In this document: positions 1-64,000 of the stretch, one piece after another | How positions within the stretch are numbered: the stretch's first letter is position 1 | How the letters are laid out: every line of letters begins with the position of its first letter | Source: Prolixibacteraceae bacterium | GTDB taxonomy: Bacteria > Bacteroidota > Bacteroidia > Bacteroidales > Prolixibacteraceae | DNA length: 64,000 nucleotides | Reading direction: 5' to 3' | Assembly: GCA_019459485.1 (NCBI GenBank) | Contig: JAIBEZ010000028.1 | Location: 62,001 to 126,000, forward strand | The notes under the pieces: model-generated | What the model saw: the letters and a program-made list of their open reading frames with translations, nothing else | What the model was told of the DNA's origin: nothing | Database searches by the model: none | Program-made: the position numbers and the translations under genes

Positions 1-47
1 ATAAATTGTTCATTTTATTTTGTTTTAAGGTTTGATACTAAAACTGA

Positions 48-950
48 TTAATTGCGTTTGCTTTGAATCTCTTTTCTGGCAACTTCGTTTGGCGCTATTT
101 TCCCGTAATACTCATCGGCATAGGCGCGTGTAAATTCGGCGCCGTAAAAAACGATCATGGAAGAGTATGAAACCCAAAGCATGATTAAAATAACTGAACC
201 TGCCGTGCCGTATCCAATACCTGGGTTTACTTTTCCGAAATACAAACCCAGTGCAAGTTTCCCAATATCGAACAGAAGTGCAGTAACCAGAGAGCCAATC
301 CACACATGCCTCCATTTTATTTTTGCATCGGGTAAAAATTTAAACATCAATGCAAACAGTACCGCGAGTATGACCAATGATAGAACGAAATTTACCACTT
401 GTAAAACTACCAGCAGTGATTCGGAAAAATTACCTGATATCCAGTTGCCAAATGCCGCAAGCAATGCCGAAATTAAAAGTGAAATTATAAGCAAAAATGC
501 AATGGAAACAATCAGCCCGAATGAAAACAAGCGGATCCGGATCAGAAGCCAGATGCCTGATTTTGTTTCATCGGTCTTTACTTCCCAAATGGTATTCAAT
601 GATTTCTGAAACTGTGCAAACACGCCGGTTGCGCCAATAATTATTGTTGCAATGCCGATGATGGTTGCCCAAAAAGAATTTTTCATTTTACTTGCCTCCA
701 CAATCATTTTCTGAATTTGTTCAGCAGTATCGGCTCCCATCGTAGAAGAGAATTCTGCTGCCACATGATTGTTTACGGCATCGCGTCCGAAGAAATATCC
801 GGCAAGGGTCAGAATTACCACGAGCAATCCGGGCAATGAAAAAATTGCATAATAAGCAATAACAGCGCTTTCGCGAAACGGATCTTTTACCCACCATCCA
901 TTGAATGCTTTTTTCAGAACTGTAAAAATCTTCTTAAATCGTAGTTTCAT
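48..950 (-). CDS. YihY/BrkB-family inner-membrane protein
   Basis: This is an integral membrane protein of about 300 residues with roughly six hydrophobic segments and the family's typical layout: an N-terminal amphipathic region ending in the FRESAVIAYYAIFSLPG stretch, a soluble loop, then a helical bundle ending in GAEFTRAYA. The family is widespread (YihY/BrkB, once wrongly called ribonuclease BN) and its transport role is not settled. I place the start at the ATG at 950. A TTG seven codons upstream (971) is also open but less likely. The gene follows the M48 lipoprotein gene by about 50 bp and probably shares its promoter (1845-1913). Confidence 0.88.
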   Translation of the reverse strand: MKLRFKKIFTVLKKAFNGWWVKDPFRESAVIAYYAIFSLPGLLVVILTLAGYFFGRDAVNNHVAAEFSSTMGADTAEQIQKMIVEASKMKNSFWATIIGIATIIIGATGVFAQFQKSLNTIWEVKTDETKSGIWLLIRIRLFSFGLIVSIAFLLIISLLISALLAAFGNWISGNFSESLLVVLQVVNFVLSLVILAVLFALMFKFLPDAKIKWRHVWIGSLVTALLFDIGKLALGLYFGKVNPGIGYGTAGSVILIMLWVSYSSMIVFYGAEFTRAYADEYYGKIAPNEVARKEIQSKRN

Positions 951-1000
951 CACTTTCTTTTCGCTAACCAATCAGACTGTCGGGCAGGCTGAATCTGTTA

Positions 1001-1801
1001 TTATTTCTTTCCGGTGTAATATTTCAAAGCTTCAGGCATAAACTGATTTAGCTTTCTCATTCTTGTATCATCAGACGGGTGAGTACTCAAAAATTCGGGT
1101 TGTTTTGCTCCGCCTGCCGCCGACATACGTTGCCAGAAAGGAATGGCTTCACGGGGATCGTATCCGGCCATCGCGGCGAATATCAACCCAAACTGGTCAG
1201 CCTCGGTTTCCTGCTGGCGTGACCATGGCAACATGGCTCCAACCTGACTTCCAATACCGTATGAGGTCATAAATAAATCTCTGGTCTGCTGAGGTTTTTG
1301 CGACAAAGCGACTTCCAAAGCGGTTCCACCCAATTGCTGAACCATCGCTCTGCTCATTCTTTCGCTGCCATGTTTGGCAATGGCGTGGGCAATTTCATGC
1401 CCCATAACAATGGCAAGCGCAGTTTCGGTTTGGGTTACTGGCAACAGACCTGTGTAAACCACTACTTTTCCACCAGGCATACACCAGGCATTAACGTCTT
1501 TACTGTCAACTGTATTGAATTCCCATTTATAACCTTCCAGCACTGCTCCCTGGCCTTTGGCGGTATAATATTTTGTAATTGCATTTGCAATGCGCCCACC
1601 AACCCGGTCAACCATTGCAGCACTGCTGTTGCTGTTGCTTAAAGTCTTGTTTTCCGTCAAAAATGCATTGTACTGGGCTAAGGCCATAACCTGTAATTCT
1701 GATTCCTGTACCAGGCTCAGCTGGTTACGACCTGTTACAAGATTCATCGCGCAACCTCCTAAAAGACCGGCGATTAGAATTAGAAATAGAATGTTTTTCA
1801 T
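1001..1801 (-). CDS. M48-family metalloprotease lipoprotein
   Basis: This is a secreted zinc endopeptidase of the M48 (HtpX/Oma1/BepA-like) family. The N-terminus is a lipoprotein signal peptide with lipobox LLGGC and modified Cys17. The zinc-binding HEIAH motif is at about residues 135-139 and the third ligand is in the ETEAD segment near residues 198-202. At 266 residues it has the usual length for the small single-domain periplasmic members that degrade or quality-control envelope proteins. The stress-type promoter at 1845-1913 begins 44 bp before its ATG, placing it in the shared regulon. It is the first gene of a probable two-gene unit with the YihY gene. Confidence 0.92.
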   Translation of the reverse strand: MKNILFLILIAGLLGGCAMNLVTGRNQLSLVQESELQVMALAQYNAFLTENKTLSNSNSSAAMVDRVGGRIANAITKYYTAKGQGAVLEGYKWEFNTVDSKDVNAWCMPGGKVVVYTGLLPVTQTETALAIVMGHEIAHAIAKHGSERMSRAMVQQLGGTALEVALSQKPQQTRDLFMTSYGIGSQVGAMLPWSRQQETEADQFGLIFAAMAGYDPREAIPFWQRMSAAGGAKQPEFLSTHPSDDTRMRKLNQFMPEALKYYTGKK

Positions 1802-1844
1802 TGGGCATTGTTTTAGTTAATTATTAATAAACTGATTGACAGGT

Positions 1845-1913
1845 CAAAGTTAAAAACTGCCGTCGAAATAAGAATTACACAACTTTTTATTTTAATTACA
1901 ACATTCACACATT
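1845..1913 (-). promoter_or_regulatory. Regulon promoter site 1 (M48 protease/YihY)
   Basis: Read on the minus strand: box 1 AATGTGTGAATGTTGTAA, then box 2 ending in TTGTGTAA with the TGTAA cores 21 bp apart, then a perfect -7 element TAACTTTG (1845-1852) starting 30 nt after the first T of TTGTGTAA. The start codon at 1801 leaves a leader of about 40 nt. This is one of the best-matching copies of the 15-member set. Confidence 0.85.
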
Positions 1914-1930
1914 GATTGTTCAAATTAATG

Positions 1931-2713
1931 CTATTCGATCATCATTGGGTTAACTAAATTTTCATAATCAATAAGCTTGAGGTGTATTTTTCCAACAATG
2001 CGGATATCCATTTCAATCATAACCGGAACGTAATTGCCATCGTCGGTAACCCAGATGCTCACATCGTTTGGCGTTTTAAACATTCGCCCAACTTCAACCA
2101 CAGGCGAAATTCTGAGGCATTTGATCTTTCCGAATTTGGTCCTGATGGTCTCCTTTCCTTTATATCTCAGATAAAATGGGAATATTTCGTCGGAAAAATA
2201 GATGTTCACAAAAATCACTTCGTTTTCTTTCACTTTCGAAAAATCTATCCTTCGGATGTAATAAAGTGATGTGGCCAAATCGAGAATTTTCTCCGGAACT
2301 TTGTGCACTCCGGAAAGCTTCGAATTTACAGTGTTGTTTTTGCGGTTGTAGGTAACCTCGTTGTATTTGGTGTAGTTGCCTTCTTTGATATCGCGTATTT
2401 GTTTGTAAGAAAGGTTTGTTTCCTTATCGAACCAACTTTGGTAAACATCATTTACCCCATAAATAACTTCGGCCATTCCGGTTGTTTTACCGGTAGCTAC
2501 CGCATGAAAAACCGCTTTGTCTTCGTAAATATCATTGGTGAGCGAAAGTGTGGTAATTCCGCCTACAATAATTCCGTACCTGATTTGATAGGTGAGTTTT
2601 TCACCAGCCTTAAATGCGGTGTTTGGTTTGATGGATGGATTAACAAATGGTTGTGCATTCACTAACAATGTGCTAATCAAAAGTATAATCAGAATATTGG
2701 TGCAAAGTTTCAT
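1931..2713 (-). CDS. DUF3108 domain protein, exported
   Basis: The 260-residue product has a cleavable signal peptide (hydrophobic residues 6-20, cut after VNA) followed by a DUF3108 domain, recognised from the AGEKLTYQIRYGIIVGG opening and the alternating beta-strand pattern to the end. Biochemical function of DUF3108 is unknown. Members are periplasmic and often near envelope genes. Its apparent promoter (2960-3028) is 250 bp upstream, with a repeat array (2731-2935) in the leader between promoter and gene. No second promoter is obvious. Confidence 0.85.
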   Translation of the reverse strand: MKLCTNILIILLISTLLVNAQPFVNPSIKPNTAFKAGEKLTYQIRYGIIVGGITTLSLTNDIYEDKAVFHAVATGKTTGMAEVIYGVNDVYQSWFDKETNLSYKQIRDIKEGNYTKYNEVTYNRKNNTVNSKLSGVHKVPEKILDLATSLYYIRRIDFSKVKENEVIFVNIYFSDEIFPFYLRYKGKETIRTKFGKIKCLRISPVVEVGRMFKTPNDVSIWVTDDGNYVPVMIEMDIRIVGKIHLKLIDYENLVNPMMIE

Positions 2714-2730
2714 TTCAAAAATATATTTTT

Positions 2731-2935
2731 GTGAATATCCGAAATATTACCCAGTGTCATAAAAGTAGTTCCCTAAGTGTGCCGAAGGGCATTCAATTGT
2801 CATTTGGTTGTCATTCAATTGTCATTTGGTTGTCATTTGGTTGTCATTAAGTTGCGAGTAAATGGCTACTTAATGACAATAAATGACCACAACTGACTGA
2901 GTCAAATTGCTAAATAGATATGAAAATGGACAATC
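2731..2935. repeat. Phased 11-bp array, family A copy 1
   Basis: Positions 2791-2900 divide exactly into ten consecutive 11-bp units. The first five (ATTCAATTGTC or ATTTGGTTGTC) read TTGTC; after a centre near 2850 the later units read the complementary AATGACA. A perfect 12-bp arm pair (TTGTCATTAAGT / ACTTAATGACAA) spans the centre. The array is flanked by a conserved head (ATATCCGAAATATTACCCA-like plus a CCGAAGGGC piece) and tail (CAACTGACTGA ... GACAATCA). Related copies are at 8053-8195, 8458-8610 and 28791-28950, with a partial at 13250-13330. It lies in the leader of the DUF3108 gene. Confidence 0.85.
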
Positions 2936-2959
2936 ATAAATACTTCAAACTTCATAGGT

Positions 2960-3028
2960 CAAAGGTGGGTCTAAAAAAAACTGGAAGTGTTACACAATTG
3001 CAGACGGGAGTTGCATTATTCACACCTT
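2960..3028 (-). promoter_or_regulatory. Regulon promoter site 2 (upstream of DUF3108)
   Basis: Minus strand: box 1 AAGGTGTGAATAATGCAA, box 2 CAATTGTGTAAC, cores 21 bp apart, and a -7 element CACCTTTG at 2960-2967, 30 nt from TTGTGTAA. The upstream box overlaps the stop codon of the AraC-family gene at 3020. The transcript would cross repeat array A1 before reaching the DUF3108 gene at 2713. Confidence 0.8.
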
Positions 3029-3580
3029 TTCGAGTGGAATGCGTTTTTTTACCCTCAGGTTTTTGTAGTGAGAGGGAGTTAATCCGGTTATTTTTTTGAA
3101 TTGGTTCGACAGATGGGCAACACTGCTGTAATGAAGCCTGTAAGCTATTTCTGTGATATTGAGTTCGCCGTATATCAGCAATTCTTTTACCCGTTCAATT
3201 TTGTGGTGCAGAAAATAATGTTCAATGGTGGTTCCCTGATGTTCCGAAAAGAGATTGGCCAGATAGGTGTAGTCGTAATTTAGTTTTCCGCTCAGATAGT
3301 CAGAGAAATTTACCTTGATCTGATCTTCTGAATAATGAACCAATTCAATAATAACGTTTTTTATTTTTTCGACCAACATGCTTTTTTTGTCTTCGATCAA
3401 AGAAAGTCCCGATTTTTTCAGGCTGAAATCCAGCAGGGTTATTTTTTCAGGGGGGGTGTCATCGGCAATTTCTGCTACGCCCAATTTTATGGATGCATAA
3501 TGCAGTCCAAGCTTCTCAAGTTCTGATTTTACAATCAGTTTGCAGCGATTACTAACCATATTTTTGATGTGGAGCTCCAT
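3020..3580 (-). CDS. Short AraC-family regulator with ferredoxin-like N-domain (AraC 1)
   Basis: The C-terminal half (about residues 90-180) is an AraC-type double helix-turn-helix, with the second helix region SSVAHLSNQFKKITGLTPSHY. The N-terminal 70 residues resemble a degenerate heavy-metal-associated beta-alpha-beta fold: MELHIKNMVSNRC, a helix, a strand, then SGLSLIEDKKS. Only one cysteine of the usual CxxC remains. It is a close paralogue of the regulator at 43437-44009 (shared MVSNRC, LNYDYTYLANLFSE and SSVAHLSNQFKK). It follows a PAS protein and a CheB/CheR/PAS sensor on the same strand, so the three may form one unit. It is a candidate activator for the window-wide promoter set (inference). 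Confidence 0.9.
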   Translation of the reverse strand: MELHIKNMVSNRCKLIVKSELEKLGLHYASIKLGVAEIADDTPPEKITLLDFSLKKSGLSLIEDKKSMLVEKIKNVIIELVHYSEDQIKVNFSDYLSGKLNYDYTYLANLFSEHQGTTIEHYFLHHKIERVKELLIYGELNITEIAYRLHYSSVAHLSNQFKKITGLTPSHYKNLRVKKRIPLEKV

Positions 3581-3751
3581 GCTGCGTAATATTAAACTTT
3601 TAATTCTTAAATTATCCGGTTTGTGAAACCGGTTTGTTACCTGCTGATTTACAGATTAAACAGAGTAACGTCAGGGCATTGTACCTCATTTTAATGGCAA
3701 AGGTTACTTTTGATACAATCTTTTGAAATAAATTAAATATTGTGCTACCAA

Positions 3752-4315
3752 TTAGAAATTTGAAATATCGACAACCGACAAAAGGCAATTGCCATTGTCG
3801 CCTGTGACGATAGCTTCCATATATACCTTACATAGATTTTCCGAATTGCTCCCGAGCATTACTTTGCACGATTCTTTTGTTCTGCCCAAATAAACCATGT
3901 TTAGGAACTCGTTAAATACCGGCAGTGTATCTTCTGAAACGTATAACTTGAAGCTGCTGTTTAACAAGGCGAAACGCCTGTCGCCAAGCAGTTCTGCTCC
4001 GGTAAAATTCAATTCCTGAATCATCCCGTCGTGATCGAGTGTAAAATAGCCCATCGGTGCAAAATCGTACATCATGGTGTATTTTCTCAGCGCCGATTCG
4101 GCCCTTTCATTTGCCCGCATCAATTCTTCGTTCTGCATTTCCAGTTCAATCTGGTGCACCTGAAGTTCGTGAACCAGTCGTTTTACATCGTTTTCAATGG
4201 TCGAAGTGGTCGTTTTATCTTGCTTCACCTTTAGTTTTTCTTCGGCATTCCTTCTTAATAACTGCGCGCTCGTATAATCCTGTTCATCGTTCATGGCAAA
4301 ATAGTTTAAATTCAT
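3752..4315 (-). CDS. Stand-alone PAS-domain protein
   Basis: The 187-residue protein has an N-terminal coiled coil (about residues 40-75, HELQVHQIELEMQNEEL) and one PAS domain (about 80-187, YDFAPMGYFTLDHDG). There is no kinase, cyclase or DNA-binding output, so it would act as a sensor or adaptor module. It lies 211 bp downstream of the CheB/CheR/PAS gene, separated by a low-complexity tract, and 171 bp upstream of AraC 1. An alternative start at Met8 (4294) is possible. Confidence 0.85.
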   Translation of the reverse strand: MNLNYFAMNDEQDYTSAQLLRRNAEEKLKVKQDKTTTSTIENDVKRLVHELQVHQIELEMQNEELMRANERAESALRKYTMMYDFAPMGYFTLDHDGMIQELNFTGAELLGDRRFALLNSSFKLYVSEDTLPVFNEFLNMVYLGRTKESCKVMLGSNSENLCKVYMEAIVTGDNGNCLLSVVDISNF

Positions 4316-4321
4316 GTTTTC

Positions 4322-4535
4322 TAAATATTAGTCGGAAGACCGAAGACAGGAGTCCGGAGACCGAGGTCCGAAGTCCGAAGTTTTGGTCCTTCATCGTCCA
4401 TTTTTATTTTATTATTTTCAGTTTACTTACCTATTTGGCATTTTGTTTCGCTCCCTGCTCCCTGCTCCCTGTTCCCGTCTCCCTACTCCCTGCTCCTGTC
4501 TCCTGACTTCCGTCTCCCGTCTCCCTCTACCTCTT
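4322..4535. repeat. Low-complexity CT-rich/GA-rich tract between sensor genes
   Basis: Positions 4325-4380 are built from words such as GAAGACCGAAG and AGTCCGGAGACCG. Positions 4441-4535 repeat GCTCCCTGCTCCCTG and CCCGTCTCCCT. The end of the tract reaches the 3' end of the CheB/CheR/PAS gene. A related tract is at 13329-13456. It holds no gene or clear terminator. Confidence 0.75.
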
Positions 4536-7457
4536 CGCAATCAAAATTATTTCTGTTGCAACCTGCAAACTGTTGAAAAGGATATTTACTTTCCAGTCAA
4601 CTTCGCACTTATTTCCTTCGGCTGCTGTCATCTCCATTTTATAGTTGGCGTACACCTTTTCTTTCATCATTCTATGAAAGTCTTTTTCAGTCTTTTTCCG
4701 GAGCGGTTCCGAAACAAACTGCTGTATATAACTTTGGCCGATTGTATCTTTGCGTTTCTTTCCGAAGAATTTTTCAACTTCAGGATTAAATTCCAATATC
4801 TTAAAATCGGTTGATAATTTAAATACCAGATCTGGCGACGAATTCAAAATCAACAGGTGTGCCTGTTCGTTTTCGTGTAATTTGGCTTCCAGTTGTTTCA
4901 GATCGGTGATGTTGAAGAACGTGATAACCAGTCCGTCAATCCGGTCTTCGAAGGTGCGGTAAGCCATGATGCGCACCGAAAACCAACGTCCGTCCCTTGT
5001 CGGGATTTGTTTTTTTATAAAAACCAGTGTCTTCAGTACTTCAATGGCATCTTCAACCATTTCAGTATAAATCAGGTCAGAAACCAGGTCGGTGAAAGGC
5101 CGTCCGATATCGCTTTTTATCAGTTTGAAAATGTTTGTTGCCTGTGGCGTAAATTGTCTGATATGTAATTTGTTGTCGAGAAAAAGGGTGGCAATGTCGG
5201 TGCTGTTGAGCAGGTTTCTCATGTCGTTGTTCACCCTCGAATAATCATCGATTTTCGATTGCAATTCGGCGTTTACAGTTTGCAATTCTTCGTTCAGGCT
5301 TTGCATTTCTTCCTTCGAACTCGTAAGTTCTTCATTCGTTGACTGCAATTCCTCGTTGGTTGACTGCAACTCTTCGTTGGTCGATTTAAGTTCTTCCTGC
5401 GAAGTTTGCATTTCTTCGAGCGTATAATGCATTTCTTCGCGCGTATGCTGCAACTCTGCCTCAAGTTCCGACTGTGTAATGTTAACGATGGTTTTATTTC
5501 CTTTCTTTTTCGGAAGTTCTGCATCAGGAACCTTTGGCAAATCATTGAAAATAATCATTACCATCCCGTTCAAGGGTTCAGGTTTATCGATCCACTTAAG
5601 AGTAACATTGATGTTTTGTGTGCCTCCGTTTGTACCCACTTTTATGTTGTGCAAAACCACCGCCTCTTTGGTCAGGATGGCCTTACGGAACGCGATGGGG
5701 AAATCGTTGCGCAAACCTTCGCGAAGCATCGCAAAGATATTCAGGTTTGCCTTGCCAACTGCCGGTTCCAGATATTTTCCGGTGCGTCCGCTGATGTAAA
5801 CGATGTCGCCTTTTTCGGTTACCAAAACTCCGGGAGGCGAAAAATACTGCAACAACATTTTATCGGCAAGCGCTTCAATATTCTGGGGCAATTTAACTTG
5901 AACAGGTTTCTCCATATCAGTAGATTTAGACCGGGAAAATGATGAGGGAAAATCGAATAATTCGCGCACTGCTGAAGATTTATCGTATGGATTGTAAATC
6001 TTCAGTTTGTTATCTGCCACCTTAAACAGATGGCTTTGGGTTCCGAGTGACTCAGAACTGCCAAGTACCATAATTCCTTCAGGGTTAAGGCTATAATAAA
6101 ACAGCCCAAGTATTTTCTTTTGCAATTCCTGATCCATGTAAATCAACAGATTACGGCAGGTAAGAATATCGAGTTTGGTGAAAGGCGGGTGCATGATAAT
6201 ATTGTGCTGCGCAAACACAACCATTTCCCTGATTTCGGTGGTTACCCGGTAATTCTCATCCTGAGGGATGAAAAACCGGTTAAGCCGTTCCGGAGATACA
6301 TCGCCAGTAATATTTGCCGGAAAAACTCCTTTTCTGGCAGCGTCAATCGCTTCGACGTCGAGATCGGTGGCAAATATCTGTAATAAAATGCCGCCGTGTG
6401 GTTTTATTCTTTCGAGTGTTTCTTTAAACACGATGGCAAGCGAATAGGCCTCTTCCCCGGTTGAGCAACCGGCAACCCATGCCCTAAGTGTAGCACCCTC
6501 GTGAAGACCGGCGATCAAATCCGGGATAAAAGTCTCTTTCAGCTTTTCCCAAACAGTTGGGTCACGAAAAAAATTGGTTACGCCAATCATCAGTTCCTTG
6601 AAAAGGATTTCCACTTCCTTCGGATTTTCTTTCAAAAAGCTGACATACGAAGTTATTCTTTTGATTTGGTGCACTGCCATTCGTCTTTCGATGCGGCGGT
6701 ACATTGTATTTTTCTTATACAGTGAGAAATCGTTCCCGGTTTGTATGCGCAGAAGGGAAATGATTTTTTCGAGCGAATTTTTGTCCTGAGCTTCTGTGTC
6801 AGGAACTGATTTTATTTCAGGAATGTGATTCAGAAATTTAAGCAGGCTTACAGGCAGCTCTTCGGCAGGAGCCAAAATATCTACAATCACCGAGGCGATG
6901 GCATTGCGCGGCATACTGTCGAATTTTGCAGTGGAGGGTTCCTGTACCATCACAATGCCGTTTTGTTCTTTTATGGCGCCAAGTCCCAAACTGCCGTCGG
7001 AGCCCATTCCTGAAAGAACCACACCCACAGCCCTTTCCTGCTGGTCGTCAGCAAGCGAACGCATGAAAACATCGATTGGAAGACGAAGCCCTCTTATTTC
7101 GACCGGATCGACCAGGTGAAGTACTCCCTGCGATATTGACATGCTTTTATTGGGCGGAATAACAAACACCAGGTTTGGCTTTACGGCCATACCGTCTTTC
7201 ACCTGAAAAACTTCCATGGCTGAAATTCGCTGAAGCAATTCGGGAAGCATTCCTTTTTGTGTCGGATCAAGGTGCTGGATAACAACATACGCCATTCCGC
7301 TGTTCTCGGGTACATGGCTCAGAAATTGCTCCAGTGCTTCCAAACCTCCGGCTGACGCCCCAATACAAACAATTGGAAAATTAACGGTCTCCGGTTCAGA
7401 AGGTTTTTTTCTTAACATTTTTGTCAATTTATCCTGCACTTGTTTCACCGTTATCAA
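4527..7457 (-). CDS. CheB-CheR-PAS fusion signalling protein
   Basis: The 976-residue protein joins, in order: a CheB methylesterase domain (residues 25-210) with intact catalytic residues Ser35 (GASAGG), His62 (QHLDP) and Asp154 (GMGSDG); a CheR methyltransferase (about 225-490, AGCSTGEEAYS); a long coiled coil (about 650-740) made of near-identical LQSTNEE heptads; and two PAS domains to the C-terminus. Many relatives end in a histidine kinase; this one stops after the second PAS (EIILIAKR) and has no HisKA or ATPase region. No chemoreceptor or flagellar gene is near, so classical chemotaxis is unlikely. It precedes a PAS protein and AraC 1 and may feed that regulator (inference). Confidence 0.92.
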   Translation of the reverse strand: MITVKQVQDKLTKMLRKKPSEPETVNFPIVCIGASAGGLEALEQFLSHVPENSGMAYVVIQHLDPTQKGMLPELLQRISAMEVFQVKDGMAVKPNLVFVIPPNKSMSISQGVLHLVDPVEIRGLRLPIDVFMRSLADDQQERAVGVVLSGMGSDGSLGLGAIKEQNGIVMVQEPSTAKFDSMPRNAIASVIVDILAPAEELPVSLLKFLNHIPEIKSVPDTEAQDKNSLEKIISLLRIQTGNDFSLYKKNTMYRRIERRMAVHQIKRITSYVSFLKENPKEVEILFKELMIGVTNFFRDPTVWEKLKETFIPDLIAGLHEGATLRAWVAGCSTGEEAYSLAIVFKETLERIKPHGGILLQIFATDLDVEAIDAARKGVFPANITGDVSPERLNRFFIPQDENYRVTTEIREMVVFAQHNIIMHPPFTKLDILTCRNLLIYMDQELQKKILGLFYYSLNPEGIMVLGSSESLGTQSHLFKVADNKLKIYNPYDKSSAVRELFDFPSSFSRSKSTDMEKPVQVKLPQNIEALADKMLLQYFSPPGVLVTEKGDIVYISGRTGKYLEPAVGKANLNIFAMLREGLRNDFPIAFRKAILTKEAVVLHNIKVGTNGGTQNINVTLKWIDKPEPLNGMVMIIFNDLPKVPDAELPKKKGNKTIVNITQSELEAELQHTREEMHYTLEEMQTSQEELKSTNEELQSTNEELQSTNEELTSSKEEMQSLNEELQTVNAELQSKIDDYSRVNNDMRNLLNSTDIATLFLDNKLHIRQFTPQATNIFKLIKSDIGRPFTDLVSDLIYTEMVEDAIEVLKTLVFIKKQIPTRDGRWFSVRIMAYRTFEDRIDGLVITFFNITDLKQLEAKLHENEQAHLLILNSSPDLVFKLSTDFKILEFNPEVEKFFGKKRKDTIGQSYIQQFVSEPLRKKTEKDFHRMMKEKVYANYKMEMTAAEGNKCEVDWKVNILFNSLQVATEIILIAKR

Positions 7458-7491
7458 TGTTGAAAATTCACTGAAATATACAAAAAAATCG

Positions 7492-7621
7492 CTAGTGTCG
7501 TGTCAACCAACTCTTGTCACAACGTCATGCCGAACTTGTTTCGGCATCCCTTCTATCATGAGACCCTGAAACAAGTTCAGGGTGACGTACCTTCGACAGT
7601 AAAACATTGACGTGACACTAG
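7492..7621. repeat. 130-bp MITE-like hairpin element
   Basis: The ends are inverted repeats: CTAGTGTCGTGTCAA on the left and the complement of CTAGTGTCACGTCAA on the right (13 of 15 match). Inside are two hairpins, GCCGAACTTGTTTCGGC and CCTGAAACAAGTTCAGG, of a type I associate with dispersed palindromes in this phylum. There is no coding capacity. The right terminus supplies the TAG stop codon of the 140-residue gene at 7618. Confidence 0.75.
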
Positions 7622-8040
7622 GGTATTGGCTTTACGCTGTCAACTATGTACTCCGATTCTCCATTCCAGAACAATGCGCCGTTTTTCTGATTGTAATGAA
7701 CGATCACCATTTGACCCTGTATGGTATCGAGGTGATTGGCCACTTTCTCGTCGGTTACCGAAAAAAAGAACTTTTCGGATGCAATCGCTACATTCTGATT
7801 TCCTACCACGCTGCTAAGTATCATTTCTCCCTCGTAGGTTTTGAACAGATTGCCCTTTTTTGAAAATTTCTGTAATAATCCGGCGCGGTATCCTTCGCTG
7901 TAAGTATAAAAATACTTCACGTAAATGAAAGGGCCTGAAATAATCACAATCAGGAGGATAATGCCCAAAAAGAATTTTCTCATTTTTCGTTTGGCTCCAG
8001 TCCATCTGGTGGCATTGGTCGATTTTGAGTTTGCAAACAT
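7618..8040 (-). CDS. Conserved membrane-anchored protein of unknown function
   Basis: I do not recognise a characterised function. The product has one hydrophobic segment near its N-terminus (FFLGIILLIVIISGPFIYV) and a small beta-rich domain containing YSEGYRAGLLQKFSKKGNLFKTYEG. Proteins of this type in Bacteroidota are sometimes labelled 6-phosphogluconate dehydrogenase, which neither length nor motifs support. An internal ATG at 7983 directly before the membrane segment may be the real start. The stop codon is formed by the end of the MITE-like element. Repeat array A2 lies just upstream. Confidence 0.75.
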   Translation of the reverse strand: MFANSKSTNATRWTGAKRKMRKFFLGIILLIVIISGPFIYVKYFYTYSEGYRAGLLQKFSKKGNLFKTYEGEMILSSVVGNQNVAIASEKFFFSVTDEKVANHLDTIQGQMVIVHYNQKNGALFWNGESEYIVDSVKPIP

Positions 8041-8052
8041 AAATTGTATAAA

Positions 8053-8195
8053 TGAATATTCGTAATATTACCCAATGTCATAAAAAGTCATTCAATTGTC
8101 ATTAAGTTGCCAGTAAATGACAACGGAATGACAATAAATGACCACAAATGACTGACACAAAATACCAAATAGGTATGCAAACAGACAGTCATTTG
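8053..8195. repeat. Phased 11-bp array, family A copy 2
   Basis: From 8090 the sequence runs in 11-bp steps (ATTCAATTGTC, ATTAAGTTGCC, AGTAAATGACA, ACGGAATGACA, ATAAATGACCA, CAAATGACTGA), with the same head (TATTACCCAATGTCAT) and tail (AATAGGTATGCAAACAGACA) as copy 1. It has the same orientation as copy 1 and the opposite orientation to copy 3 at 8458-8610, so the pair flanks the small gene at 8210. Confidence 0.85.
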
Positions 8196-8209
8196 TTTTA
8201 GATTGCTTA

Positions 8210-8416
8210 CTACCACCATCTCCTTCTGCGGGAGTATAATATGCCCAGTCCGAATCCAATCGCTAAACTAATCAAAATTTGCAACCATCTAAGATTTTCC
8301 AGACCCAATGATCCGTTTCCTTTCAACATTGAGCCACCACCCAGCGCTAAAAAAGCTACTATAACAACCAATACCACAACTGCATAAAGCAGGGTGTTGT
8401 TTGAAAATTTTCTCAT
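8210..8416 (-). CDS. Small two-helix membrane protein
   Basis: The 68-residue protein has two transmembrane segments (about 9-27 and 44-62) separated by a glycine-rich loop, and a basic tail ending RRRRWW. No domain family is recognised. It is a lone gene between two inverted copies of repeat family A, an unusual setting suggesting the block could have moved or inverted as a unit. No clear regulon promoter is seen; array A3 occupies the upstream spacer. Confidence 0.7.
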   Translation of the reverse strand: MRKFSNNTLLYAVVVLVVIVAFLALGGGSMLKGNGSLGLENLRWLQILISLAIGFGLGILYSRRRRWW

Positions 8417-8457
8417 ATTTTTTAGTTCGGATGTTTTGTTCAGTGATTTCTATTTTG

Positions 8458-8610
8458 TGATTGTCCGTTTGCATACCTATTCAGCATTTTGCGTCAGTCA
8501 GTTATGGTCATTCATTGTCATTCTGTTGTCATTTTCTGGCAGCCTAATGACTACCAAATGACAATTGAATGACTTTTTATGACGTTAGGTAAATTCAAGG
8601 ATACTCATTT
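8458..8610. repeat. Phased 11-bp array, family A copy 3 (inverted)
   Basis: Read on the minus strand the array runs ATTCAATTGTC, ATTTGGTAGTC, ATTAGGCTGCC, AGAAAATGACA, ACAGAATGACA, ATGAATGACCA, TAACTGACTGA, again in exact 11-bp steps, then the GGTATGCAAACGGACAATCA tail. It lies between Dps (ends 8614) and the small membrane gene (starts 8416), inverted relative to copy 2. Confidence 0.85.
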
Positions 8611-8613
8611 GTT

Positions 8614-9153
8614 TCATAACTGCTGGCTAGCCGCCTGATTGTAAACTACTCGCAGATGGTTGTCAGAAGTTAACTCAGGACTGGATAAAAACAGCCTGAT
8701 CTGATGGGCCGATTTCCGTTGTTTCTCCAATATTCCTGCTAAAAAAACGGCAGTTTCCATGCTTTTTAGTTTATCTGAAATTGGTGGTATTTCATGTTCA
8801 ATAGTGTCGATAATTGCTTCGTGATCTCTTAAAAGCGTACCGAGAATTTGCGCAGAATTGCCAAAGTTATGATTGTCTTCGCCCATTTGTGAAACACTCA
8901 GGAAATCTTTGAGCGATCCCAATGCAAAATGTCCGAGCGATCTGATTTGTTCCGCCAGATCATCAATGATTACGTCCAGTAAATTGTATTGGTGTTCCAG
9001 GAAAACATGCAGTTCAAAGTAGTTTGAACCATCAACATTCCAGTGTGCAGTTCTGGTTTTTGTATATAGCACATATTCATCAGCCAGCAGAAGATTGAGA
9101 AAAGTAACGACAACTTCGTTGTTTTGGTCTGGAATTTCGTTTACTGGTTTCAT
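8614..9153 (-). CDS. dps: Dps-family ferritin-like DNA/iron protection protein
   Basis: The 179-residue four-helix-bundle protein keeps the Dps inter-subunit ferroxidase residues: His37 (TAHWNV), His49, Asp64 and Glu68. Their spacing (12, 15, 4) is exactly that of the E. coli residues His51, His63, Asp78 and Glu82. Dps proteins form dodecamers that oxidise Fe(II) with peroxide and protect DNA in stationary phase and oxidative stress. Promoter site 3 lies directly upstream (9195-9263), leaving a leader of about 37 nt, so this is a single-gene member of the regulon. Confidence 0.94.
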   Translation of the reverse strand: MKPVNEIPDQNNEVVVTFLNLLLADEYVLYTKTRTAHWNVDGSNYFELHVFLEHQYNLLDVIIDDLAEQIRSLGHFALGSLKDFLSVSQMGEDNHNFGNSAQILGTLLRDHEAIIDTIEHEIPPISDKLKSMETAVFLAGILEKQRKSAHQIRLFLSSPELTSDNHLRVVYNQAASQQL

Positions 9154-9194
9154 AATTATTGATTTACATTTTGACTTTCAAGAATTTATCTGTA

Positions 9195-9263
9195 TAAATA
9201 TACAGCGATGCACCGACCCATTGCTTACACAATTTTTGGAAAAAATTACATAATTCACACATT
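9195..9263 (-). promoter_or_regulatory. Regulon promoter site 3 (dps)
   Basis: Minus strand: box 1 AATGTGTGAATTATGTAA, box 2 AAATTGTGTAAG, cores 21 bp apart, then -7 element TATATTTA (9195-9202) at the 30-nt offset. This is close to the consensus. It fits in the spacer between dps and the end of AraC 2 at 9270. Confidence 0.87.
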
Positions 9264-9269
9264 TGTGAA

Positions 9270-9773
9270 TCAGCCTGCACTGGTTTTTCGAAGTAGTCTG
9301 TAAAAAGCCGTAGATACACCGGTTTGCTTAATAAACTTGTTTTCTAATTGCGATACACTACGAAATTGTAATTTACGGGCAATCACAAACAGATCGGTTT
9401 CGTCGTAAAACAGTATTTCTTTAACGAGTTCAATTTTCTGGTTACTGATATATTTTTTAATTGAAATGCCCGTGATGCTTACAAAAAGTTTGTTCAGATA
9501 GGAATAGTCGCGGTTGAGTTTACTACTGATATAGTTTGAAGTTTTCTGATCCGGAAGTTTATCAGAAAGATAAATTAACTGATGAACAGCGGTTTTAATT
9601 TCTCCAATCAGCATATATAACTCATTATCTAACTGATCTGCAGGTGAAATTTGTATGTTATCATATGAAATTTTTTCTTCTGATTCTACTTTAAGAAATT
9701 CTGTAATTTCACCATTGTGTTCCTGATTATTTCGCCTGCTCATTTCGATTGTTATTTGGATCTCGTTTTTCAT
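9270..9773 (-). CDS. Short AraC-family regulator (AraC 2)
   Basis: The 167-residue protein ends in an AraC-type double HTH (about 75-165: LNRDYSYLNKLFVSITGISIKKYI ... SQLENKFIKQTGV is the recognisable core, in two pieces). Unlike AraC 1 and AraC 3, its N-terminal 50 residues show no ferredoxin-like domain. It begins 58 bp after the hybrid kinase gene and is probably co-transcribed with it from site 4. It is divergent from the other two AraC proteins and may recognise the same or another DNA box. Confidence 0.85.
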   Translation of the reverse strand: MKNEIQITIEMSRRNNQEHNGEITEFLKVESEEKISYDNIQISPADQLDNELYMLIGEIKTAVHQLIYLSDKLPDQKTSNYISSKLNRDYSYLNKLFVSITGISIKKYISNQKIELVKEILFYDETDLFVIARKLQFRSVSQLENKFIKQTGVSTAFYRLLRKTSAG

Positions 9774-9831
9774 TTTATAATAGAATATGGGTGAAATTAA
9801 TAGTTGAATGGATTAAATAACTCATCAAATA

Positions 9832-11526
9832 TCAAATACGAATCAAGGTTAGGTAATTGTTTAATACCTCCATGAGGAGGGTGCTGTCGATAGGTTTTGT
9901 AATATAATTATCAAAACCACCTTTAATGGCTCTTTTTCTGCTGTCGCTGTTTGCATAAGCCGTTTGAGCAATTACCGGAAGATCCGGTTCAATTTGTTTT
10001 ATAAGCTGCAATGCTTCATGCCCATCCATTTCAGGCATTTTAAGATCCATTAAAACCAATGAAATTTCAGGATGGTTTTTTACCAGTTCTACGGCTTGCT
10101 TTCCATCCCATGCATCAAGTGTATTTGCATTTGTATCTGAAAGCAGTTCTTTAATATAGGTGTGGTTATTTACTTCATCTTCAACAATTAGAATGGTTTT
10201 ATCTTCCCAATTATAGTTGTCTGTTTCATAAGGTTTTTCCACAGTACCAACTATTTCAGTTTCGTAGGGAATTGTAAATGCAAAATTTGAACCTATTCCA
10301 GATTTCGAATTTACGCCAATTGTTCCACCAAGCTTTTCAACCAATGCTTTTGCAATGGCCAATCCTAATCCATTGCCTTCATTTAAGTGACTGTTGGCTG
10401 CTTTCACCTGCCTGAAACGATTAAAAATAAGTGACAGGTTTTCAGGTGCTATGCCCATACCGGTATCACTAACATAAAATTCAATGAAATTTTCCTGAAT
10501 AGTATATCCAAAGCTGATTTTACCTTCTTTTGTAAATTTGATGGCATTGTTCAATAAATTACAGATCACCTGTCTGATTCTGTTCCCATCTGTTTTAACC
10601 TGAATAAGTTTATTGGGATGAGTAAGCTGGCAGATTAATTTTACTTTCTTTAAATCGACCAAATGAGTATAAGTAACGCATAATTCGTCCATTAACTTAT
10701 TGATGTTAACTAATTCAGATTCAATAGATAGCAGACCAGATTCTATTTTCGAAATGTCAATTATATCGTTTATAACTGATAAAAGCTGCTTGCTGCTGGT
10801 ATTGATAATATTGACGTACTTCTCAAGTTTATCTTTGGACAATTCTGGTTGTAAAAGAAATTCTGAAAATCCGATTATTGCGTTCATGGGTGTCCTGATT
10901 TCGTGGCTCATATTGGCCAGAAATGCAGATTTAAGCTGATCCGACTCTTCCGCCTTATTTTTTGCCAAAATCAAATCATTGTTGATCTGCTGAATTTGAT
11001 CAATTCTTTCCTTTAATTCAAAATCAGCTTTAACTCTTTGAGTAATATCTCTGATATTGCATTGAATTACTTTTATTTTGCCAACCGGATATACGTTGCA
11101 AATAAACTCTACATCTGTAATGTTTCCATTCCGTTTCTGAATGGGCATGTCTTCAAATCGGAGATAGCCAGTCGTTTGAAGCTCAATAAAGTCAAGTTCT
11201 GCTTCTTCCTTATTGCTGAAAAGTCCGATTTCCCAAAGTTTTTTTTGTAGTATTTCATCCAAGGGCAAATCAATCATTTTAACTATGTATGGATTTGCAT
11301 CAACTATATTGCCGGTTTCGAAATCCAGAATAAGAATTCCGTCTTTGGCCGATTCGAACAAACGGCGATACCGCATCTCCGATTCTATCAGCTTTTCATC
11401 AGGCAGTACATCTTCATTTTTGTCAATTGTACTTTGTGTCCTGAATTCTTCCGGAGAATTTTTCTTTGTTATGTCTGTTTTTGAAAGTAATTTTTTCATC
11501 CCACCAATTTTAATTTGTTGAAGCAC
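9832..11526 (-). CDS. Hybrid histidine kinase (PAS-HisKA-HATPase-REC)
   Basis: Domains in order: PAS (about 48-165), short coiled coil (165-195), HisKA with phospho-acceptor His208 (SHEIRTPMNA), HATPase (about 305-422, DTGMGIA and GNGLGLA), and a C-terminal receiver with Asp494 (VLMDLKMPEMDG). No transmembrane segment is seen, so the sensor is cytoplasmic. The start may be ATG 11526 or the internal ATG at 11499. Promoter site 4 is about 90-120 bp upstream. AraC 2 follows at 58 bp, so kinase and regulator are probably one operon. Confidence 0.93.
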   Translation of the reverse strand: MLQQIKIGGMKKLLSKTDITKKNSPEEFRTQSTIDKNEDVLPDEKLIESEMRYRRLFESAKDGILILDFETGNIVDANPYIVKMIDLPLDEILQKKLWEIGLFSNKEEAELDFIELQTTGYLRFEDMPIQKRNGNITDVEFICNVYPVGKIKVIQCNIRDITQRVKADFELKERIDQIQQINNDLILAKNKAEESDQLKSAFLANMSHEIRTPMNAIIGFSEFLLQPELSKDKLEKYVNIINTSSKQLLSVINDIIDISKIESGLLSIESELVNINKLMDELCVTYTHLVDLKKVKLICQLTHPNKLIQVKTDGNRIRQVICNLLNNAIKFTKEGKISFGYTIQENFIEFYVSDTGMGIAPENLSLIFNRFRQVKAANSHLNEGNGLGLAIAKALVEKLGGTIGVNSKSGIGSNFAFTIPYETEIVGTVEKPYETDNYNWEDKTILIVEDEVNNHTYIKELLSDTNANTLDAWDGKQAVELVKNHPEISLVLMDLKMPEMDGHEALQLIKQIEPDLPVIAQTAYANSDSRKRAIKGGFDNYITKPIDSTLLMEVLNNYLTLIRI

Positions 11527-11617
11527 TTCTAAGACTTTTCCAGTTCCAATTTTGTTATTCTAAGCGTACGTTCCCGCTTTTCAAACATTTCTTTCTCTCG
11601 CCTTAATAAGTTTTCAT

Positions 11618-11685
11618 CAAATTTATTGGTATGACATAGGAAAAAATTACAGAATTCATGTTCATATTTACATGATTCTCACATT
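11618..11685 (-). promoter_or_regulatory. Regulon promoter site 4 (hybrid kinase/AraC 2), weaker
   Basis: Minus strand: box 1 AATGTGAGAATCATGTAA, box 2 GAATTCTGTAAT, cores 21 bp apart. A -7 element TAAATTTG lies at 11618-11625, one base closer than in most sites (offset 29). The two mismatches are GTGAGAAT in box 1 and TTCTGTAA in box 2. Confidence 0.65.
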
Positions 11686-11943
11686 TTTGGAATTAAAAAC
11701 CGGAGGTGGTTCATCTATTCGGGTTGGGTCGTTAATTTCTGGTTCCTTTATACCCGGGGCAGGGATGGCGGGTTCCGGATTTATTTCCGGCTTCGAAGGA
11801 GGAGTCACTGGTTTGTCCGGACGCGGAATTCTCGGCCTTTTTGCCGGATTTTCTCTTTCCTTTCCAGTTAAAGGTTGTTTTGAATTCCTTTCAGATTGCT
11901 GTTTGCGTAGGTTGTTTTTGTCTTTGTTCATCTTTATTTGCAT
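11668..11943 (-). CDS. Small proline-rich basic/disordered protein
   Basis: The 91-residue product has no hydrophobic segment. It starts with a basic, Asn/Lys-rich region and continues with proline-rich repeats (PRIPRPDKPVTPPSKPEI, PAIPAPGIKEPEI), so it should be intrinsically disordered. No function is recognised. It has its own regulon promoter (11960-12028) ending about 17 bp before the ATG; Met5 (11931) is an alternative start. Its 3' end overlaps promoter site 4 of the kinase gene. Confidence 0.65.
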   Translation of the reverse strand: MQIKMNKDKNNLRKQQSERNSKQPLTGKERENPAKRPRIPRPDKPVTPPSKPEINPEPAIPAPGIKEPEINDPTRIDEPPPVFNSKNVRIM

Positions 11944-11959
11944 TTCGATTTGTGATTGA

Positions 11960-12028
11960 TAAAAGTGAGTCCTTTCACAGAGAAAAGTTTTATATAATTT
12001 CTGAAATAAGTTGTATCATTCACACATT
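11960..12028 (-). promoter_or_regulatory. Regulon promoter site 5 (proline-rich protein)
   Basis: Minus strand: box 1 AATGTGTGAATGATACAA, box 2 GAAATTATATAA (two mismatches to TTGTGTAA), cores 21 bp apart, -7 element CACTTTTA at 11960-11967 at the 30-nt offset. It sits directly behind the stop codon of the glycosidase at 12032. Confidence 0.7.
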
Positions 12029-12031
12029 CAA

Positions 12032-13231
12032 CTAAAAGTAATGGTTTGCTGTACTGTCAGTTTCAGACCCCTGCATTTCATCAAAGAACGGAGTCCTTTT
12101 TTCCTCTACACATTTTGCTGCATACAGATAGAGCGCTGCGCTCCAGGTTTGCCAGTCCTGACCCATTGGTTTACCATTCTGGGCTTTAATCCATTCATTA
12201 AATCCAAAGCTGATACCGGTGCTGGATATTTTAACAATTTTAGTAAGTGCTGCAAGTTTTTCCATGGCCAGCGTGTACCTTTTGGCAGCAACCAGTGCTG
12301 CAACATAAAATCCACAGATAAAGGGCCATATTCCACCGTTGTGGTAATCACCCGGCTTGTTGAATATTTCGTAACGAGGCAACCAGTCTGTATCCCCTGG
12401 TTTTATGTAGGGGAAAAAATTCGGAGGGAGATCGACAGCCAGCTCGCCCTTTTCTCTCATTAAATTGCACTCCTGCTCGATCCATGATACCATTTCATTG
12501 GCCCTTGTGGGTGAAGCCAATCCTGAGAGAATTGCAATTGAATTTCCCAGAAGATCAAAACTTTCGCTGCTGTAAATTTTATAGGCCCAGAAAGCATAAT
12601 AGGGTTTGTGTTTTACTACCAGACCTTCGGGTGCATGATGGTGTATCTGGTCGGCTGAAAAGGTAAAGCGTTTCATCTCTTTTTTGAATCTGTCCGCTCT
12701 GTCGTGTTTGCCTAAAATCCGGAGATAGCTGTAAGTCAAAGCATTTACGAACAGTCCGTATCCGGTAACCCACTGTTCATCGCGCCAGTCGCTGGTGGGT
12801 TGCTGAGCAACCAGGTACCGGTCCGACGGACTTTGATACTCCATCCAAACCAGCGCTTTTTCAACAGCTTCTTTAAGGAACTCAGGCTCCCGGGTAACTT
12901 TTCTGAAAATTCCGACACCCAGCAAAAATAAGGGTGTTGTGTCGCTTGCCCCACGATCTTCGTTGTTGTGTACCAATGAAGAGATGTGTCCGTGTTCAGT
13001 CTGATTCTTTGCAAGCGTTTCCAGTACTTTCCGAATGCTATCCAATAATTTTATGTTTCCTGAAACTGCAATTCCAAGAATAGAGAACATCAAATCACGG
13101 GTGTATGGTTCAGGATAACCCCAACCGGCGGTACGTGGCAAACCATGAAATGGCCCGCGAGAATTGTGAATCAATACCCCGACGGCCGCTTTTTTTGCCT
13201 CTTCAATCTCTTTCCAATTATCTGTATGCAT
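12032..13231 (-). CDS. (alpha/alpha)6-barrel glycosidase, GH100 invertase-like
   Basis: The 399-residue cytoplasmic protein resembles GH100 neutral invertases and related six-hairpin glycosidases. The YHNGGIWPFICGF segment near residue 310 corresponds to the YHNGGSWP motif of that family, and QDWQTWSAALYLYA near the C-terminus also fits. The TRDLMFSILGI region near residue 45 would form part of the active site. The substrate cannot be told from sequence: sucrose, or another glycan made by the neighbouring GT4. The GT4 gene lies 224 bp upstream on the same strand, separated by repeats. An older-style label would be amylo-alpha-1,6-glucosidase-like. Confidence 0.78.
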   Translation of the reverse strand: MHTDNWKEIEEAKKAAVGVLIHNSRGPFHGLPRTAGWGYPEPYTRDLMFSILGIAVSGNIKLLDSIRKVLETLAKNQTEHGHISSLVHNNEDRGASDTTPLFLLGVGIFRKVTREPEFLKEAVEKALVWMEYQSPSDRYLVAQQPTSDWRDEQWVTGYGLFVNALTYSYLRILGKHDRADRFKKEMKRFTFSADQIHHHAPEGLVVKHKPYYAFWAYKIYSSESFDLLGNSIAILSGLASPTRANEMVSWIEQECNLMREKGELAVDLPPNFFPYIKPGDTDWLPRYEIFNKPGDYHNGGIWPFICGFYVAALVAAKRYTLAMEKLAALTKIVKISSTGISFGFNEWIKAQNGKPMGQDWQTWSAALYLYAAKCVEEKRTPFFDEMQGSETDSTANHYF

Positions 13232-13249
13232 GGTGGTTTTGCTATTAGT

Positions 13250-13330
13250 TGATTATCCGTTTGCTTAGCTGCTTGGTATTCTGCGTCAGTCAGTTGTTGT
13301 AAATTGTTGTCATTGTTGTCGGTTGTTGTC
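13250..13330. repeat. Partial phased 11-bp array, family A copy 5
   Basis: On the minus strand the units read ACAACAACCGA, CAACAATGACA, ACAATTTACAA, CAACTGACTGA, CGCAGAATACC, then a diverged tail ending CGGATAATCAA. It keeps the 11-bp phase and the CAACTGACTGA signature but lacks the head half seen in other copies. It lies in the leader of the GH100-like gene. Confidence 0.65.
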
Positions 13331-13456
13331 CGGTCTTCCGACTTCGGTCTCCGGTCTTCCGACTTACCTTCGATATGCTCCCTTCGATACGCTTCGCTAC
13401 TCAGGGAGCGAGGCTCCGGTCTTCCGACTTCGGTCTCCGGTCTTCCAACTTCCGAC
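13329..13456. repeat. Low-complexity CGGTCTTCCGACTTCGG tract
   Basis: Multiple copies of CGGTCTTCCGACTT and CGGTCTCCGG surround a short palindromic piece (CTTCGATACGCTTCGCTACT, then CAGGGAGCGAGGC). The composition is unlike the surrounding genes and matches the tract at 4322-4380 in opposite orientation. Open frames through it are compositional, not genes. Confidence 0.75.
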
Positions 13457-14598
13457 TATTTTATCCCCAATTTATCCTGCATGATCTGCACAAAACGTTT
13501 TGCTACAACGCGGTAGTCAAAATTTTCAACCACCCGTTCTCTTCCGGCTTTTCCCATTTTATCGCGCAAGGCAGCGTCCGACATCAGAATCTTCAGGTAT
13601 TTGGCAATATCCTGAACATTTGCCCGGTAGTCAACCGTTCTGGGGATGTCAAATTTCACTTTGTGTTTGTCTTCAAAGCCGGATTCTACTCCAAGCATGA
13701 CTTCATTCACGACAATTTTCTGTGCAATTTCAGCCAGAAATGCGGTTTCACCCTGAATCAGCGTGTCCAGCATTCCCATGGCCTTGATGCTTATGACCGG
13801 TTTTCCGCAGGCACCGGCTTCAACCTGTGGCATTCCGAAACCTTCGAGACGGGATGGTGCGGCATAGATATCACAGGCTCCAAACAGGTAAGGCATAAAT
13901 GATCTGGAAATTGTATTGGTGGTATAAATTACATTCTTTTCGATGCCCAGATGTGTTGCCATTTCAAGGTCGAGCAGGTTTTGGGCTTTGGTTCGCGGTT
14001 GAGGCCAAACTTTACAGACATATTTCCATTTGGGTGCTTTCGAATCAATGATGGCAAGCGCCTGCATCACTTCCTGAGCACCTTTTGAGGCAGCGTCGCC
14101 TCCAACAGTGAGAATCATGAGTTGATCGGGCGAAATACCCAAGGCTTCGCGAACTGCCAGTATTTTCGGATCATCCTTGCTATACGGTTTAAATGAATCG
14201 GTATCGCAACCAACTGGCAATACCTCAATTTTATCGCCGTTAATTCCATCGCGCACATACATTTCCTTTACCCAATTCGACGTTACCAGGATAAGGGGGA
14301 GATCATTCAGAACTTCCTGATAATTGGCAATGTATCCATCGGCAACCAACCACGGAACGGCCTGCACTCCATATCGTTGCGGGTGAAGAATCAAATGGGG
14401 AGTGTAACCCCAATATCCTACACCTACAGCCACATCAGGTTTAAACCAACGGTAATACCATTCTTTTTCCTGTGCCGATTCGAAATGAACGGCATGTACA
14501 TCAACGCCCATTTCCTGAAGTCCCCTGTAAAGAAGGTCTCCCTGTGTTGCCAGTCCGCCCGGTGAAGGTGGATAATCGTACATAACCAATACTTTCAT
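13456..14598 (-). CDS. Glycosyltransferase family 4 (GT-B fold)
   Basis: The 380-residue protein has a GT-B Rossmann opening with the PPSPGGLATQGD loop and a C-terminal nucleotide-sugar site (MILTVGGDAASKGAQEVMQAL ... is the donor-domain start; SRLEGFGMPQVEAGACGKPVI is the E-x7-E-type region, given here only as landmarks of each domain). It should transfer a sugar from a nucleotide donor with retention of configuration. The partner glycosidase gene downstream suggests a small glycan-turnover unit. Acceptor and product are unknown. Confidence 0.85.
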   Translation of the reverse strand: MKVLVMYDYPPSPGGLATQGDLLYRGLQEMGVDVHAVHFESAQEKEWYYRWFKPDVAVGVGYWGYTPHLILHPQRYGVQAVPWLVADGYIANYQEVLNDLPLILVTSNWVKEMYVRDGINGDKIEVLPVGCDTDSFKPYSKDDPKILAVREALGISPDQLMILTVGGDAASKGAQEVMQALAIIDSKAPKWKYVCKVWPQPRTKAQNLLDLEMATHLGIEKNVIYTTNTISRSFMPYLFGACDIYAAPSRLEGFGMPQVEAGACGKPVISIKAMGMLDTLIQGETAFLAEIAQKIVVNEVMLGVESGFEDKHKVKFDIPRTVDYRANVQDIAKYLKILMSDAALRDKMGKAGRERVVENFDYRVVAKRFVQIMQDKLGIK

Positions 14599-14721
14599 CT
14601 GTTTATTTTTTTATTGTAGAGATAATTTAGTAATTATAATAGCTAATTATCTCATTATAAAGTTTATGCAAACTATTTTAATAGAATGATAGGTAGCGGA
14701 GGCTCGTGTTCTATTAATAAT

Positions 14722-14872
14722 GTAATAAGGTTAAATTCTTTTCGTTTCCCATTTCTACTAAGGTTGAGAACAAAAGATAAGGTTCTTTCTGTGTCCAAAA
14801 AACAGTATTGATTCAATCAATTAACCTTAGTACAAAAATACCACCCCAGATTTGACCTTATTACCTTATTTT
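14722..14872. repeat. AAGGTT nested palindrome, family B copy 1
   Basis: The 307-bp spacer 14599-14905 holds no gene. Within it, AATAAGGTTAAA, ATTTCTACTAAGGTTG and GATAAGGTT on the left are mirrored by AACCTTAGTA and GACCTTATTACCTTATT on the right, giving a nested dyad of about 150 bp. A second copy with the same word order lies at 22535-22725. It looks like a non-coding MITE-like repeat. The rest of the spacer is AT-rich with no further signal. Confidence 0.7.
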
Positions 14873-14905
14873 ATCAGAAGATTCCCTCGCTGCTTAGTTT
14901 AATTG

Positions 14906-15544
14906 TCAATGTTTTGTTACGTATGGATCGGATACTTTCCAGAATGCCTCGGCCATGGGTGTTGTTTCAGCTTCCCAGCTATCAGCTTTAAAACCATAGG
15001 TTTCAGTAATTATCCGGTATTTTTTCAGCCAGATATCTTTCGGAAGTGTATTGAATACAGTGGCAGTTTCAACTGGTTTAGGGAAATATTTCTTATTTCC
15101 GTCTTCGTATGCAAAAGTCCAAAGTTCGCTTGCAGAAATTTTGCCGGTTTGCCAAAGCTTAATAACTGCCTTGCCGGTTTCTTCATGCCTGACGTGTTTG
15201 GTATATTCTCCATGCGGATGATGGGTAATTATCAGATCGTAATGCACCGGAGGCAACAGGTTTTGTATTAAACCGGCAACCTCGTCCTCGTCCAGCGGCA
15301 ATTGCTCCGGACCATCATCGAGATCGCCCATTATTCCCTCAGCATTCAACGCTTTTAACGACTGAACAAACTTTGGGGCACGATCGGTGTCGTTACCCCG
15401 GCACAGGCAGACAATAAAGCACTTCCATGTTGGATGGCTCAGTATTGTTCCACCGGCCCACAGGATTTCGTCATCGGGGTGGGCAATTATTAATGCAACT
15501 GATTTTGGATTTTCCGGCTCGATTCCGGCAACTGCTTTAAACAT
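14906..15544 (-). CDS. PIG-L family deacetylase (LmbE-like)
   Basis: The 212-residue protein has the zinc-binding AHPDDE motif at about residues 20-25 (VALIIAHPDDEILWAGG) and a second histidine cluster ITHHPHGEY typical of LmbE/PIG-L deacetylases, which remove an acetyl group from N-acetylglucosaminyl conjugates. It follows the eRF1-like gene with no gap and is the last gene of a three-gene unit with the radical SAM gene. The substrate is unknown; a GlcNAc-bearing small molecule or lipid is possible. Confidence 0.88.
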   Translation of the reverse strand: MFKAVAGIEPENPKSVALIIAHPDDEILWAGGTILSHPTWKCFIVCLCRGNDTDRAPKFVQSLKALNAEGIMGDLDDGPEQLPLDEDEVAGLIQNLLPPVHYDLIITHHPHGEYTKHVRHEETGKAVIKLWQTGKISASELWTFAYEDGNKKYFPKPVETATVFNTLPKDIWLKKYRIITETYGFKADSWEAETTPMAEAFWKVSDPYVTKH

Positions 15545-15928
15545 CTATCCGTTGATATCAAAATGATCTTTGACAAAAGCCTGCTGTTGGTTTTCTGTCA
15601 TGTTATCGGCAGGTTTTATTTCAATTTTCACCTCATCAAAATGGCGATCATCTTTTAAAATGTTATTCAATTCATCTTTTGCATGGGTTGGGCCAAAAAG
15701 AAGTACTTCATCATAATCCTTGATAACCTCGCTAATTCTCTTGTAAAAATCAGAGAGTTCATTCTGATCTTTGTTTTGAATCATGGTTTCATCACTAGGA
15801 TTTAGCGGTTCATCCTGTTCGCCAACCTGTGCTTCAAACTCAGTTGTTTCGGTTTTGTCATCTGTAAATTCAATTAAATTGGCGGTCGAATGGTCCATCC
15901 AAATGCCTAAACGTTTCGTTGTTTTCAT
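15545..15928 (-). CDS. eRF1 domain-3-like protein (translational-machinery/BaeRF-like)
   Basis: The 127-residue protein begins LGIWMDHSTANLIEF and has a central DEVLLFGPTHAKDELNNIL segment. This matches the layout of small bacterial proteins related to domain 3 of archaeo-eukaryotic release factor eRF1 (beta strand, helix, then GPxxAKxEL). Those proteins have been suggested to act at ribosomes or RNA, without firm proof. It sits between the radical SAM and PIG-L genes in one operon (20 bp and 0 bp gaps). An acidic region (about 20-55) separates the two recognisable parts. Confidence 0.65.
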   Translation of the reverse strand: MKTTKRLGIWMDHSTANLIEFTDDKTETTEFEAQVGEQDEPLNPSDETMIQNKDQNELSDFYKRISEVIKDYDEVLLFGPTHAKDELNNILKDDRHFDEVKIEIKPADNMTENQQQAFVKDHFDING

Positions 15929-15948
15929 CTTTACTTGTTTGTTTATTT

Positions 15949-17445
15949 TTATTTACTGTTCGTGTTGCTTATTCCATATACAGTTCTGAAATGATAACCA
16001 TATACAGCAAAAATCAATGCGTCTTTTAACAATGCCGGTCGCCTGAAAAGTGTCCAGATCAATAGTTTCCAGTATTCGCTCCGACCCTTGTTTACAATGC
16101 CGATAACGTAAAGCGACTTGAAAAAACTGACCAGATACGAAAATTCCATTTTCTTTTTCCGCTTGTTGATTTGCCTGTAGTTTAGCAGAAACTGGCGTAT
16201 CCGTTTGTAATATGGCTTTGTTGCATAAATATTCTGAATGATACTTTTGTATCCGTTTAAAAGTTCCTGAGAATTCATCACCGGAACAAAATTCATCGAC
16301 GAATCGGTATTGTTTCCTGAAGATTCGGATGTCAGCCGGTTTTCAGCTTTTAGCCGGTTGTACAGTACTGTATTCTTTGGAGCATTTAACAATCCGACCA
16401 TTGCCGAAACAATTCCGCTCTGTTGTATAAAGTCAATTTGTTTCTGAAAAACAGAGGGAGTGTCCGAGTCGAAACCAACAATAAATCCGCCCGAAACCTG
16501 CAATCCTGAGTTTTGTATCTTTTTTACGCTGAGCAGCAGGTCTCTGTTTTTATTTTGACTCTTGTTACATTCCTGAAGCGATGTTTCGTCGGGCGTTTCG
16601 ATGCCGACAAATGTGGAGGTAAAACTCGTTTCGGCCATTAACAGCATTAACTCTTCATCGTCGGCAAGGTTTATCGAGGACTGAATATTGAATGTAAACG
16701 GATATTTGTGCAGTTTCATCCAACTCTTCATTGCCGGGAGCAGATTGTATTTTACTTCTTTCTTGTTCCCTATAAAATTATCGTCCACAATAAGTATCGG
16801 GCCGCGCCAGTTCAAATTGTAAAGTACTTCAAGCTCCTGAATAATCTGACTTGTATTTTTCATTCTGACTTTGTGCCCCAACAGTGATGTGATTTCGCAA
16901 AAGTCGCAGGCGAATGGGCATCCGCGTGAAACCTGAATGTTCATGGTTACATAGTCCTTCAGCGACAACAAATTGTAATCGGGTAGGGGAGTCAATGTAA
17001 TATCTGCGTGTTGATCGGTTTTGTAAACTCTTTCCGGAGTTAAACCAGCATTTAAATCCTTCAGGAACAAAGGCATCGTAATTTCTGCTTCATTCAAAAT
17101 GAAATGGTCGATTTGCGGATATTTTTCGTATTCATGGGTGAAAAGCGGACCGCCGGCAATAATTTTAACTTCATACTTCAGGCAAAGGTCAATGATTTTG
17201 ACAACCGATTCCTGCTGAATGTGCATTGCGCTGATAAAAACATAATCGGCCCAAAGAAAGGCGTCCGGTTGAAGCGCTGAAACATTCATGTCAATCAGTT
17301 TTTTGTTCCAGTTTTTAGGGAGCATTGCCGAAACGGTTATTAAGCCAAGTGGTGGCACTGTTGCTTTCTTTGAGATAAATCTCATTATGTTTTTGAAACT
17401 CCAAAAAGAATCGGGGTATTGCGGATATACTAATAATACGTTCAT
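15949..17445 (-). CDS. B12-binding radical SAM protein (DUF4070 type)
   Basis: An N-terminal B12-binding Rossmann domain (MNVLLVYPQYP, about 1-145) is followed by a radical SAM core with the [4Fe-4S] ligands Cys176, Cys180 and Cys183 (SRGCPFACDFC) and a C-terminal helical region like DUF4070. Family members include the hopanoid C-2 methylase HpnP and related methylases or cyclases. Substrate is unknown here. The reading frame is open to 17532, but the regulon promoter at 17469-17537 lies inside that extension, so the start is ATG 17445 (or 17457). It heads an operon with the eRF1-like and PIG-L genes. Confidence 0.88.
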   Translation of the reverse strand: MNVLLVYPQYPDSFWSFKNIMRFISKKATVPPLGLITVSAMLPKNWNKKLIDMNVSALQPDAFLWADYVFISAMHIQQESVVKIIDLCLKYEVKIIAGGPLFTHEYEKYPQIDHFILNEAEITMPLFLKDLNAGLTPERVYKTDQHADITLTPLPDYNLLSLKDYVTMNIQVSRGCPFACDFCEITSLLGHKVRMKNTSQIIQELEVLYNLNWRGPILIVDDNFIGNKKEVKYNLLPAMKSWMKLHKYPFTFNIQSSINLADDEELMLLMAETSFTSTFVGIETPDETSLQECNKSQNKNRDLLLSVKKIQNSGLQVSGGFIVGFDSDTPSVFQKQIDFIQQSGIVSAMVGLLNAPKNTVLYNRLKAENRLTSESSGNNTDSSMNFVPVMNSQELLNGYKSIIQNIYATKPYYKRIRQFLLNYRQINKRKKKMEFSYLVSFFKSLYVIGIVNKGRSEYWKLLIWTLFRRPALLKDALIFAVYGYHFRTVYGISNTNSK

Positions 17446-17468
17446 CACACATTTCATTAAGAATACCC

Positions 17469-17537
17469 TAAAGGTAAATGTGGAGGTAAAAAAAAGTATT
17501 ACACAATTTCCGGGAAAAATTATAAGATTCACACATT
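17469..17537 (-). promoter_or_regulatory. Regulon promoter site 6 (radical SAM operon)
   Basis: Minus strand: box 1 AATGTGTGAATCTTATAA, box 2 GAAATTGTGTAAT, cores 21 bp apart, -7 element TACCTTTA at 17469-17476, exactly 30 nt from TTGTGTAA. Transcription would begin near 17464, ruling out an upstream start at 17532. Confidence 0.85.
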
Positions 17538-17602
17538 TTTTGAGCGGGGTATTTCAGAACATCCGAAATTATCTCCAGCCCCATGCAGCAATGCTGTTTT
17601 TC

Positions 17603-18124
17603 TTAAATATTTCTGATTTTTGAAATGTCAAATTCTTTACGGTCATAAAACTGTTTGCCGGATGATGTACTCTCTTCCACTGTATGATCTCCGGTAAAAT
17701 GTCGCAGTACATTTAATTCGTATCCAAAATCAATGATATCTCCTTTTTTGAATCGTTGGGCCTGTGCGAATGTTGAACTGTTAATATGGTTGGTGGTTAC
17801 TCTTTTATTATTTCCATCTAAATTTGCCATTCCAATCGGGATGATCAGGTGATTGGCTCCCTCCTTGTTTATAAACTGATGAACACCCTCACTTACAGGT
17901 AGCTGAAAAGTGTTGTGGCCGTCTTCTATCAATGAATTATCTATTTCAACATCCAGGTAAACAACGCGTTCTGCTTCTTTGTTAACAAGCAAATGATCCA
18001 CCACCCCAATGGTCCGGCTGTCGGCATCAATAACTTCCCAGCCCCTTACATCACTATAATCGGAGGCTACTTTGTAATCGGGCAGCTCATACAGGTAATA
18101 GAGATTTTTTTTGATATCAGACAT
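17603..18124 (-). CDS. PRC-barrel domain protein
   Basis: The 173-residue soluble protein has an N-terminal PRC-barrel (about 20-95, VRGWEVIDADSRTIGVVDHLLVNKE is its core and lies at residues 27-51) and a short charged C-terminus. PRC-barrels bind proteins or nucleotides and occur in photosynthetic reaction-centre subunit H and in many general-stress proteins. It follows the 192-residue protein gene by 24 bp and shares promoter site 7. Confidence 0.85.
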   Translation of the reverse strand: MSDIKKNLYYLYELPDYKVASDYSDVRGWEVIDADSRTIGVVDHLLVNKEAERVVYLDVEIDNSLIEDGHNTFQLPVSEGVHQFINKEGANHLIIPIGMANLDGNNKRVTTNHINSSTFAQAQRFKKGDIIDFGYELNVLRHFTGDHTVEESTSSGKQFYDRKEFDISKIRNI

Positions 18125-18148
18125 TGTTCTAAATTTTACAACGATTAA

Positions 18149-18727
18149 TTAATTCATCTTCAGAAGCAGATCTGCAGCTTCTCTAAAGTAAGTTTTAACC
18201 TGATATGTCTGATCGAGTATCAGCTTTTTCGGATCAACAGAGGCAGATGCATTGTCGAGTTCCACAATATCACTGGCCAAATCAGGATATTTCGACTGCT
18301 GCATACTTTTCAGAACTGCGTTGGTTAAAATATCGGCAGCTTTTCGAAAATCGTCGGCATGTGCAGTTTCAATGGGATCGGCTTTTATCCTGTTTACATA
18401 TTTTACTACCCTGGCCATATTCGCGCTAATGTCAACGTTAATTTCTTCAGCCATGGCATTTGTTGCGTCAACCAATCTCAGAAATGCTTCTTTACTAAAC
18501 GAATCGTTGTACTCCATTTTCAGGGTATCCTCATTTATGAAATTCACATATGCGGCAACTGTTCTGTTGAATTCAGTTACACCTATCAGATCTTCGGTAA
18601 ACTGAACTTCCTGCACAGTTTCTTCTTTATCGTTAAAAGAAAAAAAATAAAAAAGCACAGCAACAACACCAATACCCAATATCAACGGCCAAACCGGTTT
18701 TCTCTTTTCAATCTTAATTACTGTCAT
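18149..18727 (-). CDS. Single-pass membrane protein of unknown function
   Basis: I do not recognise a family with known function. The 192-residue protein has a basic N-terminus, one transmembrane segment (residues 12-30, PVWPLILGIGVVAVLFYFF) and a periplasmic all-helical domain rich in Asp/Glu and Ala. No cysteine or catalytic motif is visible. It heads a two-gene unit with the PRC-barrel gene under promoter site 7. Confidence 0.75.
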   Translation of the reverse strand: MTVIKIEKRKPVWPLILGIGVVAVLFYFFSFNDKEETVQEVQFTEDLIGVTEFNRTVAAYVNFINEDTLKMEYNDSFSKEAFLRLVDATNAMAEEINVDISANMARVVKYVNRIKADPIETAHADDFRKAADILTNAVLKSMQQSKYPDLASDIVELDNASASVDPKKLILDQTYQVKTYFREAADLLLKMN

Positions 18728-18778
18728 TTTTTCAATTTTTAATAGATAGTCATTTCTTTTTGCCAGTATATTGCTCTA

Positions 18779-18847
18779 CAAAAATAGGCATAGATGTCCG
18801 TTCAGCAGTTGCATTTTTTTTGAAAAGAATTGTAATATTCACACATT
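18779..18847 (-). promoter_or_regulatory. Regulon promoter site 7 (membrane protein/PRC-barrel)
   Basis: Minus strand: box 1 AATGTGTGAATATTACAA is strong; box 2 (AAAAAATGCAAC) is poor but in the correct place; the -7 element TATTTTTG at 18779-18786 is at the 30-nt offset. The gene starts at 18727, about 50 bp on. Confidence 0.7.
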
Positions 18848-19039
18848 TCAAAAATCGAGGTTACTATTTAGTCGTTTTTATTTTTACAAGAATCTTGTTC
18901 GTGAAAATAGTTTTGCGGCTGATAGATCATAGATTCTTACTCACCCTCTCTTCACTTTAAACCGTGACTTGTCCCCCTCTTTTAAAATGGAGGATTCGCC
19001 TGCCAGCCGCATCTTCACGTCACTTGGGCAACTGTAATG

Positions 19040-19306
19040 GGTTTCTTTTCGGCAACGACCGGCATTTCACAAAAGGCTTCGGCCTTATCACGGGTATTTC
19101 ACGGCTTCTTGCGAAGGCTTCCCGGCATCTCGTCAAGGTTTCACGCCTTCTCGGAGACGTTTCACGTGCACGTTATTTGTTACCGAGAAGGCGCGCATCG
19201 TTACCGAGAAGGCGTTATTTGCCTCCGGGAAGGCGCGCATCGTCACCCGGAAAGCGGTATTTGTCTCCGATAAGGCGGTAAGCCCTTGCAATAAGGCGCG
19301 CAGCTT
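19040..19306. repeat. Inverted array of 21-bp units
   Basis: The 686-bp spacer 18728-19413 holds this array and no convincing gene. In the right half, AAGGCG recurs exactly every 21 bp from about 19188 to 19301, with units such as CGCATCGTTACCGAGAAGGCG shortened by substitution. The left half, read on the other strand, has the same 21-bp phase (GAAACGTCTCCGAGAAGGCG and four more). The two halves meet near 19165 at TTTCACGTGCACG. Both halves could pair into a long imperfect hairpin. GC content is well above the flanks. An open frame through it gives a heptad of RYLLPRR-like peptides, probably an artefact of 21 = 3 x 7. Confidence 0.8.
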
Positions 19307-19413
19307 CAGGAAAACAATTTGTAATAAACATTAAAGAAAGTTGCACGCAACCAATTGATATGAGGTGAAGCCCTGATGATGAAGCGATAACCGTCATAAA
19401 TCCAATTACAATC

Positions 19414-22400
19414 TTACCTTACCTCAAACCCTACTCCTGAATTTAACTTTACCTGATTGATAGAACTCAGGTTGAAAACCAAACGAATCCGGTCTTTAAA
19501 CGATCCGGTAATGGATTCAATGTTTCCGGAAACAACCAGCGGAACGTAGATCTCGAAAAAGTTCCACAATCCTGCTTTCAGGCCTGCTTCGTAAAAGAAG
19601 GCCGAATTGTTTTCCGAACCGTTGCCGTGATCGTTCAGGAGCAAGTTTACAAATGGTTTAACAGGTATTTTGTTGGCTTTTCCGGGCAAATTGCTTGTGA
19701 ACGATGCCGAAACCAACCACTGGCTGTATCCAAGCTGGTCGTTAACCGGCGATACCAGTCCACCTTCTGAAAAACTCATTTGTCTCGACCACAGGGTTTC
19801 AGGGAATTTGCTGAAACGATCGGGATAAGTGCCTTCGTACAGATATTGTTCCGATCCGCTTCTGCCGCTCGCCGAAAGAGCATAAAAAGGAACATCCGGA
19901 TTGTTTTTCAGCATGGTTCCTGCGAACAAGCGGATATCCAAACCCCTTTTCTTTCCGTAATAACTTACCCGGTAATTCAACTCCATGGAGGTTTTCAGGA
20001 ACGACTGGCTGGATTCTGAAGAAACCAACAGCCTGAAAGGATTGTTTACAGCAGACTTTTCCAACTGGTAACCAAATTGCAAAAAGGAACTCATCGTTGC
20101 TTTCTCCTGAAGTAGAATCTGGTAAAGGTTTGAAGCCGTTATATAATTTCCAAATACCATTTGCGAAAGGGGACTGTTTGCTTTGTAGTTCCTGAAATGA
20201 AGAGCCAATCCTGCTTTTGCCTTTTGATAATTCTGATTGCCGGGTGCGCCGAATTGTGTTCCTTCCAATGAGATGGTCGCTTTCCGGATAAATTTTTCGT
20301 AGGGCGTAATGTTGTAGGCCACTTTCCCGAAACCGGCCAATCCGCCATTTTTGAACGACACGAAAGGCATCACGAAATATTCGAGCGGTTTGGGAACCAG
20401 AAAGCCGCTGTGTACTGCCATTCCAAACATCAGCCCGTTTTCGCGGTTCCAGTTAAATGCCGGGAAATAATTCAGGTATCTTTTCTCCGGATCTTCAAGG
20501 GTAAAGTATGGCTGTCTCCGGAAAGGGTCCGACTTTGGAAATGTGCCTGTTGTCCGGATATTGTTGTTGAGCCTGAATAATTCAGGAGTTACATGTTGGG
20601 GGTCGATTTTCAGTTCTGAATAATTTCCCGGTGGAAGTTCGATCCACTGTTGCCCCTCAAAACCATCCACCCATTTTTCAAAATAAATCGAATCACCCGT
20701 CATTCCGGCAATGACTGTGGGCGACGCCAATTCTCCATCGTTTTTTACGAGCAGCTTTTGGTTCTCCAAACGAACTGCTTTGTAGTCCAGTCTTTTGGTG
20801 GTTCCAATCAAATCATTGAAAAACCAGTCTAAGTTTTTGCCTGAAACGGTTTCAACTATTTTGCGCAGATCGTCGGGTTGTGGATGCCTGAATTTCCATT
20901 CGCTGTAAAATTCATGCATCGCCGAATCGTACACCGAATCGCCAAGATAAGACCTCAGATAATTGAAGGCCATTCCTGCCTTGGTATAAATCATCAGGCT
21001 GTAATTTAAAGTGGTATAATCGCTTGCGTGTAAATCAATGGGTTGTTCGAGGTTGTCGCGCGCCTGCGAAAGCCATTCGAGTTCGCTCATTAGCTTAACG
21101 GGCATTTGGTCGATGTTAAAAAACCTGGCCAGTTTCGTGTTTCTGACCATCACTTCCCAAAGTTTCTTTTCGGGATATCTTTCGTTCATGTAACGAAATT
21201 CGTTGGCGCTTGTGATGCCTTCGTCCATAAAAGGGTACCTTCGTTCGTTTGATCCCAACGCGCTGTAAAACCACGTGTGACCAATTTCGTGCGCAATTAC
21301 ATCATCCAAAGCATAAGCATCCCTTGCCATTCCGATTACAGTAATGCCGGGATATTCCATTCCGTTTCCGGCGCTTAGTGCGCTTTGCAGGGCTGTAAAA
21401 CTTTCGTAGGGATAGTCGCCGTTCCATTTCGAAAAATGCCAGATTGCATTGTTGATGTAGGGGATTGCATCTTTCCAAAGTTCGGCCTGCTGGTTGGTAA
21501 ACATTGCCCAGGTAGTGACTTCTTTTCCTGAATTTGGAAGTTTCACTTTCCCTTTCAAAACATGAAACCGTTTATCGGCAACCCAGGCGAAATCGTGGAT
21601 ATTGCTTTCTGTATAACGGAGTGTTTTCATTTTTGCTGATGAGGACGGAAACTCTGCTTCTTTGGAAGGAATTGTTTTGATCCATGAAGTGTCGGCAGCC
21701 AGTTTGTCAAGCATTTCAAGTTCCTCCGGATTGTTCAGTATGCCGGTTGACCCAACTATGTAATTGGCAGGCAAAGTAATGTTTACATCGAAACTTCCAT
21801 ATTCGGAATAAAATTCGCCCTGGTCCTGATACGACATTGGATGCCAGCCGTTGCGGTCGTAAACAGCAGGTTTGGGATACCATTGTGAAATCTGATAGGA
21901 CTCGCCGATATGTCCCAATCTGGAAGTTACCCCTTTGGGTATTTTTACATGAAATGGTGTGGTAATCAGTATCGTGTCGCCTGAACTGAGCGGATGATTC
22001 AGGATGATTTTGCAAATATCCGGTTGACCTGCCAGCAAACGCCACTGAACCTGCTGATTGTTGACTTTAAAGTCGAGCGAATCAATGTATCCCTGCAATT
22101 CAGGATCATCAAAAAGTTTTTGTTTCCCGTTGATTCGAAATAGCTGTTTGGCCAATTCTGTTTTGTTATTTGAATAGGCATTCGGCCACAAATGAAAATA
22201 AATTGCCTGAAGCGTATCGGGTGAGTTGTTGATGTATTCGATTGTTTCAAACGCATTTAATTCGTGCAATTGATCGTTCAGCGTAACATTTATCCTGAAA
22301 TTGACTTCCTGCTGAAAATATTCCTGAGCCAAAACTTCGGAAAATGACAGGATAAAAATGAAGCAAACAGCCAATAATTGCATGATTTTACGATAGGGGA

Positions 22401-22443
22401 GAAGTGGCTTCAGATAAACGATGTAGTAGTGGTTTATTTGCAT
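19414..22443 (-). CDS. M1-family metallopeptidase with C-terminal beta-rich domain
   Basis: The N-terminal two thirds is a gluzincin aminopeptidase: substrate-recognition GNGMEYPG (variant of GAMEN), zinc motif HEIGHTW with the third ligand in MDEGITSANEF. A signal peptide (FIFILSFSEVLAQ) shows export. The C-terminal third (about 370 residues) is rich in amphipathic beta strands with aromatic ends and resembles an outer-membrane barrel, as in other ~1000-residue Bacteroidota members. The start at 22443 gives a positively charged n-region; ATG 22383 is the alternative. No regulon promoter is seen upstream. Confidence 0.88.
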   Translation of the reverse strand: MQINHYYIVYLKPLLPYRKIMQLLAVCFIFILSFSEVLAQEYFQQEVNFRINVTLNDQLHELNAFETIEYINNSPDTLQAIYFHLWPNAYSNNKTELAKQLFRINGKQKLFDDPELQGYIDSLDFKVNNQQVQWRLLAGQPDICKIILNHPLSSGDTILITTPFHVKIPKGVTSRLGHIGESYQISQWYPKPAVYDRNGWHPMSYQDQGEFYSEYGSFDVNITLPANYIVGSTGILNNPEELEMLDKLAADTSWIKTIPSKEAEFPSSSAKMKTLRYTESNIHDFAWVADKRFHVLKGKVKLPNSGKEVTTWAMFTNQQAELWKDAIPYINNAIWHFSKWNGDYPYESFTALQSALSAGNGMEYPGITVIGMARDAYALDDVIAHEIGHTWFYSALGSNERRYPFMDEGITSANEFRYMNERYPEKKLWEVMVRNTKLARFFNIDQMPVKLMSELEWLSQARDNLEQPIDLHASDYTTLNYSLMIYTKAGMAFNYLRSYLGDSVYDSAMHEFYSEWKFRHPQPDDLRKIVETVSGKNLDWFFNDLIGTTKRLDYKAVRLENQKLLVKNDGELASPTVIAGMTGDSIYFEKWVDGFEGQQWIELPPGNYSELKIDPQHVTPELFRLNNNIRTTGTFPKSDPFRRQPYFTLEDPEKRYLNYFPAFNWNRENGLMFGMAVHSGFLVPKPLEYFVMPFVSFKNGGLAGFGKVAYNITPYEKFIRKATISLEGTQFGAPGNQNYQKAKAGLALHFRNYKANSPLSQMVFGNYITASNLYQILLQEKATMSSFLQFGYQLEKSAVNNPFRLLVSSESSQSFLKTSMELNYRVSYYGKKRGLDIRLFAGTMLKNNPDVPFYALSASGRSGSEQYLYEGTYPDRFSKFPETLWSRQMSFSEGGLVSPVNDQLGYSQWLVSASFTSNLPGKANKIPVKPFVNLLLNDHGNGSENNSAFFYEAGLKAGLWNFFEIYVPLVVSGNIESITGSFKDRIRLVFNLSSINQVKLNSGVGFEVR

Positions 22444-22534
22444 TGGGGGTCATTAAGATTAAAGGCTCTATAACGGACGGTGTGGGTTATAACTTTTTTT
22501 TTCGTGAATTACACCTTTTCATTTTTACTATCTT

Positions 22535-22725
22535 AAATAAGGTAATAAGGTTGGGTTTGTATGGTAACTATTTCTACTAAGGTTAAATTTTCAAAATAAG
22601 GTTTCAAAAAAAATAATTGAATTAATTGTTTGTATAATAGGCTCATTAACCCGAAAAAAACCTTATTTCCGGTTGATAAACCTTAGTAGAACATTTATCA
22701 CCCCACCAACCTAACCTTATTAATC
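22535..22725. repeat. AAGGTT nested palindrome, family B copy 2
   Basis: In the gene-free 22444-22858 spacer: AATAAGGTAATAAGGTTG, TTTCTACTAAGGTT and AATAAGGTTT on the left face AACCTTATTT, AACCTTAGTAGA and CTAACCTTATTA on the right. The order of words and the CACCCCA piece on the right arm match copy 1 at 14722-14872. The remainder of the spacer is AT-rich; a TTACACC near 22509 is not in regulon spacing. Confidence 0.72.
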
Positions 22726-22858
22726 ATAGTACTCTCAAAATAAATATGCAATACGGATTGTATTGCATATTTATATAATGGTAATCATACCAAATTATCT
22801 TTTGTTTCAATGACGTCGCTTTTTACGGCAACAATATCACGTATCCGGTACTATTTGA

Positions 22859-23173
22859 TTAGATCAAAATAAGGATCAGGATAATCAATAAAATAGTTCC
22901 GCCACTGATGTAAATTACTTCGCCACCTTTGCGTACATTTTCCTTAATTCCCTTGCTTTCTTTTCTGAGTTCACGTTTTTCAGCAACGGTCATATCCGAT
23001 TTGTCCATGTCGCGAATTTCTTCAACACGGTTGTTCATGCGCGTAATTTCTTCAGTCGATAATTTATTTTCGGTTGCGACTGGAGCAGTTTTCGAATCAG
23101 AATTGTTTGCAAATGTTGTTGTTGCACCAAAAGTGAAAATCGTGAACAATGCAATAAAAATTGTCTTTTTCAT
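22859..23173 (-). CDS. Small exported protein with C-terminal membrane anchor (paralogue 1)
   Basis: The 104-residue product has a signal peptide (cut after TFA), an acidic/basic helical middle (EEIRDMDKSDMTVAEKRELRKE) given here as a landmark, and a C-terminal hydrophobic tail (YISGGTILLIILILILI). Its paralogue at 31631-31966 shares the MDM/AEKKELRKE core and the IS-G--ILI tail. Some databases call such proteins seryl-tRNA synthetase, which is clearly wrong. Function is unknown. Promoter site 8 controls it as a single gene. Confidence 0.8.
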   Translation of the reverse strand: MKKTIFIALFTIFTFGATTTFANNSDSKTAPVATENKLSTEEITRMNNRVEEIRDMDKSDMTVAEKRELRKESKGIKENVRKGGEVIYISGGTILLIILILILI

Positions 23174-23203
23174 CTTGTTTCTTTTTTAATTAATTTGAGT
23201 GCC

Positions 23204-23272
23204 TAAAAATATTAATTTGTGGGTTCTGCCTTGTTACACAATTCTGAGAACAATTTACATGATTGTCACATT
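23204..23272 (-). promoter_or_regulatory. Regulon promoter site 8 (small anchored protein)
   Basis: Minus strand: box 1 AATGTGACAATCATGTAA, box 2 AGAATTGTGTAAC, cores 21 bp apart, -7 element TATTTTTA (23204-23211) at the 30-nt offset. The leader is about 26 nt to ATG 23173. Confidence 0.84.
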
Positions 23273-23314
23273 TGTATTTCACAGACCTGATATTCAAATT
23301 AGTTTTAGCGGTTA

Positions 23315-25672
23315 TTAACCCACAAGGGATCGGTCGGATTGCTTTTTATGGTCGCCTGAATAATTAGTTCTCTTTCGCTCTGAAAGCTCTTTTTTGTGTT
23401 TTTGCAATTTTACGCCGGAAGATTTTTTCAAATCTTTATTCTTTTCCAGAGTTAGCCTTGCCATCAGGTAACTTACCGTTGACTCAGCGCCCTGGTTAAG
23501 GTTCACATGCGTATCTTCCAGCCCGTCGTAACATCCACCGGTACTTGGATTGTAAACAATCTGGTGCAAACGGTTGCTTCCCATAAACCAGTTGAAAGCT
23601 ATTTCCTTTTTCTCACGGTAATCGTCGTCGTTAAATTCATGGTAAAATTTACTCAACGTCATTATGGTATAGGCAACATCAATGGGCTGTTCTCCAAATT
23701 TTTCTGCTTTTTGTCCTTTTTGCAACCAATGTCTGTTAGAAATCACTTCAATCCCGTTCTCATTGAAAATCTGTTTCAGCAAAAATTTAAACGATGCAAG
23801 GGCAATGTCCTTATAAACCGTATCCTTTGTCAGTAACCAGGCGTAAAGCATGGCTTCGGGCAAGGTACTGTTTCCGTAGGTGAGGTAACTTTCAAACCAT
23901 TCCCAACCTTTGGATGACTCGTGTTTGTACATCTGAGTCAAACGATTGGCAAATGTTGTAATGAGTTCAATATTTTTCAGTGAATCTACCGCGGTTTGAT
24001 AATGATATAATCCTTTTACGGCAAATGCCATCGACCTTGTGGAGCTTATCCTGCTCATGTGCGGCAGTGATTTTTCAATTATAGTTATGGCATCGGCGAT
24101 AAGTTTTCTGGGCAACTGGTCTGTTAATGAAGTCAGATAGCCCAAAGCCCAAATGGCACGGCCATTGGAATCATCTAAATTAACTTCCTGGTTTTGCCCG
24201 GTAAAATGGAGATCTTTATCGACATAATTTAGAAAGTCACCTTCGGGTTGCTGGCAGAATTTTATAAAGCCGAGGTATTTTCTGATCCTGGATATGATTT
24301 TCTTATCGCCGGTTGTTTCCAGATACATGCAAGACGCAACAAGCGCCCTGGCATTGTCATCTAGCGTATATCCCGAACCAATATCCGGTTGGTTAATTTT
24401 TGAGAACTGAATCATACCGACACTGGTGGTCATATCGTCTAAATGCTTCAGGTTGATGTCCGGCAAATTATACCGGATCGTGATTTTATCGCCCACAATT
24501 TTATCGAACAACAAAGCATGCGCAACGGCAGAATTTTCCCACGCTGTTGAAACTATTTTCTGCAAGGTATTTATGCTGATACTCCTTCGCAATTTATCGT
24601 TTTTGAGCAGCTTGTTCACAGCAGCGGCCAATTGCTGCGTATTCCGAAAATCGAAAATGATACCTGTATCCTTTGTTAAAATTTCTTTTGCGTGTGGTAT
24701 CGGTGTCGAAATGATGGGGCAGCCACAACTCATTGCGTAAACAAAAGTGCCGCTTACAGCCTGGTTCGGATCGTTGGTGGTAAACAGGTAAATGTCGGTA
24801 AGCTGCAAATATTCGAGCAACTCGGGCAAATCCAAATATTTGTTGATAAATCGTACATTGTCGTTAAGGCCAAGTTCCTCTACTTTCTGAACAAGCATTT
24901 TCCGGTACTTTTCACCTTCGTTTTTCACTACTTCAGGATGGGTCTTCCCTATTACCAAAAACGTGGTTTCGGGATGTTTTTTAACAATGGCCGGCAATGC
25001 TTCAATGGTGGTTTCAATGCTTTTTCCTGAACCTAATAAACCAAATGTGGTCAGAACTCTGCGGCCTTTTAGTTTATACTTCAGCTTCAGCGAAGTTTTG
25101 TTTAAGCGGGGAACCAAATGGGTTCCGTGCGGTATTACAGAAATTTTCTGCGAAGGCACGCCATAATCGTTTGTTAAAAGTCCGGCGGAATTGTTGGTCA
25201 TTACAATGATCGCTTCACTTGCAGCCGCTATCTGCTGTACGTTTATTTTGAATTTTTCGTCAGGATTCGGCAATACAGTGTGAAAAACAATCACAACGGG
25301 TTTTGAAATTGAAGTAAGAAACTCCACGAATGCTTGTTCCTGAAGATGAAAAAAGCCAAACTCATGCTGAATCAATACCATTTTCAGGTCATGGTCATTG
25401 TTTATTTTGGTTGCCAGTTTCTCATATTCGGCAGCGATGGAAGTTTTAAGCACATATTTCACTTCAGCGGGATATTTATAGTCCACATCATCCGCTTCCA
25501 GTGCGCATACTTTTATCGACAGTGAATTGCTGAATTTATTGTCCAACGATTTTATCAGATCCTGAGAATAAGTTGCTATGCCGCATTCTCTGGGTGGATA
25601 GGATGTAAGAAATAAAACCTGGGTCAAAGTATTCCGATTCACGATATCCTCATTAATTATTTTAGTTTTCAT
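23315..25672 (-). CDS. GT4 glycosyltransferase fused to (alpha/alpha)6 glycosidase-like domain
   Basis: The 785-residue fusion begins with a GT-B glycosyltransferase 4 domain (about 15-400): SYPPRECGIATYSQDL opening, LLGSGKSIETTIEAL donor domain and the SGTFVYAMSCGCPIIST loop. A C-terminal all-helical domain follows (about 420-750: YTLDDNARALVA, EWFESYLTYGNSTLPEAML), resembling an (alpha/alpha)6 glycosidase. Such fusions are typical partners of GH130 enzymes, and a GH130 gene lies 3 kb upstream on the same strand. A beta-mannan or similar glycan is possible but not shown. The C-terminal 35 residues are lysine-rich. Confidence 0.85.
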   Translation of the reverse strand: MKTKIINEDIVNRNTLTQVLFLTSYPPRECGIATYSQDLIKSLDNKFSNSLSIKVCALEADDVDYKYPAEVKYVLKTSIAAEYEKLATKINNDHDLKMVLIQHEFGFFHLQEQAFVEFLTSISKPVVIVFHTVLPNPDEKFKINVQQIAAASEAIIVMTNNSAGLLTNDYGVPSQKISVIPHGTHLVPRLNKTSLKLKYKLKGRRVLTTFGLLGSGKSIETTIEALPAIVKKHPETTFLVIGKTHPEVVKNEGEKYRKMLVQKVEELGLNDNVRFINKYLDLPELLEYLQLTDIYLFTTNDPNQAVSGTFVYAMSCGCPIISTPIPHAKEILTKDTGIIFDFRNTQQLAAAVNKLLKNDKLRRSISINTLQKIVSTAWENSAVAHALLFDKIVGDKITIRYNLPDINLKHLDDMTTSVGMIQFSKINQPDIGSGYTLDDNARALVASCMYLETTGDKKIISRIRKYLGFIKFCQQPEGDFLNYVDKDLHFTGQNQEVNLDDSNGRAIWALGYLTSLTDQLPRKLIADAITIIEKSLPHMSRISSTRSMAFAVKGLYHYQTAVDSLKNIELITTFANRLTQMYKHESSKGWEWFESYLTYGNSTLPEAMLYAWLLTKDTVYKDIALASFKFLLKQIFNENGIEVISNRHWLQKGQKAEKFGEQPIDVAYTIMTLSKFYHEFNDDDYREKKEIAFNWFMGSNRLHQIVYNPSTGGCYDGLEDTHVNLNQGAESTVSYLMARLTLEKNKDLKKSSGVKLQKHKKELSERKRTNYSGDHKKQSDRSLVG

Positions 25673-25920
25673 ATGTCAAAGTATTTATTAATTATTTATC
25701 AATTAAAAAGGATGGCGTGGATCATTCAATAAAAATCCTAAAGGTTTTAAAGGTTGGACATGGTCGAAAATGAATTTTATAATTGCAGGCTGACAAAAAC
25801 ATGTCAGATATTCCCCACAAGGCATTTCCGGCAAATACGAATATGATTGAAAACAATGCGTTGACCTTAACTTTTGACGAAACGATGATCGGAACTATTG
25901 CAGTTCTTTATCGGAAGCTG

Positions 25921-26319
25921 TCACGATATCTCAGTTTTAAATTCTTTTTTGCGGACGATCTTTTTAAGCAGAAACTGACCAATTGCAGTAATTGCGCGGG
26001 AGTTTGTAGCAACAACGCTGGTTACTCCAAACTGTAAAATGGTGCCTAACAGTTTTTTAATTATACCGCCGGAACCACCAATGGCTATTTTTTTAGAAAG
26101 ATAACCTGAAACCAAACCAAGGGCGCCACCTAAAATGTTATCGATCAAATTGGGTGTTCCAACAATGTTGCCCATCGCATTTTTGATCAGGTTCGCAGGC
26201 TTCAGTCTTTCTACGACAACGAAGAAATCTTCTTCCAAACGCTGTCCGTTTTCAATCTGCCTGTATTGCAAGCTTTGAATTGCATTCTTAAGTCCGGCTG
26301 ATGTTGTGATGTTTTCCAT
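25921..26319 (-). CDS. Gly-rich amphipathic protein of unknown function
   Basis: The 132-residue protein has a charged N-terminal helix region followed by hydrophobic glycine-rich segments (NILGGALGLVSGYL, GGSGGIIKKLLGTILQFGV) and a basic tail. No family of known function is recognised. It starts 6 bp after the holin-X-like gene and is its partner in the same operon, so a role at the membrane is likely. The 25673-25920 spacer downstream holds no gene that I can support. Confidence 0.72.
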   Translation of the reverse strand: MENITTSAGLKNAIQSLQYRQIENGQRLEEDFFVVVERLKPANLIKNAMGNIVGTPNLIDNILGGALGLVSGYLSKKIAIGGSGGIIKKLLGTILQFGVTSVVATNSRAITAIGQFLLKKIVRKKEFKTEIS

Positions 26320-26325
26320 GTTATT

Positions 26326-26667
26326 TTATTTAAGCATCTTTTTAACGATGTAGTCAGCGACAATTCTTTTAAGCGTTTTGTGCAAAAGAAAATTTAAAAC
26401 AATCGCTGCAATGCCATATAGAACAGCAACCGCAAAGAACCCAAAATAAACTTTGCCGAAGATTTCGCCAAGCCAGTATGCCAATCCCAATGTGAGAAAA
26501 AGCATGAATGAGGCAATCAATATCAATACCGCATAATGAGAAATCAGAGATGAAACCACATCTGAAGTTTTATCAACAGCTTTAAGCTTGACCAGCTCAT
26601 AGCCTGTTTTGCTGTAATCAACAGCGCTTTCGAACAGCGATTCAAATACATTTGTATTGTCTTCCAT
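26326..26667 (-). CDS. Holin-X-like (phage holin family) small membrane protein
   Basis: The 113-residue protein has two transmembrane segments (about 46-68 and 75-97) after an amphipathic N-terminus (YSKTGYELVKLKAVDKTS), the layout of the putative holin-X/PF07332-type family. These are chromosomal proteins found with YtxH and CsbD in stress clusters. There are no phage genes nearby, so a lytic role is not implied. It overlaps nothing and is 6 bp upstream of the Gly-rich partner gene. Confidence 0.8.
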   Translation of the reverse strand: MEDNTNVFESLFESAVDYSKTGYELVKLKAVDKTSDVVSSLISHYAVLILIASFMLFLTLGLAYWLGEIFGKVYFGFFAVAVLYGIAAIVLNFLLHKTLKRIVADYIVKKMLK

Positions 26668-26766
26668 GACTTCAGACTTTATAGTATTTACATATTTTAT
26701 ACCGGTTGGTCAGCTTTTTGCCGATTGCTCCGATAATTTAGGATTACCTCTAATTTGCCTGAAAGG

Positions 26767-26913
26767 TTATTTGATCATCTGATCCGGAAGATTTACTTTC
26801 CGTTTCTTTTCTAAATCGATCGAGGTCAATATGCTGATGACAATCAGTGTGCCTTTGCCCGACCGGTTAAACTTCCGAAGGGACAATAGGGGTTTCAGGG
26901 TTATATCTTTCAT
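26767..26913 (-). CDS. Doubtful small ORF in the holin-YtxH gap
   Basis: The 377-bp stretch 26668-27044 has no convincing gene. One minus frame runs from a TTG at 27033, with an internal ATG at 26913 giving 48 residues (MKDITLKPLLSLRKF...). It has no recognisable motif and no coding-like composition. It is listed only because the flanking genes appear to form one operon. It may simply be spacer. Confidence 0.2.
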   Translation of the reverse strand: MKDITLKPLLSLRKFNRSGKGTLIVISILTSIDLEKKRKVNLPDQMIK

Positions 26914-27044
26914 TTGTCTGGCTTTATTCCTTTTAAAATTTGAATCCGCTCCGGAAACGATAAAAGTGAAAAACTTCACTGTCAAACTTTCCGGAGCAGG
27001 TTCAATGCCAACGTTACTCACGTAACATTTCAATTTTAAATTCC

Positions 27045-27299
27045 TTATTTAAGGTTTTCTGTTTTGTGCATTTTCTGATCGGCATAGTCGGAAACTTCAC
27101 CTTTTACTTTTTCTAATTTTTCGGTGATGCTGTCAACTATTTCGCTCAATTTTTCTTTCACGCCTTCAGCGTAAGCTCCACTTTGTCTTGCTATTTTTTT
27201 ACGGGTTACCGAACCTCTATGTGGTGCGAATAAAATTCCTACCAATGCACCGGCGGCTGCTCCAGCCACGACGCTTAACAATACTTTTCCTGAATTCAT
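27045..27299 (-). CDS. YtxH-domain protein
   Basis: The 84-residue protein shows the YtxH signature: an N-terminal glycine/alanine-rich membrane segment (LLSVVAGAAAGALVGILFAPHRGS) followed by a long charged helix (EKLSEIVDSITEKLEKVKGE, landmark region). YtxH is a general-stress protein of unknown molecular role in Bacillus. It lies in the operon running from CsbD 1 (28238) to the Gly-rich protein (25921). Confidence 0.88.
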   Translation of the reverse strand: MNSGKVLLSVVAGAAAGALVGILFAPHRGSVTRKKIARQSGAYAEGVKEKLSEIVDSITEKLEKVKGEVSDYADQKMHKTENLK

Positions 27300-27351
27300 A
27301 ATTTCTGTTTTAAATGATTAATTTATAATGCGATGATTAAATTTTAATGTC

Positions 27352-27495
27352 TTATCCCCGGATGACCCGAAGTATTATTGCAATGATGGCAATAACAAGG
27401 AGAATGTGAATGACGCTACCAACGCTATAGGCAAAGAATCCAATTGCCCATCCGATGATGAGGATTACTGCTATTAGATAAAGTAAATTTCCCAT
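27352..27495 (-). CDS. Lmo0937-family mini membrane protein (copy 1)
   Basis: The 47-residue protein MGNLLYLIAVILIIGWAIG... is almost wholly hydrophobic, with two transmembrane segments separated by a Tyr/Gly turn and a short basic end (RVIRG). This matches the Lmo0937-type family found in stress loci. A second copy is at 31466-31624 with the same MGNLLY start and HxLLVIAIIAIILRVI tail. The function of the family is not known. The gene lies 52 bp upstream of ytxH and 48 bp downstream of the exported RskA-like protein. Confidence 0.87.
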   Translation of the reverse strand: MGNLLYLIAVILIIGWAIGFFAYSVGSVIHILLVIAIIAIILRVIRG

Positions 27496-27543
27496 GATGT
27501 GTAAATTTAAACTTGTTAATATTTATTTGTCAATTAAATACAG

Positions 27544-27993
27544 CTAATTCGTGAATCTGTCTGTGGTTAATACAACCTGAGAACCTGGATATTGAACACT
27601 CGCGTCATTTTCGGTTGTTATAAATATTTGTGTAGGCGTAAATGACGATACTGTTTCGAACGATGCTTTTAATTTCTTCGACATGAACTTTGTGGAACTA
27701 TCGATCTGTCCGATGTTTTTTGTTTCTTCGCGGTCGGTAACCATCCAAACAACATAAGATAGTTTTGAGGGATCCAATCGTTGCACTTCAGCCAGATTTG
27801 TCATCTTCAATTTAATCACATAGTTGCGATTATTGTCTCTGGTGATTTTTGCAAAACCACGTGCGGCCGGCACAACTGATGAAGTCAAAAAGTTATACTT
27901 TTTGGCCTGTGATTCCAATGAAAAAAGCAGCATAATAGCAAAGACTCCTAAGAAAATCTTTTTTGTAAGTGTGTTCGTTTTTAATGTTTTCAT
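27544..27993 (-). CDS. Exported protein with RskA-like beta domain
   Basis: The 149-residue product has a signal peptide (LGVFAIMLLFSLESQA) and a beta-rich domain with GFAKITRDNNRNYVIKLKMTNL and YVVWMVTDRE segments. These recall the periplasmic domain of anti-sigma-K (RskA) proteins, but without the transmembrane or sigma-binding parts. The similarity is by eye and weak. It follows CsbD 1 by 56 bp and is probably in the same operon under site 9. Confidence 0.72.
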   Translation of the reverse strand: MKTLKTNTLTKKIFLGVFAIMLLFSLESQAKKYNFLTSSVVPAARGFAKITRDNNRNYVIKLKMTNLAEVQRLDPSKLSYVVWMVTDREETKNIGQIDSSTKFMSKKLKASFETVSSFTPTQIFITTENDASVQYPGSQVVLTTDRFTN

Positions 27994-28049
27994 TTCGTAT
28001 TTAATTTAAGTTTGGAAAAGAGTTGTTTTGTACATTTATATTTTTTTTA

Positions 28050-28238
28050 TCAATAAAGCTCTGCAATAATTTTCGACAATTCTTCTTTTGTCTTGCCAAG
28101 TCTGATTTGAAGCCTATCAATTAATTCTTCTTCTTTCCTCTCCAAAAACAAATTGTCGCTTTTTGTTAAAACCGCGAATTTACGTTTCAGCTTACACTTT
28201 ATTTTTTGCCAGCTATCTGTTGCTTCTATATCAGTCAT
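28050..28238 (-). CDS. CsbD-like stress protein 1
   Basis: This is a small charged CsbD-family helical protein of about 62 residues, with the family's WxxIKxKxKxKFAxLTxxD core and GKTKEELSKII tail. The frame is open to 28277, but the -7 element of promoter site 9 (28275-28282) overlaps that point, so the start must be ATG 28238 (MTDIEATDSW). It heads the long stress operon that continues through the RskA-like, Lmo0937, YtxH, holin-X and Gly-rich genes. Confidence 0.85.
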   Translation of the reverse strand: MTDIEATDSWQKIKCKLKRKFAVLTKSDNLFLERKEEELIDRLQIRLGKTKEELSKIIAELY

Positions 28239-28274
28239 ATCTTCAAATTCAAAGTGTGCAGTAATAGCACTTAA

Positions 28275-28343
28275 CAAAGGTGAGGATATGGTGACTGTAA
28301 AGCGTTACACAATTCCGTAAAAAAGTTACATCTTTCACAGACT
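28275..28343 (-). promoter_or_regulatory. Regulon promoter site 9 (CsbD 1 operon)
   Basis: Minus strand: box 1 AGTCTGTGAAAGATGTAA, box 2 GGAATTGTGTAAC, cores 21 bp apart, -7 element CACCTTTG (28275-28282) at the 30-nt offset. Predicted transcription start about 28270. It sets the CsbD 1 start codon at 28238. Confidence 0.84.
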
Positions 28344-28467
28344 GCGCATCTGGATTCATGCTTTCTTTCAGGTTTTGTACCTGTTATTGATTTTATTTAT
28401 GTTATAAGTAATTCTGAACGACCAATTTTGGTTGCATTCTTTTTCAGGGTTCTCGGGGTGCAGTTGA

Positions 28468-28653
28468 TTAAAGTGATGCTGTGATTTTCTTCAGCTTTTC
28501 CTTTGTTTGGCCAAGTCCGGCCTGATGTTTTCCGAACATCTCCTCTTTTTTTCCTTCAGCAAATAACTGGTCGTTATTTACCAAACCTGCAAATTTTTGT
28601 TTGAGTCTGCCTTTCTGCTCGGTCAAATTTCCTTTTGCTTCAGTAGCGTTCAT
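28468..28653 (-). CDS. CsbD-family stress protein 2
   Basis: This protein of about 61 residues is a clear CsbD member: MNATEAKGNLTEQKGRLKQK start, LVNNDQLFAEGKKEE middle and GQTKEKLKK end. The frame is open to 28695, but the -7 box of site 10 overlaps there, so the start is ATG 28653. It is a separate transcription unit from CsbD 1, with which it shares the overall pattern but not close identity. Confidence 0.9.
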   Translation of the reverse strand: MNATEAKGNLTEQKGRLKQKFAGLVNNDQLFAEGKKEEMFGKHQAGLGQTKEKLKKITASL

Positions 28654-28692
28654 CTCGTTAAAATTTATAGTGGTGAAACCATTTTCACCATA

Positions 28693-28761
28693 CAAATTTG
28701 AGACTCAAACGTCAGCAAAACGTTATACAATTTTTGGAAATAATTACATCTTTCACACATT
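28693..28761 (-). promoter_or_regulatory. Regulon promoter site 10 (CsbD 2)
   Basis: Minus strand: box 1 AATGTGTGAAAGATGTAA, box 2 AAATTGTATAAC, cores 21 bp apart, -7 element CAAATTTG (28693-28700) at the 30-nt offset. An extra box 1 in opposite orientation lies next to it at 28771-28788. Confidence 0.85.
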
Positions 28762-28770
28762 GGGGGAGCG

Positions 28771-28788
28771 ATGTGTGAATGATGTAAC
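28771..28788 (+). promoter_or_regulatory. Isolated plus-strand copy of box 1
   Basis: Sequence ATGTGTGAATGATGTAAC on the plus strand matches box 1 perfectly, but no box 2 or -7 element follows at the usual positions. With box 1 of site 10 it makes a 17-bp-arm inverted repeat around a 10-bp loop. It could be an accessory activator site or a remnant left beside repeat A4. Confidence 0.6.
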
Positions 28789-28790
28789 TG

Positions 28791-28950
28791 GATTGTCCGT
28801 TTTCATACCTCTTTGGCCTTTTGTGCCAGTCAGTTGTGGTTATTTGTAATCATTTTCAGGCAACTTAATGACAATCAAATGACGATTGAATGCCCTTCGG
28901 CAGGCTCAGGGAACTACTTTTATGACATTGGGTAATATTTCGGATATCCG
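28791..28950. repeat. Phased 11-bp array, family A copy 4 (inverted)
   Basis: On the minus strand: head ATATCCGAAATATTACCCAA, then CCCTGAGCCTGCCGAAGGGC, then 11-bp units ATTCAATCGTC, ATTTGATTGTC, ATTAAGTTGCC, TGAAAATGATT, ACAAATAACCA, CAACTGACTGG, and tail GGTATGAAAACGGACAATCC. It is most like copy 1. It fills the spacer behind the GH130 stop codon (28958). Confidence 0.85.
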
Positions 28951-28957
28951 TATAATA

Positions 28958-30559
28958 TTACTTTACCTCTTCCTTTTTGCTTCCGGAGGCTTTTAGCACG
29001 TCGAGCAGTTCTTGCAGGTTTACAGTTGCATAAGTTGATGCATGATCAGACATGGCATAAGGGATAATAAGGTCGTCGTTATGGATCATCGAACCACACG
29101 AATAAATTACATTTGGCACATAACCTTCTCTTTCTTCTTCGTTTGGCACCATCAACGGACTGCTCAGCCTTCCGATTTCTTTCTCCGGATTTTCAAGTTC
29201 GTACAAGGCAGCGCCCAAAGTGTATTCACGCATCGAACCCACCGCATGTGTAATAACCAGCCAGCCATCTTTGGTTTCTATAGGCGAACCTGAATTGCCC
29301 ACCTGCACCAGTTCCCATGAGTATTTGGGTTCCATTATTATTTTGGCTTCGCGCCAGATATTGATACTCTCGGAATAAGCGATGTAATTATTTACGCCGT
29401 CAATTCTGCAAAGCATGGCATATTTACCATTAATCTTCCGTGGAAACAGCGCCATTCCCTTGTTTCGGGCAATCTCGCCATTAATAGGCAAAACCTTAAA
29501 ATCATAAAAATCTTTGGTGCTGATCAACTTAGGCAGAATGGTCATTCCATCGAATGCTGTGTATGTGGCATAATAAGTTATTTCTCCATTGTCATCAGTA
29601 AATTTAACAAAACGGGCATCTTCAATTCCTCTTTGTTCGGTTGCCGATATGGGGAAAATAACCCTTTCTGAAATCGACGAATCAATAGAGAAATGAATCT
29701 CATAATGCGATGAAGCCAGCCACATCATTTGATTGATGATTTTTATCTGATCTTCGGTAAGTTCCGGATTTTTTATGGCTATTTCAAGGTTTTTCATCAA
29801 TTCGCCATAGGTAAAACTGTCGCCTAACTTATCAAGGATGAAATCGGGAGAAATGACATTTCCCTTCTCCTGGGTTTTTTCATGCTTTTCGAGGCCGGCC
29901 GAAGGCATCACATTTTCCGGGTCTTGTACTTCTTCAATGTTATCAAGTATTGCTGGCGATGTTGAATTTCCGGGATCCTGCATTCCTTTCAGTTTCTCCT
30001 GAAAGCTTTTCTTATCGTAAGTGTTACGTATAATTTTATCTGCTTCGGCCAGCATTTTGCCAGCAGGTTCAATTGTCAGGTTGTTGTGTTTATCGAGTAT
30101 TCCCGAACGGAAAACTACTGATGAAATATGCCCTTCGCCGGTTGCGCGAAAACTGAAAATTACCCTTTTCTCGTCGGATCTTATTTCCGACTGATCGGGA
30201 TGTTCCATAATTGACGGATTAAAAAAAGCTGCTGATTCGATAGAATATTCCAACGTGAAATACGAACCTATCAATGCTTTTTGGGCTACGCTTAAGTCTT
30301 CTTCATTCACTTCTATTTTATCAAAAATAGGGGCAAGCCTGACAAAATGTTTCTCGAATATTTTTGAAATGTTCCTGTGACGACGCGAAAAACCTCTCAG
30401 AACCTGGCTCATGGCAATATTTACTTCCTTTTCGGGCATTGCCAAAACTTTTCTGATAATGTTAGCGGACCTTTCGTCGTCCAAATAAAGAAAACGGGCG
30501 ATTACCCGGCTCGAATCGGGAGAGAACGTATATTTTTTTCTGGTAACAGTTACTAGCAT
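28958..30559 (-). CDS. GH130-family glycosidase/phosphorylase
   Basis: The 533-residue protein has a helical N-terminal extension (about 1-230) and a five-bladed beta-propeller GH130 domain with the family's late motif GYVPNVIYSCGSMIHNDDLI (residues about 475-494) and GWLVITHAVGS before it. GH130 members phosphorolyse or hydrolyse beta-mannosides; the N-terminal extension recalls beta-1,2-mannosidase-type members. The nearby GT4 fusion (23315-25672) is a likely functional partner. Activity and linkage are inferred from family only. No regulon promoter precedes it. Confidence 0.86.
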   Translation of the reverse strand: MLVTVTRKKYTFSPDSSRVIARFLYLDDERSANIIRKVLAMPEKEVNIAMSQVLRGFSRRHRNISKIFEKHFVRLAPIFDKIEVNEEDLSVAQKALIGSYFTLEYSIESAAFFNPSIMEHPDQSEIRSDEKRVIFSFRATGEGHISSVVFRSGILDKHNNLTIEPAGKMLAEADKIIRNTYDKKSFQEKLKGMQDPGNSTSPAILDNIEEVQDPENVMPSAGLEKHEKTQEKGNVISPDFILDKLGDSFTYGELMKNLEIAIKNPELTEDQIKIINQMMWLASSHYEIHFSIDSSISERVIFPISATEQRGIEDARFVKFTDDNGEITYYATYTAFDGMTILPKLISTKDFYDFKVLPINGEIARNKGMALFPRKINGKYAMLCRIDGVNNYIAYSESINIWREAKIIMEPKYSWELVQVGNSGSPIETKDGWLVITHAVGSMREYTLGAALYELENPEKEIGRLSSPLMVPNEEEREGYVPNVIYSCGSMIHNDDLIIPYAMSDHASTYATVNLQELLDVLKASGSKKEEVK

Positions 30560-30683
30560 GGGATTCCGTTTTTTAATTTATTCTGCTGTATTTGATTGGC
30601 TAAAGTAATATTTATGGAGTGGTACTTCGCTTTTATCTGTAATATTCGAATTTTTGTTCCGAAGTAAATTTATTTGTTAACAC

Positions 30684-30720
30684 ATAAAAGCCAGCTCCAA
30701 AAAAGGAAGCCGGCTTTTAT
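30684..30720 (-). terminator. Terminator of the mini-membrane-protein operon
   Basis: ATAAAAGCCAGCTCC and GGAAGCCGGCTTTTAT form a stem of about 15 bp with an A6 loop (two mismatches), 80 bp after the last gene (30800) of the minus-strand unit. On the minus strand it is followed by a T-containing run. The rest of the 240-bp spacer to 30559 holds nothing clear. Confidence 0.75.
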
Positions 30721-30799
30721 GTTTTGACCAGAGCAACTATTTAAACATTTAGCATCATTCTATCGGATTGAAAATGAATGGTAAAATAAACAGATACCT

Positions 30800-30994
30800 C
30801 TATGATTCATCTTTTGTGGTGCGCACCAAGCTGATCCCTGCAATGAAAAATATAAAGCCGAGTATCCCGTAAATAACAAGCGCTTTAAGTTCTCCTGTAG
30901 CTCCTGCGCCATTTACAAACAATACAGCTGCATATATTAGTCCACCTATTCCGAGTACAGTAAGTACAGCACCAAAGATTCTTTTAAGATTCAT
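30800..30994 (-). CDS. Small two-helix membrane protein
   Basis: The 64-residue protein has two transmembrane segments (about 8-28 and 38-56) and a charged end (RTTKDES). No family with known function is recognised. It is the last of five small membrane-protein genes from 31966 down to 30800, with short gaps of 6-34 bp, sharing promoter site 11. Confidence 0.75.
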   Translation of the reverse strand: MNLKRIFGAVLTVLGIGGLIYAAVLFVNGAGATGELKALVIYGILGFIFFIAGISLVRTTKDES

Positions 30995-31026
30995 AGTTTT
31001 ATTTTATGTGTGGATGAAAACTGATT

Positions 31027-31212
31027 TTACACGTTGATATTCGTAAGATAAGTGAACAGGCCAAAAACCTTTAGCAGCCAAATAATAAGCGCAATCACAA
31101 CCACAATGTTGAAGATTTGTTTGATTTTGCGATCCATGGGTATGAATGAATTGATCAGCCATAGAACAACACCAATAATGATAATAATAAGTAAAACAGT
31201 TAATAGTGGCAT
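31027..31212 (-). CDS. Thivi_2564-family small membrane protein
   Basis: The 61-residue protein has two transmembrane helices with the central NSFIPMDRKIKQIFN loop that marks the Thivi_2564 family. Its function is unknown, and relatives recur in stress-protein clusters. It lies 34 bp after the DUF3185 gene and 32 bp before the final gene of the operon. Confidence 0.85.
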   Translation of the reverse strand: MPLLTVLLIIIIIGVVLWLINSFIPMDRKIKQIFNIVVVIALIIWLLKVFGLFTYLTNINV

Positions 31213-31246
31213 ATAAATTAATTTAGAAGTTTATACTAAGATATTT

Positions 31247-31456
31247 TTACTTTTTCTTATCAACAGCAACCACAACAATACCTCCCACAATAAGCACCAA
31301 ACCAACTATTGGTGACCATTGTACCGGGTGGTTCTTTTCTGCGTTAATCTGAATAGGTCCTAAATCAACCACCTTTTCTTTGGTCACATAATTAAATCCG
31401 GTATAAATCATCATGATTATACCAAGTCCGATAAGGACAATTCCGATTGTTTTCAT
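31247..31456 (-). CDS. DUF3185-type small membrane protein
   Basis: The 69-residue protein has one N-terminal and one C-terminal transmembrane segment with an exposed loop (VVDLGPIQINAEKNHPVQWS) and a lysine-rich end. This is the DUF3185 layout. Function is not known. It is 9 bp downstream of the second Lmo0937 gene, so tightly co-transcribed. Confidence 0.82.
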   Translation of the reverse strand: MKTIGIVLIGLGIIMMIYTGFNYVTKEKVVDLGPIQINAEKNHPVQWSPIVGLVLIVGGIVVVAVDKKK

Positions 31457-31465
31457 GTTCTGTTT

Positions 31466-31624
31466 TTAAAGTATCCTTCTTCCCTGAATTACTCTGAGAA
31501 TTATGGCAATTATTGCAATAACAAGCAGAACGTGAATGATACCTCCGCTATAACCAACTCCAACAAATCCGATGAGCCATAAAATGATCAGTATGACTGC
31601 GATGACATAAAGTAAATTTCCCAT
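31466..31624 (-). CDS. Lmo0937-family mini membrane protein (copy 2)
   Basis: The 52-residue protein MGNLLYVIAVILIILWLIG... shares its start and its HVLLVIAIIAIILRVI tail with the copy at 27352-27495, and has a slightly longer basic end (QGRRIL). It has two transmembrane segments. The gene starts 6 bp after the anchored-protein paralogue gene and belongs to the operon under site 11. Confidence 0.87.
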   Translation of the reverse strand: MGNLLYVIAVILIILWLIGFVGVGYSGGIIHVLLVIAIIAIILRVIQGRRIL

Positions 31625-31630
31625 GATATA

Positions 31631-31966
31631 TTAGAGTAAAAGGATTAATAATAATACGATAAGAATTGCAGCACCAACCGAAATATATACACCACCGCCG
31701 CTATTTGCTGCGTTGTTTGCTTTAATGTCGGTTTTAATTGCGCGAACTTCTTTGCGTAATTCTTTCTTTTCAGCTGAATTCATGGTCTTCATGTCCATCG
31801 CTTTGATTTCATTTAACCTGAGTTCCATCTTAACTACCTCTGCTGAGGCAACAGTTGCAGTTACAGTAGTTGCAGCAGTTGTGGTTTCAGTTTCTGCTTT
31901 CAATAAAGTTGGATTACATAATAGCAACATGCATCCAGTCATTAAGCCAAGAGTTAATTTTTTCAT
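31631..31966 (-). CDS. Small exported protein with C-terminal membrane anchor (paralogue 2)
   Basis: The 111-residue product has a signal peptide (ending about LKA), a Thr/Ala/Val-rich stretch, the family core IKAMDMKTMNSAEKKELRKE and a C-terminal anchor (YISVGAAILIVLLLILLL). It is the paralogue of 22859-23173. Function is unknown. It heads the five-gene mini-membrane-protein operon with promoter site 11 directly upstream. Confidence 0.8.
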   Translation of the reverse strand: MKKLTLGLMTGCMLLLCNPTLLKAETETTTAATTVTATVASAEVVKMELRLNEIKAMDMKTMNSAEKKELRKEVRAIKTDIKANNAANSGGGVYISVGAAILIVLLLILLL

Positions 31967-32004
31967 CTTAGATAAATTTAATTTGTGAATTTATTTTCAC
32001 TAAA

Positions 32005-32073
32005 CAAAGATCCGCATTGGTAACATGATAAGCGTTACACAATTCCGAAGAAAAGTTACATCATTCACACCTT
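32005..32073 (-). promoter_or_regulatory. Regulon promoter site 11 (mini-membrane-protein operon)
   Basis: Minus strand: box 1 AAGGTGTGAATGATGTAA, box 2 GGAATTGTGTAAC, cores 21 bp apart, -7 element GATCTTTG (32005-32012) at the 30-nt offset. The leader to ATG 31966 is about 35 nt. Confidence 0.85.
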
Positions 32074-32091
32074 GCGAAATTTTAATTCTGA

Positions 32092-33987
32092 CTAAGTGTG
32101 ATATGGAATTGTAAAACAAATAGTGGTGCCTGTTCCATTCAGGTTGTTCCCGGTTTCCAGCAGTTCAGGATTTTTTTCTATCCAGATTTTACCGCCCAGC
32201 ATCTCAACAAAAGCCTTCGATATTGATAATCCAAGCCCTGCACCTTCATATTTTTTGTTCAGCGATTCGCTGCCTTGCCTGAACCTTTCAAAAATCATTT
32301 CAATTTTTTCAGGGTCAATCCCGATGCCTGTATCTTTCACGTAAAATTCGATTAATGCTGTTGTTGGCGTAGAGACAAGGCATGACTTGTTTCTACAAGA
32401 TCCACCAGCAACGGTTGTTGCCGGATATGTCGAACCAAAACCAAATTCTATCGAACCTTTATCAGTGAATTTAATAGCATTTTTAATCAGGTTGGTTAAA
32501 ATGGCATACACTTTATCCCGGTCGGTTTTCACGATGGTTTCTTCTGAATGCAGGTCGTTTTTCAGGAAAATCTGTAATCCTTTCTGTTCAGCTTCAGGTT
32601 TGAAAAAAGAATGTAATTCTTTCAGCTGTTCGTTTATATTCACTTCGGAAATGGAAATTCCCATTTGGCCCGATTCAATTTTCGAGATGCTCATTATATC
32701 GCTGATAATATTCATCATTCGTGTGCCACTTTTTTGAATGATGCGAATGTACTCATGCTGCAATTTACCGGTAAGTTCAGGTTCTTTAAGCAGTTCGGCG
32801 AAACCCAGGATTCCGTTCATGGGTGTTCTTATTTCGTGGCTCATATTGGCCAGAAACGCCGATTTAAGTCGGTCGCTCTCTTCTGCCTTATCTTTAGCGA
32901 TAATTAATTCATCCGCCCGTTTTTCTTTCTCCCTGTTCTGGAATGCAAGTTCCTTGTTCGCAACAATTAGCTCAGCTGCCCGATTTTCCTTCTCTTCATT
33001 CTGAAACAGAAGTTCTTTGTTGGCAATGATCAGCTCGTCAGCCCGCTTTTCCTTTTCCCTGTTCTGAAAGGCAAGTTCTTTGTTCGCAATAATTAATTCT
33101 GCCGCCCTGTATTCTTTTTCTTTGTTTTGAAACTGAAGTTCCTTGTTGGCAATGATTAACTCCGCCGCACGCTTTTCTTTCTCTTCGTTCTGGTATGCAA
33201 GTTCTTTGTTCGCAATAATCAATTCATCGGCCCGCTTTTCCTTTTCCCTGTTCTGAAATGCAAGCTCTTTGTTTGCAATGTTTAATTCTGCCGCACGTTT
33301 TTCTTTTTCTTTGTTTTGAAACAGAAGTTCTTTGTTAGCTATGATTAACTCCGCTGCCCGTTTTTCTTTCTCTTCGTTCTGGTAAATTAGTTCTTTGTTG
33401 GCAATGAATAATTCATCGGCCCGTTTTTCCTTTTCCCTGTTCTGAAATGCAAGTTCTTTGTTGGCAATGATTAATTCTGCGGCCCGTTTTTCTTTCTCTT
33501 CGTTTTGAAAGTCAAGTTCTTTATTGATTTGGATATACTTTCCGCTTTGCGCTTTAATTATTTCTTTTTTTTCCTGAAGGCTTATTTCAACCTGCTTGCG
33601 CTTAATCTCAAGTTCATAATCATTCAATGCCCTTTTAATTGCAGGAACCAGCCTTTCCAGATTATTCTTGAACACATAATCCGTCGCACCGTTCAACATT
33701 TTTTCAATGGCAACACCTTCCATTATTTTTCCTGAAACGAATATAAACGGGATGTGCGGATATTTTTCCCTGGCTACCCGTAAAGCTTCGTTCCCATTGT
33801 AATCGGGAAGGTTGTAATCTGACAATATGAGGTGGATATTTTCAGTTTCAAGAAAATTCAGAAAATCTTTTTCGCAGTCGGCCAGAAAATAATTGTATTC
33901 AATTTTTGCGCTTTCAATGGTGGCGTTTATTATTTCGGAATCGTTGAACGAATCTTCAAGGTGCAGAATTCCTATTTTATCCTTCAT
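32092..33987 (-). CDS. REC-coiled-coil-histidine kinase with ten 21-residue repeats
   Basis: The 631-residue protein opens with a receiver (Asp57 in SDYNLPDYNG), then ten tandem 21-residue coiled-coil units (residues 155-364, type NKELAFQNREKEKRADELII), then HisKA with His384 (SHEIRTPMNG) and an HATPase domain. No transmembrane segment is present. The ATPase domain contains an insertion coded by a palindromic repeat (32369-32396). The start overlaps the stop of the upstream kinase by 4 bp. It ends the signalling operon from 37868. Confidence 0.92.
   Translation of the reverse strand: MKDKIGILHLEDSFNDSEIINATIESAKIEYNYFLADCEKDFLNFLETENIHLILSDYNLPDYNGNEALRVAREKYPHIPFIFVSGKIMEGVAIEKMLNGATDYVFKNNLERLVPAIKRALNDYELEIKRKQVEISLQEKKEIIKAQSGKYIQINKELDFQNEEKEKRAAELIIANKELAFQNREKEKRADELFIANKELIYQNEEKEKRAAELIIANKELLFQNKEKEKRAAELNIANKELAFQNREKEKRADELIIANKELAYQNEEKEKRAAELIIANKELQFQNKEKEYRAAELIIANKELAFQNREKEKRADELIIANKELLFQNEEKENRAAELIVANKELAFQNREKEKRADELIIAKDKAEESDRLKSAFLANMSHEIRTPMNGILGFAELLKEPELTGKLQHEYIRIIQKSGTRMMNIISDIMSISKIESGQMGISISEVNINEQLKELHSFFKPEAEQKGLQIFLKNDLHSEETIVKTDRDKVYAILTNLIKNAIKFTDKGSIEFGFGSTYPATTVAGGSCRNKSCLVSTPTTALIEFYVKDTGIGIDPEKIEMIFERFRQGSESLNKKYEGAGLGLSISKAFVEMLGGKIWIEKNPELLETGNNLNGTGTTICFTIPYHT
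32369..32396. repeat. GTAGAGACAAGG palindrome inside kinase gene (copy 2)
   Basis: The sequence GTAGAGACAAGGCATG followed by ACTTGTTTCTAC forms a palindrome with two mismatches, in frame within the ATPase domain (peptide near CRNKSCLVSTPT). A better-preserved copy is at 34297-34348 in the paralogous kinase at the same place in the fold. This word is usually intergenic. Confidence 0.75.
32896..33525 (-). repeat. 63-bp tandem repeat, ten units, in kinase 32092-33987
   Basis: Ten units of 63 bp each code a 21-residue coiled-coil block (three heptads). Units alternate in sequence type (NREKEKRADEL versus NEEKEKRAAEL), suggesting duplication of two-unit blocks. The same unit recurs at 36642-37247 and 42458-43012 and, twice, at 34821-34946. 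Confidence 0.93.
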
Positions 33988-35366
33988 CGGTTCATTTCCC
34001 GTTTTTTAGTATCTGTCCATAAAATACTTTTGTTGTCGTCTTTTACTTCCTGATTGTAAATTGCAGGCAAGGTAAAATAAATGGTTGATCCTTTCCCGAA
34101 CTCACTTTCGATGCGGATCGTACCGCCAAGCATCTCAACAAATGCTTTTGAAATGGATAATCCCAATCCGGCTCCTTCATACTTTCGGTTAACCGATTCA
34201 CTGGCTTGCCTAAACCTTTCAAATACATATTGCAATTGGTCCGGAAGGATTCCAATACCTGTATCTTTTACGAAAAATTCGATGGATGGTGTTGGTGTAG
34301 AGACAAGGGATGCCTTGTCTCTACTATCATCAAATGCCTTGTCTCTACCGCCAAACAAACCAAAGCCGAATTCTATCGAACCTTTTTTTGTGAATTTTAT
34401 CGCATTTTTCACCAGGTTTATGAGTATAGCAAATAATTTTTCCTTGTCAGTTTTTATAAATGTATCGTTTAACCGCATGGTGTTCCTGCACGAAATCTGC
34501 AGGCCTTTTTGCTCAGCTTCCGGTTTGAAGAAAGCAAATATTTCATCCAGTTGCTCGTTTAAATTTGTTTCCGAAACTGAAACTCCCATTTGAGCCGATT
34601 CAATTTTTGAAATACACATGATATCGTTGATGATATTGAGTAAGCGCTCACCGCTTTTTTCCAGTATGCCCAGGTAATACATTTTCTGTTCATCTTCAAG
34701 GGCAGGTTCTTTAAGTAGTTCAGTGAAACCCAGAATTCCGTTCAATGGTGTTCTTATTTCATGGCTCATATTGGCCAGAAAAGATGATTTTAACCGGTCG
34801 CTTTCTTCGGCTTTCTCCTTGGCTGCAATTAATTCAACTGCAAGCTTTTCTTTCTCTTTGTTCTGAAGGATAAGCTCTTCGTTCGCAGCCATTAATTCTG
34901 AGGCCTGTATTTCTTTCTCTTCGATCTGAAAAATTAGTTCTTTGTTCGTAATTCTTAGCTCAGCTTCTGCCTGTTGACGTTTGGTTGTAAGCTCCTGCTC
35001 ATGCAGTGCCCTTTTTATTGCCGGGACAAGCCTTTCGAGTTTGTTTTTGAGCACGTAATCCGTAGCGCCGTTTAACATGGTGTCAATTGCCCTGTCTTCT
35101 CCCATTGCTCCGGAAACAAACAGGAACGGAATATGGGAATATTTTTCCCTTGCAACCTTTAATGCTTCGTTACCATTGTAATGGGGCAGGCTGTAATCAG
35201 ATAAAATGATGTCGATATTTTCAGTTTCAAGAATATTGATATAGTCGTTTTCGTTTTCGGCCACGAAATATTCATGCTCGATTTCACCACTTTCAACCAA
35301 TGATTGAATTAATTCGGAATCTTTGAAAGAGTCTTCAAGGTGCAGAATTTTTATTTTCCTTTTCAT
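33984..35366 (-). CDS. REC-histidine kinase with two 21-residue repeats
   Basis: The 460-residue protein has a receiver (Asp57 in SDYSLPHYNG), two 21-residue coiled-coil units (residues 141-182), HisKA with His202 (SHEIRTPLNG) and HATPase. It is a shorter paralogue of the kinase at 32092-33987. The ATPase domain has an in-frame insertion at residues 338-360 (FGGRDKAFDD ... LVSTPTP) from a palindromic repeat. It overlaps the next gene by 4 bp and follows the single receiver by 34 bp. Confidence 0.92.
   Translation of the reverse strand: MKRKIKILHLEDSFKDSELIQSLVESGEIEHEYFVAENENDYINILETENIDIILSDYSLPHYNGNEALKVAREKYSHIPFLFVSGAMGEDRAIDTMLNGATDYVLKNKLERLVPAIKRALHEQELTTKRQQAEAELRITNKELIFQIEEKEIQASELMAANEELILQNKEKEKLAVELIAAKEKAEESDRLKSSFLANMSHEIRTPLNGILGFTELLKEPALEDEQKMYYLGILEKSGERLLNIINDIMCISKIESAQMGVSVSETNLNEQLDEIFAFFKPEAEQKGLQISCRNTMRLNDTFIKTDKEKLFAILINLVKNAIKFTKKGSIEFGFGLFGGRDKAFDDSRDKASLVSTPTPSIEFFVKDTGIGILPDQLQYVFERFRQASESVNRKYEGAGLGLSISKAFVEMLGGTIRIESEFGKGSTIYFTLPAIYNQEVKDDNKSILWTDTKKREMNR
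34297..34348. repeat. GTAGAGACAAGG palindrome inside kinase gene (copy 1)
   Basis: GTAGAGACAAGG and CCTTGTCTCTAC form a perfect 12-bp arm pair (34297-34324), followed by a second right arm (ATGCCTTGTCTCTAC, 34334-34348). The element codes part of an extra loop between two beta strands of the ATPase domain and keeps the frame open. Confidence 0.85.
34821..34946 (-). repeat. Two degenerate units of the 63-bp repeat
   Basis: Residues 141-182 of the kinase (NKELIFQIEEKEIQASEL and NEELILQNKEKEKLAVEL, each with three more residues) are the same 21-residue unit as in the other kinases, at low copy number. This may be the ancestral short form. Confidence 0.85.
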
Positions 35367-35400
35367 AAGATTAGAATTAAAAGTAGTTTCTGATTTTATA

Positions 35401-35847
35401 TCACTTAAAATTTAAAGGTGGCGGTACGTTGATAATTGCCCAGTATTGCCCCAGAACTTTGATGGCATCAAGGAACTGAACCACATCAATTGGTTTCACC
35501 ACATAAGAATTAGCGCCAAGTTTGTAGCTCTCTACAAGGTCTTTTTCTTCGCCCGATGAGGTAACCATTATCACCGGAATTAGTTTGAATTTTTCATCGG
35601 CACGGATGTGCTTAAGCACTTCTATTCCATTCATTCTGGGCATTTTAATGTCCAGTAAAATAACAGCGGGATCGCCCTTTTCATTGCTGAATTTGCCGCG
35701 TTTATACAAAAAATCAAGCGCTTCCACTCCATCTTCGGCAACAACAACTTCGTTTGCAAGGTTTTTTTCGCCAAGGGCAGCAATGGTGAGTTCAACATCT
35801 TTCTGACTGTCATCCACAATAAGGATTCTTCTTACTTCTGCTCTCAT
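35401..35847 (-). CDS. Single-domain response regulator (Rcp1-like)
   Basis: The 148-residue protein is a receiver only: acidic pocket VDDS, phospho-acceptor Asp in LLDIKMPRMNG, Thr/Lys switch residues VTSSG and VVKPID. The length and GANSYVVKP motif resemble Rcp1-type receivers. It has no output domain. It lies between the CHASE3-type kinase (80 bp upstream) and the REC-kinase (34 bp downstream) in one operon. Confidence 0.92.
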   Translation of the reverse strand: MRAEVRRILIVDDSQKDVELTIAALGEKNLANEVVVAEDGVEALDFLYKRGKFSNEKGDPAVILLDIKMPRMNGIEVLKHIRADEKFKLIPVIMVTSSGEEKDLVESYKLGANSYVVKPIDVVQFLDAIKVLGQYWAIINVPPPLNFK

Positions 35848-35927
35848 AATTTGTGCTGTTTAATATTTTATAATTTTCTATTTTTCTGTGCTACAAATAG
35901 TCCGCTCCTTCGGAGCTGTGAAATTGT

Positions 35928-37868
35928 TTATTGCAAGCTTTTCTGAGACTGATCACTGCGACTGAACACTTCCTCGTTCGGGATGCTGAAGAAAAACGTG
36001 GCTCCATTTCCAACTTCACTTTCAGCCCAGCATTTTCCGCCGTGCCTCACCACAATTCTATTCACATTGGCCAGTCCAATTCCAACTCCTTCGAAATCAG
36101 TTGATTTGTGCATTCGTTGAAATACTCCAAATAGTTTATCAGCATATTTCATATCAAATCCGGCACCGTTGTCGCTGATGGAAAAAACTGTTTTATCGTC
36201 CACTATTTCGCTTCCAATGGTGATCGTTGCTTTTTCCTTGTTTTTTGAATATTTCAGAGCGTTGGATATCAGGTTCTCCCAAACCTGGTGAATCAACGTT
36301 TCATCACCAATTGCATCAGGAAGTTCAGCTACATTTATTTCGACATCGCGCCCTGCTGTTTCATCGCCGAAACTTTTCAGAACCTGTGCCACCATGTTTT
36401 GCGAGTTGATTTTTGTTTTCTGAAGTTCGGTACGGCTTAACCTGGAGAAAGTCAGCAACGCATCTATCAGGCTGCCCATTTCATGTGACGACTCTGAAAT
36501 TATTTTCAAATATCTTATGCCTTTTTCGTCGAGTTGACTGGAATTGTTTTTAATCAGCAAGTCAACAAATCCGCCGATATGTCTCAATGGGGCACGTAAA
36601 TCATGCGACACAGAATAGCTGAATGCTTCAAGCTCTTTATTTGCAGCTTCCTGTTTTTCTTTTTCTTCGTTCTGAAAAACAAGTTCTTGGTTCACGATGA
36701 CAAATTCAGCTGCCCGTTTCCCTTTTTCTTCGTTTTGGAAGGCAAGTTCTTTGTCGGCAATAATCAGTTCTGCCGCGCGTTTTTCTTTTTCCTGATTTTG
36801 AAATATCAGTTCTTTGTAAGCAATGATCAACTCTTCTGCGCGTTTTTCTTTTTCTTCGTTTTGAAAAACAAGTTCCTCATTGGCAAGGATCAATTCAGCT
36901 GCCCGTTTCCCTTTTTCATTGTTTTGAAATACAAGTTCTTCGTTTGCTATAATTAACTCTTTTGCGCGTTTCCCTTTCTCCTTGTTTTGAAATACAAGTT
37001 CCTCGTTTGCAACGATTAGTTCAGCTGCACGTTTTCCCTTTTCCTTGTTCTGAAATGCCAGTTCGTCGTTTGCGATAACTAACTCTTCTGCCCGTTTGCC
37101 TTTTTCTTCGTTTTGAAAAGCAAGTTCTTTGTTTGCAACGATCAATTCTGCAGCCCGGTTTTCTTTCTCAGTATTTTGAAAGGCAAGTTCCTTATTGGCA
37201 ACGATTAACTCTGCTGCTCTTTTTTCTCTCTTTTCATTTTGCTGCAAATTTTTGCCTGTAACAATTAATAATAGTATTGTAATCACGGAAATCAGAACAA
37301 ACATAATTCTCGAGATCCAGTTGAATGCTGTCATGCTATACTCGTTCGCCTGCTGAAGTTGTTTGAGGTTCGTATCCTCTTGTTGTTCAATTTCAGCGAT
37401 TATCTGGCGCAAATTGTCGGAATAATACAAACCCTGATTGGTTGAAGCATAAGCAATTGCGGCCAGTAGTCCCTGACTGCTCCTTAGTTCGGCCTGCTTC
37501 AACGAAAAAGCCAGACGCTTTTGCATGTAATAGTGAATTGAATCAACACGCTGTTGCTGGGTAGCATTGTCCTTAAATTGTTGCCTGAGTTGCCCGATGT
37601 TATTGAAAATGATTTTTTCTGCAGTAAATAAGGGTTCAAGAAATGCACTGTCGTTTGTGATTATAAAACCCCTTGAAGCTGATTCGATGTCTTTGCCAAG
37701 TAAAAGTATATTGCCCAGATTTGAAATGATATCCTCTGTATGTTGCACCAATTGTTCCGTTTTGATACGCTTTTGGCTGGTGATATATACAGCAAAACCT
37801 ATAAACAGATTACCTGCCAAAATTATAAATGCGAAGATTATAAGCTTTTGACGGATACTCGTTTTCAT
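35928..37868 (-). CDS. Membrane histidine kinase (CHASE3-like) with long coiled-coil repeats
   Basis: The 646-residue protein has two transmembrane segments (about 9-29 and 184-204) enclosing a helical extracytoplasmic domain like CHASE3, then eight full and two partial 21-residue units (about 208-409), HisKA with His422 (SVSHDLRAPLRH) and an HATPase domain (DNGAGFD). It is the only membrane-bound sensor of this cluster. Promoter site 12 is directly upstream, leaving a leader of about 20 nt. It heads the unit down to 32092. Confidence 0.93.
   Translation of the reverse strand: MKTSIRQKLIIFAFIILAGNLFIGFAVYITSQKRIKTEQLVQHTEDIISNLGNILLLGKDIESASRGFIITNDSAFLEPLFTAEKIIFNNIGQLRQQFKDNATQQQRVDSIHYYMQKRLAFSLKQAELRSSQGLLAAIAYASTNQGLYYSDNLRQIIAEIEQQEDTNLKQLQQANEYSMTAFNWISRIMFVLISVITILLLIVTGKNLQQNEKREKRAAELIVANKELAFQNTEKENRAAELIVANKELAFQNEEKGKRAEELVIANDELAFQNKEKGKRAAELIVANEELVFQNKEKGKRAKELIIANEELVFQNNEKGKRAAELILANEELVFQNEEKEKRAEELIIAYKELIFQNQEKEKRAAELIIADKELAFQNEEKGKRAAEFVIVNQELVFQNEEKEKQEAANKELEAFSYSVSHDLRAPLRHIGGFVDLLIKNNSSQLDEKGIRYLKIISESSHEMGSLIDALLTFSRLSRTELQKTKINSQNMVAQVLKSFGDETAGRDVEINVAELPDAIGDETLIHQVWENLISNALKYSKNKEKATITIGSEIVDDKTVFSISDNGAGFDMKYADKLFGVFQRMHKSTDFEGVGIGLANVNRIVVRHGGKCWAESEVGNGATFFFSIPNEEVFSRSDQSQKSLQ
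36642..37247 (-). repeat. 63-bp tandem repeat, eight full units plus partial ends
   Basis: Units of type NEELVFQNEEKGKRAAELII run from about 37247 to 36642. Variants with NDEL, NEEL and KGKR distinguish this array from those in the other kinases, although the framework F-Q-N---K-KRA-EL is kept. Confidence 0.92.
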
Positions 37869-37891
37869 CTTTAAGGTTTACAATTATTTAA

Positions 37892-37960
37892 TAAAGATGC
37901 GCCTCTTTTTTTAGTTCCTTATTACACAATATTTGAAATAACTTACATTATTCACACATG
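37892..37960 (-). promoter_or_regulatory. Regulon promoter site 12 (kinase/receiver operon)
   Basis: Minus strand: box 1 CATGTGTGAATAATGTAA, box 2 ATATTGTGTAAT, cores 21 bp apart, -7 element CATCTTTA (37892-37899) at the 30-nt offset. It could drive all genes from 37868 to 32092. Confidence 0.85.
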
Positions 37961-37971
37961 TAAAAATCCTG

Positions 37972-38403
37972 TTACATGCGTTCCATGTACCAGTTTAGTT
38001 GCTTTTCCATTTTTTTTAAACGGAAAATGGCGGGGATAATCTTGCCCAATCGAAAAAACGCGGTTTCGCTTTTAACTACATAATCAAAAGCTTTGTGATG
38101 CATACAATTTATTGCCACCTCAATTTTATCCTGTGACGACAGCATTACCACCGGAATTTTTGAACTGTAAGCTTTAATTTTATCAAGAATGTCGATTCCG
38201 TTCATCGCTTTTTTATCAATTCCGTTTAGTTCATAATCCAGAATTATTATATCAGGCGAATGTTCAATGTTCTTTAAGCAAAGTTCACCTGTAGCATAAG
38301 TTTCAATCTCAAAATCGCCATGCTCAAGAAATTCAATTTCCAGTAATTTTAAATATACAGCATCATCATCCACCAGGAATATTTTGATCTTTTCTTTGTT
38401 CAT
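37972..38403 (-). CDS. Single-domain response regulator (paralogue A)
   Basis: The 143-residue receiver has the acidic pocket VDDD, phospho-acceptor Asp in IILDYELNGID and lysine in YVVKSE. A C-terminal helix (AIFRLKKMEKQLNWYMERM) extends past the domain. About four fifths of its residues match the receiver at 39649-40083. The two genes flank the ice-binding-type gene. It has its own promoter, site 13. Confidence 0.92.
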   Translation of the reverse strand: MNKEKIKIFLVDDDAVYLKLLEIEFLEHGDFEIETYATGELCLKNIEHSPDIIILDYELNGIDKKAMNGIDILDKIKAYSSKIPVVMLSSQDKIEVAINCMHHKAFDYVVKSETAFFRLGKIIPAIFRLKKMEKQLNWYMERM

Positions 38404-38462
38404 TGGATTGTGCTTTTAATCAGGTTTAACTTTTTCGCATTAGCGCATATTTTTTCGCTATG

Positions 38463-38531
38463 CAAAAGTGCAACCCTTTGTAAAGAAAAATATTACACAA
38501 TTTCATGAATCTATTGTATATTTCACACATT
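38463..38531 (-). promoter_or_regulatory. Regulon promoter site 13 (receiver A)
   Basis: Minus strand: box 1 AATGTGTGAAATATACAA, box 2 GAAATTGTGTAAT, cores 21 bp apart, -7 element CACTTTTG (38463-38470) at the 30-nt offset. The leader to 38403 is about 55 nt. Confidence 0.84.
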
Positions 38532-38540
38532 CTATGAAAT

Positions 38541-38576
38541 GAAACGAGGCGATTCTGAATGGAATCACCTCGTTTC
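38541..38576 (-). terminator. Terminator after the ice-binding-type gene
   Basis: GAAACGAGGCGATTC and GAATCACCTCGTTTC form a 15-bp stem with one mismatch and a short loop, 20 bp after the stop of the DUF3494 gene at 38596 and just before promoter site 13. Confidence 0.8.
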
Positions 38577-38595
38577 AGATGCAAATTTATGATGA

Positions 38596-39426
38596 CTATT
38601 TTGGTTGTTTAACGGCATTCATTTGAAGCGTTACTGCAGTTTGTGCCAGCATTCTTCCATTTATTGATGCGCCTGTCTTCAGGTTAATACCTGTTTGGCT
38701 CAATATGATTCCTTCAAAATGGCTGGTTGTGCCAATGGTAACTGCACCTGAAGATACCCAGAAAATATTTTTGGCAAGTGCTCCGCCTTCTAAGATCATG
38801 TTTACAGCCGAACTCATATTCAACGTGCCGGCAACCTGAAAAATCCATACATCAGTCGGGCTACCCGAAATAGTAATATCAGTCGGGATAACAATTGCAC
38901 TTGTCCATTTGTACAGACCTGGAGTAAGCGTTTTGCCGCCAATATTTCCGGCGCCTAAATTCAGAAAATCAGGGTTTACACGTCCTGCGGCATCAGTGTA
39001 GGCAGCCTGCATGTTGAGAACTGCAATTCCTAATCTGGTAGCGCTGGTAATTTTGCATGCTGGACCGGCAGCATCAACTGAATATATATTTCCTGTAACT
39101 TCGTCACAACTTAAAACCATTGCGGCACCGGTAATCGGACTTGTACCAATATCTCCGGTAATATTAGATTTATACACACTTGTAACTCCTGTTTTTGACA
39201 AAATTGCAAATTCTCCTGCAATTCCAAGATCTACTCCTTTTAAAGTCCCTTCTTGTGGCAAAATTGCTGATGAATTCAAATCTGAAGAATTTGCTGATGA
39301 CATTGCTGATGAATTTGTGATTGAAGTCACATTTTGATCATAAGCGTTGTCGTCGCTTTTGCTACATCCGGTAATTAATCCAACCAATAGCATGGCCATG
39401 ATTGGCATTACTTTTATTAGGTTCAT
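38596..39426 (-). CDS. DUF3494 ice-binding-type lipoprotein
   Basis: The product of about 276 residues is a lipoprotein (lipobox LITGC, Cys21) with a DUF3494 beta-helix domain: FAILSKTGVTSVYKSNITGD start, GAAMVLSC and TDVWIFQVAGTLNMSS strands. The DUF3494 fold includes proven ice-binding/antifreeze proteins, though adhesion-related roles also occur. The frame is open to ATG 39459, but a weak regulon site's -7 box overlaps there and ATG 39426 gives a normal lipoprotein signal. Confidence 0.85.
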   Translation of the reverse strand: MNLIKVMPIMAMLLVGLITGCSKSDDNAYDQNVTSITNSSAMSSANSSDLNSSAILPQEGTLKGVDLGIAGEFAILSKTGVTSVYKSNITGDIGTSPITGAAMVLSCDEVTGNIYSVDAAGPACKITSATRLGIAVLNMQAAYTDAAGRVNPDFLNLGAGNIGGKTLTPGLYKWTSAIVIPTDITISGSPTDVWIFQVAGTLNMSSAVNMILEGGALAKNIFWVSSGAVTIGTTSHFEGIILSQTGINLKTGASINGRMLAQTAVTLQMNAVKQPK

Positions 39427-39463
39427 TCTTTTGTTTATTATTGGTGACAGTGTCGTCACGAAT

Positions 39464-39531
39464 CAAAGGTGAGGTCATAATGCCCGGGAAAGTTGCAAAG
39501 TTCTGTTGGAAACTTGCAAAATTCACTGATT
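39464..39531 (-). promoter_or_regulatory. Possible weak regulon promoter site 15 (DUF3494 gene)
   Basis: Minus strand: box 1 AATCAGTGAATTTTGCAA, box 2 GAACTTTGCAAC, cores 21 bp apart, -7 element CACCTTTG (39464-39471) with offset 29. Several mismatches (TTTGCAA for TGTGTAA) make it the weakest member; spacing is what supports it. Confidence 0.5.
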
Positions 39532-39559
39532 ATGGCTCTATTTTCATCGGTTTGAACAT

Positions 39560-39607
39560 AAAAAAAGGAGCGTTGCCAGTCATTAGACAAACAATGCTCC
39601 TTCTTTT
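39560..39607. terminator. Terminator after receiver B
   Basis: AAAAAAGGAGCGTTG and AACAATGCTCCTTCTTTT pair as an 11-12-bp stem with one mismatch around a 14-nt loop, with A- and T-runs outside, 40 bp after the stop of the receiver at 39649. It may work in both directions. Confidence 0.75.
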
Positions 39608-39648
39608 AACAGAAATTTGCTGTAAACAATGGAAACTAAAATCAGTGT

Positions 39649-40083
39649 TTACATTCGCTCCATGTACCAGCTTAGTTGCTTTTCCATTTTTTTGAAGCGG
39701 AAAATTGCAGGAATTATTTTGTTTAATCGCAAGAAGGCAGTTTCACTTTTTACAACATAGTCAAAAGCTTTGTGGTGCATACAATTTACTGCCACCTCTA
39801 TTTTGTCCTGCGATGATAGCATTATCACCGGAATTTCGGGATCATAGGCTTTTATTTTGTCCAGAACATCTATTCCGTTCATCGCTTTTTTATCGATGCC
39901 ACTGAGCTCATAATCAAGTATAATTATATCAGGATTATGGTTTAAGTTTTCAATGCAAAGTTCGCCCGTAGGATAGGTTTCAATTTTAAATTCGCCACGT
40001 TCCATGAATTCGATCTCCAGCGATTTTAAATACAGCGCATCGTCGTCAACCAGAAAAAGTTTAATTTTTTGTTTGTTAATCAT
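39649..40083 (-). CDS. Single-domain response regulator (paralogue B)
   Basis: The 144-residue receiver has the acidic pocket VDDD, phospho-acceptor Asp in IILDYELSGID and the same C-terminal helix as paralogue A. It overlaps the end of the hybrid kinase gene by 8 bp and is therefore its translational partner in the AraC 3 - kinase - receiver operon. There is no output domain. Confidence 0.92.
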   Translation of the reverse strand: MINKQKIKLFLVDDDALYLKSLEIEFMERGEFKIETYPTGELCIENLNHNPDIIILDYELSGIDKKAMNGIDVLDKIKAYDPEIPVIMLSSQDKIEVAVNCMHHKAFDYVVKSETAFLRLNKIIPAIFRFKKMEKQLSWYMERM

Positions 40084-43000
40084 TGGTTTTTGTTTTGATC
40101 GTGTTAAATTCTATCACTAATTCCTCACAGGCCTGTCCACAAACATTTTCAAGCTGAAGTACCATGTCCGAGATTCCTTCTGTCTGTTTCTGCGTACTTG
40201 CAAATTCCTGGACTTTTTTTGCCATATTTTCAAAATCTTCGCTAATGCCCATGATTGAAAATGACGGAATCATTTTATGCACAGCTGAGTAGAGTAAATC
40301 CCAATCCTTGTCATGAAAACTTTGTTTCATGGCACTCACCAATGGCGGGGTTTGTTCCAGATAAGCTGAAATCATTTCCATCATCAGTTTTGGATTTGAT
40401 TTTGTCCGCTTCGTTAAATACTCCAGGTCGGTGCATTTTTCATTTTCAATATCACTGTCAACATCATATTCAATTCCGTTATTTTTAATATGCGCATTTT
40501 TTTTAACTGAACTAATTATTTTACTGTACAATAACCTTTCGTCAACAGGTTTTGGAATGTAGTCATCAATTCCAACGTACTTGCATTTTGCCAAATCAAC
40601 CGTAGTTACATCGGCGGTTAAGGCAATGATCGGAATGTCGCAATTCATTTCATGCCGGATATATTCTGTAGCTTCAAACCCGTTCATTTCGGGCATCTGC
40701 AAGTCCATTAAAATAATATCGTACTTATTGGCCTTAAGTTTTTCGATGGCTATTTTCCCGTTCGCAGCAATGTCACAATCAAACCCAAAATCGTCCAACA
40801 GCGTTCTCATCAGTAATTGATTGAGGGCAATGTCCTCGGCGACCAATACTTTAATATTGCTAATTTTCTTGTCCAATTCTGCGATTTCCGGTTCTGACTC
40901 AAGCATTTCATTGGTTTTTTGAAATTTTAATGCCAGACTAAAAGTTGAGCCCTCGTCCACTTTGCTATTTACCTGAATCTTTCCTCCCTGCGATTCTACC
41001 AATTGTTTAACAATTGCGAGTCCAAGTCCGGTTCCGCCATATATGCGCGATGTACCACTTGTCGCCTGTTGGAAGTTTTCGAAAATATTCTCCATTTTAT
41101 CGGTAGATATCCCAATACCTGTATCAGTTACTGCGAATTCAATGGTTACTTCATTTTCATCTTCTTTCAGCAAATTAACGCTTACAGTAATTTTCCCTTT
41201 GTTCGTAAATTTTACTGCGTTACTCACCAAATTCAGGATAATCTGGTGCAAACGCACCGGGTCGCCAACCAGCACTTCCGGAATTCTTCTGTCGTATTCT
41301 TTAACCAGTACCAAATTCTTTTCCCAGATTTTTGTCTCAAACAAGTGCAGCATGGCTGCTATTGACAAGGAAAGTTTAAACGGGGTTTGTTCAAAGGTCA
41401 TTTTGCCTGCATCAACTTTTGCCAAATCCAGAATGTCGTTAATCAGAACAATCAGCGCATCGCCACTCATTTTGATGGCCTGTAAATATTCTTTTTGTTT
41501 TGCAGTCAATTCTGTTTTCAGCATCACCTTTGTAAATCCGATAATCGCATTCATTGGGGTGCGGATTTCATGGCTCATGTTCGATAAAAACTGCTGTTTT
41601 GCCTTTACTGCATTTTCGGCCAGCAATGTTGCTTTTTCAGCTTTAAATTTTGCTTCTTCAGCGATGCCTACTGCCAACTCAGCAAATACAATCGCTTCGG
41701 TCAATTCGGTCGAAATTCTTTTCTGTTCGGTAACATCCCTGGCCACAATCACAATGCCCAATACATTTCCACGGTCATCCTTGTAAACCGATCCGTTGAA
41801 CAGTACATCGGTCAGCTTACCATCCTTGTGGCGGAGTATAAGCGGCGAATTGGCTACCGATCCTTTTGCAAACACTTCCTGATATACTTCGCGCGCTTTT
41901 TGCGGTTCGGTGAAATAATCCAGAAAGTCGGTGCCTGTTATTTCTTCGCGGGTCATACCTGTAATGTTTACCAGCGCCTCGTTCATGTCGGTAATCTTAC
42001 CTTCGTTGCTGATAGTTATCAAAGGGTCGAGGCTCGCTTCAATAAGGCTCAGCGAATATTTCGAAAGTAATTTCTGGGCGGTAACGTCCCTGGCGACAAT
42101 CACCACTCCAAGAACATTTCCTTTGTCGTCTTTGTAAACCGATCCGTTAAACAATACATCGGTAAGTTTCCCATTTACATGGCGAAGTGTCAGCGGCGAA
42201 TCGGCACCCGATCCATTTGCAAATACTTCCTGGTAAACTTTACGTGCTTTTTGCGGTTCGGTGAAATAATCGAGGAAATCGGTGTCTATCAATTCCTCAC
42301 GTGAAACACCGGTAATTTTCACCAATGCTTCGTTCATATCGGTGATTTTTCCTGTGGTGCTGATAACAACCAACGGATCGCGGCTCGCCTCAATAAGGCT
42401 AAGCGAATACTGAGAAGCTAATTTTAAGGAAAAGCTGGATGCTTCAAGTTCTTTATTCTCAACCGAACGTTTCTCCTTCTCTTCGTTTTGAAAAAGTAGT
42501 TCTTTGTCGGCAATGATCAGTTCTGCTGCGCGTTTTTCTTTTTCTTCGTTTTGAAAAATCAGCTCTTTGTCAGCAATAATCAGTTCAGCAGCCCGCTTTT
42601 CTTTCTCTTCATTTTGAAAGATTAATTCTTTGTCGGCAATGATCAATTCGGCCGCGCGTTTTTCTTTCTCCTCATTTTGAAATACCAGTTCTTCGTTGGC
42701 AAGGATTAATTCAGCCGCGCGTTTTTCTTTCTCCTCGTTTTGATAGATGAGTTCCTTGTTGGCGAGAATTAATTCTGCTGCGCGTTTTTCTTTCTCTTTA
42801 TTCTGAAAAATAAGCTCTTTGTTCGCAATGCTAAGCTCATCAGCGCGTTTCCCTTTTTCGTCGTTTTGAAAAGCAAGTTCTTTGTTGGCAACAATCAATT
42901 CCGCTGCTCTCTTTTCTTTTTCTTTGTTCTGAAAGGCAAGCTCTTTGTTGGCAATAATTAGTTCATCGGCCCGCTTCTCCTTTTCATTATTTTGAAAAGC

Positions 43001-43405
43001 AAGTTCTTTGTTGGCAGCCTGCAATTCCATTGCCCATTTTTGCCTGGCGATATCTCTTGCTACTACCACAGCACCAATTACAACTCCTTTGGTATCCATA
43101 TAAACCGATCCGTTGAACAGCACATCGGTTAATTTTCCATCTTTACCTGTGAATGTAAGCGGATAGTCTGTAAGCGATCCATTTTCAAAGACTTTCAAAT
43201 AACCTTCCCGTGCTTTTTGAGGCTCGGTAAAATAGTCGTAGAAATTTGTTCCGATTAGTTTTTTGCGTGTCAGACCGGTAATATTTACCTCCGCCTGATT
43301 CATGTCTGTAATTTTACCATCTACGCTGATCGTAATTAAAGGATCCAGACTGGCTTCCATTAAACTGCTGGCATATTGAGAATCGTTCGCGATTGTTCTT
43401 TCCAT
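40076..43405 (-). CDS. Hybrid histidine kinase (PAS, 21-residue repeats, PAS-PAS, HisKA-HATPase-REC-HPt)
   Basis: The 1109-residue cytoplasmic kinase contains, in order: PAS 1 (about 10-125), eight full and one partial 21-residue units (132-316), PAS 2 and PAS 3 (about 325-560), a helical linker, HisKA (SHEIRTPMNA), HATPase (DTGIGIS, GGTGLGLA), a receiver (ILMDLQMPEMNG) and a C-terminal HPt domain (AVHKM). PAS 2 and PAS 3 share long identical stretches (FTEPQKAR, VYQEVFA), so one is a recent duplication. The start is ATG 43405, 32 bp after AraC 3. Phosphate could pass through REC and HPt to receiver B. Confidence 0.94.
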   Translation of the reverse strand: MERTIANDSQYASSLMEASLDPLITISVDGKITDMNQAEVNITGLTRKKLIGTNFYDYFTEPQKAREGYLKVFENGSLTDYPLTFTGKDGKLTDVLFNGSVYMDTKGVVIGAVVVARDIARQKWAMELQAANKELAFQNNEKEKRADELIIANKELAFQNKEKEKRAAELIVANKELAFQNDEKGKRADELSIANKELIFQNKEKEKRAAELILANKELIYQNEEKEKRAAELILANEELVFQNEEKEKRAAELIIADKELIFQNEEKEKRAAELIIADKELIFQNEEKEKRAAELIIADKELLFQNEEKEKRSVENKELEASSFSLKLASQYSLSLIEASRDPLVVISTTGKITDMNEALVKITGVSREELIDTDFLDYFTEPQKARKVYQEVFANGSGADSPLTLRHVNGKLTDVLFNGSVYKDDKGNVLGVVIVARDVTAQKLLSKYSLSLIEASLDPLITISNEGKITDMNEALVNITGMTREEITGTDFLDYFTEPQKAREVYQEVFAKGSVANSPLILRHKDGKLTDVLFNGSVYKDDRGNVLGIVIVARDVTEQKRISTELTEAIVFAELAVGIAEEAKFKAEKATLLAENAVKAKQQFLSNMSHEIRTPMNAIIGFTKVMLKTELTAKQKEYLQAIKMSGDALIVLINDILDLAKVDAGKMTFEQTPFKLSLSIAAMLHLFETKIWEKNLVLVKEYDRRIPEVLVGDPVRLHQIILNLVSNAVKFTNKGKITVSVNLLKEDENEVTIEFAVTDTGIGISTDKMENIFENFQQATSGTSRIYGGTGLGLAIVKQLVESQGGKIQVNSKVDEGSTFSLALKFQKTNEMLESEPEIAELDKKISNIKVLVAEDIALNQLLMRTLLDDFGFDCDIAANGKIAIEKLKANKYDIILMDLQMPEMNGFEATEYIRHEMNCDIPIIALTADVTTVDLAKCKYVGIDDYIPKPVDERLLYSKIISSVKKNAHIKNNGIEYDVDSDIENEKCTDLEYLTKRTKSNPKLMMEMISAYLEQTPPLVSAMKQSFHDKDWDLLYSAVHKMIPSFSIMGISEDFENMAKKVQEFASTQKQTEGISDMVLQLENVCGQACEELVIEFNTIKTKTND
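42458..43012 (-). repeat. 63-bp tandem repeat, eight full units plus one partial
   Basis: Units of type NKELAFQNKEKEKRAAELIV pass into almost identical DKELIFQNEEKEKRAAELII copies toward the 3' end. The last three copies are nearly identical, which indicates recent duplication or gene conversion. Confidence 0.93.
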
Positions 43406-43436
43406 TTTATTTACTCCGTAATGCCTTTTGTATCTT

Positions 43437-44009
43437 TTAATTATTATTGCCAACCTCGTCAATCGGGCTTCGTTTTTTTTCTTTCAGTTGTTTAAAATGA
43501 GAAGGGGAGAGTCCTGTCATTTTTTTAAATTGGTTCGACAGGTGCGCAACACTGCTGTAATTCATTTTCCAGGCAATTTCAGTAATGGTTAGTTCTCCGT
43601 AAATAATCAATTCTTTTATCTTCTCAATTTTATGCGATATAATGAATTGCTCAATGGTAGTACCTTGAACTTCAGAGAATAAATTAGCCAGATAAGTGTA
43701 ATCATAGTTTAATTTTTCGCTTAAAAAAATGGAAAAATTTGTTTTAATTACTTCATTCGAATGATGGACCATCTCAATAATTGTGTTCTTTATTCTTTCA
43801 ACCAATACAGAACGTTTATCGTCCATTAGTTCAAATCCGGAGTTGAGCAATCCAATTTTCAACTCTTCCCGAACCTCCTCAGAGATATTCTCCATAATCT
43901 CAACTTCTCCTAAATCAACCAGCATGTAGTGCAGCCCAAGCTTTTTCAACTCTTCTTTCACCGCTACTTTGCAACGGTTGCTGACCATGTATTTAATGTA
44001 TAATTTCAA
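43437..44009 (-). CDS. Short AraC-family regulator with ferredoxin-like N-domain (AraC 3)
   Basis: This paralogue of AraC 1 keeps the same degenerate HMA-like N-domain (LYIKYMVSNRC, GLHYMLVDLGEVEI) and AraC-type double HTH (SSVAHLSNQFKKMTGLSPSHF). The frame opens at TTG 44045, but the -7 box of site 14 overlaps there. By alignment with AraC 1 (MELHIKNMVSNRC) the best start is TTG 44009; ATG 43988 is the alternative. It heads an operon with the hybrid kinase and receiver B. The site before it suggests autoregulation. Confidence 0.88.
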   Translation of the reverse strand: MKLYIKYMVSNRCKVAVKEELKKLGLHYMLVDLGEVEIMENISEEVREELKIGLLNSGFELMDDKRSVLVERIKNTIIEMVHHSNEVIKTNFSIFLSEKLNYDYTYLANLFSEVQGTTIEQFIISHKIEKIKELIIYGELTITEIAWKMNYSSVAHLSNQFKKMTGLSPSHFKQLKEKKRSPIDEVGNNN

Positions 44010-44042
44010 TTGATTTTGTTTTTTTTTTAAGTTGAGTATTTG

Positions 44043-44111
44043 CAAAGATGTATAACTTAAACCACAAATGCATTATACTTCTTCATATATAAATTGCATA
44101 ATTCACATGTT
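44043..44111 (-). promoter_or_regulatory. Regulon promoter site 14 (AraC 3 operon)
   Basis: Minus strand: box 1 ACATGTGAATTATGCAA (shorter match), box 2 GAAGAAGTATAAT (poor), cores 21 bp apart, -7 element CATCTTTG (44043-44050) at the 30-nt offset. It lies in the 450-bp divergent spacer up to the DUF5686 gene at 44462; the remainder of that spacer is AT-rich, with a TATTTTTG -7 box at 44426-44433 for the plus-strand gene. Confidence 0.62.
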
Positions 44112-44461
44112 TTCAGGGGACTATTGACCACAAAGCCTTTCCGTGAAAAATAGAGGATATTTCTACTTGTCATAAAGTAATATTTTGAATACCCTCAGCA
44201 GCTGTTTGAAATTCATATTTCGCATTTAATTTTATGAGGAAGGGTCATTATCAAAGATCGTGCCGCAGGAACAAGATGTGTTTGAAGTGGAAAAATTGAA
44301 TTTTAATTTTTTCCGGACGATATAACCATGCATTTCAAATTCGATCTGTCTGCACCAAGTCACCTATTTTAATTTAACTTAACCCTCTTTAACTTTTGAA
44401 TGTACTTAACCGATCAAATTTCCGTTATTTTTGTTCATCAGATCCCAAAAACAAATCGCCC

Positions 44462-47107
44462 ATGTGTTTTAGATTTTTACTTATTTCCTTTCTATTCTTT
44501 ACATCAATAGTTCCGGTTTTTTCGCAGGGTATCCGGGGTCGTATTACCAATGAGCAAAACGAGGCTGTTCCGTTTGCGAATATTTATATCCCGCAATTGT
44601 CAACCGGTACTACTTCAAACATCGATGGAAACTATGAATTGAAACTTCCGGAGGGAAAATGGGACATACTGTTTCAATACCTGGGCTACCAAACCCAAAC
44701 GATTGCGCTGACTATCGGGAAAACGTTTCAGGAAATCAACATCCGGCTGATTACGCAGGATTACCGCATTCCGGAGATTAAAGTGATGGCTTCGGGCGAA
44801 GATCCTGCCTATTATATCATGCGGCGGGCGATTGCTTTGGCTCCGTATTACCAGAAACAGGTTTCGAAATATTCGTGCAAAGTGTATCTGAAAGGTTCCG
44901 GAGTGTTTGAGAAAATTCCTTTTGTGCTGAAAAAGCAAATGAAAAAAGGCAATGTGAAAGTCAATGAACCTTTTGTCATGGAAACCGTCAGCCAGATTGA
45001 TTTTGAGCTTCCGGATAAAGTGAACCAGAAAGTGTTGGCCATGCGCTCGTCGGGTCAGCAAAACAATACCTCGCCAATGGGAATGATTACCAATAACTTA
45101 TACGATGCCGATAAATACGGAATTGTTTCACCGGTTGGGAAAAGTGCCCTCAAAGTTTACAATTTCAGGCTTGATGGTGTTTTTGAAGATCAGGGACGGA
45201 CGATCAACAAGATAAAAGTGATACCAAAAATTAAGGGCAGCGATGTGTTTTCAGGATACATTTATATTGCCGACGGATTCTGGAACATCCATTCGGCTGA
45301 TTTGAACATGCATGTAACGATGACCGATGTGAAAGTTCATCAAATGTATGCCGAAGTGAACAAAAATACATGGATGCCGGTGAGCCTCGATTTCGACATG
45401 GATTTTTCGGGGCTTGGGTTGAAAATAAAATACAAATATGTTGCTTCCATCAGCGAATACAAAACCACGCTAAATCCGGCATTGGATCATTCATTTATTG
45501 AAAAACAGAAAAAACAGCAAATTCAGGAACAACAGATTTTTGAACAGATTGCCGAAGAAACCAGGCAGGTTGAACAGCAACGCGAAGCAAATTCGAAGGA
45601 ACAAAAACGGATTGCGGAACTAATGGAAAAGAAAGAACTGAGCAACCGCGAAACCGTAAAATTAAGCCGCCTGATTGAAACCGAAGCCAAACGCAACAGT
45701 CCGCCCGAACCGCTTGAAATTAAATCAAGCTTTCAGGTGAGCCAGAAACAGGTAAACAACGATACTGCTTATTGGGCAACGCTGCGGCCTATTCCGTTAA
45801 CCGACAAGGAGAAAATAAGTTTTTCCAAAAAAGATTCATTTCTGCTGGTTTCTTCAACTCCTGAATACAAAGATTCGATACGCGATTCGCGCCGCAAATT
45901 CAAAATCAAACAGTTGCTTTTTGGGAAAACTTACAACTATTCGGTTGATTCGATCAGAAAATTCGAATACTTATCGATCCCAAAACTGACAGATCCGACC
46001 TCACTTTCATTTAATTCGGTGGACGGCTTGCGGCTTGAACTGCCTTTCAGTTATTCCATATCAGACAGTACCGGCCATTCATTGCGCCTGAACCCGCATT
46101 TTGCGTATGCCTTTGCACGCAAAAAGCTGGATGCTTCCTTTTCCTACAGTCAGCGATTGAACGGATTGACAAACTCGTGGATTTCAGCCAGTGTTGGATC
46201 GACCACCGAAGATTTTAACCGGTTTTCGGGATTGCCGACCATGACCAACGATTTTTATACGCTCTGGCTAGAAGAGAACTACAACCGGTTTTATCGCCGC
46301 GATTTTCTGCAATTATCGGCCAGCCGCGACCTTTCCAACGGTCTGAACCTGAATGCTACCATTGAATACAGCGACAACAGTCAGTTGGCAAATCATTCCA
46401 GTTATTCGTTCATCAAATATACTGACAAGGAAATTCATCCCAATGTTCCTGCCAACAATTCGCTGGAAACATGGCAACTCGAAAACCACCAGTCATTCAT
46501 TGGCAGGTTTGTGTTGGAATACACTCCGCACCATCGTTACCGCATCAGGAACCATACAAAAGTGTATGCCGAAAGTAAATTTCCGACCTACTCGCTGGTG
46601 TATAAAGGAGCGTTTTCGGATGTTTTTGGAAGCGATTCGCGTTACGATCTGTTGCAGCTTGGCATCCGGCAGAAGATCAATTTCGGTATTTCCGATCAAT
46701 TTTCTTATCGGGCAAATGTTGGTAAATTCCTGAACAACAATCGTCTGTATTTCGAAGATTTCCGGCATTTCAATACTCAATCCACCGGGTTTATGTTTTC
46801 ACCCTACGACAATAGTTTCAGACTGCTGCCTTTTTATCAGTATTCAACAGGGAAACAATTTGCTGAAGTTCAGGCCGAATTGCAATCGCGACGATTGATT
46901 GTAAAACAATTGCCATTGATTAGAAACGCATCAATTTCGGAAAAACTGTTTGTTAATTATCTTGCCACTCCCGAGATCAGGAATTATGTGGAAGTTGGAT
47001 ATGGCATCAATAATATTTTTTTATTGCTGAATGTTGAGGCGGTTGCCGGCTTCGAAAATGGTAAATTCCGGTCTTCAGCAATTAGGGTGAGTATGAATTT
47101 GCCTTAG
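44462..47107 (+). CDS. DUF5686/carboxypeptidase-regulatory-like outer-membrane protein
   Basis: The 881-residue product has a signal peptide (FLLISFLFFTSIVPVFSQ), an N-terminal carboxypeptidase-regulatory-like/CarboxypepD_reg domain (GIRGRITNEQNEAVPFANIYI, residues about 22-105) and a long DUF5686 region ending in a predicted outer-membrane beta-barrel (final strand RSSAIRVSMNLP). Function is unknown. A TTG frame start at 44396 precedes the -7 box at 44426, so ATG 44462 is preferred. It is the first plus-strand gene after the stress island. Confidence 0.87.
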   Translation: MCFRFLLISFLFFTSIVPVFSQGIRGRITNEQNEAVPFANIYIPQLSTGTTSNIDGNYELKLPEGKWDILFQYLGYQTQTIALTIGKTFQEINIRLITQDYRIPEIKVMASGEDPAYYIMRRAIALAPYYQKQVSKYSCKVYLKGSGVFEKIPFVLKKQMKKGNVKVNEPFVMETVSQIDFELPDKVNQKVLAMRSSGQQNNTSPMGMITNNLYDADKYGIVSPVGKSALKVYNFRLDGVFEDQGRTINKIKVIPKIKGSDVFSGYIYIADGFWNIHSADLNMHVTMTDVKVHQMYAEVNKNTWMPVSLDFDMDFSGLGLKIKYKYVASISEYKTTLNPALDHSFIEKQKKQQIQEQQIFEQIAEETRQVEQQREANSKEQKRIAELMEKKELSNRETVKLSRLIETEAKRNSPPEPLEIKSSFQVSQKQVNNDTAYWATLRPIPLTDKEKISFSKKDSFLLVSSTPEYKDSIRDSRRKFKIKQLLFGKTYNYSVDSIRKFEYLSIPKLTDPTSLSFNSVDGLRLELPFSYSISDSTGHSLRLNPHFAYAFARKKLDASFSYSQRLNGLTNSWISASVGSTTEDFNRFSGLPTMTNDFYTLWLEENYNRFYRRDFLQLSASRDLSNGLNLNATIEYSDNSQLANHSSYSFIKYTDKEIHPNVPANNSLETWQLENHQSFIGRFVLEYTPHHRYRIRNHTKVYAESKFPTYSLVYKGAFSDVFGSDSRYDLLQLGIRQKINFGISDQFSYRANVGKFLNNNRLYFEDFRHFNTQSTGFMFSPYDNSFRLLPFYQYSTGKQFAEVQAELQSRRLIVKQLPLIRNASISEKLFVNYLATPEIRNYVEVGYGINNIFLLLNVEAVAGFENGKFRSSAIRVSMNLP

Positions 47108-47176
47108 ATTGTGATCCTTTTGTTGAATGATTTGTTATATCGAATCAACAAACTTACATTTAGCACAAAAAGTAGC

Positions 47177-48193
47177 ATGACGATTAAAAAAACTGCGGTA
47201 TTGATGATCAATGTCGGAACACCCGATGAACCAACAGTAAAAGCTGTTCGGCGATATTTGTCTGAATTTTTAAACGACCGGCGGGTGATTGATATTCCGC
47301 TCGTTTTTCAGAAGTTACTGGTAAATCTGATCATTGTCCCGTTTCGCACACCAAAATCGACCAAACTTTACCAGCGGTTGTGGACTGAAAAAGGTTCGCC
47401 TTTGCTTTATTTTTCTGAAAGTGTTCAGGTTGAACTTCAGGAAAAACTGGGTTCGAAAGCCGATGTTTTTATGGCAATGCGGTACGGAAATCCATCCATT
47501 GGGAAAGCACTTTCAGCCATTAAAAAAGGAAATTACGATCGCCTGATTGTGTTTCCGATGTTTCCGCAATATGCTTCATCGACCAACGGAACAGCCATTC
47601 AGGCGGTGATCGACCAGATCAGAAAATGGAACACGATCCCTGAATTTCATGCAGTCAGCCAGTTTTACGATCACCCCGCATTTCTTGATGCCTTTGCCGA
47701 CAGGATCAGATCGTATGCGCCTGAAAATTACGATCATGTGATATTTACCTTCCATGGTTTGCCCAACCGTCACTTGGAAAAGAACCATCCGGATGAATCT
47801 ATTCAGACCTGTAATTGCGAAAATGTTTTGCCTGAATTTGGGAAATCGTGCTACAAGGCAGGCTGCTACCAAACTGTTCGCGAATTGGTAAACCGGCTTG
47901 GCCTGAAAAGTGGAGAATATTCTGTTTCGTTTCAGTCACGCCTGTCGAATAACTGGATGACACCTTTTACCGACAAAAACCTTGTCAACAGAGCGAAACA
48001 AGGCAGCAAAAATATTCTGGTCGCAGCTCCATCGTTTGTTGCCGATTGTTTGGAAACAACGGTTGAAATCGGTTGGGAATACAAGGAAATGTTTGTAAAA
48101 AATGGTGGTGAAAATCTGCAAATGGTTGAAAGCCTTAACGATTCACCACGATGGATCAGCGCGATGGAAGAAATTCTGGAGCCGTACCTTTAA
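47177..48193 (+). CDS. hemH: Ferrochelatase
   Basis: The 338-residue protein inserts Fe(II) into protoporphyrin IX to give haem (or acts on coproporphyrin III, depending on the pathway). Seen: MINVGTPDEP start, active-site His193 in FTFHGLP, FPMFPQYASSTNG motif, and the cysteine cluster CNCE...CYKAGC near 212-230, which could bind a [2Fe-2S] cluster. The start is ATG 47177; the frame is open 22 codons further upstream. It follows the DUF5686 gene by 69 bp and ends before a convergent terminator. Confidence 0.96.
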   Translation: MTIKKTAVLMINVGTPDEPTVKAVRRYLSEFLNDRRVIDIPLVFQKLLVNLIIVPFRTPKSTKLYQRLWTEKGSPLLYFSESVQVELQEKLGSKADVFMAMRYGNPSIGKALSAIKKGNYDRLIVFPMFPQYASSTNGTAIQAVIDQIRKWNTIPEFHAVSQFYDHPAFLDAFADRIRSYAPENYDHVIFTFHGLPNRHLEKNHPDESIQTCNCENVLPEFGKSCYKAGCYQTVRELVNRLGLKSGEYSVSFQSRLSNNWMTPFTDKNLVNRAKQGSKNILVAAPSFVADCLETTVEIGWEYKEMFVKNGGENLQMVESLNDSPRWISAMEEILEPYL

Positions 48194-48194
48194 A

Positions 48195-48243
48195 CCGACA
48201 AGGCGACAAGGCGAAGAGGCGACAGGGCGAAGAGGCGAGTGGG
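48195..48243. repeat. Short GCGACAAG/GCGAAGAG tandem tract
   Basis: After hemH the bases run CGACAAGGCGACAAGGCGAA and continue with GAGGCGACAGGGCGAAGAGG, in 8-9-bp steps. It is low-complexity, purine-rich and non-coding, and like other such tracts here is probably a dispersed simple repeat. Confidence 0.7.
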
Positions 48244-48255
48244 AGAAAATAAGAG

Positions 48256-48291
48256 AATGCAGTGATGCTGATTTTCAGGCATCACTGCATT
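48256..48291. terminator. Bidirectional terminator hemH/ppnP
   Basis: AATGCAGTGATGC and GCATCACTGCATT form a perfect 13-bp stem with a 10-nt loop, between convergent genes hemH (ends 48193) and ppnP (ends 48297), with a T-run on the plus strand. Confidence 0.88.
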
Positions 48292-48296
48292 TTGGT

Positions 48297-48578
48297 TTAT
48301 ATATACAAACAATAATATGCAACTTGACCGTCGGCTTTTACCTTGAATTTCACGTCTTTGGCAACTTCAAAAGATTCGCCTTTCAGGTAGGTTGTCCAAA
48401 CGGTTTCGCCCGGAAGCAATACATCCAATACGCCGCTTGTAATGGTCATTTGTTCGATGGTTCCGGTTCCGAATTCATACTCACCGGCTTCCATTACGCC
48501 AACAGTAGCAACGCCTTCCAAATTTTCGAGTGCGATTGATTTTACTGTTCCGCCAAAATATTCGTTTACTTTTAACAT
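48297..48578 (-). CDS. ppnP: Pyrimidine/purine nucleoside phosphorylase
   Basis: The 93-residue cupin-fold protein MLKVNEYFGGTVKSIALE... with GVMEAGEYEFGT and the YYCLYI C-terminus matches PpnP (YaiE/DUF1255), which phosphorolyses various nucleosides to base and ribose-1-phosphate. The frame is open to 48677, inside the neighbouring gene; ATG 48578 matches the family's start and length. It lies 65 bp after the patatin gene on the minus strand. Confidence 0.93.
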   Translation of the reverse strand: MLKVNEYFGGTVKSIALENLEGVATVGVMEAGEYEFGTGTIEQMTITSGVLDVLLPGETVWTTYLKGESFEVAKDVKFKVKADGQVAYYCLYI

Positions 48579-48642
48579 GATCTTCCTTTTTTTAGTGTGT
48601 AAATTTCGAAAGCAAATATAAAAGATAACTGGCATTTTTCGA

Positions 48643-50934
48643 TCAGTACCCTTTCCGGTTAAATAAAATATACCCAATATTGAACATCGCGAAGAATTTA
48701 GTCTGGCTTTTTTCGTAATAGTTTACCGAAAAACTGATGGGGCCAAGTGCCGACTGGAGCACAAATGCACCCGATCCCATAAAGTTGATAGAGGAGTAAT
48801 AATCCTCATTATAAACTGCCATAAAATTATCAGTTTCAACAATTTCCCTGACCGGAACAAAACCGTAAGCTTCGGCCCTGAAATGAAATTGATCGGAAAT
48901 TTTAAATATGGTTTTGATTCCAGACGCCACGTACTTATTTGCATGGAACTTATTTAAATAGATGGTTTTACTGTGCGGAACAGGGTTGAACGATGGTGCA
49001 GACAGAACTGTTGAAACATAATTGCTGAAAGGCTTTTTATTGCTGTAAACGCCTTCAGCCATTAAGCCAAGTGTAAATACTTTGTTGATTTTGATATAGC
49101 GGTCGTAACTGCCTTGAAGTAAATAATAATCGTGCGAAAATTTTCTTTTAGAGAGGCTGTTAGAGGTGGTACCCGGAGTATTTTTTTCATTTCCTGAAAT
49201 ATAATTCAGCGAAAGGCTTGACGCGAGCCCTTCTGTTGGGTATTGCTTGTCGTTAAAAGAGTTTGTTCGGATGTTTATTGTGCCCGATAAAGCGCCAAAA
49301 GTTGTACGATCGGGAGTATCTGCAGCTTTAATCGATTCAGTCAGATAATACATATCTCTTGAGTTAGACCATGCACCTCCTAAAGTAAGTTTGCCCCTTG
49401 TTTTTATAGGAATCCCAATTTCCGACCGAAAGTTTGTTTCATTCTGTGTGATATATGGCGGACGGACATCTTCAAACACAAATTCGGTGGTTGATGAAAA
49501 ATAATCCCACCGGTTCAGGGTAAAATAGCTGGCAATGTAAAAAGGCACTTCGGTCGGAAAATCGACACGTGCACCAGCTTTGACTGAACTGTAAAAGCGA
49601 CCAAAATACATGTTGGTACTCAGTGTATAGGACCGTTCTTTGAACAATCGGTAATCGCCGCTCAGAAAACCCTGGTTTACCGGCCGTGATGAAATATTTC
49701 CGCCGAATTTTACCTGCATCGGATTGTTTGTTTTAACCAGGAGGTGCAGGTCGAAATAGCCGCTTTCCGGATTGAAACGCGAAACCGGACGGAGTGATTT
49801 GATATGCTGATCGGACACAAGCTTGAAATACTGCTTTTTTAATTCCTCCAGACTGATAACCGGCGATTGGTGTTTCAGGCTCTGAATAATGTATTTGCGT
49901 TGTGTCGCTTCCTCAACACCTTCAATCTGTATATTCCGGAAAATCAGTTGCGGCTTTCTCATGTTGAACTGAAGTCTTTTTTGCTGAATGTCGGAGGGTC
50001 TGACACGACGTGAAATGCGCTGTTTGATGACCTCCATTTCTCTGTTGGCTGTTTCGTATCCGGCATTTATTATCTGGTCAATCTTTTTGAAGTCGAGCAA
50101 GCTGACATTATTGAATTTTGTCTCCATTAAAATTCCGTCTTTGGGATCAATCACATAGTCTGTCTTTTGCAGGATCATATTTTCAATTTGTGCCATTACA
50201 TCATCCGGATCAGGTTTTCTTGCCCGGTTGGAAACATTGTGCCCGATTATAATGTCAGGATTGAAAAGTTCCTTCATATTCTGAACCGGGAAATTATTAA
50301 CGATTCCGCCATCGAATACAAGCGAGCCGTCAATTTCAATGGGCTTGAAATACAGAGGGAAAGTCATCGATCCCCGGATGGCTTCGCCCAGATCGCCTTG
50401 CCTTAAAACTACTTCCCTGTTGTTGTAAACATCGGTGGCAATGCAGAAATACGGAACAAAAAGGTTGTTGAAATCGCCTTTGCTAACCGCAGTGACGGCT
50501 GAAAACATTTCCATAAAAGCAAAATCTATTTGTTCTTCAGGAATAATGTTGGTAGGCGGCATGATTTTTAATTTGTCTTCTTTTTTTAACAAATTAAGCT
50601 CGAGCCATGAAGGATCTTCTTCCAGTTTCAAAAAATAATACCTGTATTCTTCCTGAATTCTTCCAGTTGACCAAAACTTAAACTGGTCCGATTTAAAAAG
50701 CTGTTCCATTTCGTCGGTTGAATAGCCTGCTGCATAAAGTCCACCCACAATGGCTCCCATGGAAGTTCCGGCAATGTAGTCGATGGGTATCCCGTTTTCT
50801 TCAAGCGCTTTGATAACCGCGATGTGCGCAAGGCCTTTTGCCCCTCCGCCACTTAAAACCAGGCCAACCTTTTGAGCATTTGATGAAAAGGTACCAATGG
50901 AAAGAATAAAAAAAAGCAAGAAAAATCGTCTCAT
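48643..50934 (-). CDS. Patatin-like phospholipase with C-terminal Omp85 barrel
   Basis: The 763-residue exported protein has a signal peptide (cut after SNA), a patatin domain with GGGAKG oxyanion loop (29-34), nucleophile Ser58 (GTSMG) and Asp208 (FDGG), a POTRA-like segment (about 320-400) and a C-terminal barrel as in PlpD/Omp85 proteins. This layout resembles type V-d autotransporter-like lipases, with the lipase at the periplasmic or surface side. The last residue region is FNIGYILFNRKGY. Confidence 0.92.
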   Translation of the reverse strand: MRRFFLLFFILSIGTFSSNAQKVGLVLSGGGAKGLAHIAVIKALEENGIPIDYIAGTSMGAIVGGLYAAGYSTDEMEQLFKSDQFKFWSTGRIQEEYRYYFLKLEEDPSWLELNLLKKEDKLKIMPPTNIIPEEQIDFAFMEMFSAVTAVSKGDFNNLFVPYFCIATDVYNNREVVLRQGDLGEAIRGSMTFPLYFKPIEIDGSLVFDGGIVNNFPVQNMKELFNPDIIIGHNVSNRARKPDPDDVMAQIENMILQKTDYVIDPKDGILMETKFNNVSLLDFKKIDQIINAGYETANREMEVIKQRISRRVRPSDIQQKRLQFNMRKPQLIFRNIQIEGVEEATQRKYIIQSLKHQSPVISLEELKKQYFKLVSDQHIKSLRPVSRFNPESGYFDLHLLVKTNNPMQVKFGGNISSRPVNQGFLSGDYRLFKERSYTLSTNMYFGRFYSSVKAGARVDFPTEVPFYIASYFTLNRWDYFSSTTEFVFEDVRPPYITQNETNFRSEIGIPIKTRGKLTLGGAWSNSRDMYYLTESIKAADTPDRTTFGALSGTINIRTNSFNDKQYPTEGLASSLSLNYISGNEKNTPGTTSNSLSKRKFSHDYYLLQGSYDRYIKINKVFTLGLMAEGVYSNKKPFSNYVSTVLSAPSFNPVPHSKTIYLNKFHANKYVASGIKTIFKISDQFHFRAEAYGFVPVREIVETDNFMAVYNEDYYSSINFMGSGAFVLQSALGPISFSVNYYEKSQTKFFAMFNIGYILFNRKGY

Positions 50935-51063
50935 GGCCAGCGCAATTTAGGTGACAAGGCTAAACCCAAATATAACAAAATACTAAACAATAATAAATAA
51001 GAAAACGTTAAATTTTGAAAGAATAAGTTCCATGCACCCCACAACTTGAAACTTGAAACTTTG

Positions 51064-51987
51064 TTATGGTTCCACTTTGTGCTTGAGGGACTGGAAGCCT
51101 TCGCCCAGTATTTCGTGGGTATCCATTACTGTGATGAATGCATCAGGATCAATGGTGCTGATGTATTCTTCGAGAATGGCAACTTCTCTGCGGCTTACAA
51201 TGGTGTAAATGATGTGTTTGTCTTCTCCGGTGTACATTCCGGTTCCTTTCAGGTAAGTGCCGCCCCTTTCAAGGTCAACCAATAGCTTGTGCCTGATTTC
51301 TTCGTGTTTTTCTGAAATGATCATCAATGCTTTGTTGTAGTCGCTTCCCTCGAGCACAAGGTCGATGGCACGGCCAGTGATGTAAATGACCACCCACGAA
51401 TAGAGCGGAATTTGCCAGTCTTTGAATGCGACCAGGCTGAGCAGAACGATGGTCGAATCAACGTAAATCATGAGTTGTCCGAGTTGCATCCGGGTCTTTT
51501 TGGCGATTATCATGGCAATAATGTCCGATCCTCCTGAAGTTGCACGCGATTTGAAAATTAATCCAAGTCCGAAACCGACCAGAACCCCGCCAAATACGCA
51601 CGAAAGTAAAATATCGGGAACCAGGGGGGCATCACCATCAACGCGCATGTAAGTAATGGCATCCATAAAAACAGATGAAAGCACAAATCCAACGACTGTT
51701 TTTACGCCAAAACGTGGCCCAAGTATTTTTATTCCGGCAATGGTAAGCGGAATATTCAGTACCAAACCGAACAAACCAATTGGGATTCCATCGGGCCAGA
51801 ACGAAAACATACCGACGGTCATGTAATGAACTACGATGGCAATTCCGTAAACTCCGCCCGGAACAATGCGGTGAGGCGAAATAAAATAAACAAACCCGAC
51901 AGCCAGAATAAATGCCCCGATTACAATCAGGCTATAATCTTTAAACCATTTCAGGCTAAATACTTTGTCGTTTGGAAGAAAGGTCAT
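51064..51987 (-). CDS. YitT-family (DUF161/DUF2179) membrane protein
   Basis: The 307-residue protein has about five transmembrane helices with the family's RIVPGGVYGIAIV and SGGSDIIAMIIAKK motifs and a soluble C-terminal DUF2179 domain (HIIYTIVSRREV). Function is unclear. The start is ATG 51987; frame extension to 52062 is not supported. A GAAACTTGAAACTT-like low-complexity run follows the stop. Confidence 0.92.
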   Translation of the reverse strand: MTFLPNDKVFSLKWFKDYSLIVIGAFILAVGFVYFISPHRIVPGGVYGIAIVVHYMTVGMFSFWPDGIPIGLFGLVLNIPLTIAGIKILGPRFGVKTVVGFVLSSVFMDAITYMRVDGDAPLVPDILLSCVFGGVLVGFGLGLIFKSRATSGGSDIIAMIIAKKTRMQLGQLMIYVDSTIVLLSLVAFKDWQIPLYSWVVIYITGRAIDLVLEGSDYNKALMIISEKHEEIRHKLLVDLERGGTYLKGTGMYTGEDKHIIYTIVSRREVAILEEYISTIDPDAFITVMDTHEILGEGFQSLKHKVEP

Positions 51988-52092
51988 GATTAGAATTTTA
52001 AATGGAAGTCGCAAAGAAACATAGGAAATTCGGGAAAACCTTTGATTTTTATCAGATAACAAACCTCCTCGGAATATATTGTAATGAAAGTA

Positions 52093-52152
52093 TTTGTGGT
52101 TATAACCCTAAAAACTATTCTATTTTTTGTTATTTTTGTGGTTATAACCCTA
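52093..52152 (+). promoter_or_regulatory. Duplicated GGTTATAACC operator and promoter of the ATPase gene
   Basis: The 18-bp word TTTGTGGTTATAACCCTA occurs at 52093-52110 and 52135-52152, exactly 42 bp (four helical turns) apart. Its core GGTTATAACC is a perfect palindrome. A -7 element TATTTTTG (52131-52138) overlaps the second copy, so a protein bound there would block transcription. The gene's ATG is at 52168. Confidence 0.75.
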
Positions 52153-52167
52153 GTAGATGCAAAAAAA

Positions 52168-53385
52168 ATGATAAATAGAGAACTTTATCTAAATCAGCTC
52201 CGGGAACTCATTGACAAACCGGTTATAAAAGTACTTACGGGCATCAGGCGCAGTGGTAAGTCGGAAATCATGAAAATGCTGAAAGAGGAGCTGTTGCAAA
52301 GAAAAGTTGCTGAAGAACAAATTATATATCTCAATTTCGACAGCTTTGAGTTTGCTGAAATCGACAACGCCGCAAAGCTTTACGTTTATGTGAAGGACAG
52401 GGTGAAACAAAATTCCCGGGTTTATATCCTTCTCGATGAGATTCAGGAAGTTCAATTCTGGGAAAAGGCAGTTAACTCCTTTGTGGCCGATTTAAATGCA
52501 GACTTGTATATTACCGGTTCCAATTCAAGGATGCTTTCGTCGGAGCTGGCTACTTATCTGGCCGGTCGCTATGTCGAGATTCACGTATTTCCGTTGTCAT
52601 TTGCCGAATACCTACTTTTTAAGTCAGAACGAACAGGTAGTTCAGATTTTAACCTGCATGCCGAATTTGAGAGTTTTCTGCGCCTGGGCGGGTTTCCTGT
52701 GTTACATATTGCCGCGTATAACGCCGATACTGCGCATAAAATTGTTTACGATATTTATTCTTCGGCTATTCTCCGAGACACTGTTCAGCGCAACAACATC
52801 AGGGACGTTGAATTGCTCGAAAGGGTGGTGAAATTTATACTCGATAATGTTGGGAATAAATTCTCTGCAAAAAATATAGCCGACTATTTTAAAAGCCAGC
52901 AGCGAAAAATTGATATTAATACGGTTTACAACTACCTAAGTGCGTTGCAGGGGGCATTCATCATCGATATCATTCAGCGCTACGATATTAAGGGGAAGGA
53001 AATTCTTAAAACTTATGAGAAATACTTTGTTGGCGATCAGTCGATTATTTATGCTGTAATGGGTTACAAAGACAGGCTGATTTCTGGCGTTCTCGAAAAT
53101 ATTGTGATGCTTGAGCTGAAACGAAAGGGATACAAAGTGTTCACCGGGAAATGGGATGATCGGGAAGTGGATTTTGTGGCTGAAAAAAGTGAAACCAAAA
53201 TTTACGTTCAGGTAGCTTATAAACTCGAAAGCCAGACAACTATCGACCGTGAATTCAAACCGTTACTCGAAATTCGAGATAACCATCCGAAATATGTAGT
53301 AACAATGGATGAGTTTTTTCGCGATAACATCGATGGGGTGAAACACATCCATATTTCCGACTTTTTACTGATGGGAAGTTTTTAA
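52168..53385 (+). CDS. AAA-type ATPase with DUF4143
   Basis: The 405-residue protein has an AAA_14 ATPase domain (Walker A GIRRSGKS, Walker B YILLDEIQ) and a C-terminal DUF4143/nuclease-like domain (GVLENIVMLELKRKGYKV, DREVDFVAEK). Such single genes are common and often multicopy in Bacteroidota. Their role is not established; DNA-related or toxin-like functions have been suggested. The start is ATG 52168 just after the duplicated operator; the open frame runs in from 52084 through that operator. Confidence 0.92.
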   Translation: MINRELYLNQLRELIDKPVIKVLTGIRRSGKSEIMKMLKEELLQRKVAEEQIIYLNFDSFEFAEIDNAAKLYVYVKDRVKQNSRVYILLDEIQEVQFWEKAVNSFVADLNADLYITGSNSRMLSSELATYLAGRYVEIHVFPLSFAEYLLFKSERTGSSDFNLHAEFESFLRLGGFPVLHIAAYNADTAHKIVYDIYSSAILRDTVQRNNIRDVELLERVVKFILDNVGNKFSAKNIADYFKSQQRKIDINTVYNYLSALQGAFIIDIIQRYDIKGKEILKTYEKYFVGDQSIIYAVMGYKDRLISGVLENIVMLELKRKGYKVFTGKWDDREVDFVAEKSETKIYVQVAYKLESQTTIDREFKPLLEIRDNHPKYVVTMDEFFRDNIDGVKHIHISDFLLMGSF

Positions 53386-53401
53386 TTATCCATAATACAG
53401 A

Positions 53402-54460
53402 TCATTCAACTATTTCATCCACCGGTGCACTATTCCTCTTGAAATCTTCGTTCAGATTTAGTGCGATTGAGATGATATTGCTTGCTCCGGCCAGATGGTA
53501 TCGTGCTGATCCGTAGTTGATGTGAAAGCGTGAAATGCGGAACCCGAATCCCCACGAGAATCCAACAGTTGACATTTTTTCTTCGAGCCGCAACTCCTGC
53601 CTGATTTGATAATTGTAACCGGCACGAAGGGTGAAATTGGGTGATGGAAGCAATTCAACGCCCAAAACCAGGTGGCGCATAAACTTTTTTGTGAATTTGT
53701 CTTCTACATAAACCACAGTGGTTTCTGTTTTATCTTCTTCCGGTTTTGCCAGATCCCATTTCTGAAGGTGTTGCATGGTGGCAGCAAACCGGATGGGAGC
53801 GTGTTGCAGTTTTTGCGAAATTCCAAACTGAAGGTCAAAAGGTATCGTTTCCCTTTCAGCGCCATCGTAATAGGTTGTAATTTGAGAACCTACGTTTCGT
53901 GCAACCAGCGAAGTAACTGTAAGCTTGTTTTTGCTGAAAAGGCTAAGTCCCAGATCAGCTGCCAGTCCAATGGATTGATAATTTTCGAACGATGACAGGA
54001 TTGGTTTCAGGTTAATACCATAAGCAATCCTTTTGTATTGGTTCGACCAGATCAGGTTCAGGGCATATTCAGCAGCATTAAAAGTTGCCCCGGTTTTTTC
54101 TCCGTTGGGAAGCGCTTCTATAAATTGTCCGTAATTGATGTAATGCATCCCCACGGCAAAGTTTCCGGGTAGGGGAGTGCCGAATGAATAAGCTGCATAT
54201 CCGTAATTTATGCCGGCAAAATAATCTACATAATTGAAAGCTAGCATGTTCTGCATGTCGGGTCTGAGTAATGATGGATTATTGTACGAAATATTCAGAT
54301 CAGTAGAGTCGTTTAGGGCAATCTGATTTCCGCCCAATGCCGCCATTCTTGCCGAGTTGGTCAGGTTCAGGAACTGGTAGGTATATTCCCCTCCGATCTG
54401 GCTATAAGCTTTTGGAATTAGAGATATGATAAGAACAATCAGGAAAATAAGTTTGCGCAT
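53402..54460 (-). CDS. porQ: Type IX secretion system protein PorQ
   Basis: The 352-residue outer-membrane protein has a signal peptide (cut after AYS) and the PorV/PorQ-family barrel pattern (NLTNSARMAALGGNQIA start, SARYHLAGASN near the end). PorQ belongs to the attachment part of the type IX secretion system, which exports and anchors CTD-bearing proteins in Bacteroidota. It converges with the ATPase gene at 53385. Confidence 0.9.
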   Translation of the reverse strand: MRKLIFLIVLIISLIPKAYSQIGGEYTYQFLNLTNSARMAALGGNQIALNDSTDLNISYNNPSLLRPDMQNMLAFNYVDYFAGINYGYAAYSFGTPLPGNFAVGMHYINYGQFIEALPNGEKTGATFNAAEYALNLIWSNQYKRIAYGINLKPILSSFENYQSIGLAADLGLSLFSKNKLTVTSLVARNVGSQITTYYDGAERETIPFDLQFGISQKLQHAPIRFAATMQHLQKWDLAKPEEDKTETTVVYVEDKFTKKFMRHLVLGVELLPSPNFTLRAGYNYQIRQELRLEEKMSTVGFSWGFGFRISRFHINYGSARYHLAGASNIISIALNLNEDFKRNSAPVDEIVE

Positions 54461-54541
54461 AATTCTATAAGATTCGGGTATTTTACCGAACGTTAAAAAC
54501 GGTTATTTATTATCAATCCAATGAATGTAATATTGCCGGAT

Positions 54542-55669
54542 TTACTTCAATTGGTCTTCCAGTTTTTCCAGATTTGGAATATCATTAAAATGAAATTTTC
54601 TCAGGATAGTTCCATTTTTCAGGACAAGTAATCCGGGATTTGAACGTACAATGGTTTTTAACGTGATTTCATCGGTATTGAAAAAGTCAAATTGCGCATC
54701 GGTTTCGTTTTTAAACGATTCGAAACTATCTGGCGATGAGGCTGTCAATCCAATAAAATTATATCCTTTGCTTTTGGCTTCGGCTGCCAGCAGGGCAATT
54801 TTTCCCATACCTTCCCGGTTGCTTTTTTGCAGGTTCGAGGCAATTACAATGAAAGTTAAGTTTTCATCGTAAAGGAAAAAGTCTTTGATATCTTCGCCTT
54901 CGGCAGTTTCAATCCTGAAATCGTGGATCGGGGGTGTATATCCTTTCTGAATTAAAATCGGATCTTCCATTTTTACAAAACTCCAGTTGAGCGTATCCTG
55001 CCATGGATAGTCGGCTTCGGTAAATTTCTTTTCTTCGCCTGTTTTTGTGTTTTTATAGATGAAATTATTTTCATAAATATCTTGCAATGCCCCTTCCGGA
55101 ATTTTCATGGCTTCCGGAATATTTACTCCAACCTTATATGCACTGAAATCAATAAGTGGCAAATGTTTGTAGGAATAATTGACGAGGTAGAAGTAAAAAA
55201 CCACGGTCATTGCTGTGAGTGCTATTGAAAGGATCGGACCGTTTTTACTTTTAAAATTTTTACGCTGAAAAAAAACGAAAATTGCCAGCACCAGTAGTAC
55301 GATGTTCTTGTAGAAAGTTTGCCAGTTGGTAATAATCAGCGCATCGCCAAAACATCCGCAATCGGTTACAGGATTGGTCAGTGCCAATACCAGGGTCAAT
55401 CCGGTAAAAAACACCATAAACGCAAGCATCAACCAGCTGGTGAAACGGATGAAAAAATTAAACAGAAAAGCAACTCCCAGAAAAAATTCAGCAGCAGCAA
55501 GGACAACGCCCAGCGCAAATGCCAGATCGGTTAGCCACGGCATTTGAAATGCATTGAAATAATCGGTGAATTTATAGGCTGATCCCCAGGGATCTATCCC
55601 TTTTACAAATCCTGAAAAGATAAAAGTTAATCCGAGCAGTACGCGTGCAATGTGCTTAAACATGGGCAA
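54542..55669 (-). CDS. DoxX/MauE-like membrane protein with thioredoxin-like domain (BT_3928 family)
   Basis: The 375-residue protein has four N-terminal transmembrane helices of DoxX/MauE type (RVLLGLTFIFSGFVKGIDPWG, FLGVAFLFNFFI, DCGCFGDAL) and a C-terminal thioredoxin-fold domain without a visible CxxC (ENLTFIVIASNL). DCGCFGD contains two cysteines that might shuttle electrons. The family is BT_3928-like; a redox role is inferred. It starts 4 bp after the DUF1599 gene and is probably in its operon. Confidence 0.9.
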   Translation of the reverse strand: MPMFKHIARVLLGLTFIFSGFVKGIDPWGSAYKFTDYFNAFQMPWLTDLAFALGVVLAAAEFFLGVAFLFNFFIRFTSWLMLAFMVFFTGLTLVLALTNPVTDCGCFGDALIITNWQTFYKNIVLLVLAIFVFFQRKNFKSKNGPILSIALTAMTVVFYFYLVNYSYKHLPLIDFSAYKVGVNIPEAMKIPEGALQDIYENNFIYKNTKTGEEKKFTEADYPWQDTLNWSFVKMEDPILIQKGYTPPIHDFRIETAEGEDIKDFFLYDENLTFIVIASNLQKSNREGMGKIALLAAEAKSKGYNFIGLTASSPDSFESFKNETDAQFDFFNTDEITLKTIVRSNPGLLVLKNGTILRKFHFNDIPNLEKLEDQLK

Positions 55670-55673
55670 AAAT

Positions 55674-56210
55674 TTAAAATTCTATCTTAATTAACGCAAA
55701 AACGGCATAATTGATCATGTCGAGGTAATTTGCTTCTATTCCTTCTGAAATAATTGTTTGCCCCAGGTTGTCTTCAATTTGTTTGGTCCGTTTCAGTTTC
55801 ATTAGTATTAAGTCTGTATAGGAGCTCATCCGCATGTTTCGCCATGCTTCGTCGTAATCGTGGTTCTTGGCCAGCATCAGTTCTTTGGCCTGAATGAAAT
55901 GGCTGACGTAAAGCGACAGCGTTTCGTCTTCAGTAAGATCATCGGTTTCTGATGTCCCCTTTTCAAGCTGAATGATGGCCATGATGCAATAGTTCACAAT
56001 GCCGATGTATTCGGACCGGACACCTTCATCAATTTTACTTGTTCCTTTTTGTTCAATACTCCTGATTCTTTGAGCTTTGATATAGATTTGGTCGGTCATT
56101 GAACTTGGACGTAGGATGCGCCATGAAATGCCGTAATCTTTCATTTTTTTTGTGAAAATATCCTGGCAGATTGTGATCACATGGTCGTATTGCTGGCTTG
56201 TTTTATCCAT
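55674..56210 (-). CDS. DUF1599 protein
   Basis: The 178-residue soluble protein has two similar halves, each with a MKDYGISWRILRPSSMTDQI or HDYDEAWRNMRMSSYTDLI motif, as in DUF1599. Its function is not known. The start is ATG 56210. It is divergent from folP, with a 108-bp spacer carrying TTTTG-rich promoter-like sequence. Confidence 0.9.
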   Translation of the reverse strand: MDKTSQQYDHVITICQDIFTKKMKDYGISWRILRPSSMTDQIYIKAQRIRSIEQKGTSKIDEGVRSEYIGIVNYCIMAIIQLEKGTSETDDLTEDETLSLYVSHFIQAKELMLAKNHDYDEAWRNMRMSSYTDLILMKLKRTKQIEDNLGQTIISEGIEANYLDMINYAVFALIKIEF

Positions 56211-56318
56211 AATTATCGTAATTTTTCGAGGCATAAAAGTATTAAATTAATGTGTATTTTGAGTGTATTTTATTTTACTTTTGTGTATCACTTTTGTTTA
56301 GAGTCCAAATTTCACCCT

Positions 56319-57197
56319 ATGTTAATCACATCAACTGCCAATAAATTTCTGAAACGCAAGAACACCATTAACCTGAACGGACGTTTAATTGATCTGTCGA
56401 AACCTGTGGTAATGGGCATTTTAAATGTAACTCCTGATTCTTTTTTTGACGGGGGAAAATACAAAACCGTAAAGAAAGTAGTTCGACGGGCAGAAGAAAT
56501 TTTAGAGCAAGGTGCGACGATTATCGATATCGGGGCAGTTTCGACAAAACCCGGATCGGAAGGAATTTCGACCAAAGATGAAATAGAACGTCTTTTGCCA
56601 GCCGTTGCAGCAGTGAGAAAGGAATTTCCGCAGGCATTTATTTCCATCGATACCTATCGTTCGTGGGTTGCCCTGAAAGTAATTGAAGACTGCGGTCCCT
56701 GTATCGTAAACGATGTTTCGGGTGGAAATTTTGACCCGCACATGTTTGATACAATCGGAAAACTTGGCGTTCCGTACATATTGATGCACATGTTGGGTAC
56801 ACCGCTTAAAATGCAGGATAATCCGGTTTATGAAGATATTATCCGCGATATTTCCCTGTTTTTTACCGATCGGGTCAAGCAGCTTAACAAGGCAGGCGTG
56901 AAAGATGTGATCATCGATCCGGGCTTTGGGTTTGGGAAAACGCTCGCACAAAACTATGAACTGCTGAACCGGCTTGATTCATTTAAAGTTTTTCAGTTGC
57001 CGGTAATGGTTGGTGTTTCGCGTAAATCAATGATTAATCAGTTACTCGGAATAAAACCTGAAGAAGCGCTCAATGGAACTTCCGTAATAAATGCACTGGC
57101 TTTGATGGGTGGAGCCGATCTGTTGCGGGTTCACGATGTTCGCGAAGCTGTGGAGGCTGTTCGTATTATGAACATGGTTCGTTCAACCTCTGAATAA
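56319..57197 (+). CDS. folP: Dihydropteroate synthase
   Basis: The 292-residue TIM-barrel enzyme condenses p-aminobenzoate with dihydropterin pyrophosphate in folate synthesis. Seen: MGILNVTPDSFFDGG and DIGAVSTKPG loops, and DPGFGFGKT. The start is ATG 56319, since upstream frame to 56181 reads through the promoter. Neighbouring cdaA (60 bp downstream) is a known conserved pairing in Bacteroidota. Confidence 0.96.
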   Translation: MLITSTANKFLKRKNTINLNGRLIDLSKPVVMGILNVTPDSFFDGGKYKTVKKVVRRAEEILEQGATIIDIGAVSTKPGSEGISTKDEIERLLPAVAAVRKEFPQAFISIDTYRSWVALKVIEDCGPCIVNDVSGGNFDPHMFDTIGKLGVPYILMHMLGTPLKMQDNPVYEDIIRDISLFFTDRVKQLNKAGVKDVIIDPGFGFGKTLAQNYELLNRLDSFKVFQLPVMVGVSRKSMINQLLGIKPEEALNGTSVINALALMGGADLLRVHDVREAVEAVRIMNMVRSTSE

Positions 57198-57256
57198 AAT
57201 CACCTGTAATAATTATTCTTTTCAGATCGTTTTGAGCTGAAAATATATTTGCTATT

Positions 57257-58048
57257 ATGACATTGTTTATAACTATACGTATTTTGGATGTGGTTGACAT
57301 TTTGCTGGTCGCCATGCTTTTATATCAAATATACAGACTTATCAAGGGAACGGTTGCTTTTAATATTTTCATCGGCTTATTCCTTGTTTACGTGTTCTGG
57401 TTGCTAGTAAAAGCCATGAACATGGAATTACTTGGAACCTTAATGGGGCAGTTTATCGGTGTTGGGGTTTTGGCGCTGGTGGTGGTTTTTCAGCAGGAAA
57501 TAAGGCACTTCTTACTTCTAATCGGCACAAACTACCAGCTTAGCCGTACTTTTGGGCTCGAAAAACTTTTCAACATCGAAAAGGCAAAAATGGCTACCAA
57601 TCAGCAAATCAAAGAAATAGTAAGGGCTTGCGATAATATGGCACGTTCGAAAACCGGAGCGCTGATTGTCATTCCGAATAAATTTGAGCTGAAAGAAATC
57701 ATTCGTTCAGGTGAAAAAATTAATGCACGTATTTCATCAGCCTTGCTCGAAACCATTTTTTTTAAGAATACCCCTTTACACGATGGCGCTGTTGTACTTG
57801 TTGGAAACCGGATAGCTGCTGCCCGCTGTATCCTTCCAATAACCGAAAAGACCGACCTTGATCCTAATCTTGGACTCAGACATCGCGCAGCGCTTGGAAT
57901 TACTGAAACAACAGATGCCGTGGCAATTGTTGTTTCTGAAGAAAAGGGAACGATTTCACTGGCTTTTAAAGGTGAACTGATGCACAAGATTTCACTCATA
58001 CAACTCTCCGCAGAACTCGAAAAAGTGATTGGCGAAGAAGCTTTTTAA
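57257..58048 (+). CDS. cdaA: Diadenylate cyclase CdaA
   Basis: The 263-residue protein has three N-terminal transmembrane helices and a DAC domain with the catalytic DGA (176-178, LHDGAVV) and RHR (208-210, GLRHRAALG) motifs. It makes c-di-AMP from two ATP, controlling osmolyte and potassium balance in many bacteria. It follows folP on the same strand. Confidence 0.96.
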   Translation: MTLFITIRILDVVDILLVAMLLYQIYRLIKGTVAFNIFIGLFLVYVFWLLVKAMNMELLGTLMGQFIGVGVLALVVVFQQEIRHFLLLIGTNYQLSRTFGLEKLFNIEKAKMATNQQIKEIVRACDNMARSKTGALIVIPNKFELKEIIRSGEKINARISSALLETIFFKNTPLHDGAVVLVGNRIAAARCILPITEKTDLDPNLGLRHRAALGITETTDAVAIVVSEEKGTISLAFKGELMHKISLIQLSAELEKVIGEEAF

Positions 58049-58262
58049 CAGAAAGTGGTCAGCCGCAGTTACTCTGATAGAGTCTGGCGCTGTTAAAACG
58101 AAGATATCTACAATGAAGTGACCGGTTTTGTTTTGGATACGCTGCCTGGATTCACATTTCAACATCAGTTTAATTTCCAAATTGTGTTATTGTTGAATTT
58201 TCTCTTACCACCGTTATTTTCTTTCTTCTACCTTTGCGAAAAATTTCGAACTAAAATTTAAC

Positions 58263-59213
58263 ATGGAAAACCGGATTTGTAAACTTTTCGGGATCAAATA
58301 TCCAATTATTCAGGGTGGAATGGTTTGGTGCAGTGGCTGGCGGTTGGCTTCGGCAGTCAGTAACAATGGCGGGCTTGGCTTAATTGGCGCGGGTTCCATG
58401 CATCCTGATACGCTTCGCGAACATATTCAGAAAACCAAGCTGGCGACTGACAAACCTTTTGGGGTAAACGTTCCGCTGTTTTATCCTGAATTGGAAACGA
58501 TTATGAATATCATTGCCGATGAAAAGGTCCCGGTTGTTTTTACATCCGCCGGAAGTCCGAAGAAATATACAGCATGGCTGAAGGAACGCGGAATTATCGT
58601 GGTACATGTAATTGCCAGTTCCGCTTTTGCGCTGAAATGTGAGGAAGCCGGAGTGGATGCCATTGTTGCTGAAGGTTTTGAAGCGGGCGGTCACAACGGT
58701 CGCGAAGAAACTACCACGTTAACGCTGATTCCGGCGGTGAGGAAAGTAACCTCGTTGCCACTGATGGCAGCAGGTGGTGTTGGAACCGGTGAAGCGATTC
58801 TGGCCGCAATGGCTTTGGGTGCCGATGGTGTCCAAATCGGATCGCGGTTTGCCATTTCCGAAGAATCTTCGGCTCATCCCGATTTTAAAAAGCTGGTTAC
58901 CGGATTGAACGAAGGCGATACAAAACTTGCATTGAAAAAAATCGGACCGGTTCGTCTGATTAAAAATGAATTTTTCCAGACAGTAAATAAACTGGAACTT
59001 GAAGGTGCAACCGCTGATGTATTAAGGGTTTTACTCGGTCGCGGACGTGCTAAAAAAGGCATGTTCGAAGGCGATCTGGCGGAAGGTGAACTTGAAATCG
59101 GGCAGGTTTCATCGATTATCAATGAGGTGCTGCCCGTAAAAACCATCATGGAAAACCTGATTCAGGAATACCAGCAGGCCAAAAACCGATTAGACGATTC
59201 GACAATTTTCTAA
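58263..59213 (+). CDS. Nitronate monooxygenase-like FMN enzyme
   Basis: The 316-residue TIM-barrel flavoprotein has the IQGGM start, a GGHNGREETTT loop near residue 140 and AAGGVGTGEAI and GADGVQIGSRF phosphate-binding motifs of the NMO/2-nitropropane dioxygenase family; some members are instead enoyl-ACP reductase (FabK)-like. The 214-bp spacer before it has no further gene; start is ATG 58263. Confidence 0.92.
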   Translation: MENRICKLFGIKYPIIQGGMVWCSGWRLASAVSNNGGLGLIGAGSMHPDTLREHIQKTKLATDKPFGVNVPLFYPELETIMNIIADEKVPVVFTSAGSPKKYTAWLKERGIIVVHVIASSAFALKCEEAGVDAIVAEGFEAGGHNGREETTTLTLIPAVRKVTSLPLMAAGGVGTGEAILAAMALGADGVQIGSRFAISEESSAHPDFKKLVTGLNEGDTKLALKKIGPVRLIKNEFFQTVNKLELEGATADVLRVLLGRGRAKKGMFEGDLAEGELEIGQVSSIINEVLPVKTIMENLIQEYQQAKNRLDDSTIF

Positions 59214-59330
59214 TTTGACAATTCGAAGATGAATGAATATACTTAGTAACTCTCAAGAACCTGTAATCCTCGCTGAACCATTCCACAGCGGGCAACCTGG
59301 AACCTGAAACTTTGAACTTGAAACTTATTT

Positions 59331-60587
59331 ATGATACATTTTGAACGAACCAAATTAGCAAACGGGCTGACAGTGATTGTACATCAGGATAAAACTACCC
59401 CGATGGTGGCGATAGATGTTTGCTACAATGTGGGCTCGCGCGACGAACACCCTGACCGTACTGGATTTGCCCATTTATTTGAACATCTGATGTTTGGTGG
59501 TTCAAAGCACATTCCATTGTACGACGAGCCGCTGCAAAAAGCAGGTGGCGACAACAATGCGTTTACCTCGAATGATCTGACGAATTATTACCTGACACTT
59601 CCCAAAAACAACATAGAAACAGGTTTCTGGCTCGAATCGGACAGAATGCTCGAACTTGCTTTTTCGAAATCAAGTCTTGACGTGCAGCGCAATGTGGTGA
59701 TTGAAGAGTTCAAACAGCGCAACCTGAACCAGCCATACGGCGATGTTTGGGCTTTGCTTCGCCAACTGGCCTACAAAGTCCATCCTTATCAGTGGCCAAC
59801 CATCGGACGCGAAATCAGTCACATTGAAAAGGCAACCATGCAGCAGGTGAAGGATTTCTTTTATGCCCATTATGCTCCTGATAATGCGGTGCTGGTTGTT
59901 GCAGGCGATGTTGATTTTGACAAGGTGCTGACGCTTGCCAATCGTTGGTTTGGGCATATTCCGAACAGGGCAGTTAAGCAGCGTGCAATTCCGCAGGAAC
60001 CCGAACAGACGGAAATTCGTGAACAGTCGGTAGTGCGCGATGTTCCGAACGATACAATATACATGGCATACCACATGGCCGATCGCCTCGATCCGATGTA
60101 TTACGCCACCGATTTGATTTCGGACGTGCTTTCAAACGGAAATTCATCACGCATGTACCAGAACCTTGTTCAGAAAGAGAAATTGTTTACCGAACTTGAC
60201 GCCTACCTTTCAGGAGACAATGATCCCGGATTATTTGTTGTTTCAGGAAAACCAAGCAACGGAATTTCTCTTGAAACTGCCCGGAGAGCCATTGAACGTG
60301 AACTTGACCGGATGAAACAGGAACGGGTTTCTGAATACGAGCTTGAAAAGGTGAAGAACAAAGTAGAAGCCAACATTGAATACAGCGAGATGAATTACCT
60401 GAACAAAGCGATGAATCTGGCTACCAACGAAATATTAAACGATGCAGGTTTGATCAATTCTCAGGTTGATTTCTACCGGTCGGTCACCACTGCGCAAATT
60501 CAGGAAGTAGCACAACACTTATTTCGTCACGGAAATTGCTCCGTTTTAAATTACATTGCTAAAAAGTCAGAACATGTTGAATCGTAA
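59331..60587 (+). CDS. M16-family zinc protease, catalytic subunit
   Basis: The 418-residue protein is a pitrilysin/processing-peptidase-like subunit with the inverted zinc motif HLFEH (His48, Glu51, His52) and a downstream EEF ligand region. No signal peptide is seen. It forms a pair with the following non-catalytic subunit, like bacterial M16B heterodimers. A TTGAACTTGAAACTT-type low-complexity run precedes the ATG at 59331. Confidence 0.94.
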   Translation: MIHFERTKLANGLTVIVHQDKTTPMVAIDVCYNVGSRDEHPDRTGFAHLFEHLMFGGSKHIPLYDEPLQKAGGDNNAFTSNDLTNYYLTLPKNNIETGFWLESDRMLELAFSKSSLDVQRNVVIEEFKQRNLNQPYGDVWALLRQLAYKVHPYQWPTIGREISHIEKATMQQVKDFFYAHYAPDNAVLVVAGDVDFDKVLTLANRWFGHIPNRAVKQRAIPQEPEQTEIREQSVVRDVPNDTIYMAYHMADRLDPMYYATDLISDVLSNGNSSRMYQNLVQKEKLFTELDAYLSGDNDPGLFVVSGKPSNGISLETARRAIERELDRMKQERVSEYELEKVKNKVEANIEYSEMNYLNKAMNLATNEILNDAGLINSQVDFYRSVTTAQIQEVAQHLFRHGNCSVLNYIAKKSEHVES

Positions 60588-61851
60588 TATACAACCCCCT
60601 GTTAACCCCATCGAACACATTGACATGGTAAAGGCCGAAAAGCGGCTTCTTTCCAATGGCATCCCGGTGTATTTTGTGAATGCAGGTTCGCAGGACGTGG
60701 TCAAAATTGATTTTATTTTTGAAGCCGGAACATGGTTTCAGGAGGCCAACCTGGTTGCCAGTCTATGCAATTCGATGCTTGAAGAGGGGAGCGTCAACTA
60801 TTCGGCTGCCGATATTGGAGAAAAATTTGATTTTTACGGAGCTTACATTCAATTGACCGCCGACCAGAACTACGGTTATTTCAATATTATAAGCTTGGGA
60901 AAACATTTGAAAACCATTCTGGAGATTACTGAAAATCTGATCAAACATTCGGTTTTTCCGCAGTATGAACTTGAGGTGCTGATTGACAAAAACAAGCAAA
61001 AATTTCTGCTCGAAAACGAAAAAGTGAAGACGCTCTGCCAGAAAAAATTCACACAGGTAATGTTTGGGGAATCGCATCCGTATGCCATTACCAACAAACT
61101 GGAAGATTTTGATCAGATCAACCGTGAGATGTTATTGCAGTTTTATCAATCGTATTATCACTCCGGAAATTGCAGGATTATTGCAGCAGGCCAGATTGAC
61201 GAATCGGTTCTGGCTCTTTTGGAAACTCATTTCGGCGGAAGTGACTGGCAGGGAAATTCCATAAATGCGCCCAAATATGAGATTAGTCCTGATCCGCAGA
61301 AGTTTCACCACGTGGAAAAGACCAATGGCATTCAGTCGGCCGTTCGGATGGGGAAGTTCTGGGTTCCAAAAAATCATCCTGATTATCATGCGCTAGCGGT
61401 GCTTATTACTATTTTTGGGGGGTATTTCGGGTCGCGGTTAATGACCAACATTCGCGAAGAAAAAGGATACACATACGGAATCGGCAGTTATGTGCTTTCG
61501 CTGAAACATGTCAGCTACCTGATTATTACTACTGAAGTTGGGAATGAATACATTGAACCAACGCTGAAAGAAATTACGATGGAAATGAAAAGGCTGCAAA
61601 CCGAACTGGTTTCAGAAAATGAATTGGAGACAGTGAAAAGTTATCTGTTGGGAGAATTTCTGCGCGACTTTGATGGTCCGTTTGCCCTTGCCGGAAGTTT
61701 CAAAGCCATCAACGATTTCGGTTTGGATTATTCGTTTTACGACGATTCACTGCGTGTTTTACGCAATATTACTTCCGAAAAAATAATGCAATTGGCACAG
61801 CAATATCTTAATTCTGAAGATTTTTATACGGTAGTGGCGGGAAGTAAATAA
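60574..61851 (+). CDS. M16-family protein, non-catalytic subunit
   Basis: The 425-residue partner has the M16 fold but no HxxEH at the expected place (SLCNSMLEEGS), so it should not bind zinc. It has the typical Arg/Tyr region near the C-terminus (REEKGYTYGIG). It overlaps the catalytic subunit gene by 14 bp and is translated with it. Confidence 0.93.
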   Translation: MLNRNIQPPVNPIEHIDMVKAEKRLLSNGIPVYFVNAGSQDVVKIDFIFEAGTWFQEANLVASLCNSMLEEGSVNYSAADIGEKFDFYGAYIQLTADQNYGYFNIISLGKHLKTILEITENLIKHSVFPQYELEVLIDKNKQKFLLENEKVKTLCQKKFTQVMFGESHPYAITNKLEDFDQINREMLLQFYQSYYHSGNCRIIAAGQIDESVLALLETHFGGSDWQGNSINAPKYEISPDPQKFHHVEKTNGIQSAVRMGKFWVPKNHPDYHALAVLITIFGGYFGSRLMTNIREEKGYTYGIGSYVLSLKHVSYLIITTEVGNEYIEPTLKEITMEMKRLQTELVSENELETVKSYLLGEFLRDFDGPFALAGSFKAINDFGLDYSFYDDSLRVLRNITSEKIMQLAQQYLNSEDFYTVVAGSK

Positions 61852-61963
61852 CTTTTTTTTCTGAGCGAACGCAACCTTCCATTTTGTGCACCCATCTAAC
61901 TACAATAGAAAAACGGACATGAACCGTCAATTGTAAATAGTTAACAAATAAAATGTTTTAAAA

Positions 61964-62686
61964 ATGGAAAAATTCAGAAAATTGTTTGCAGGTATTCTTT
62001 GCCTGTCGATCGGTGCTTTTACCCTTGTATCCTGTAATGATGATGATCCGGTGCCACTTCAGGCAGTAGTTGATGTGATGATTCAGGATCTTAAAACGGA
62101 TGCCGGTATAAGATACGGACTTGTTATTTATGCAACTTCGAATTATGAAATGAAATCAGTTAAAGTTACCGGTCCCGGAACCACTGGTGAAGTGTATGAT
62201 TTAACTGCAACAGCAGACAAACGACAGTTTGCATTTGAAATGGAAACCGGAGATTACACTGCTGCCTTGCCTGTAAAAGGTGACTATTCCTTCGAAATTA
62301 CTTCGGTGAATGATGAAAAACTTACTGTGAAAGATGTCGTTGGCGACGAAAAACTGGCTCCGATTGTTATCAAAACAGCGACGCTTGCCAGTCAGAAGCT
62401 GAAAACAACCTGGGATAAAGTCACCGGAGCAGAAGCATACATCGTTTATTTGCGTTCAGCAGACAAATCGCAGGTACTATTTTCAAGTTCCTATCTGGCA
62501 GACGACAAGGTTGAGTTTGAATTCGGTGCAACCGCATCGGGTTGGGCAAGCGGAAAATCACCCGTCGCCGGCACTGATTATGTGTTGGAATTGAGGGCAA
62601 TAAAAGCTGAAACGGGTGTTATTTACGACAAAGGCAGCAACCTTCAGTTTGTTACGCTTGATTCGAAAACAATTAAATGGGAATAA
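61964..62686 (+). CDS. Lipoprotein of unknown function
   Basis: The 240-residue product has a lipoprotein signal (lipobox LVSC, Cys25) followed by an Asp-rich linker (NDDDPVP) and two beta-sandwich-like regions; a fibronectin-like segment with LKTTWDKVTGAEAYIVYL is at about residues 145-165. It may be a surface or periplasmic protein. It stands alone before a strong terminator. Confidence 0.82.
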   Translation: MEKFRKLFAGILCLSIGAFTLVSCNDDDPVPLQAVVDVMIQDLKTDAGIRYGLVIYATSNYEMKSVKVTGPGTTGEVYDLTATADKRQFAFEMETGDYTAALPVKGDYSFEITSVNDEKLTVKDVVGDEKLAPIVIKTATLASQKLKTTWDKVTGAEAYIVYLRSADKSQVLFSSSYLADDKVEFEFGATASGWASGKSPVAGTDYVLELRAIKAETGVIYDKGSNLQFVTLDSKTIKWE

Positions 62687-62712
62687 TTTCAGAATTTCAG
62701 AAACAGTAAACG

Positions 62713-62742
62713 AAACCGGTCATCATGGCCGGTTTTTTTTTT
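62713..62742 (+). terminator. Intrinsic terminator after lipoprotein gene
   Basis: AAACCGG and CCGGTTT pair as a stem strengthened by an inner CAT/ATG, followed by a run of about ten T, 27 bp after the stop codon at 62686. It is a typical plus-strand terminator. Confidence 0.9.
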
Positions 62743-62819
62743 AGTTATGCAAACAACTTTGCGTTTTTGGTTGTTATAATGCCATCAACAATTTAATAGT
62801 TCTTCGAAAATAATATAAT

Positions 62820-62910
62820 CCCCTGAATACTGGTAGTTTACGTTATGTCATGGCGTGCTGAAAATTCTTAACTTATGTAAAGGTTTTTCTATCCGTATTT
62901 CAGGGGGTTT
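62820..62910 (+). other. Hairpin with U-run in the leader of the GT2 gene
   Basis: CCCCTGAATAC (62820-62830) and GTATTTCAGGGG (62895-62906) can pair with one bulge around a 64-nt loop, followed by GTTTTTATTT, 75 bp before the GT2 start. It could be an attenuator/terminator in a leader. The rest of the 240-bp spacer (62743-62981) shows nothing else. Confidence 0.4.
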
Positions 62911-62981
62911 TTATTTATGATACTTTTCTTCAAATCTTTCCGTTTAATCGAAATCCAACTATATTTACCGAAAAAACTAGA

Positions 62982-63719
62982 ATGATTAATAACAAAAAGG
63001 TTGTTGTTGTTTTACCCGCATACAACGCAGCCAAAACTCTTGAGATTACTTATCAGGAAATTGATTTTAATATTGTTGACGAAGTTATTCTTGTTGACGA
63101 TAAAAGCAAGGACGAAACAATTAAAGAAGCACAACGGCTTGGAATAAAGCACATTGTCAGGCATCAGGAAAACAAGGGGTACGGTGGAAACCAAAAATCA
63201 TGCTACAACAAAGCGCTTGAACTCGACGCCGACATTGTAATTATGCTGCATCCCGACTACCAATACACTCCCAAGCTAATCCCATCGATGACCCACCTGA
63301 TTGCAAATGATTTGTACCACGTGGTTTTAGGTTCCCGAATTTTGGGAAAAGGCGCTTTGGCTGGAGGAATGCCATGGTACAAATATGTAGCCAACCGTTT
63401 GCTTACTTTGTTCCAGAATATCATGATGAATGCCAAACTTTCCGAGTATCATACAGGTTACCGGGCATTCTCAAGAGAAGTACTTGAAAAGGTGAACTAC
63501 AATGCCAACTCCGACAATTTTGTATTCGACAATCAGATGCTTGCACAAATCTGGTACGCAGGTTACGAAATAGCCGAAATTACATGCCCTACCAAATATT
63601 TCGAGGATGCATCAAGTATCAATATCAAAAACAGCTCAATATATGGAATGGGTGTGCTAAAAACTTCGTTGCAGTTTAGGTTGCAGAAATGGGGACTAAT
63701 AAGAACAACATATTTATAG
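62982..63719 (+). CDS. Glycosyltransferase family 2
   Basis: The 245-residue GT-A protein has the VVVLPAYNAAKTLEIT opening, DDKS nucleotide-binding motif and the MLHPDYQYTP metal/acceptor region, resembling dolichyl-phosphate-mannose-synthase-like or polyprenyl-phosphate sugar transferases. No transmembrane helix is apparent. The gene following (63726) is a large membrane protein, so the two may start a surface-glycan locus. Confidence 0.9.
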   Translation: MINNKKVVVVLPAYNAAKTLEITYQEIDFNIVDEVILVDDKSKDETIKEAQRLGIKHIVRHQENKGYGGNQKSCYNKALELDADIVIMLHPDYQYTPKLIPSMTHLIANDLYHVVLGSRILGKGALAGGMPWYKYVANRLLTLFQNIMMNAKLSEYHTGYRAFSREVLEKVNYNANSDNFVFDNQMLAQIWYAGYEIAEITCPTKYFEDASSINIKNSSIYGMGVLKTSLQFRLQKWGLIRTTYL

Positions 63720-63725
63720 TTTAAA

Positions 63726-64000
63726 ATGTATAAAGGCGTTATAATGAAATACATAAATGAGATAATTATTTCATTTCTATGGTTTTCTGCAATTATTATT
63801 ATTAATCCCATTGGAGAGTTCCCATTAAATGATGATTGGGCATACAGCCTGAATGTTTATCATCTTAGTCAGGAAGGGAAGTTAATATTAAGCGACTGGC
63901 CTGCAATGTCATTGATTGCTCAAGTTCTATGGGGCGCACTTGTTACAGGTGTCTTTGGATTTTCATTTACTGTACTTCGGTTTTCTACCCTATTTGTCGG
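63726..64000 (+). CDS. N-terminal part of a PMT/GT39-like membrane glycosyltransferase (truncated by window end)
   Basis: The frame from ATG 63726 (or 63744) is open to the window end, 91 residues. A transmembrane segment (EIIISFLWFSAIIII) precedes PLNDDWAYSLNVYHL, the Asp-Asp motif of the PMT/ArnT class of membrane glycosyltransferases, and further hydrophobic sequence follows. It starts 6 bp after the GT2 gene. Function is inferred from the N-terminal end only. Confidence 0.65.
   Translation, partial: MYKGVIMKYINEIIISFLWFSAIIIINPIGEFPLNDDWAYSLNVYHLSQEGKLILSDWPAMSLIAQVLWGALVTGVFGFSFTVLRFSTLFV

Follow-up and report, generated by a model that had tools for sequence, protein, structure and literature searches.

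A paired-box promoter architecture and a candidate AraC-type regulator of a probable stress regulon in Bacteroidota

An autoregulated AraC-type activator, working in class II fashion on housekeeping-type promoters, probably drives a stress regulon in the genome analysed here. Its binding, activation, start sites and signal are inferred, and some genomes do not fit. The proposal rests on a two-box site that recurs in the window (the whole 64,000-nt stretch of DNA that was analysed), elsewhere in the same genome and in other genomes that encode relatives of the candidate regulator.

Results

Two-box sites precede genes on one strand of the window

A matrix scan of both strands (threshold 8 bits) found 15 two-box sites, all on the minus strand and none on the plus strand (Table 1). 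With a leave-one-out matrix they score 17.9–47.8 bits, whereas the best of 40 first-order Markov sequences, each 64 kb long, reached 9.8; the four copies clearly below consensus are those at 39464 (17.9), 11618 (24.4), 44043 (25.4) and 18779 (29.5 bits). The half-sites form a direct repeat of RAATNRTGTAA, extended by TGTGTG at the upstream one, and the boxes are 21 bp apart at every site. A -7 element, A..TT(T/A)(G/A), follows at an offset of 30 nt in 13 copies and of 29 nt in two (11618 and 39464), whereas no conserved TTTG element was seen at -33 when the alignment of window sites (A1) was inspected by eye. A codirectional ORF begins 4–246 nt past the -7 element at 15/15 copies, using the simple longest-ORF rule applied to site context throughout. 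The initial annotation, made from sequence alone, had reported the same 15 minus-strand copies with TGTAA cores 21 bp apart and the -7 element at 30 or 29 nt, each ahead of a gene or operon, and plus-strand genes lacking the motif; all of these claims held.

At site 6, the PIG-L, glycosyltransferase and GDE_C genes behind the first target on the minus strand are inferred to form an operon with it, as are the receiver and two receiver-kinase genes behind the CHASE3 kinase gene at site 12.

Table 1. Two-box sites and AraC-type genes in the window
Feature	Position	Strand	Target or remarks
Site 1 (boxes and -7)	1845..1913	-	M48 peptidase, 1001-1801
Site 2	2960..3028	-	Overlaps 3' end of AraC gene 3020-3580 (P0001); next gene found is DUF3108, 1931-2713, start 246 nt on
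Site 3	9195..9263	-	Dps/ferritin-like, 8614-9153
Site 4 (29-nt spacing)	11618..11685	-	Hybrid histidine kinase-receiver, 9832-11526
Site 5	11960..12028	-	91-aa protein, 11668-11943
Site 6	17469..17537	-	Radical SAM/B12-binding protein, 15949-17457
Site 7	18779..18847	-	192-aa protein, 18149-18727, then PRC-barrel, 17603-18124
Site 8	23204..23272	-	104-aa protein, 22859-23173
Site 9	28275..28343	-	Small CsbD-like protein, 28050-28238; alternative longer start 28277
Site 10	28693..28761	-	CsbD-like, 28468-28653; Pfam CsbD 39.7 bits, cut-off 40
Site 11	32005..32073	-	111-aa protein, 31631-31966, then small ORFs
Site 12	37892..37960	-	CHASE3 histidine kinase, 35928-37868
Site 13	38463..38531	-	Receiver protein, 37972-38403
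Site 14 (29-nt spacing, weakest copy)	39464..39531	-	Ice-binding-like protein, 38596-39459
Site 15	44043..44111	-	P0003, the candidate regulator itself (autoregulation)
P0003, candidate regulator	43437..44045	-	HMA-like N-domain (MVSNRCK), helix 77-94, AraC HTH
P0001, second candidate regulator	3020..3580	-	62% identical to P0003; site 2 at 3' end
P0002, divergent AraC-like	9270..9773	-	28% identity to P0003; without Cys motif

The sites extend across the genome and into other genomes

The extent of 42 kb given initially was too narrow. Computation shows 36 pattern matches in the whole genome, against 0 in the reversed control, and 52 model matches at E ≤ 0.004; 28 of the latter fall within 17.6–106 kb of one contig (C17), while the other 24 are spread over 12 further contigs. 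Other genomes were represented by 80 named loci, the best 80 of 467 fetched by protein similarity to P0003 or P0001 rather than a random sample. A matrix of the boxes alone found 220 sites in these loci and only 1 in the control. Type strains that carry sites include Sunxiuqinia indica (L131), Flavobacterium fluvii (L164) and Emticicia aquatica (L195). The -7 element is present at offset 62 in 169/219 sites and at offset 61 in 33/219 (one site can match at both), and the leading T of TAnnTTTG is not conserved. With box 1 alone as the query, 202 matches were obtained in 80 other loci, of which 120 had box 2 at the 21-bp spacing; apart from self-matches of box 1, any other spacing of box 2 was seen once at most.

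The position of the sites with respect to genes was equally clear by computation. At 193/220 sites in the 80 loci a codirectional start lies 250 nt or less from the -7 element, compared with 14% of random positions, and only 12/220 sites fall inside ORFs of at least 100 aa, compared with 85%. The motif is thus not found as often inside genes as upstream of them; equal frequency was an outcome named initially as refuting the idea. Chance repeats can be rejected on the controls of the window scan, the 80 loci and the spacing test. Given the site statistics, gene positions and conservation in other genomes, the claim that this shared architecture defines a regulon is well supported, with dozens of genes of stress type carrying it in this genome.

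Target genes suggest a stress response

Targets of stress type in the window include the M48 peptidase, Dps, CsbD-like proteins, kinases and receivers; elsewhere in the genome they include catalase, ferritin-like, Usp, DUF892 and baeRF proteins, and ice-binding-like and MlaE proteins are further named targets. The small CsbD-like family stands behind 20 sites in 17 loci. The initial description of the targets as stress-type is supported by this gene content, on which alone, without expression data, we consider it probable that the regulon is a stress regulon.

Candidate regulators are AraC-type proteins with a predicted HMA-like domain

The likely regulator of the sites is an AraC-type protein of about 190 aa belonging to the P0003/P0001 family, although binding and activation are inferred. 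The initial annotation had listed the AraC gene as a target only and named no regulator; the evidence points, with good likelihood, to these HMA-like AraC proteins. The start of P0003 is probably nearer 44009, because the longer ORF would overlap site 15. It is possible that P0001 and P0003 differ in the sites they bind. P0002 was set aside as a regulator on account of its low identity to P0003 and its lack of the Cys motif (Table 1).

Both candidates carry a C-terminal double HTH (PF12833; 1.5e-17 for P0003 and 3.2e-18 for P0001), and the relatives of the AraC domain identified by Foldseek are GadX, MarA, AraC and SoxS. The domain architecture is a model prediction: the N-domain is predicted (pLDDT 86.7) to have a beta-alpha-beta-beta-alpha-beta order, and the first loop holds the Cys motif. 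Foldseek matched this fold to 1fee, 2qif, 1osd and 2xmv with TMt of 0.64–0.73 but E-values of only 0.06–0.08, and HMA (PF00403) was not called in P0003 by the Pfam scan. Both proteins carry SxxC, not CxxC metal ligands.

Computation places a site upstream of the regulator's own gene in 57/80 named loci, compared with 0/80 in the reversed control; no scored site was found there in the remaining 23/80. Three of these (L158, L170 and L206) look degenerate by eye.

The motif and the regulator family co-occur

Computed across the phylum, the AraC family is present in 64/65 genomes with the motif versus 74/231 without it (odds ratio 136), whereas the CheB-CheR control gave an odds ratio of 1.2 (p 0.55) and the target Dps 11.3. 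These tests carry no phylogeny correction, and the target Dps is also associated. Within the bacterial family, the motif (E ≤ 1e-8) occurs in 56/57 genomes with a close regulator relative (E ≤ 1e-64), in 10/42 with a mid relative and in 5/41 with a far one (Spearman 0.85). In genus g1, 17 genomes with a close AraC protein have 15–34 matches and 6 without have 0–3. E-values from the family and phylum model searches are rough, and over 40 genomes no more than 34 (family) or 16 (phylum) candidates were scored per genome, such that large counts are to be read as "at least".

Several genomes depart from this pattern. The motif is present without a close regulator in the family genomes G030 (100% complete, 10 matches), G028, G049, G106 and G122, in which a profile re-search found only distant AraC proteins. 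The same re-search found a single family protein, of CxxC class, in each of G150 and G155 (9 and 8 motif matches), no regulator at E ≤ 1e-5 in the motif-bearing phylum genome G331, and no relative at that cut in G088, which has weak motif matches. The family genome G107 has a close relative but only two weak motif matches; its protein, which the profile re-search recovered, is of CxxC class and is followed by a CopA-like gene. In group f24, G282 and G290 have a relative at E ≤ 1e-70 but no motif, the motif is also absent from G200 and G405, whose relatives lie just above that cut, and G310, G350 and G413 have 1–2 matches.

SxxC and CxxC regulators differ in their neighbours

The first Cys is Ser (SxxC) in 128/166 family proteins and 37/166 are CxxC, most of the 166 having been fetched by similarity to P0003 or P0001 and not sampled at random. 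In a quick tree with long-branch warnings, the P0003 clade is SxxC in all rows except one; the second Cys, Cys25, is kept in all 79/79 alignment rows with data. A like site lies at the 3' end of 17/36 CxxC genes and a CopA-like gene is next in 16/36, whereas no CopA-like gene adjoins an SxxC regulator (0/127). On contig C16, genes ending in CopA have a strong site in front. For the stress lineage, descent from a CxxC metal-responsive regulator of CopA-type pumps, or common ancestry with one, is probable, the direction of evolution being inferred.

Discussion

We propose that each site would be an activator-dependent promoter of the Bacteroidota housekeeping sigma factor, at which a P0003/P0001-family protein would bind both half-sites on one face of the DNA. 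The TAnnTTTG box has been mapped to -12 to -5 in Flavobacterium psychrophilum (PMC9723704). If the box has the same position here, the half-sites would lie at about -69/-56 and -45/-35, and the activator would stand in for the -33 element. Class II activators of the AraC/MarA/SoxS type likewise occupy the place of the -33 element, and 21-bp direct repeats match the araI spacing of AraC. The activator, with its HMA-like N-domain, would switch on its own gene together with targets that may guard DNA, protein, envelope and redox state, signalling proteins included. A CxxC metal-responsive relative would control CopA-type pumps via a like site; in the stress lineage Ser would replace the first Cys, with the second retained. 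A bolder reading, which we would neither favour nor discount, starts from a copper-chaperone-like sensor fused to an AraC domain: loss of one metal ligand (CxxC to SxxC) and a gain in the number of its binding sites would have turned it into the master regulator of the general stress response in many Bacteroidota, the counterpart of sigmaB, RpoS or PhyR elsewhere.

The same regulon might instead be governed by another regulator, of LytTR or NarL type, fed by the kinases and receivers of the island, with the AraC gene a mere target. In its favour, LytTR proteins, too, recognise direct repeats spaced by about 21 bp, the targets include kinase and receiver genes, and a close AraC relative is missing from some motif genomes. 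We regard this as unlikely: the scanned window receiver proteins have no DNA-binding domain by Pfam, a like site also adjoins the genes of the CxxC paralogues, and the AraC family co-occurs with the motif far more tightly than does a single target or a single unrelated protein of patchy distribution, other DNA-binding families being outside that comparison. That an alternative sigma factor, and not an activator, reads the boxes would suit the fixed distances between all elements, but is very unlikely. The -7 element has the A..TTTG form of housekeeping promoters, the boxes extend to about -69 judged by its mapped position, and the F. psychrophilum motifs SM4–SM6 ascribed to alternative sigma factors differ in form (PMC9723704); the reading was rejected on core element and distance only.

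It could also be argued that this is a metal (copper) regulon and not a general stress regulon, in which the SxxC protein still senses metal and the targets are metal-toxicity genes. The HMA-like fold of the N-domain (despite its weak E-values), the invariant Cys25 and the strong site ahead of the C16 genes ending in CopA favour this view. Set against it are the replacement of the first Cys by Ser in most family proteins and nearly all of the P0003 clade, the absence of CopA-like neighbours from SxxC regulators and the named targets, mostly catalase, Dps/ferritin, Usp, CsbD-like, ice-binding-like and MlaE proteins and kinases, which together make it improbable.

To our knowledge, no general stress regulator is established for Bacteroidota, which are not known to carry RpoS or SigB. 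The AraC-activator reading supplies a candidate for the regulator, a site from which its regulon can be predicted and a list of targets. It may also offer a case of a metal-responsive regulator turned global, both kinds being present in one genome. Genes without a known function, among them the small CsbD-like family, can be annotated by means of the site. No description of the motif or the regulator was found in the open-access literature searched, as judged by title and the start of the abstract and not covering all literature, which agrees with the initial view that no promoter of this form had been described.

Elements of the system are nevertheless familiar. Its -7 core, of the TAnnTTTG type, is shared with the F. 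psychrophilum promoter classes SM1–SM6, for which no paired TGTAA boxes are described in the relevant sections and AraC is unmentioned in the main text (PMC9723704). The double HTH (HTH_18/HTH_AraC) is common to the candidate regulator, AraC at araI1-I2, MarA and SoxS, and class II AraC-type promoters share 21-bp direct half-sites, the proximal one adjoining the core promoter; the candidate differs in its HMA-like N-domain, its dozens of sites per genome and its Bacteroidota -7 promoter. The predicted N-domain resembles, at weak E-values only, the copper chaperones HAH1, Atx1, CopZ-type and MerP in fold order and in the Cys motif of the first loop, but is fused to an AraC domain and, in the stress class, carries SxxC instead of CxxC. 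Finally, sigmaB of Bacillus, RpoS of E. coli and PhyR-EcfG of Alphaproteobacteria share its target types (Dps, catalase, CsbD, BON-type and Usp proteins), whereas the evidence here favours an activator on housekeeping-type promoters and no sigma factor.

Paired-box sites in the window and the source genome

All fifteen promoter sites that the initial annotation had proposed for the window were confirmed at their positions. A 42-column matrix covering both boxes scores them at 17.9–47.8 bits in leave-one-out mode; the highest score among 40 first-order Markov controls, each 64 kb long, was 9.8 bits. At a threshold of 8 bits this matrix recovers exactly these 15 sites from the two window strands, with no further site on either. 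The spacing claimed for the -7 element also held, with an offset of 62 in 13 window copies and 61 in two.

Across the source genome (5.53 Mb, 114 contigs), the site pattern with up to three mismatches gave 36 matches, compared to none in the reversed control. A sequence-only model was built from a 37-site alignment (15 window and 22 other sites) in which one A and one T of the -7 region are invariant. This returned 52 matches at E≤0.004, of which 37 are alignment members and hence expected by construction; 28 fall in C17:17.6-106 kb, on the contig that carries the window at C17:62001-126000, and 24 are spread across 12 other contigs. Sampled stretches of this genome contain 51 places at ≥15 bits, counting the window's 15, and one of these has no ORF behind it. 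Three divergent site pairs were also observed between genes of both strands (see table), the genes concerned being catalase; Usp and DUF748-like; and CsbD-like and OmpA.

The architecture is conserved ahead of genes in other genomes

Eighty named loci were chosen by protein similarity to P0003, the candidate AraC-type regulator, or its relative P0001, without use of the motif. A boxes-only matrix lacking the -7 columns found 220 matches at ≥16 bits in these loci and 1 in the reversed control, with at least one site in 70 loci and two or more in 56. The string A..TT(T/A)(G/A) occurs at offset 62 in 169 of 219 checkable sites and at offset 61 in 33 (overlapping counts, since one site may match at both), and no more than seven times at any offset outside 61–63. 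Box 1 alone as query gave 202 matches versus 2 in the control, and in 120 of the 202 box 2 follows at offset 27. At offset 6 the box 2 matrix scores box 1 itself in 57 cases, which shows the two boxes to be direct repeats with a spacing of 21 bp.

The annotation had also held that the sites precede genes, a claim that would fail were the motif as common inside them. Only 12 of the 220 sites lie within an ORF of ≥100 aa, compared to 85% of 4000 random positions, and only 1 of 34 does so in the source genome's own stretches. At 193 of the 220 sites a codirectional start follows the -7 element by no more than 250 nt (14% for random positions; median distance of the 193, 35 nt), as it does at 26 of the 34.

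Target genes

Window targets comprise M48 peptidase, DUF3108, Dps, hybrid kinase, radical SAM, a PRC-barrel pair, two CsbD-like genes, CHASE3 kinase, a receiver, an ice-binding-like protein, AraC and some proteins not assigned to any family. Targets elsewhere in the genome include a long catalase, a ferritin-like protein, Usp, OmpA, MlaE, DUF892, two baeRF proteins, a cation P-type ATPase N-terminus and patatin; others have no Pfam match. The label "stress regulon" is inferred from these gene functions, without expression data.

Pooling the 80 loci with the stretches of the source genome gives 254 sites, 246 of them with a first ORF. The regulator itself forms the largest group (49 sites), a count inflated by the choice of loci for carrying that gene. 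The second has an ice-binding-like (PF11999) representative and covers 34 sites in 23 loci; only three members were scanned against Pfam, and its size suggests possible functions other than ice. A small CsbD-like family (61–91 aa), including both window genes, accounts for 20 sites in 17 loci; of three members compared with Pfam, two have no match and one falls just short of the CsbD cut-off. Another 15 sites belong to a group represented by an OmpA/glycine-zipper protein, and 30 first ORFs are singletons.

Coordinates and genomes of features discussed in the text
Feature	Position or genome	Basis
Small CsbD-like window gene	28050-28277	first-ORF grouping
Small CsbD-like window gene	28468-28695	first-ORF grouping
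P0001-like/P0003-like neighbour pairs	G003, G005, G008, G012, G014, G071, G079, G083	same strand
Divergent site pair	G000 C17:49955-50170	
Divergent site pair	G000 C17:59928-60210	
Divergent site pair	G000 C113:5746-5893	
Gene run with stress-type site	L215:1454-6535 (G000 C16)	

The motif travels with the candidate regulator family

The window carries three AraC-like genes; site 15 is directly upstream of P0003 and site 2 overlaps the 3' end of P0001. In 57 of the 80 loci a site stands no more than 400 bp upstream of the candidate regulator gene, versus none of 80 in the reversed control. Among 140 family genomes, the motif (E≤1e-8) is found in 56 of 57 with a close relative (E≤1e-64), 10 of 42 with a mid relative (1e-64 to 1e-30) and 5 of 41 with a farther one. 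Within genus g1, 17 genomes with a close relative have 15–34 matches and six without have 0–3. Of 296 genomes in a phylum sample, 65 have the motif (E≤1e-3) and 64 of these also a family member (E≤1e-30), compared with 74 of the 231 that lack the motif (odds ratio 136, p 1e-24); with a relative at E≤1e-70 the motif is present in 12 of 14, the source genome excluded. Put through the same test, a patchy CheB-CheR protein of the window, used as a control, had an odds ratio of 1.2 (p 0.55), and Dps, one of the targets, 11.3 (p 3e-6).

These tests are not corrected for phylogeny, and the E≤1e-30 family takes in the CxxC class, which has like sites of its own. Exceptions run both ways. Six genomes carry the motif without a close regulator: G049 (70% complete), G122 (82%), G106 and G028 (85%), and G030 and G331 (100%). 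Assembly gaps could explain some of these, but not G030 or G331. G150 and G155 have stress-type sites yet only a CxxC regulator, no SxxC regulator having been found in either. Conversely, G282 and G290, both of group f24, hold a regulator relative without the motif. The sole close-relative genome lacking a strong motif, G107, fits the regulator reading, because its protein is CxxC with a CopA-like gene behind. As a separate observation, in G150 (L222) and G155 (L220), of another family, the gene run behind the stress-type sites begins with a Usp-like protein and holds proteins that, judged by first residues, resemble the window PIG-L, glycosyltransferase and GDE_C genes.

Named records with close P0003 relatives include Sunxiuqinia indica, a Mariniphaga MAG, Prolixibacteraceae MAGs, many Flavobacterium, Emticicia aquatica, Arcticibacter svalbardensis and MAGs labelled Mucilaginibacter, Arcicella and Saprospiraceae. 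Two MAG records, one labelled Ca. Theseobacter exili (phylum Ca. Auribacterota) and one Ignavibacteria, may reflect transfer or misbinning. We found no description of motif or regulator in the open-access literature searched, which is not all print.

Two cysteine classes of the candidate regulator

The 166 unique full-length family proteins divide into 128 SxxC, 37 CxxC and 1 other; Cys25 is kept in all 79 rows with data. A site (≥10 bits) lies upstream of the regulator gene in 74 of 120 SxxC and 2 of 37 CxxC cases, and at its 3' end in 24 of 127 and 17 of 36, respectively. A CopA-like gene follows within 1.5 kb in 16 of 36 CxxC cases and in none of 127 SxxC. On a quick tree, 3 changes are enough to account for the class labels (mean of 34.7 when shuffled), and the P0003 clade unites 127 SxxC rows and 1 other row with support of 93. 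The grouping of P0001 with three CxxC proteins, which carry strong 3'-end sites and lack CopA, is weak (56). Since the root is undetermined, CxxC as the ancestral state is an inference only.

P0001-like and P0003-like genes lie within 1 kb of each other in at least eight family genomes (see table), and such neighbours might form a two-step cascade. At another locus of the source genome, L215, a strong stress-type site (53.5) heads a gene run that includes both a CxxC AraC gene and a CopA-type ATPase. The 3' end of the AraC gene bears a like site of lower score (18.2); here the two classes are possibly layered in a single locus.

Comparison with known regulators

As modelled by AlphaFold2 (39 rows; pLDDT 86.7), P0003 comprises a beta-alpha-beta-beta-alpha-beta N-domain, a long helix (77–94) and AraC helices. 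Foldseek matches the N-domain to HAH1, MerP, Atx1 and a copper metallochaperone (TMt 0.64–0.73, E 0.06–0.08). Pfam does not call an HMA domain in P0003, so the HMA-like reading depends on the structural match and on where the Cys motif lies. The C-domain matches AraT, GadX, YesN, AraC, MarA and SoxS. If the -7 box occupies -12 to -5, as mapped in Flavobacterium psychrophilum (PMC9723704), box 2 would span about -45 to -35 and box 1 about -69 to -56. These positions, at which class II AraC-type activators bind, and the missing -33 element are the grounds for inferring that the regulator activates and does not repress.
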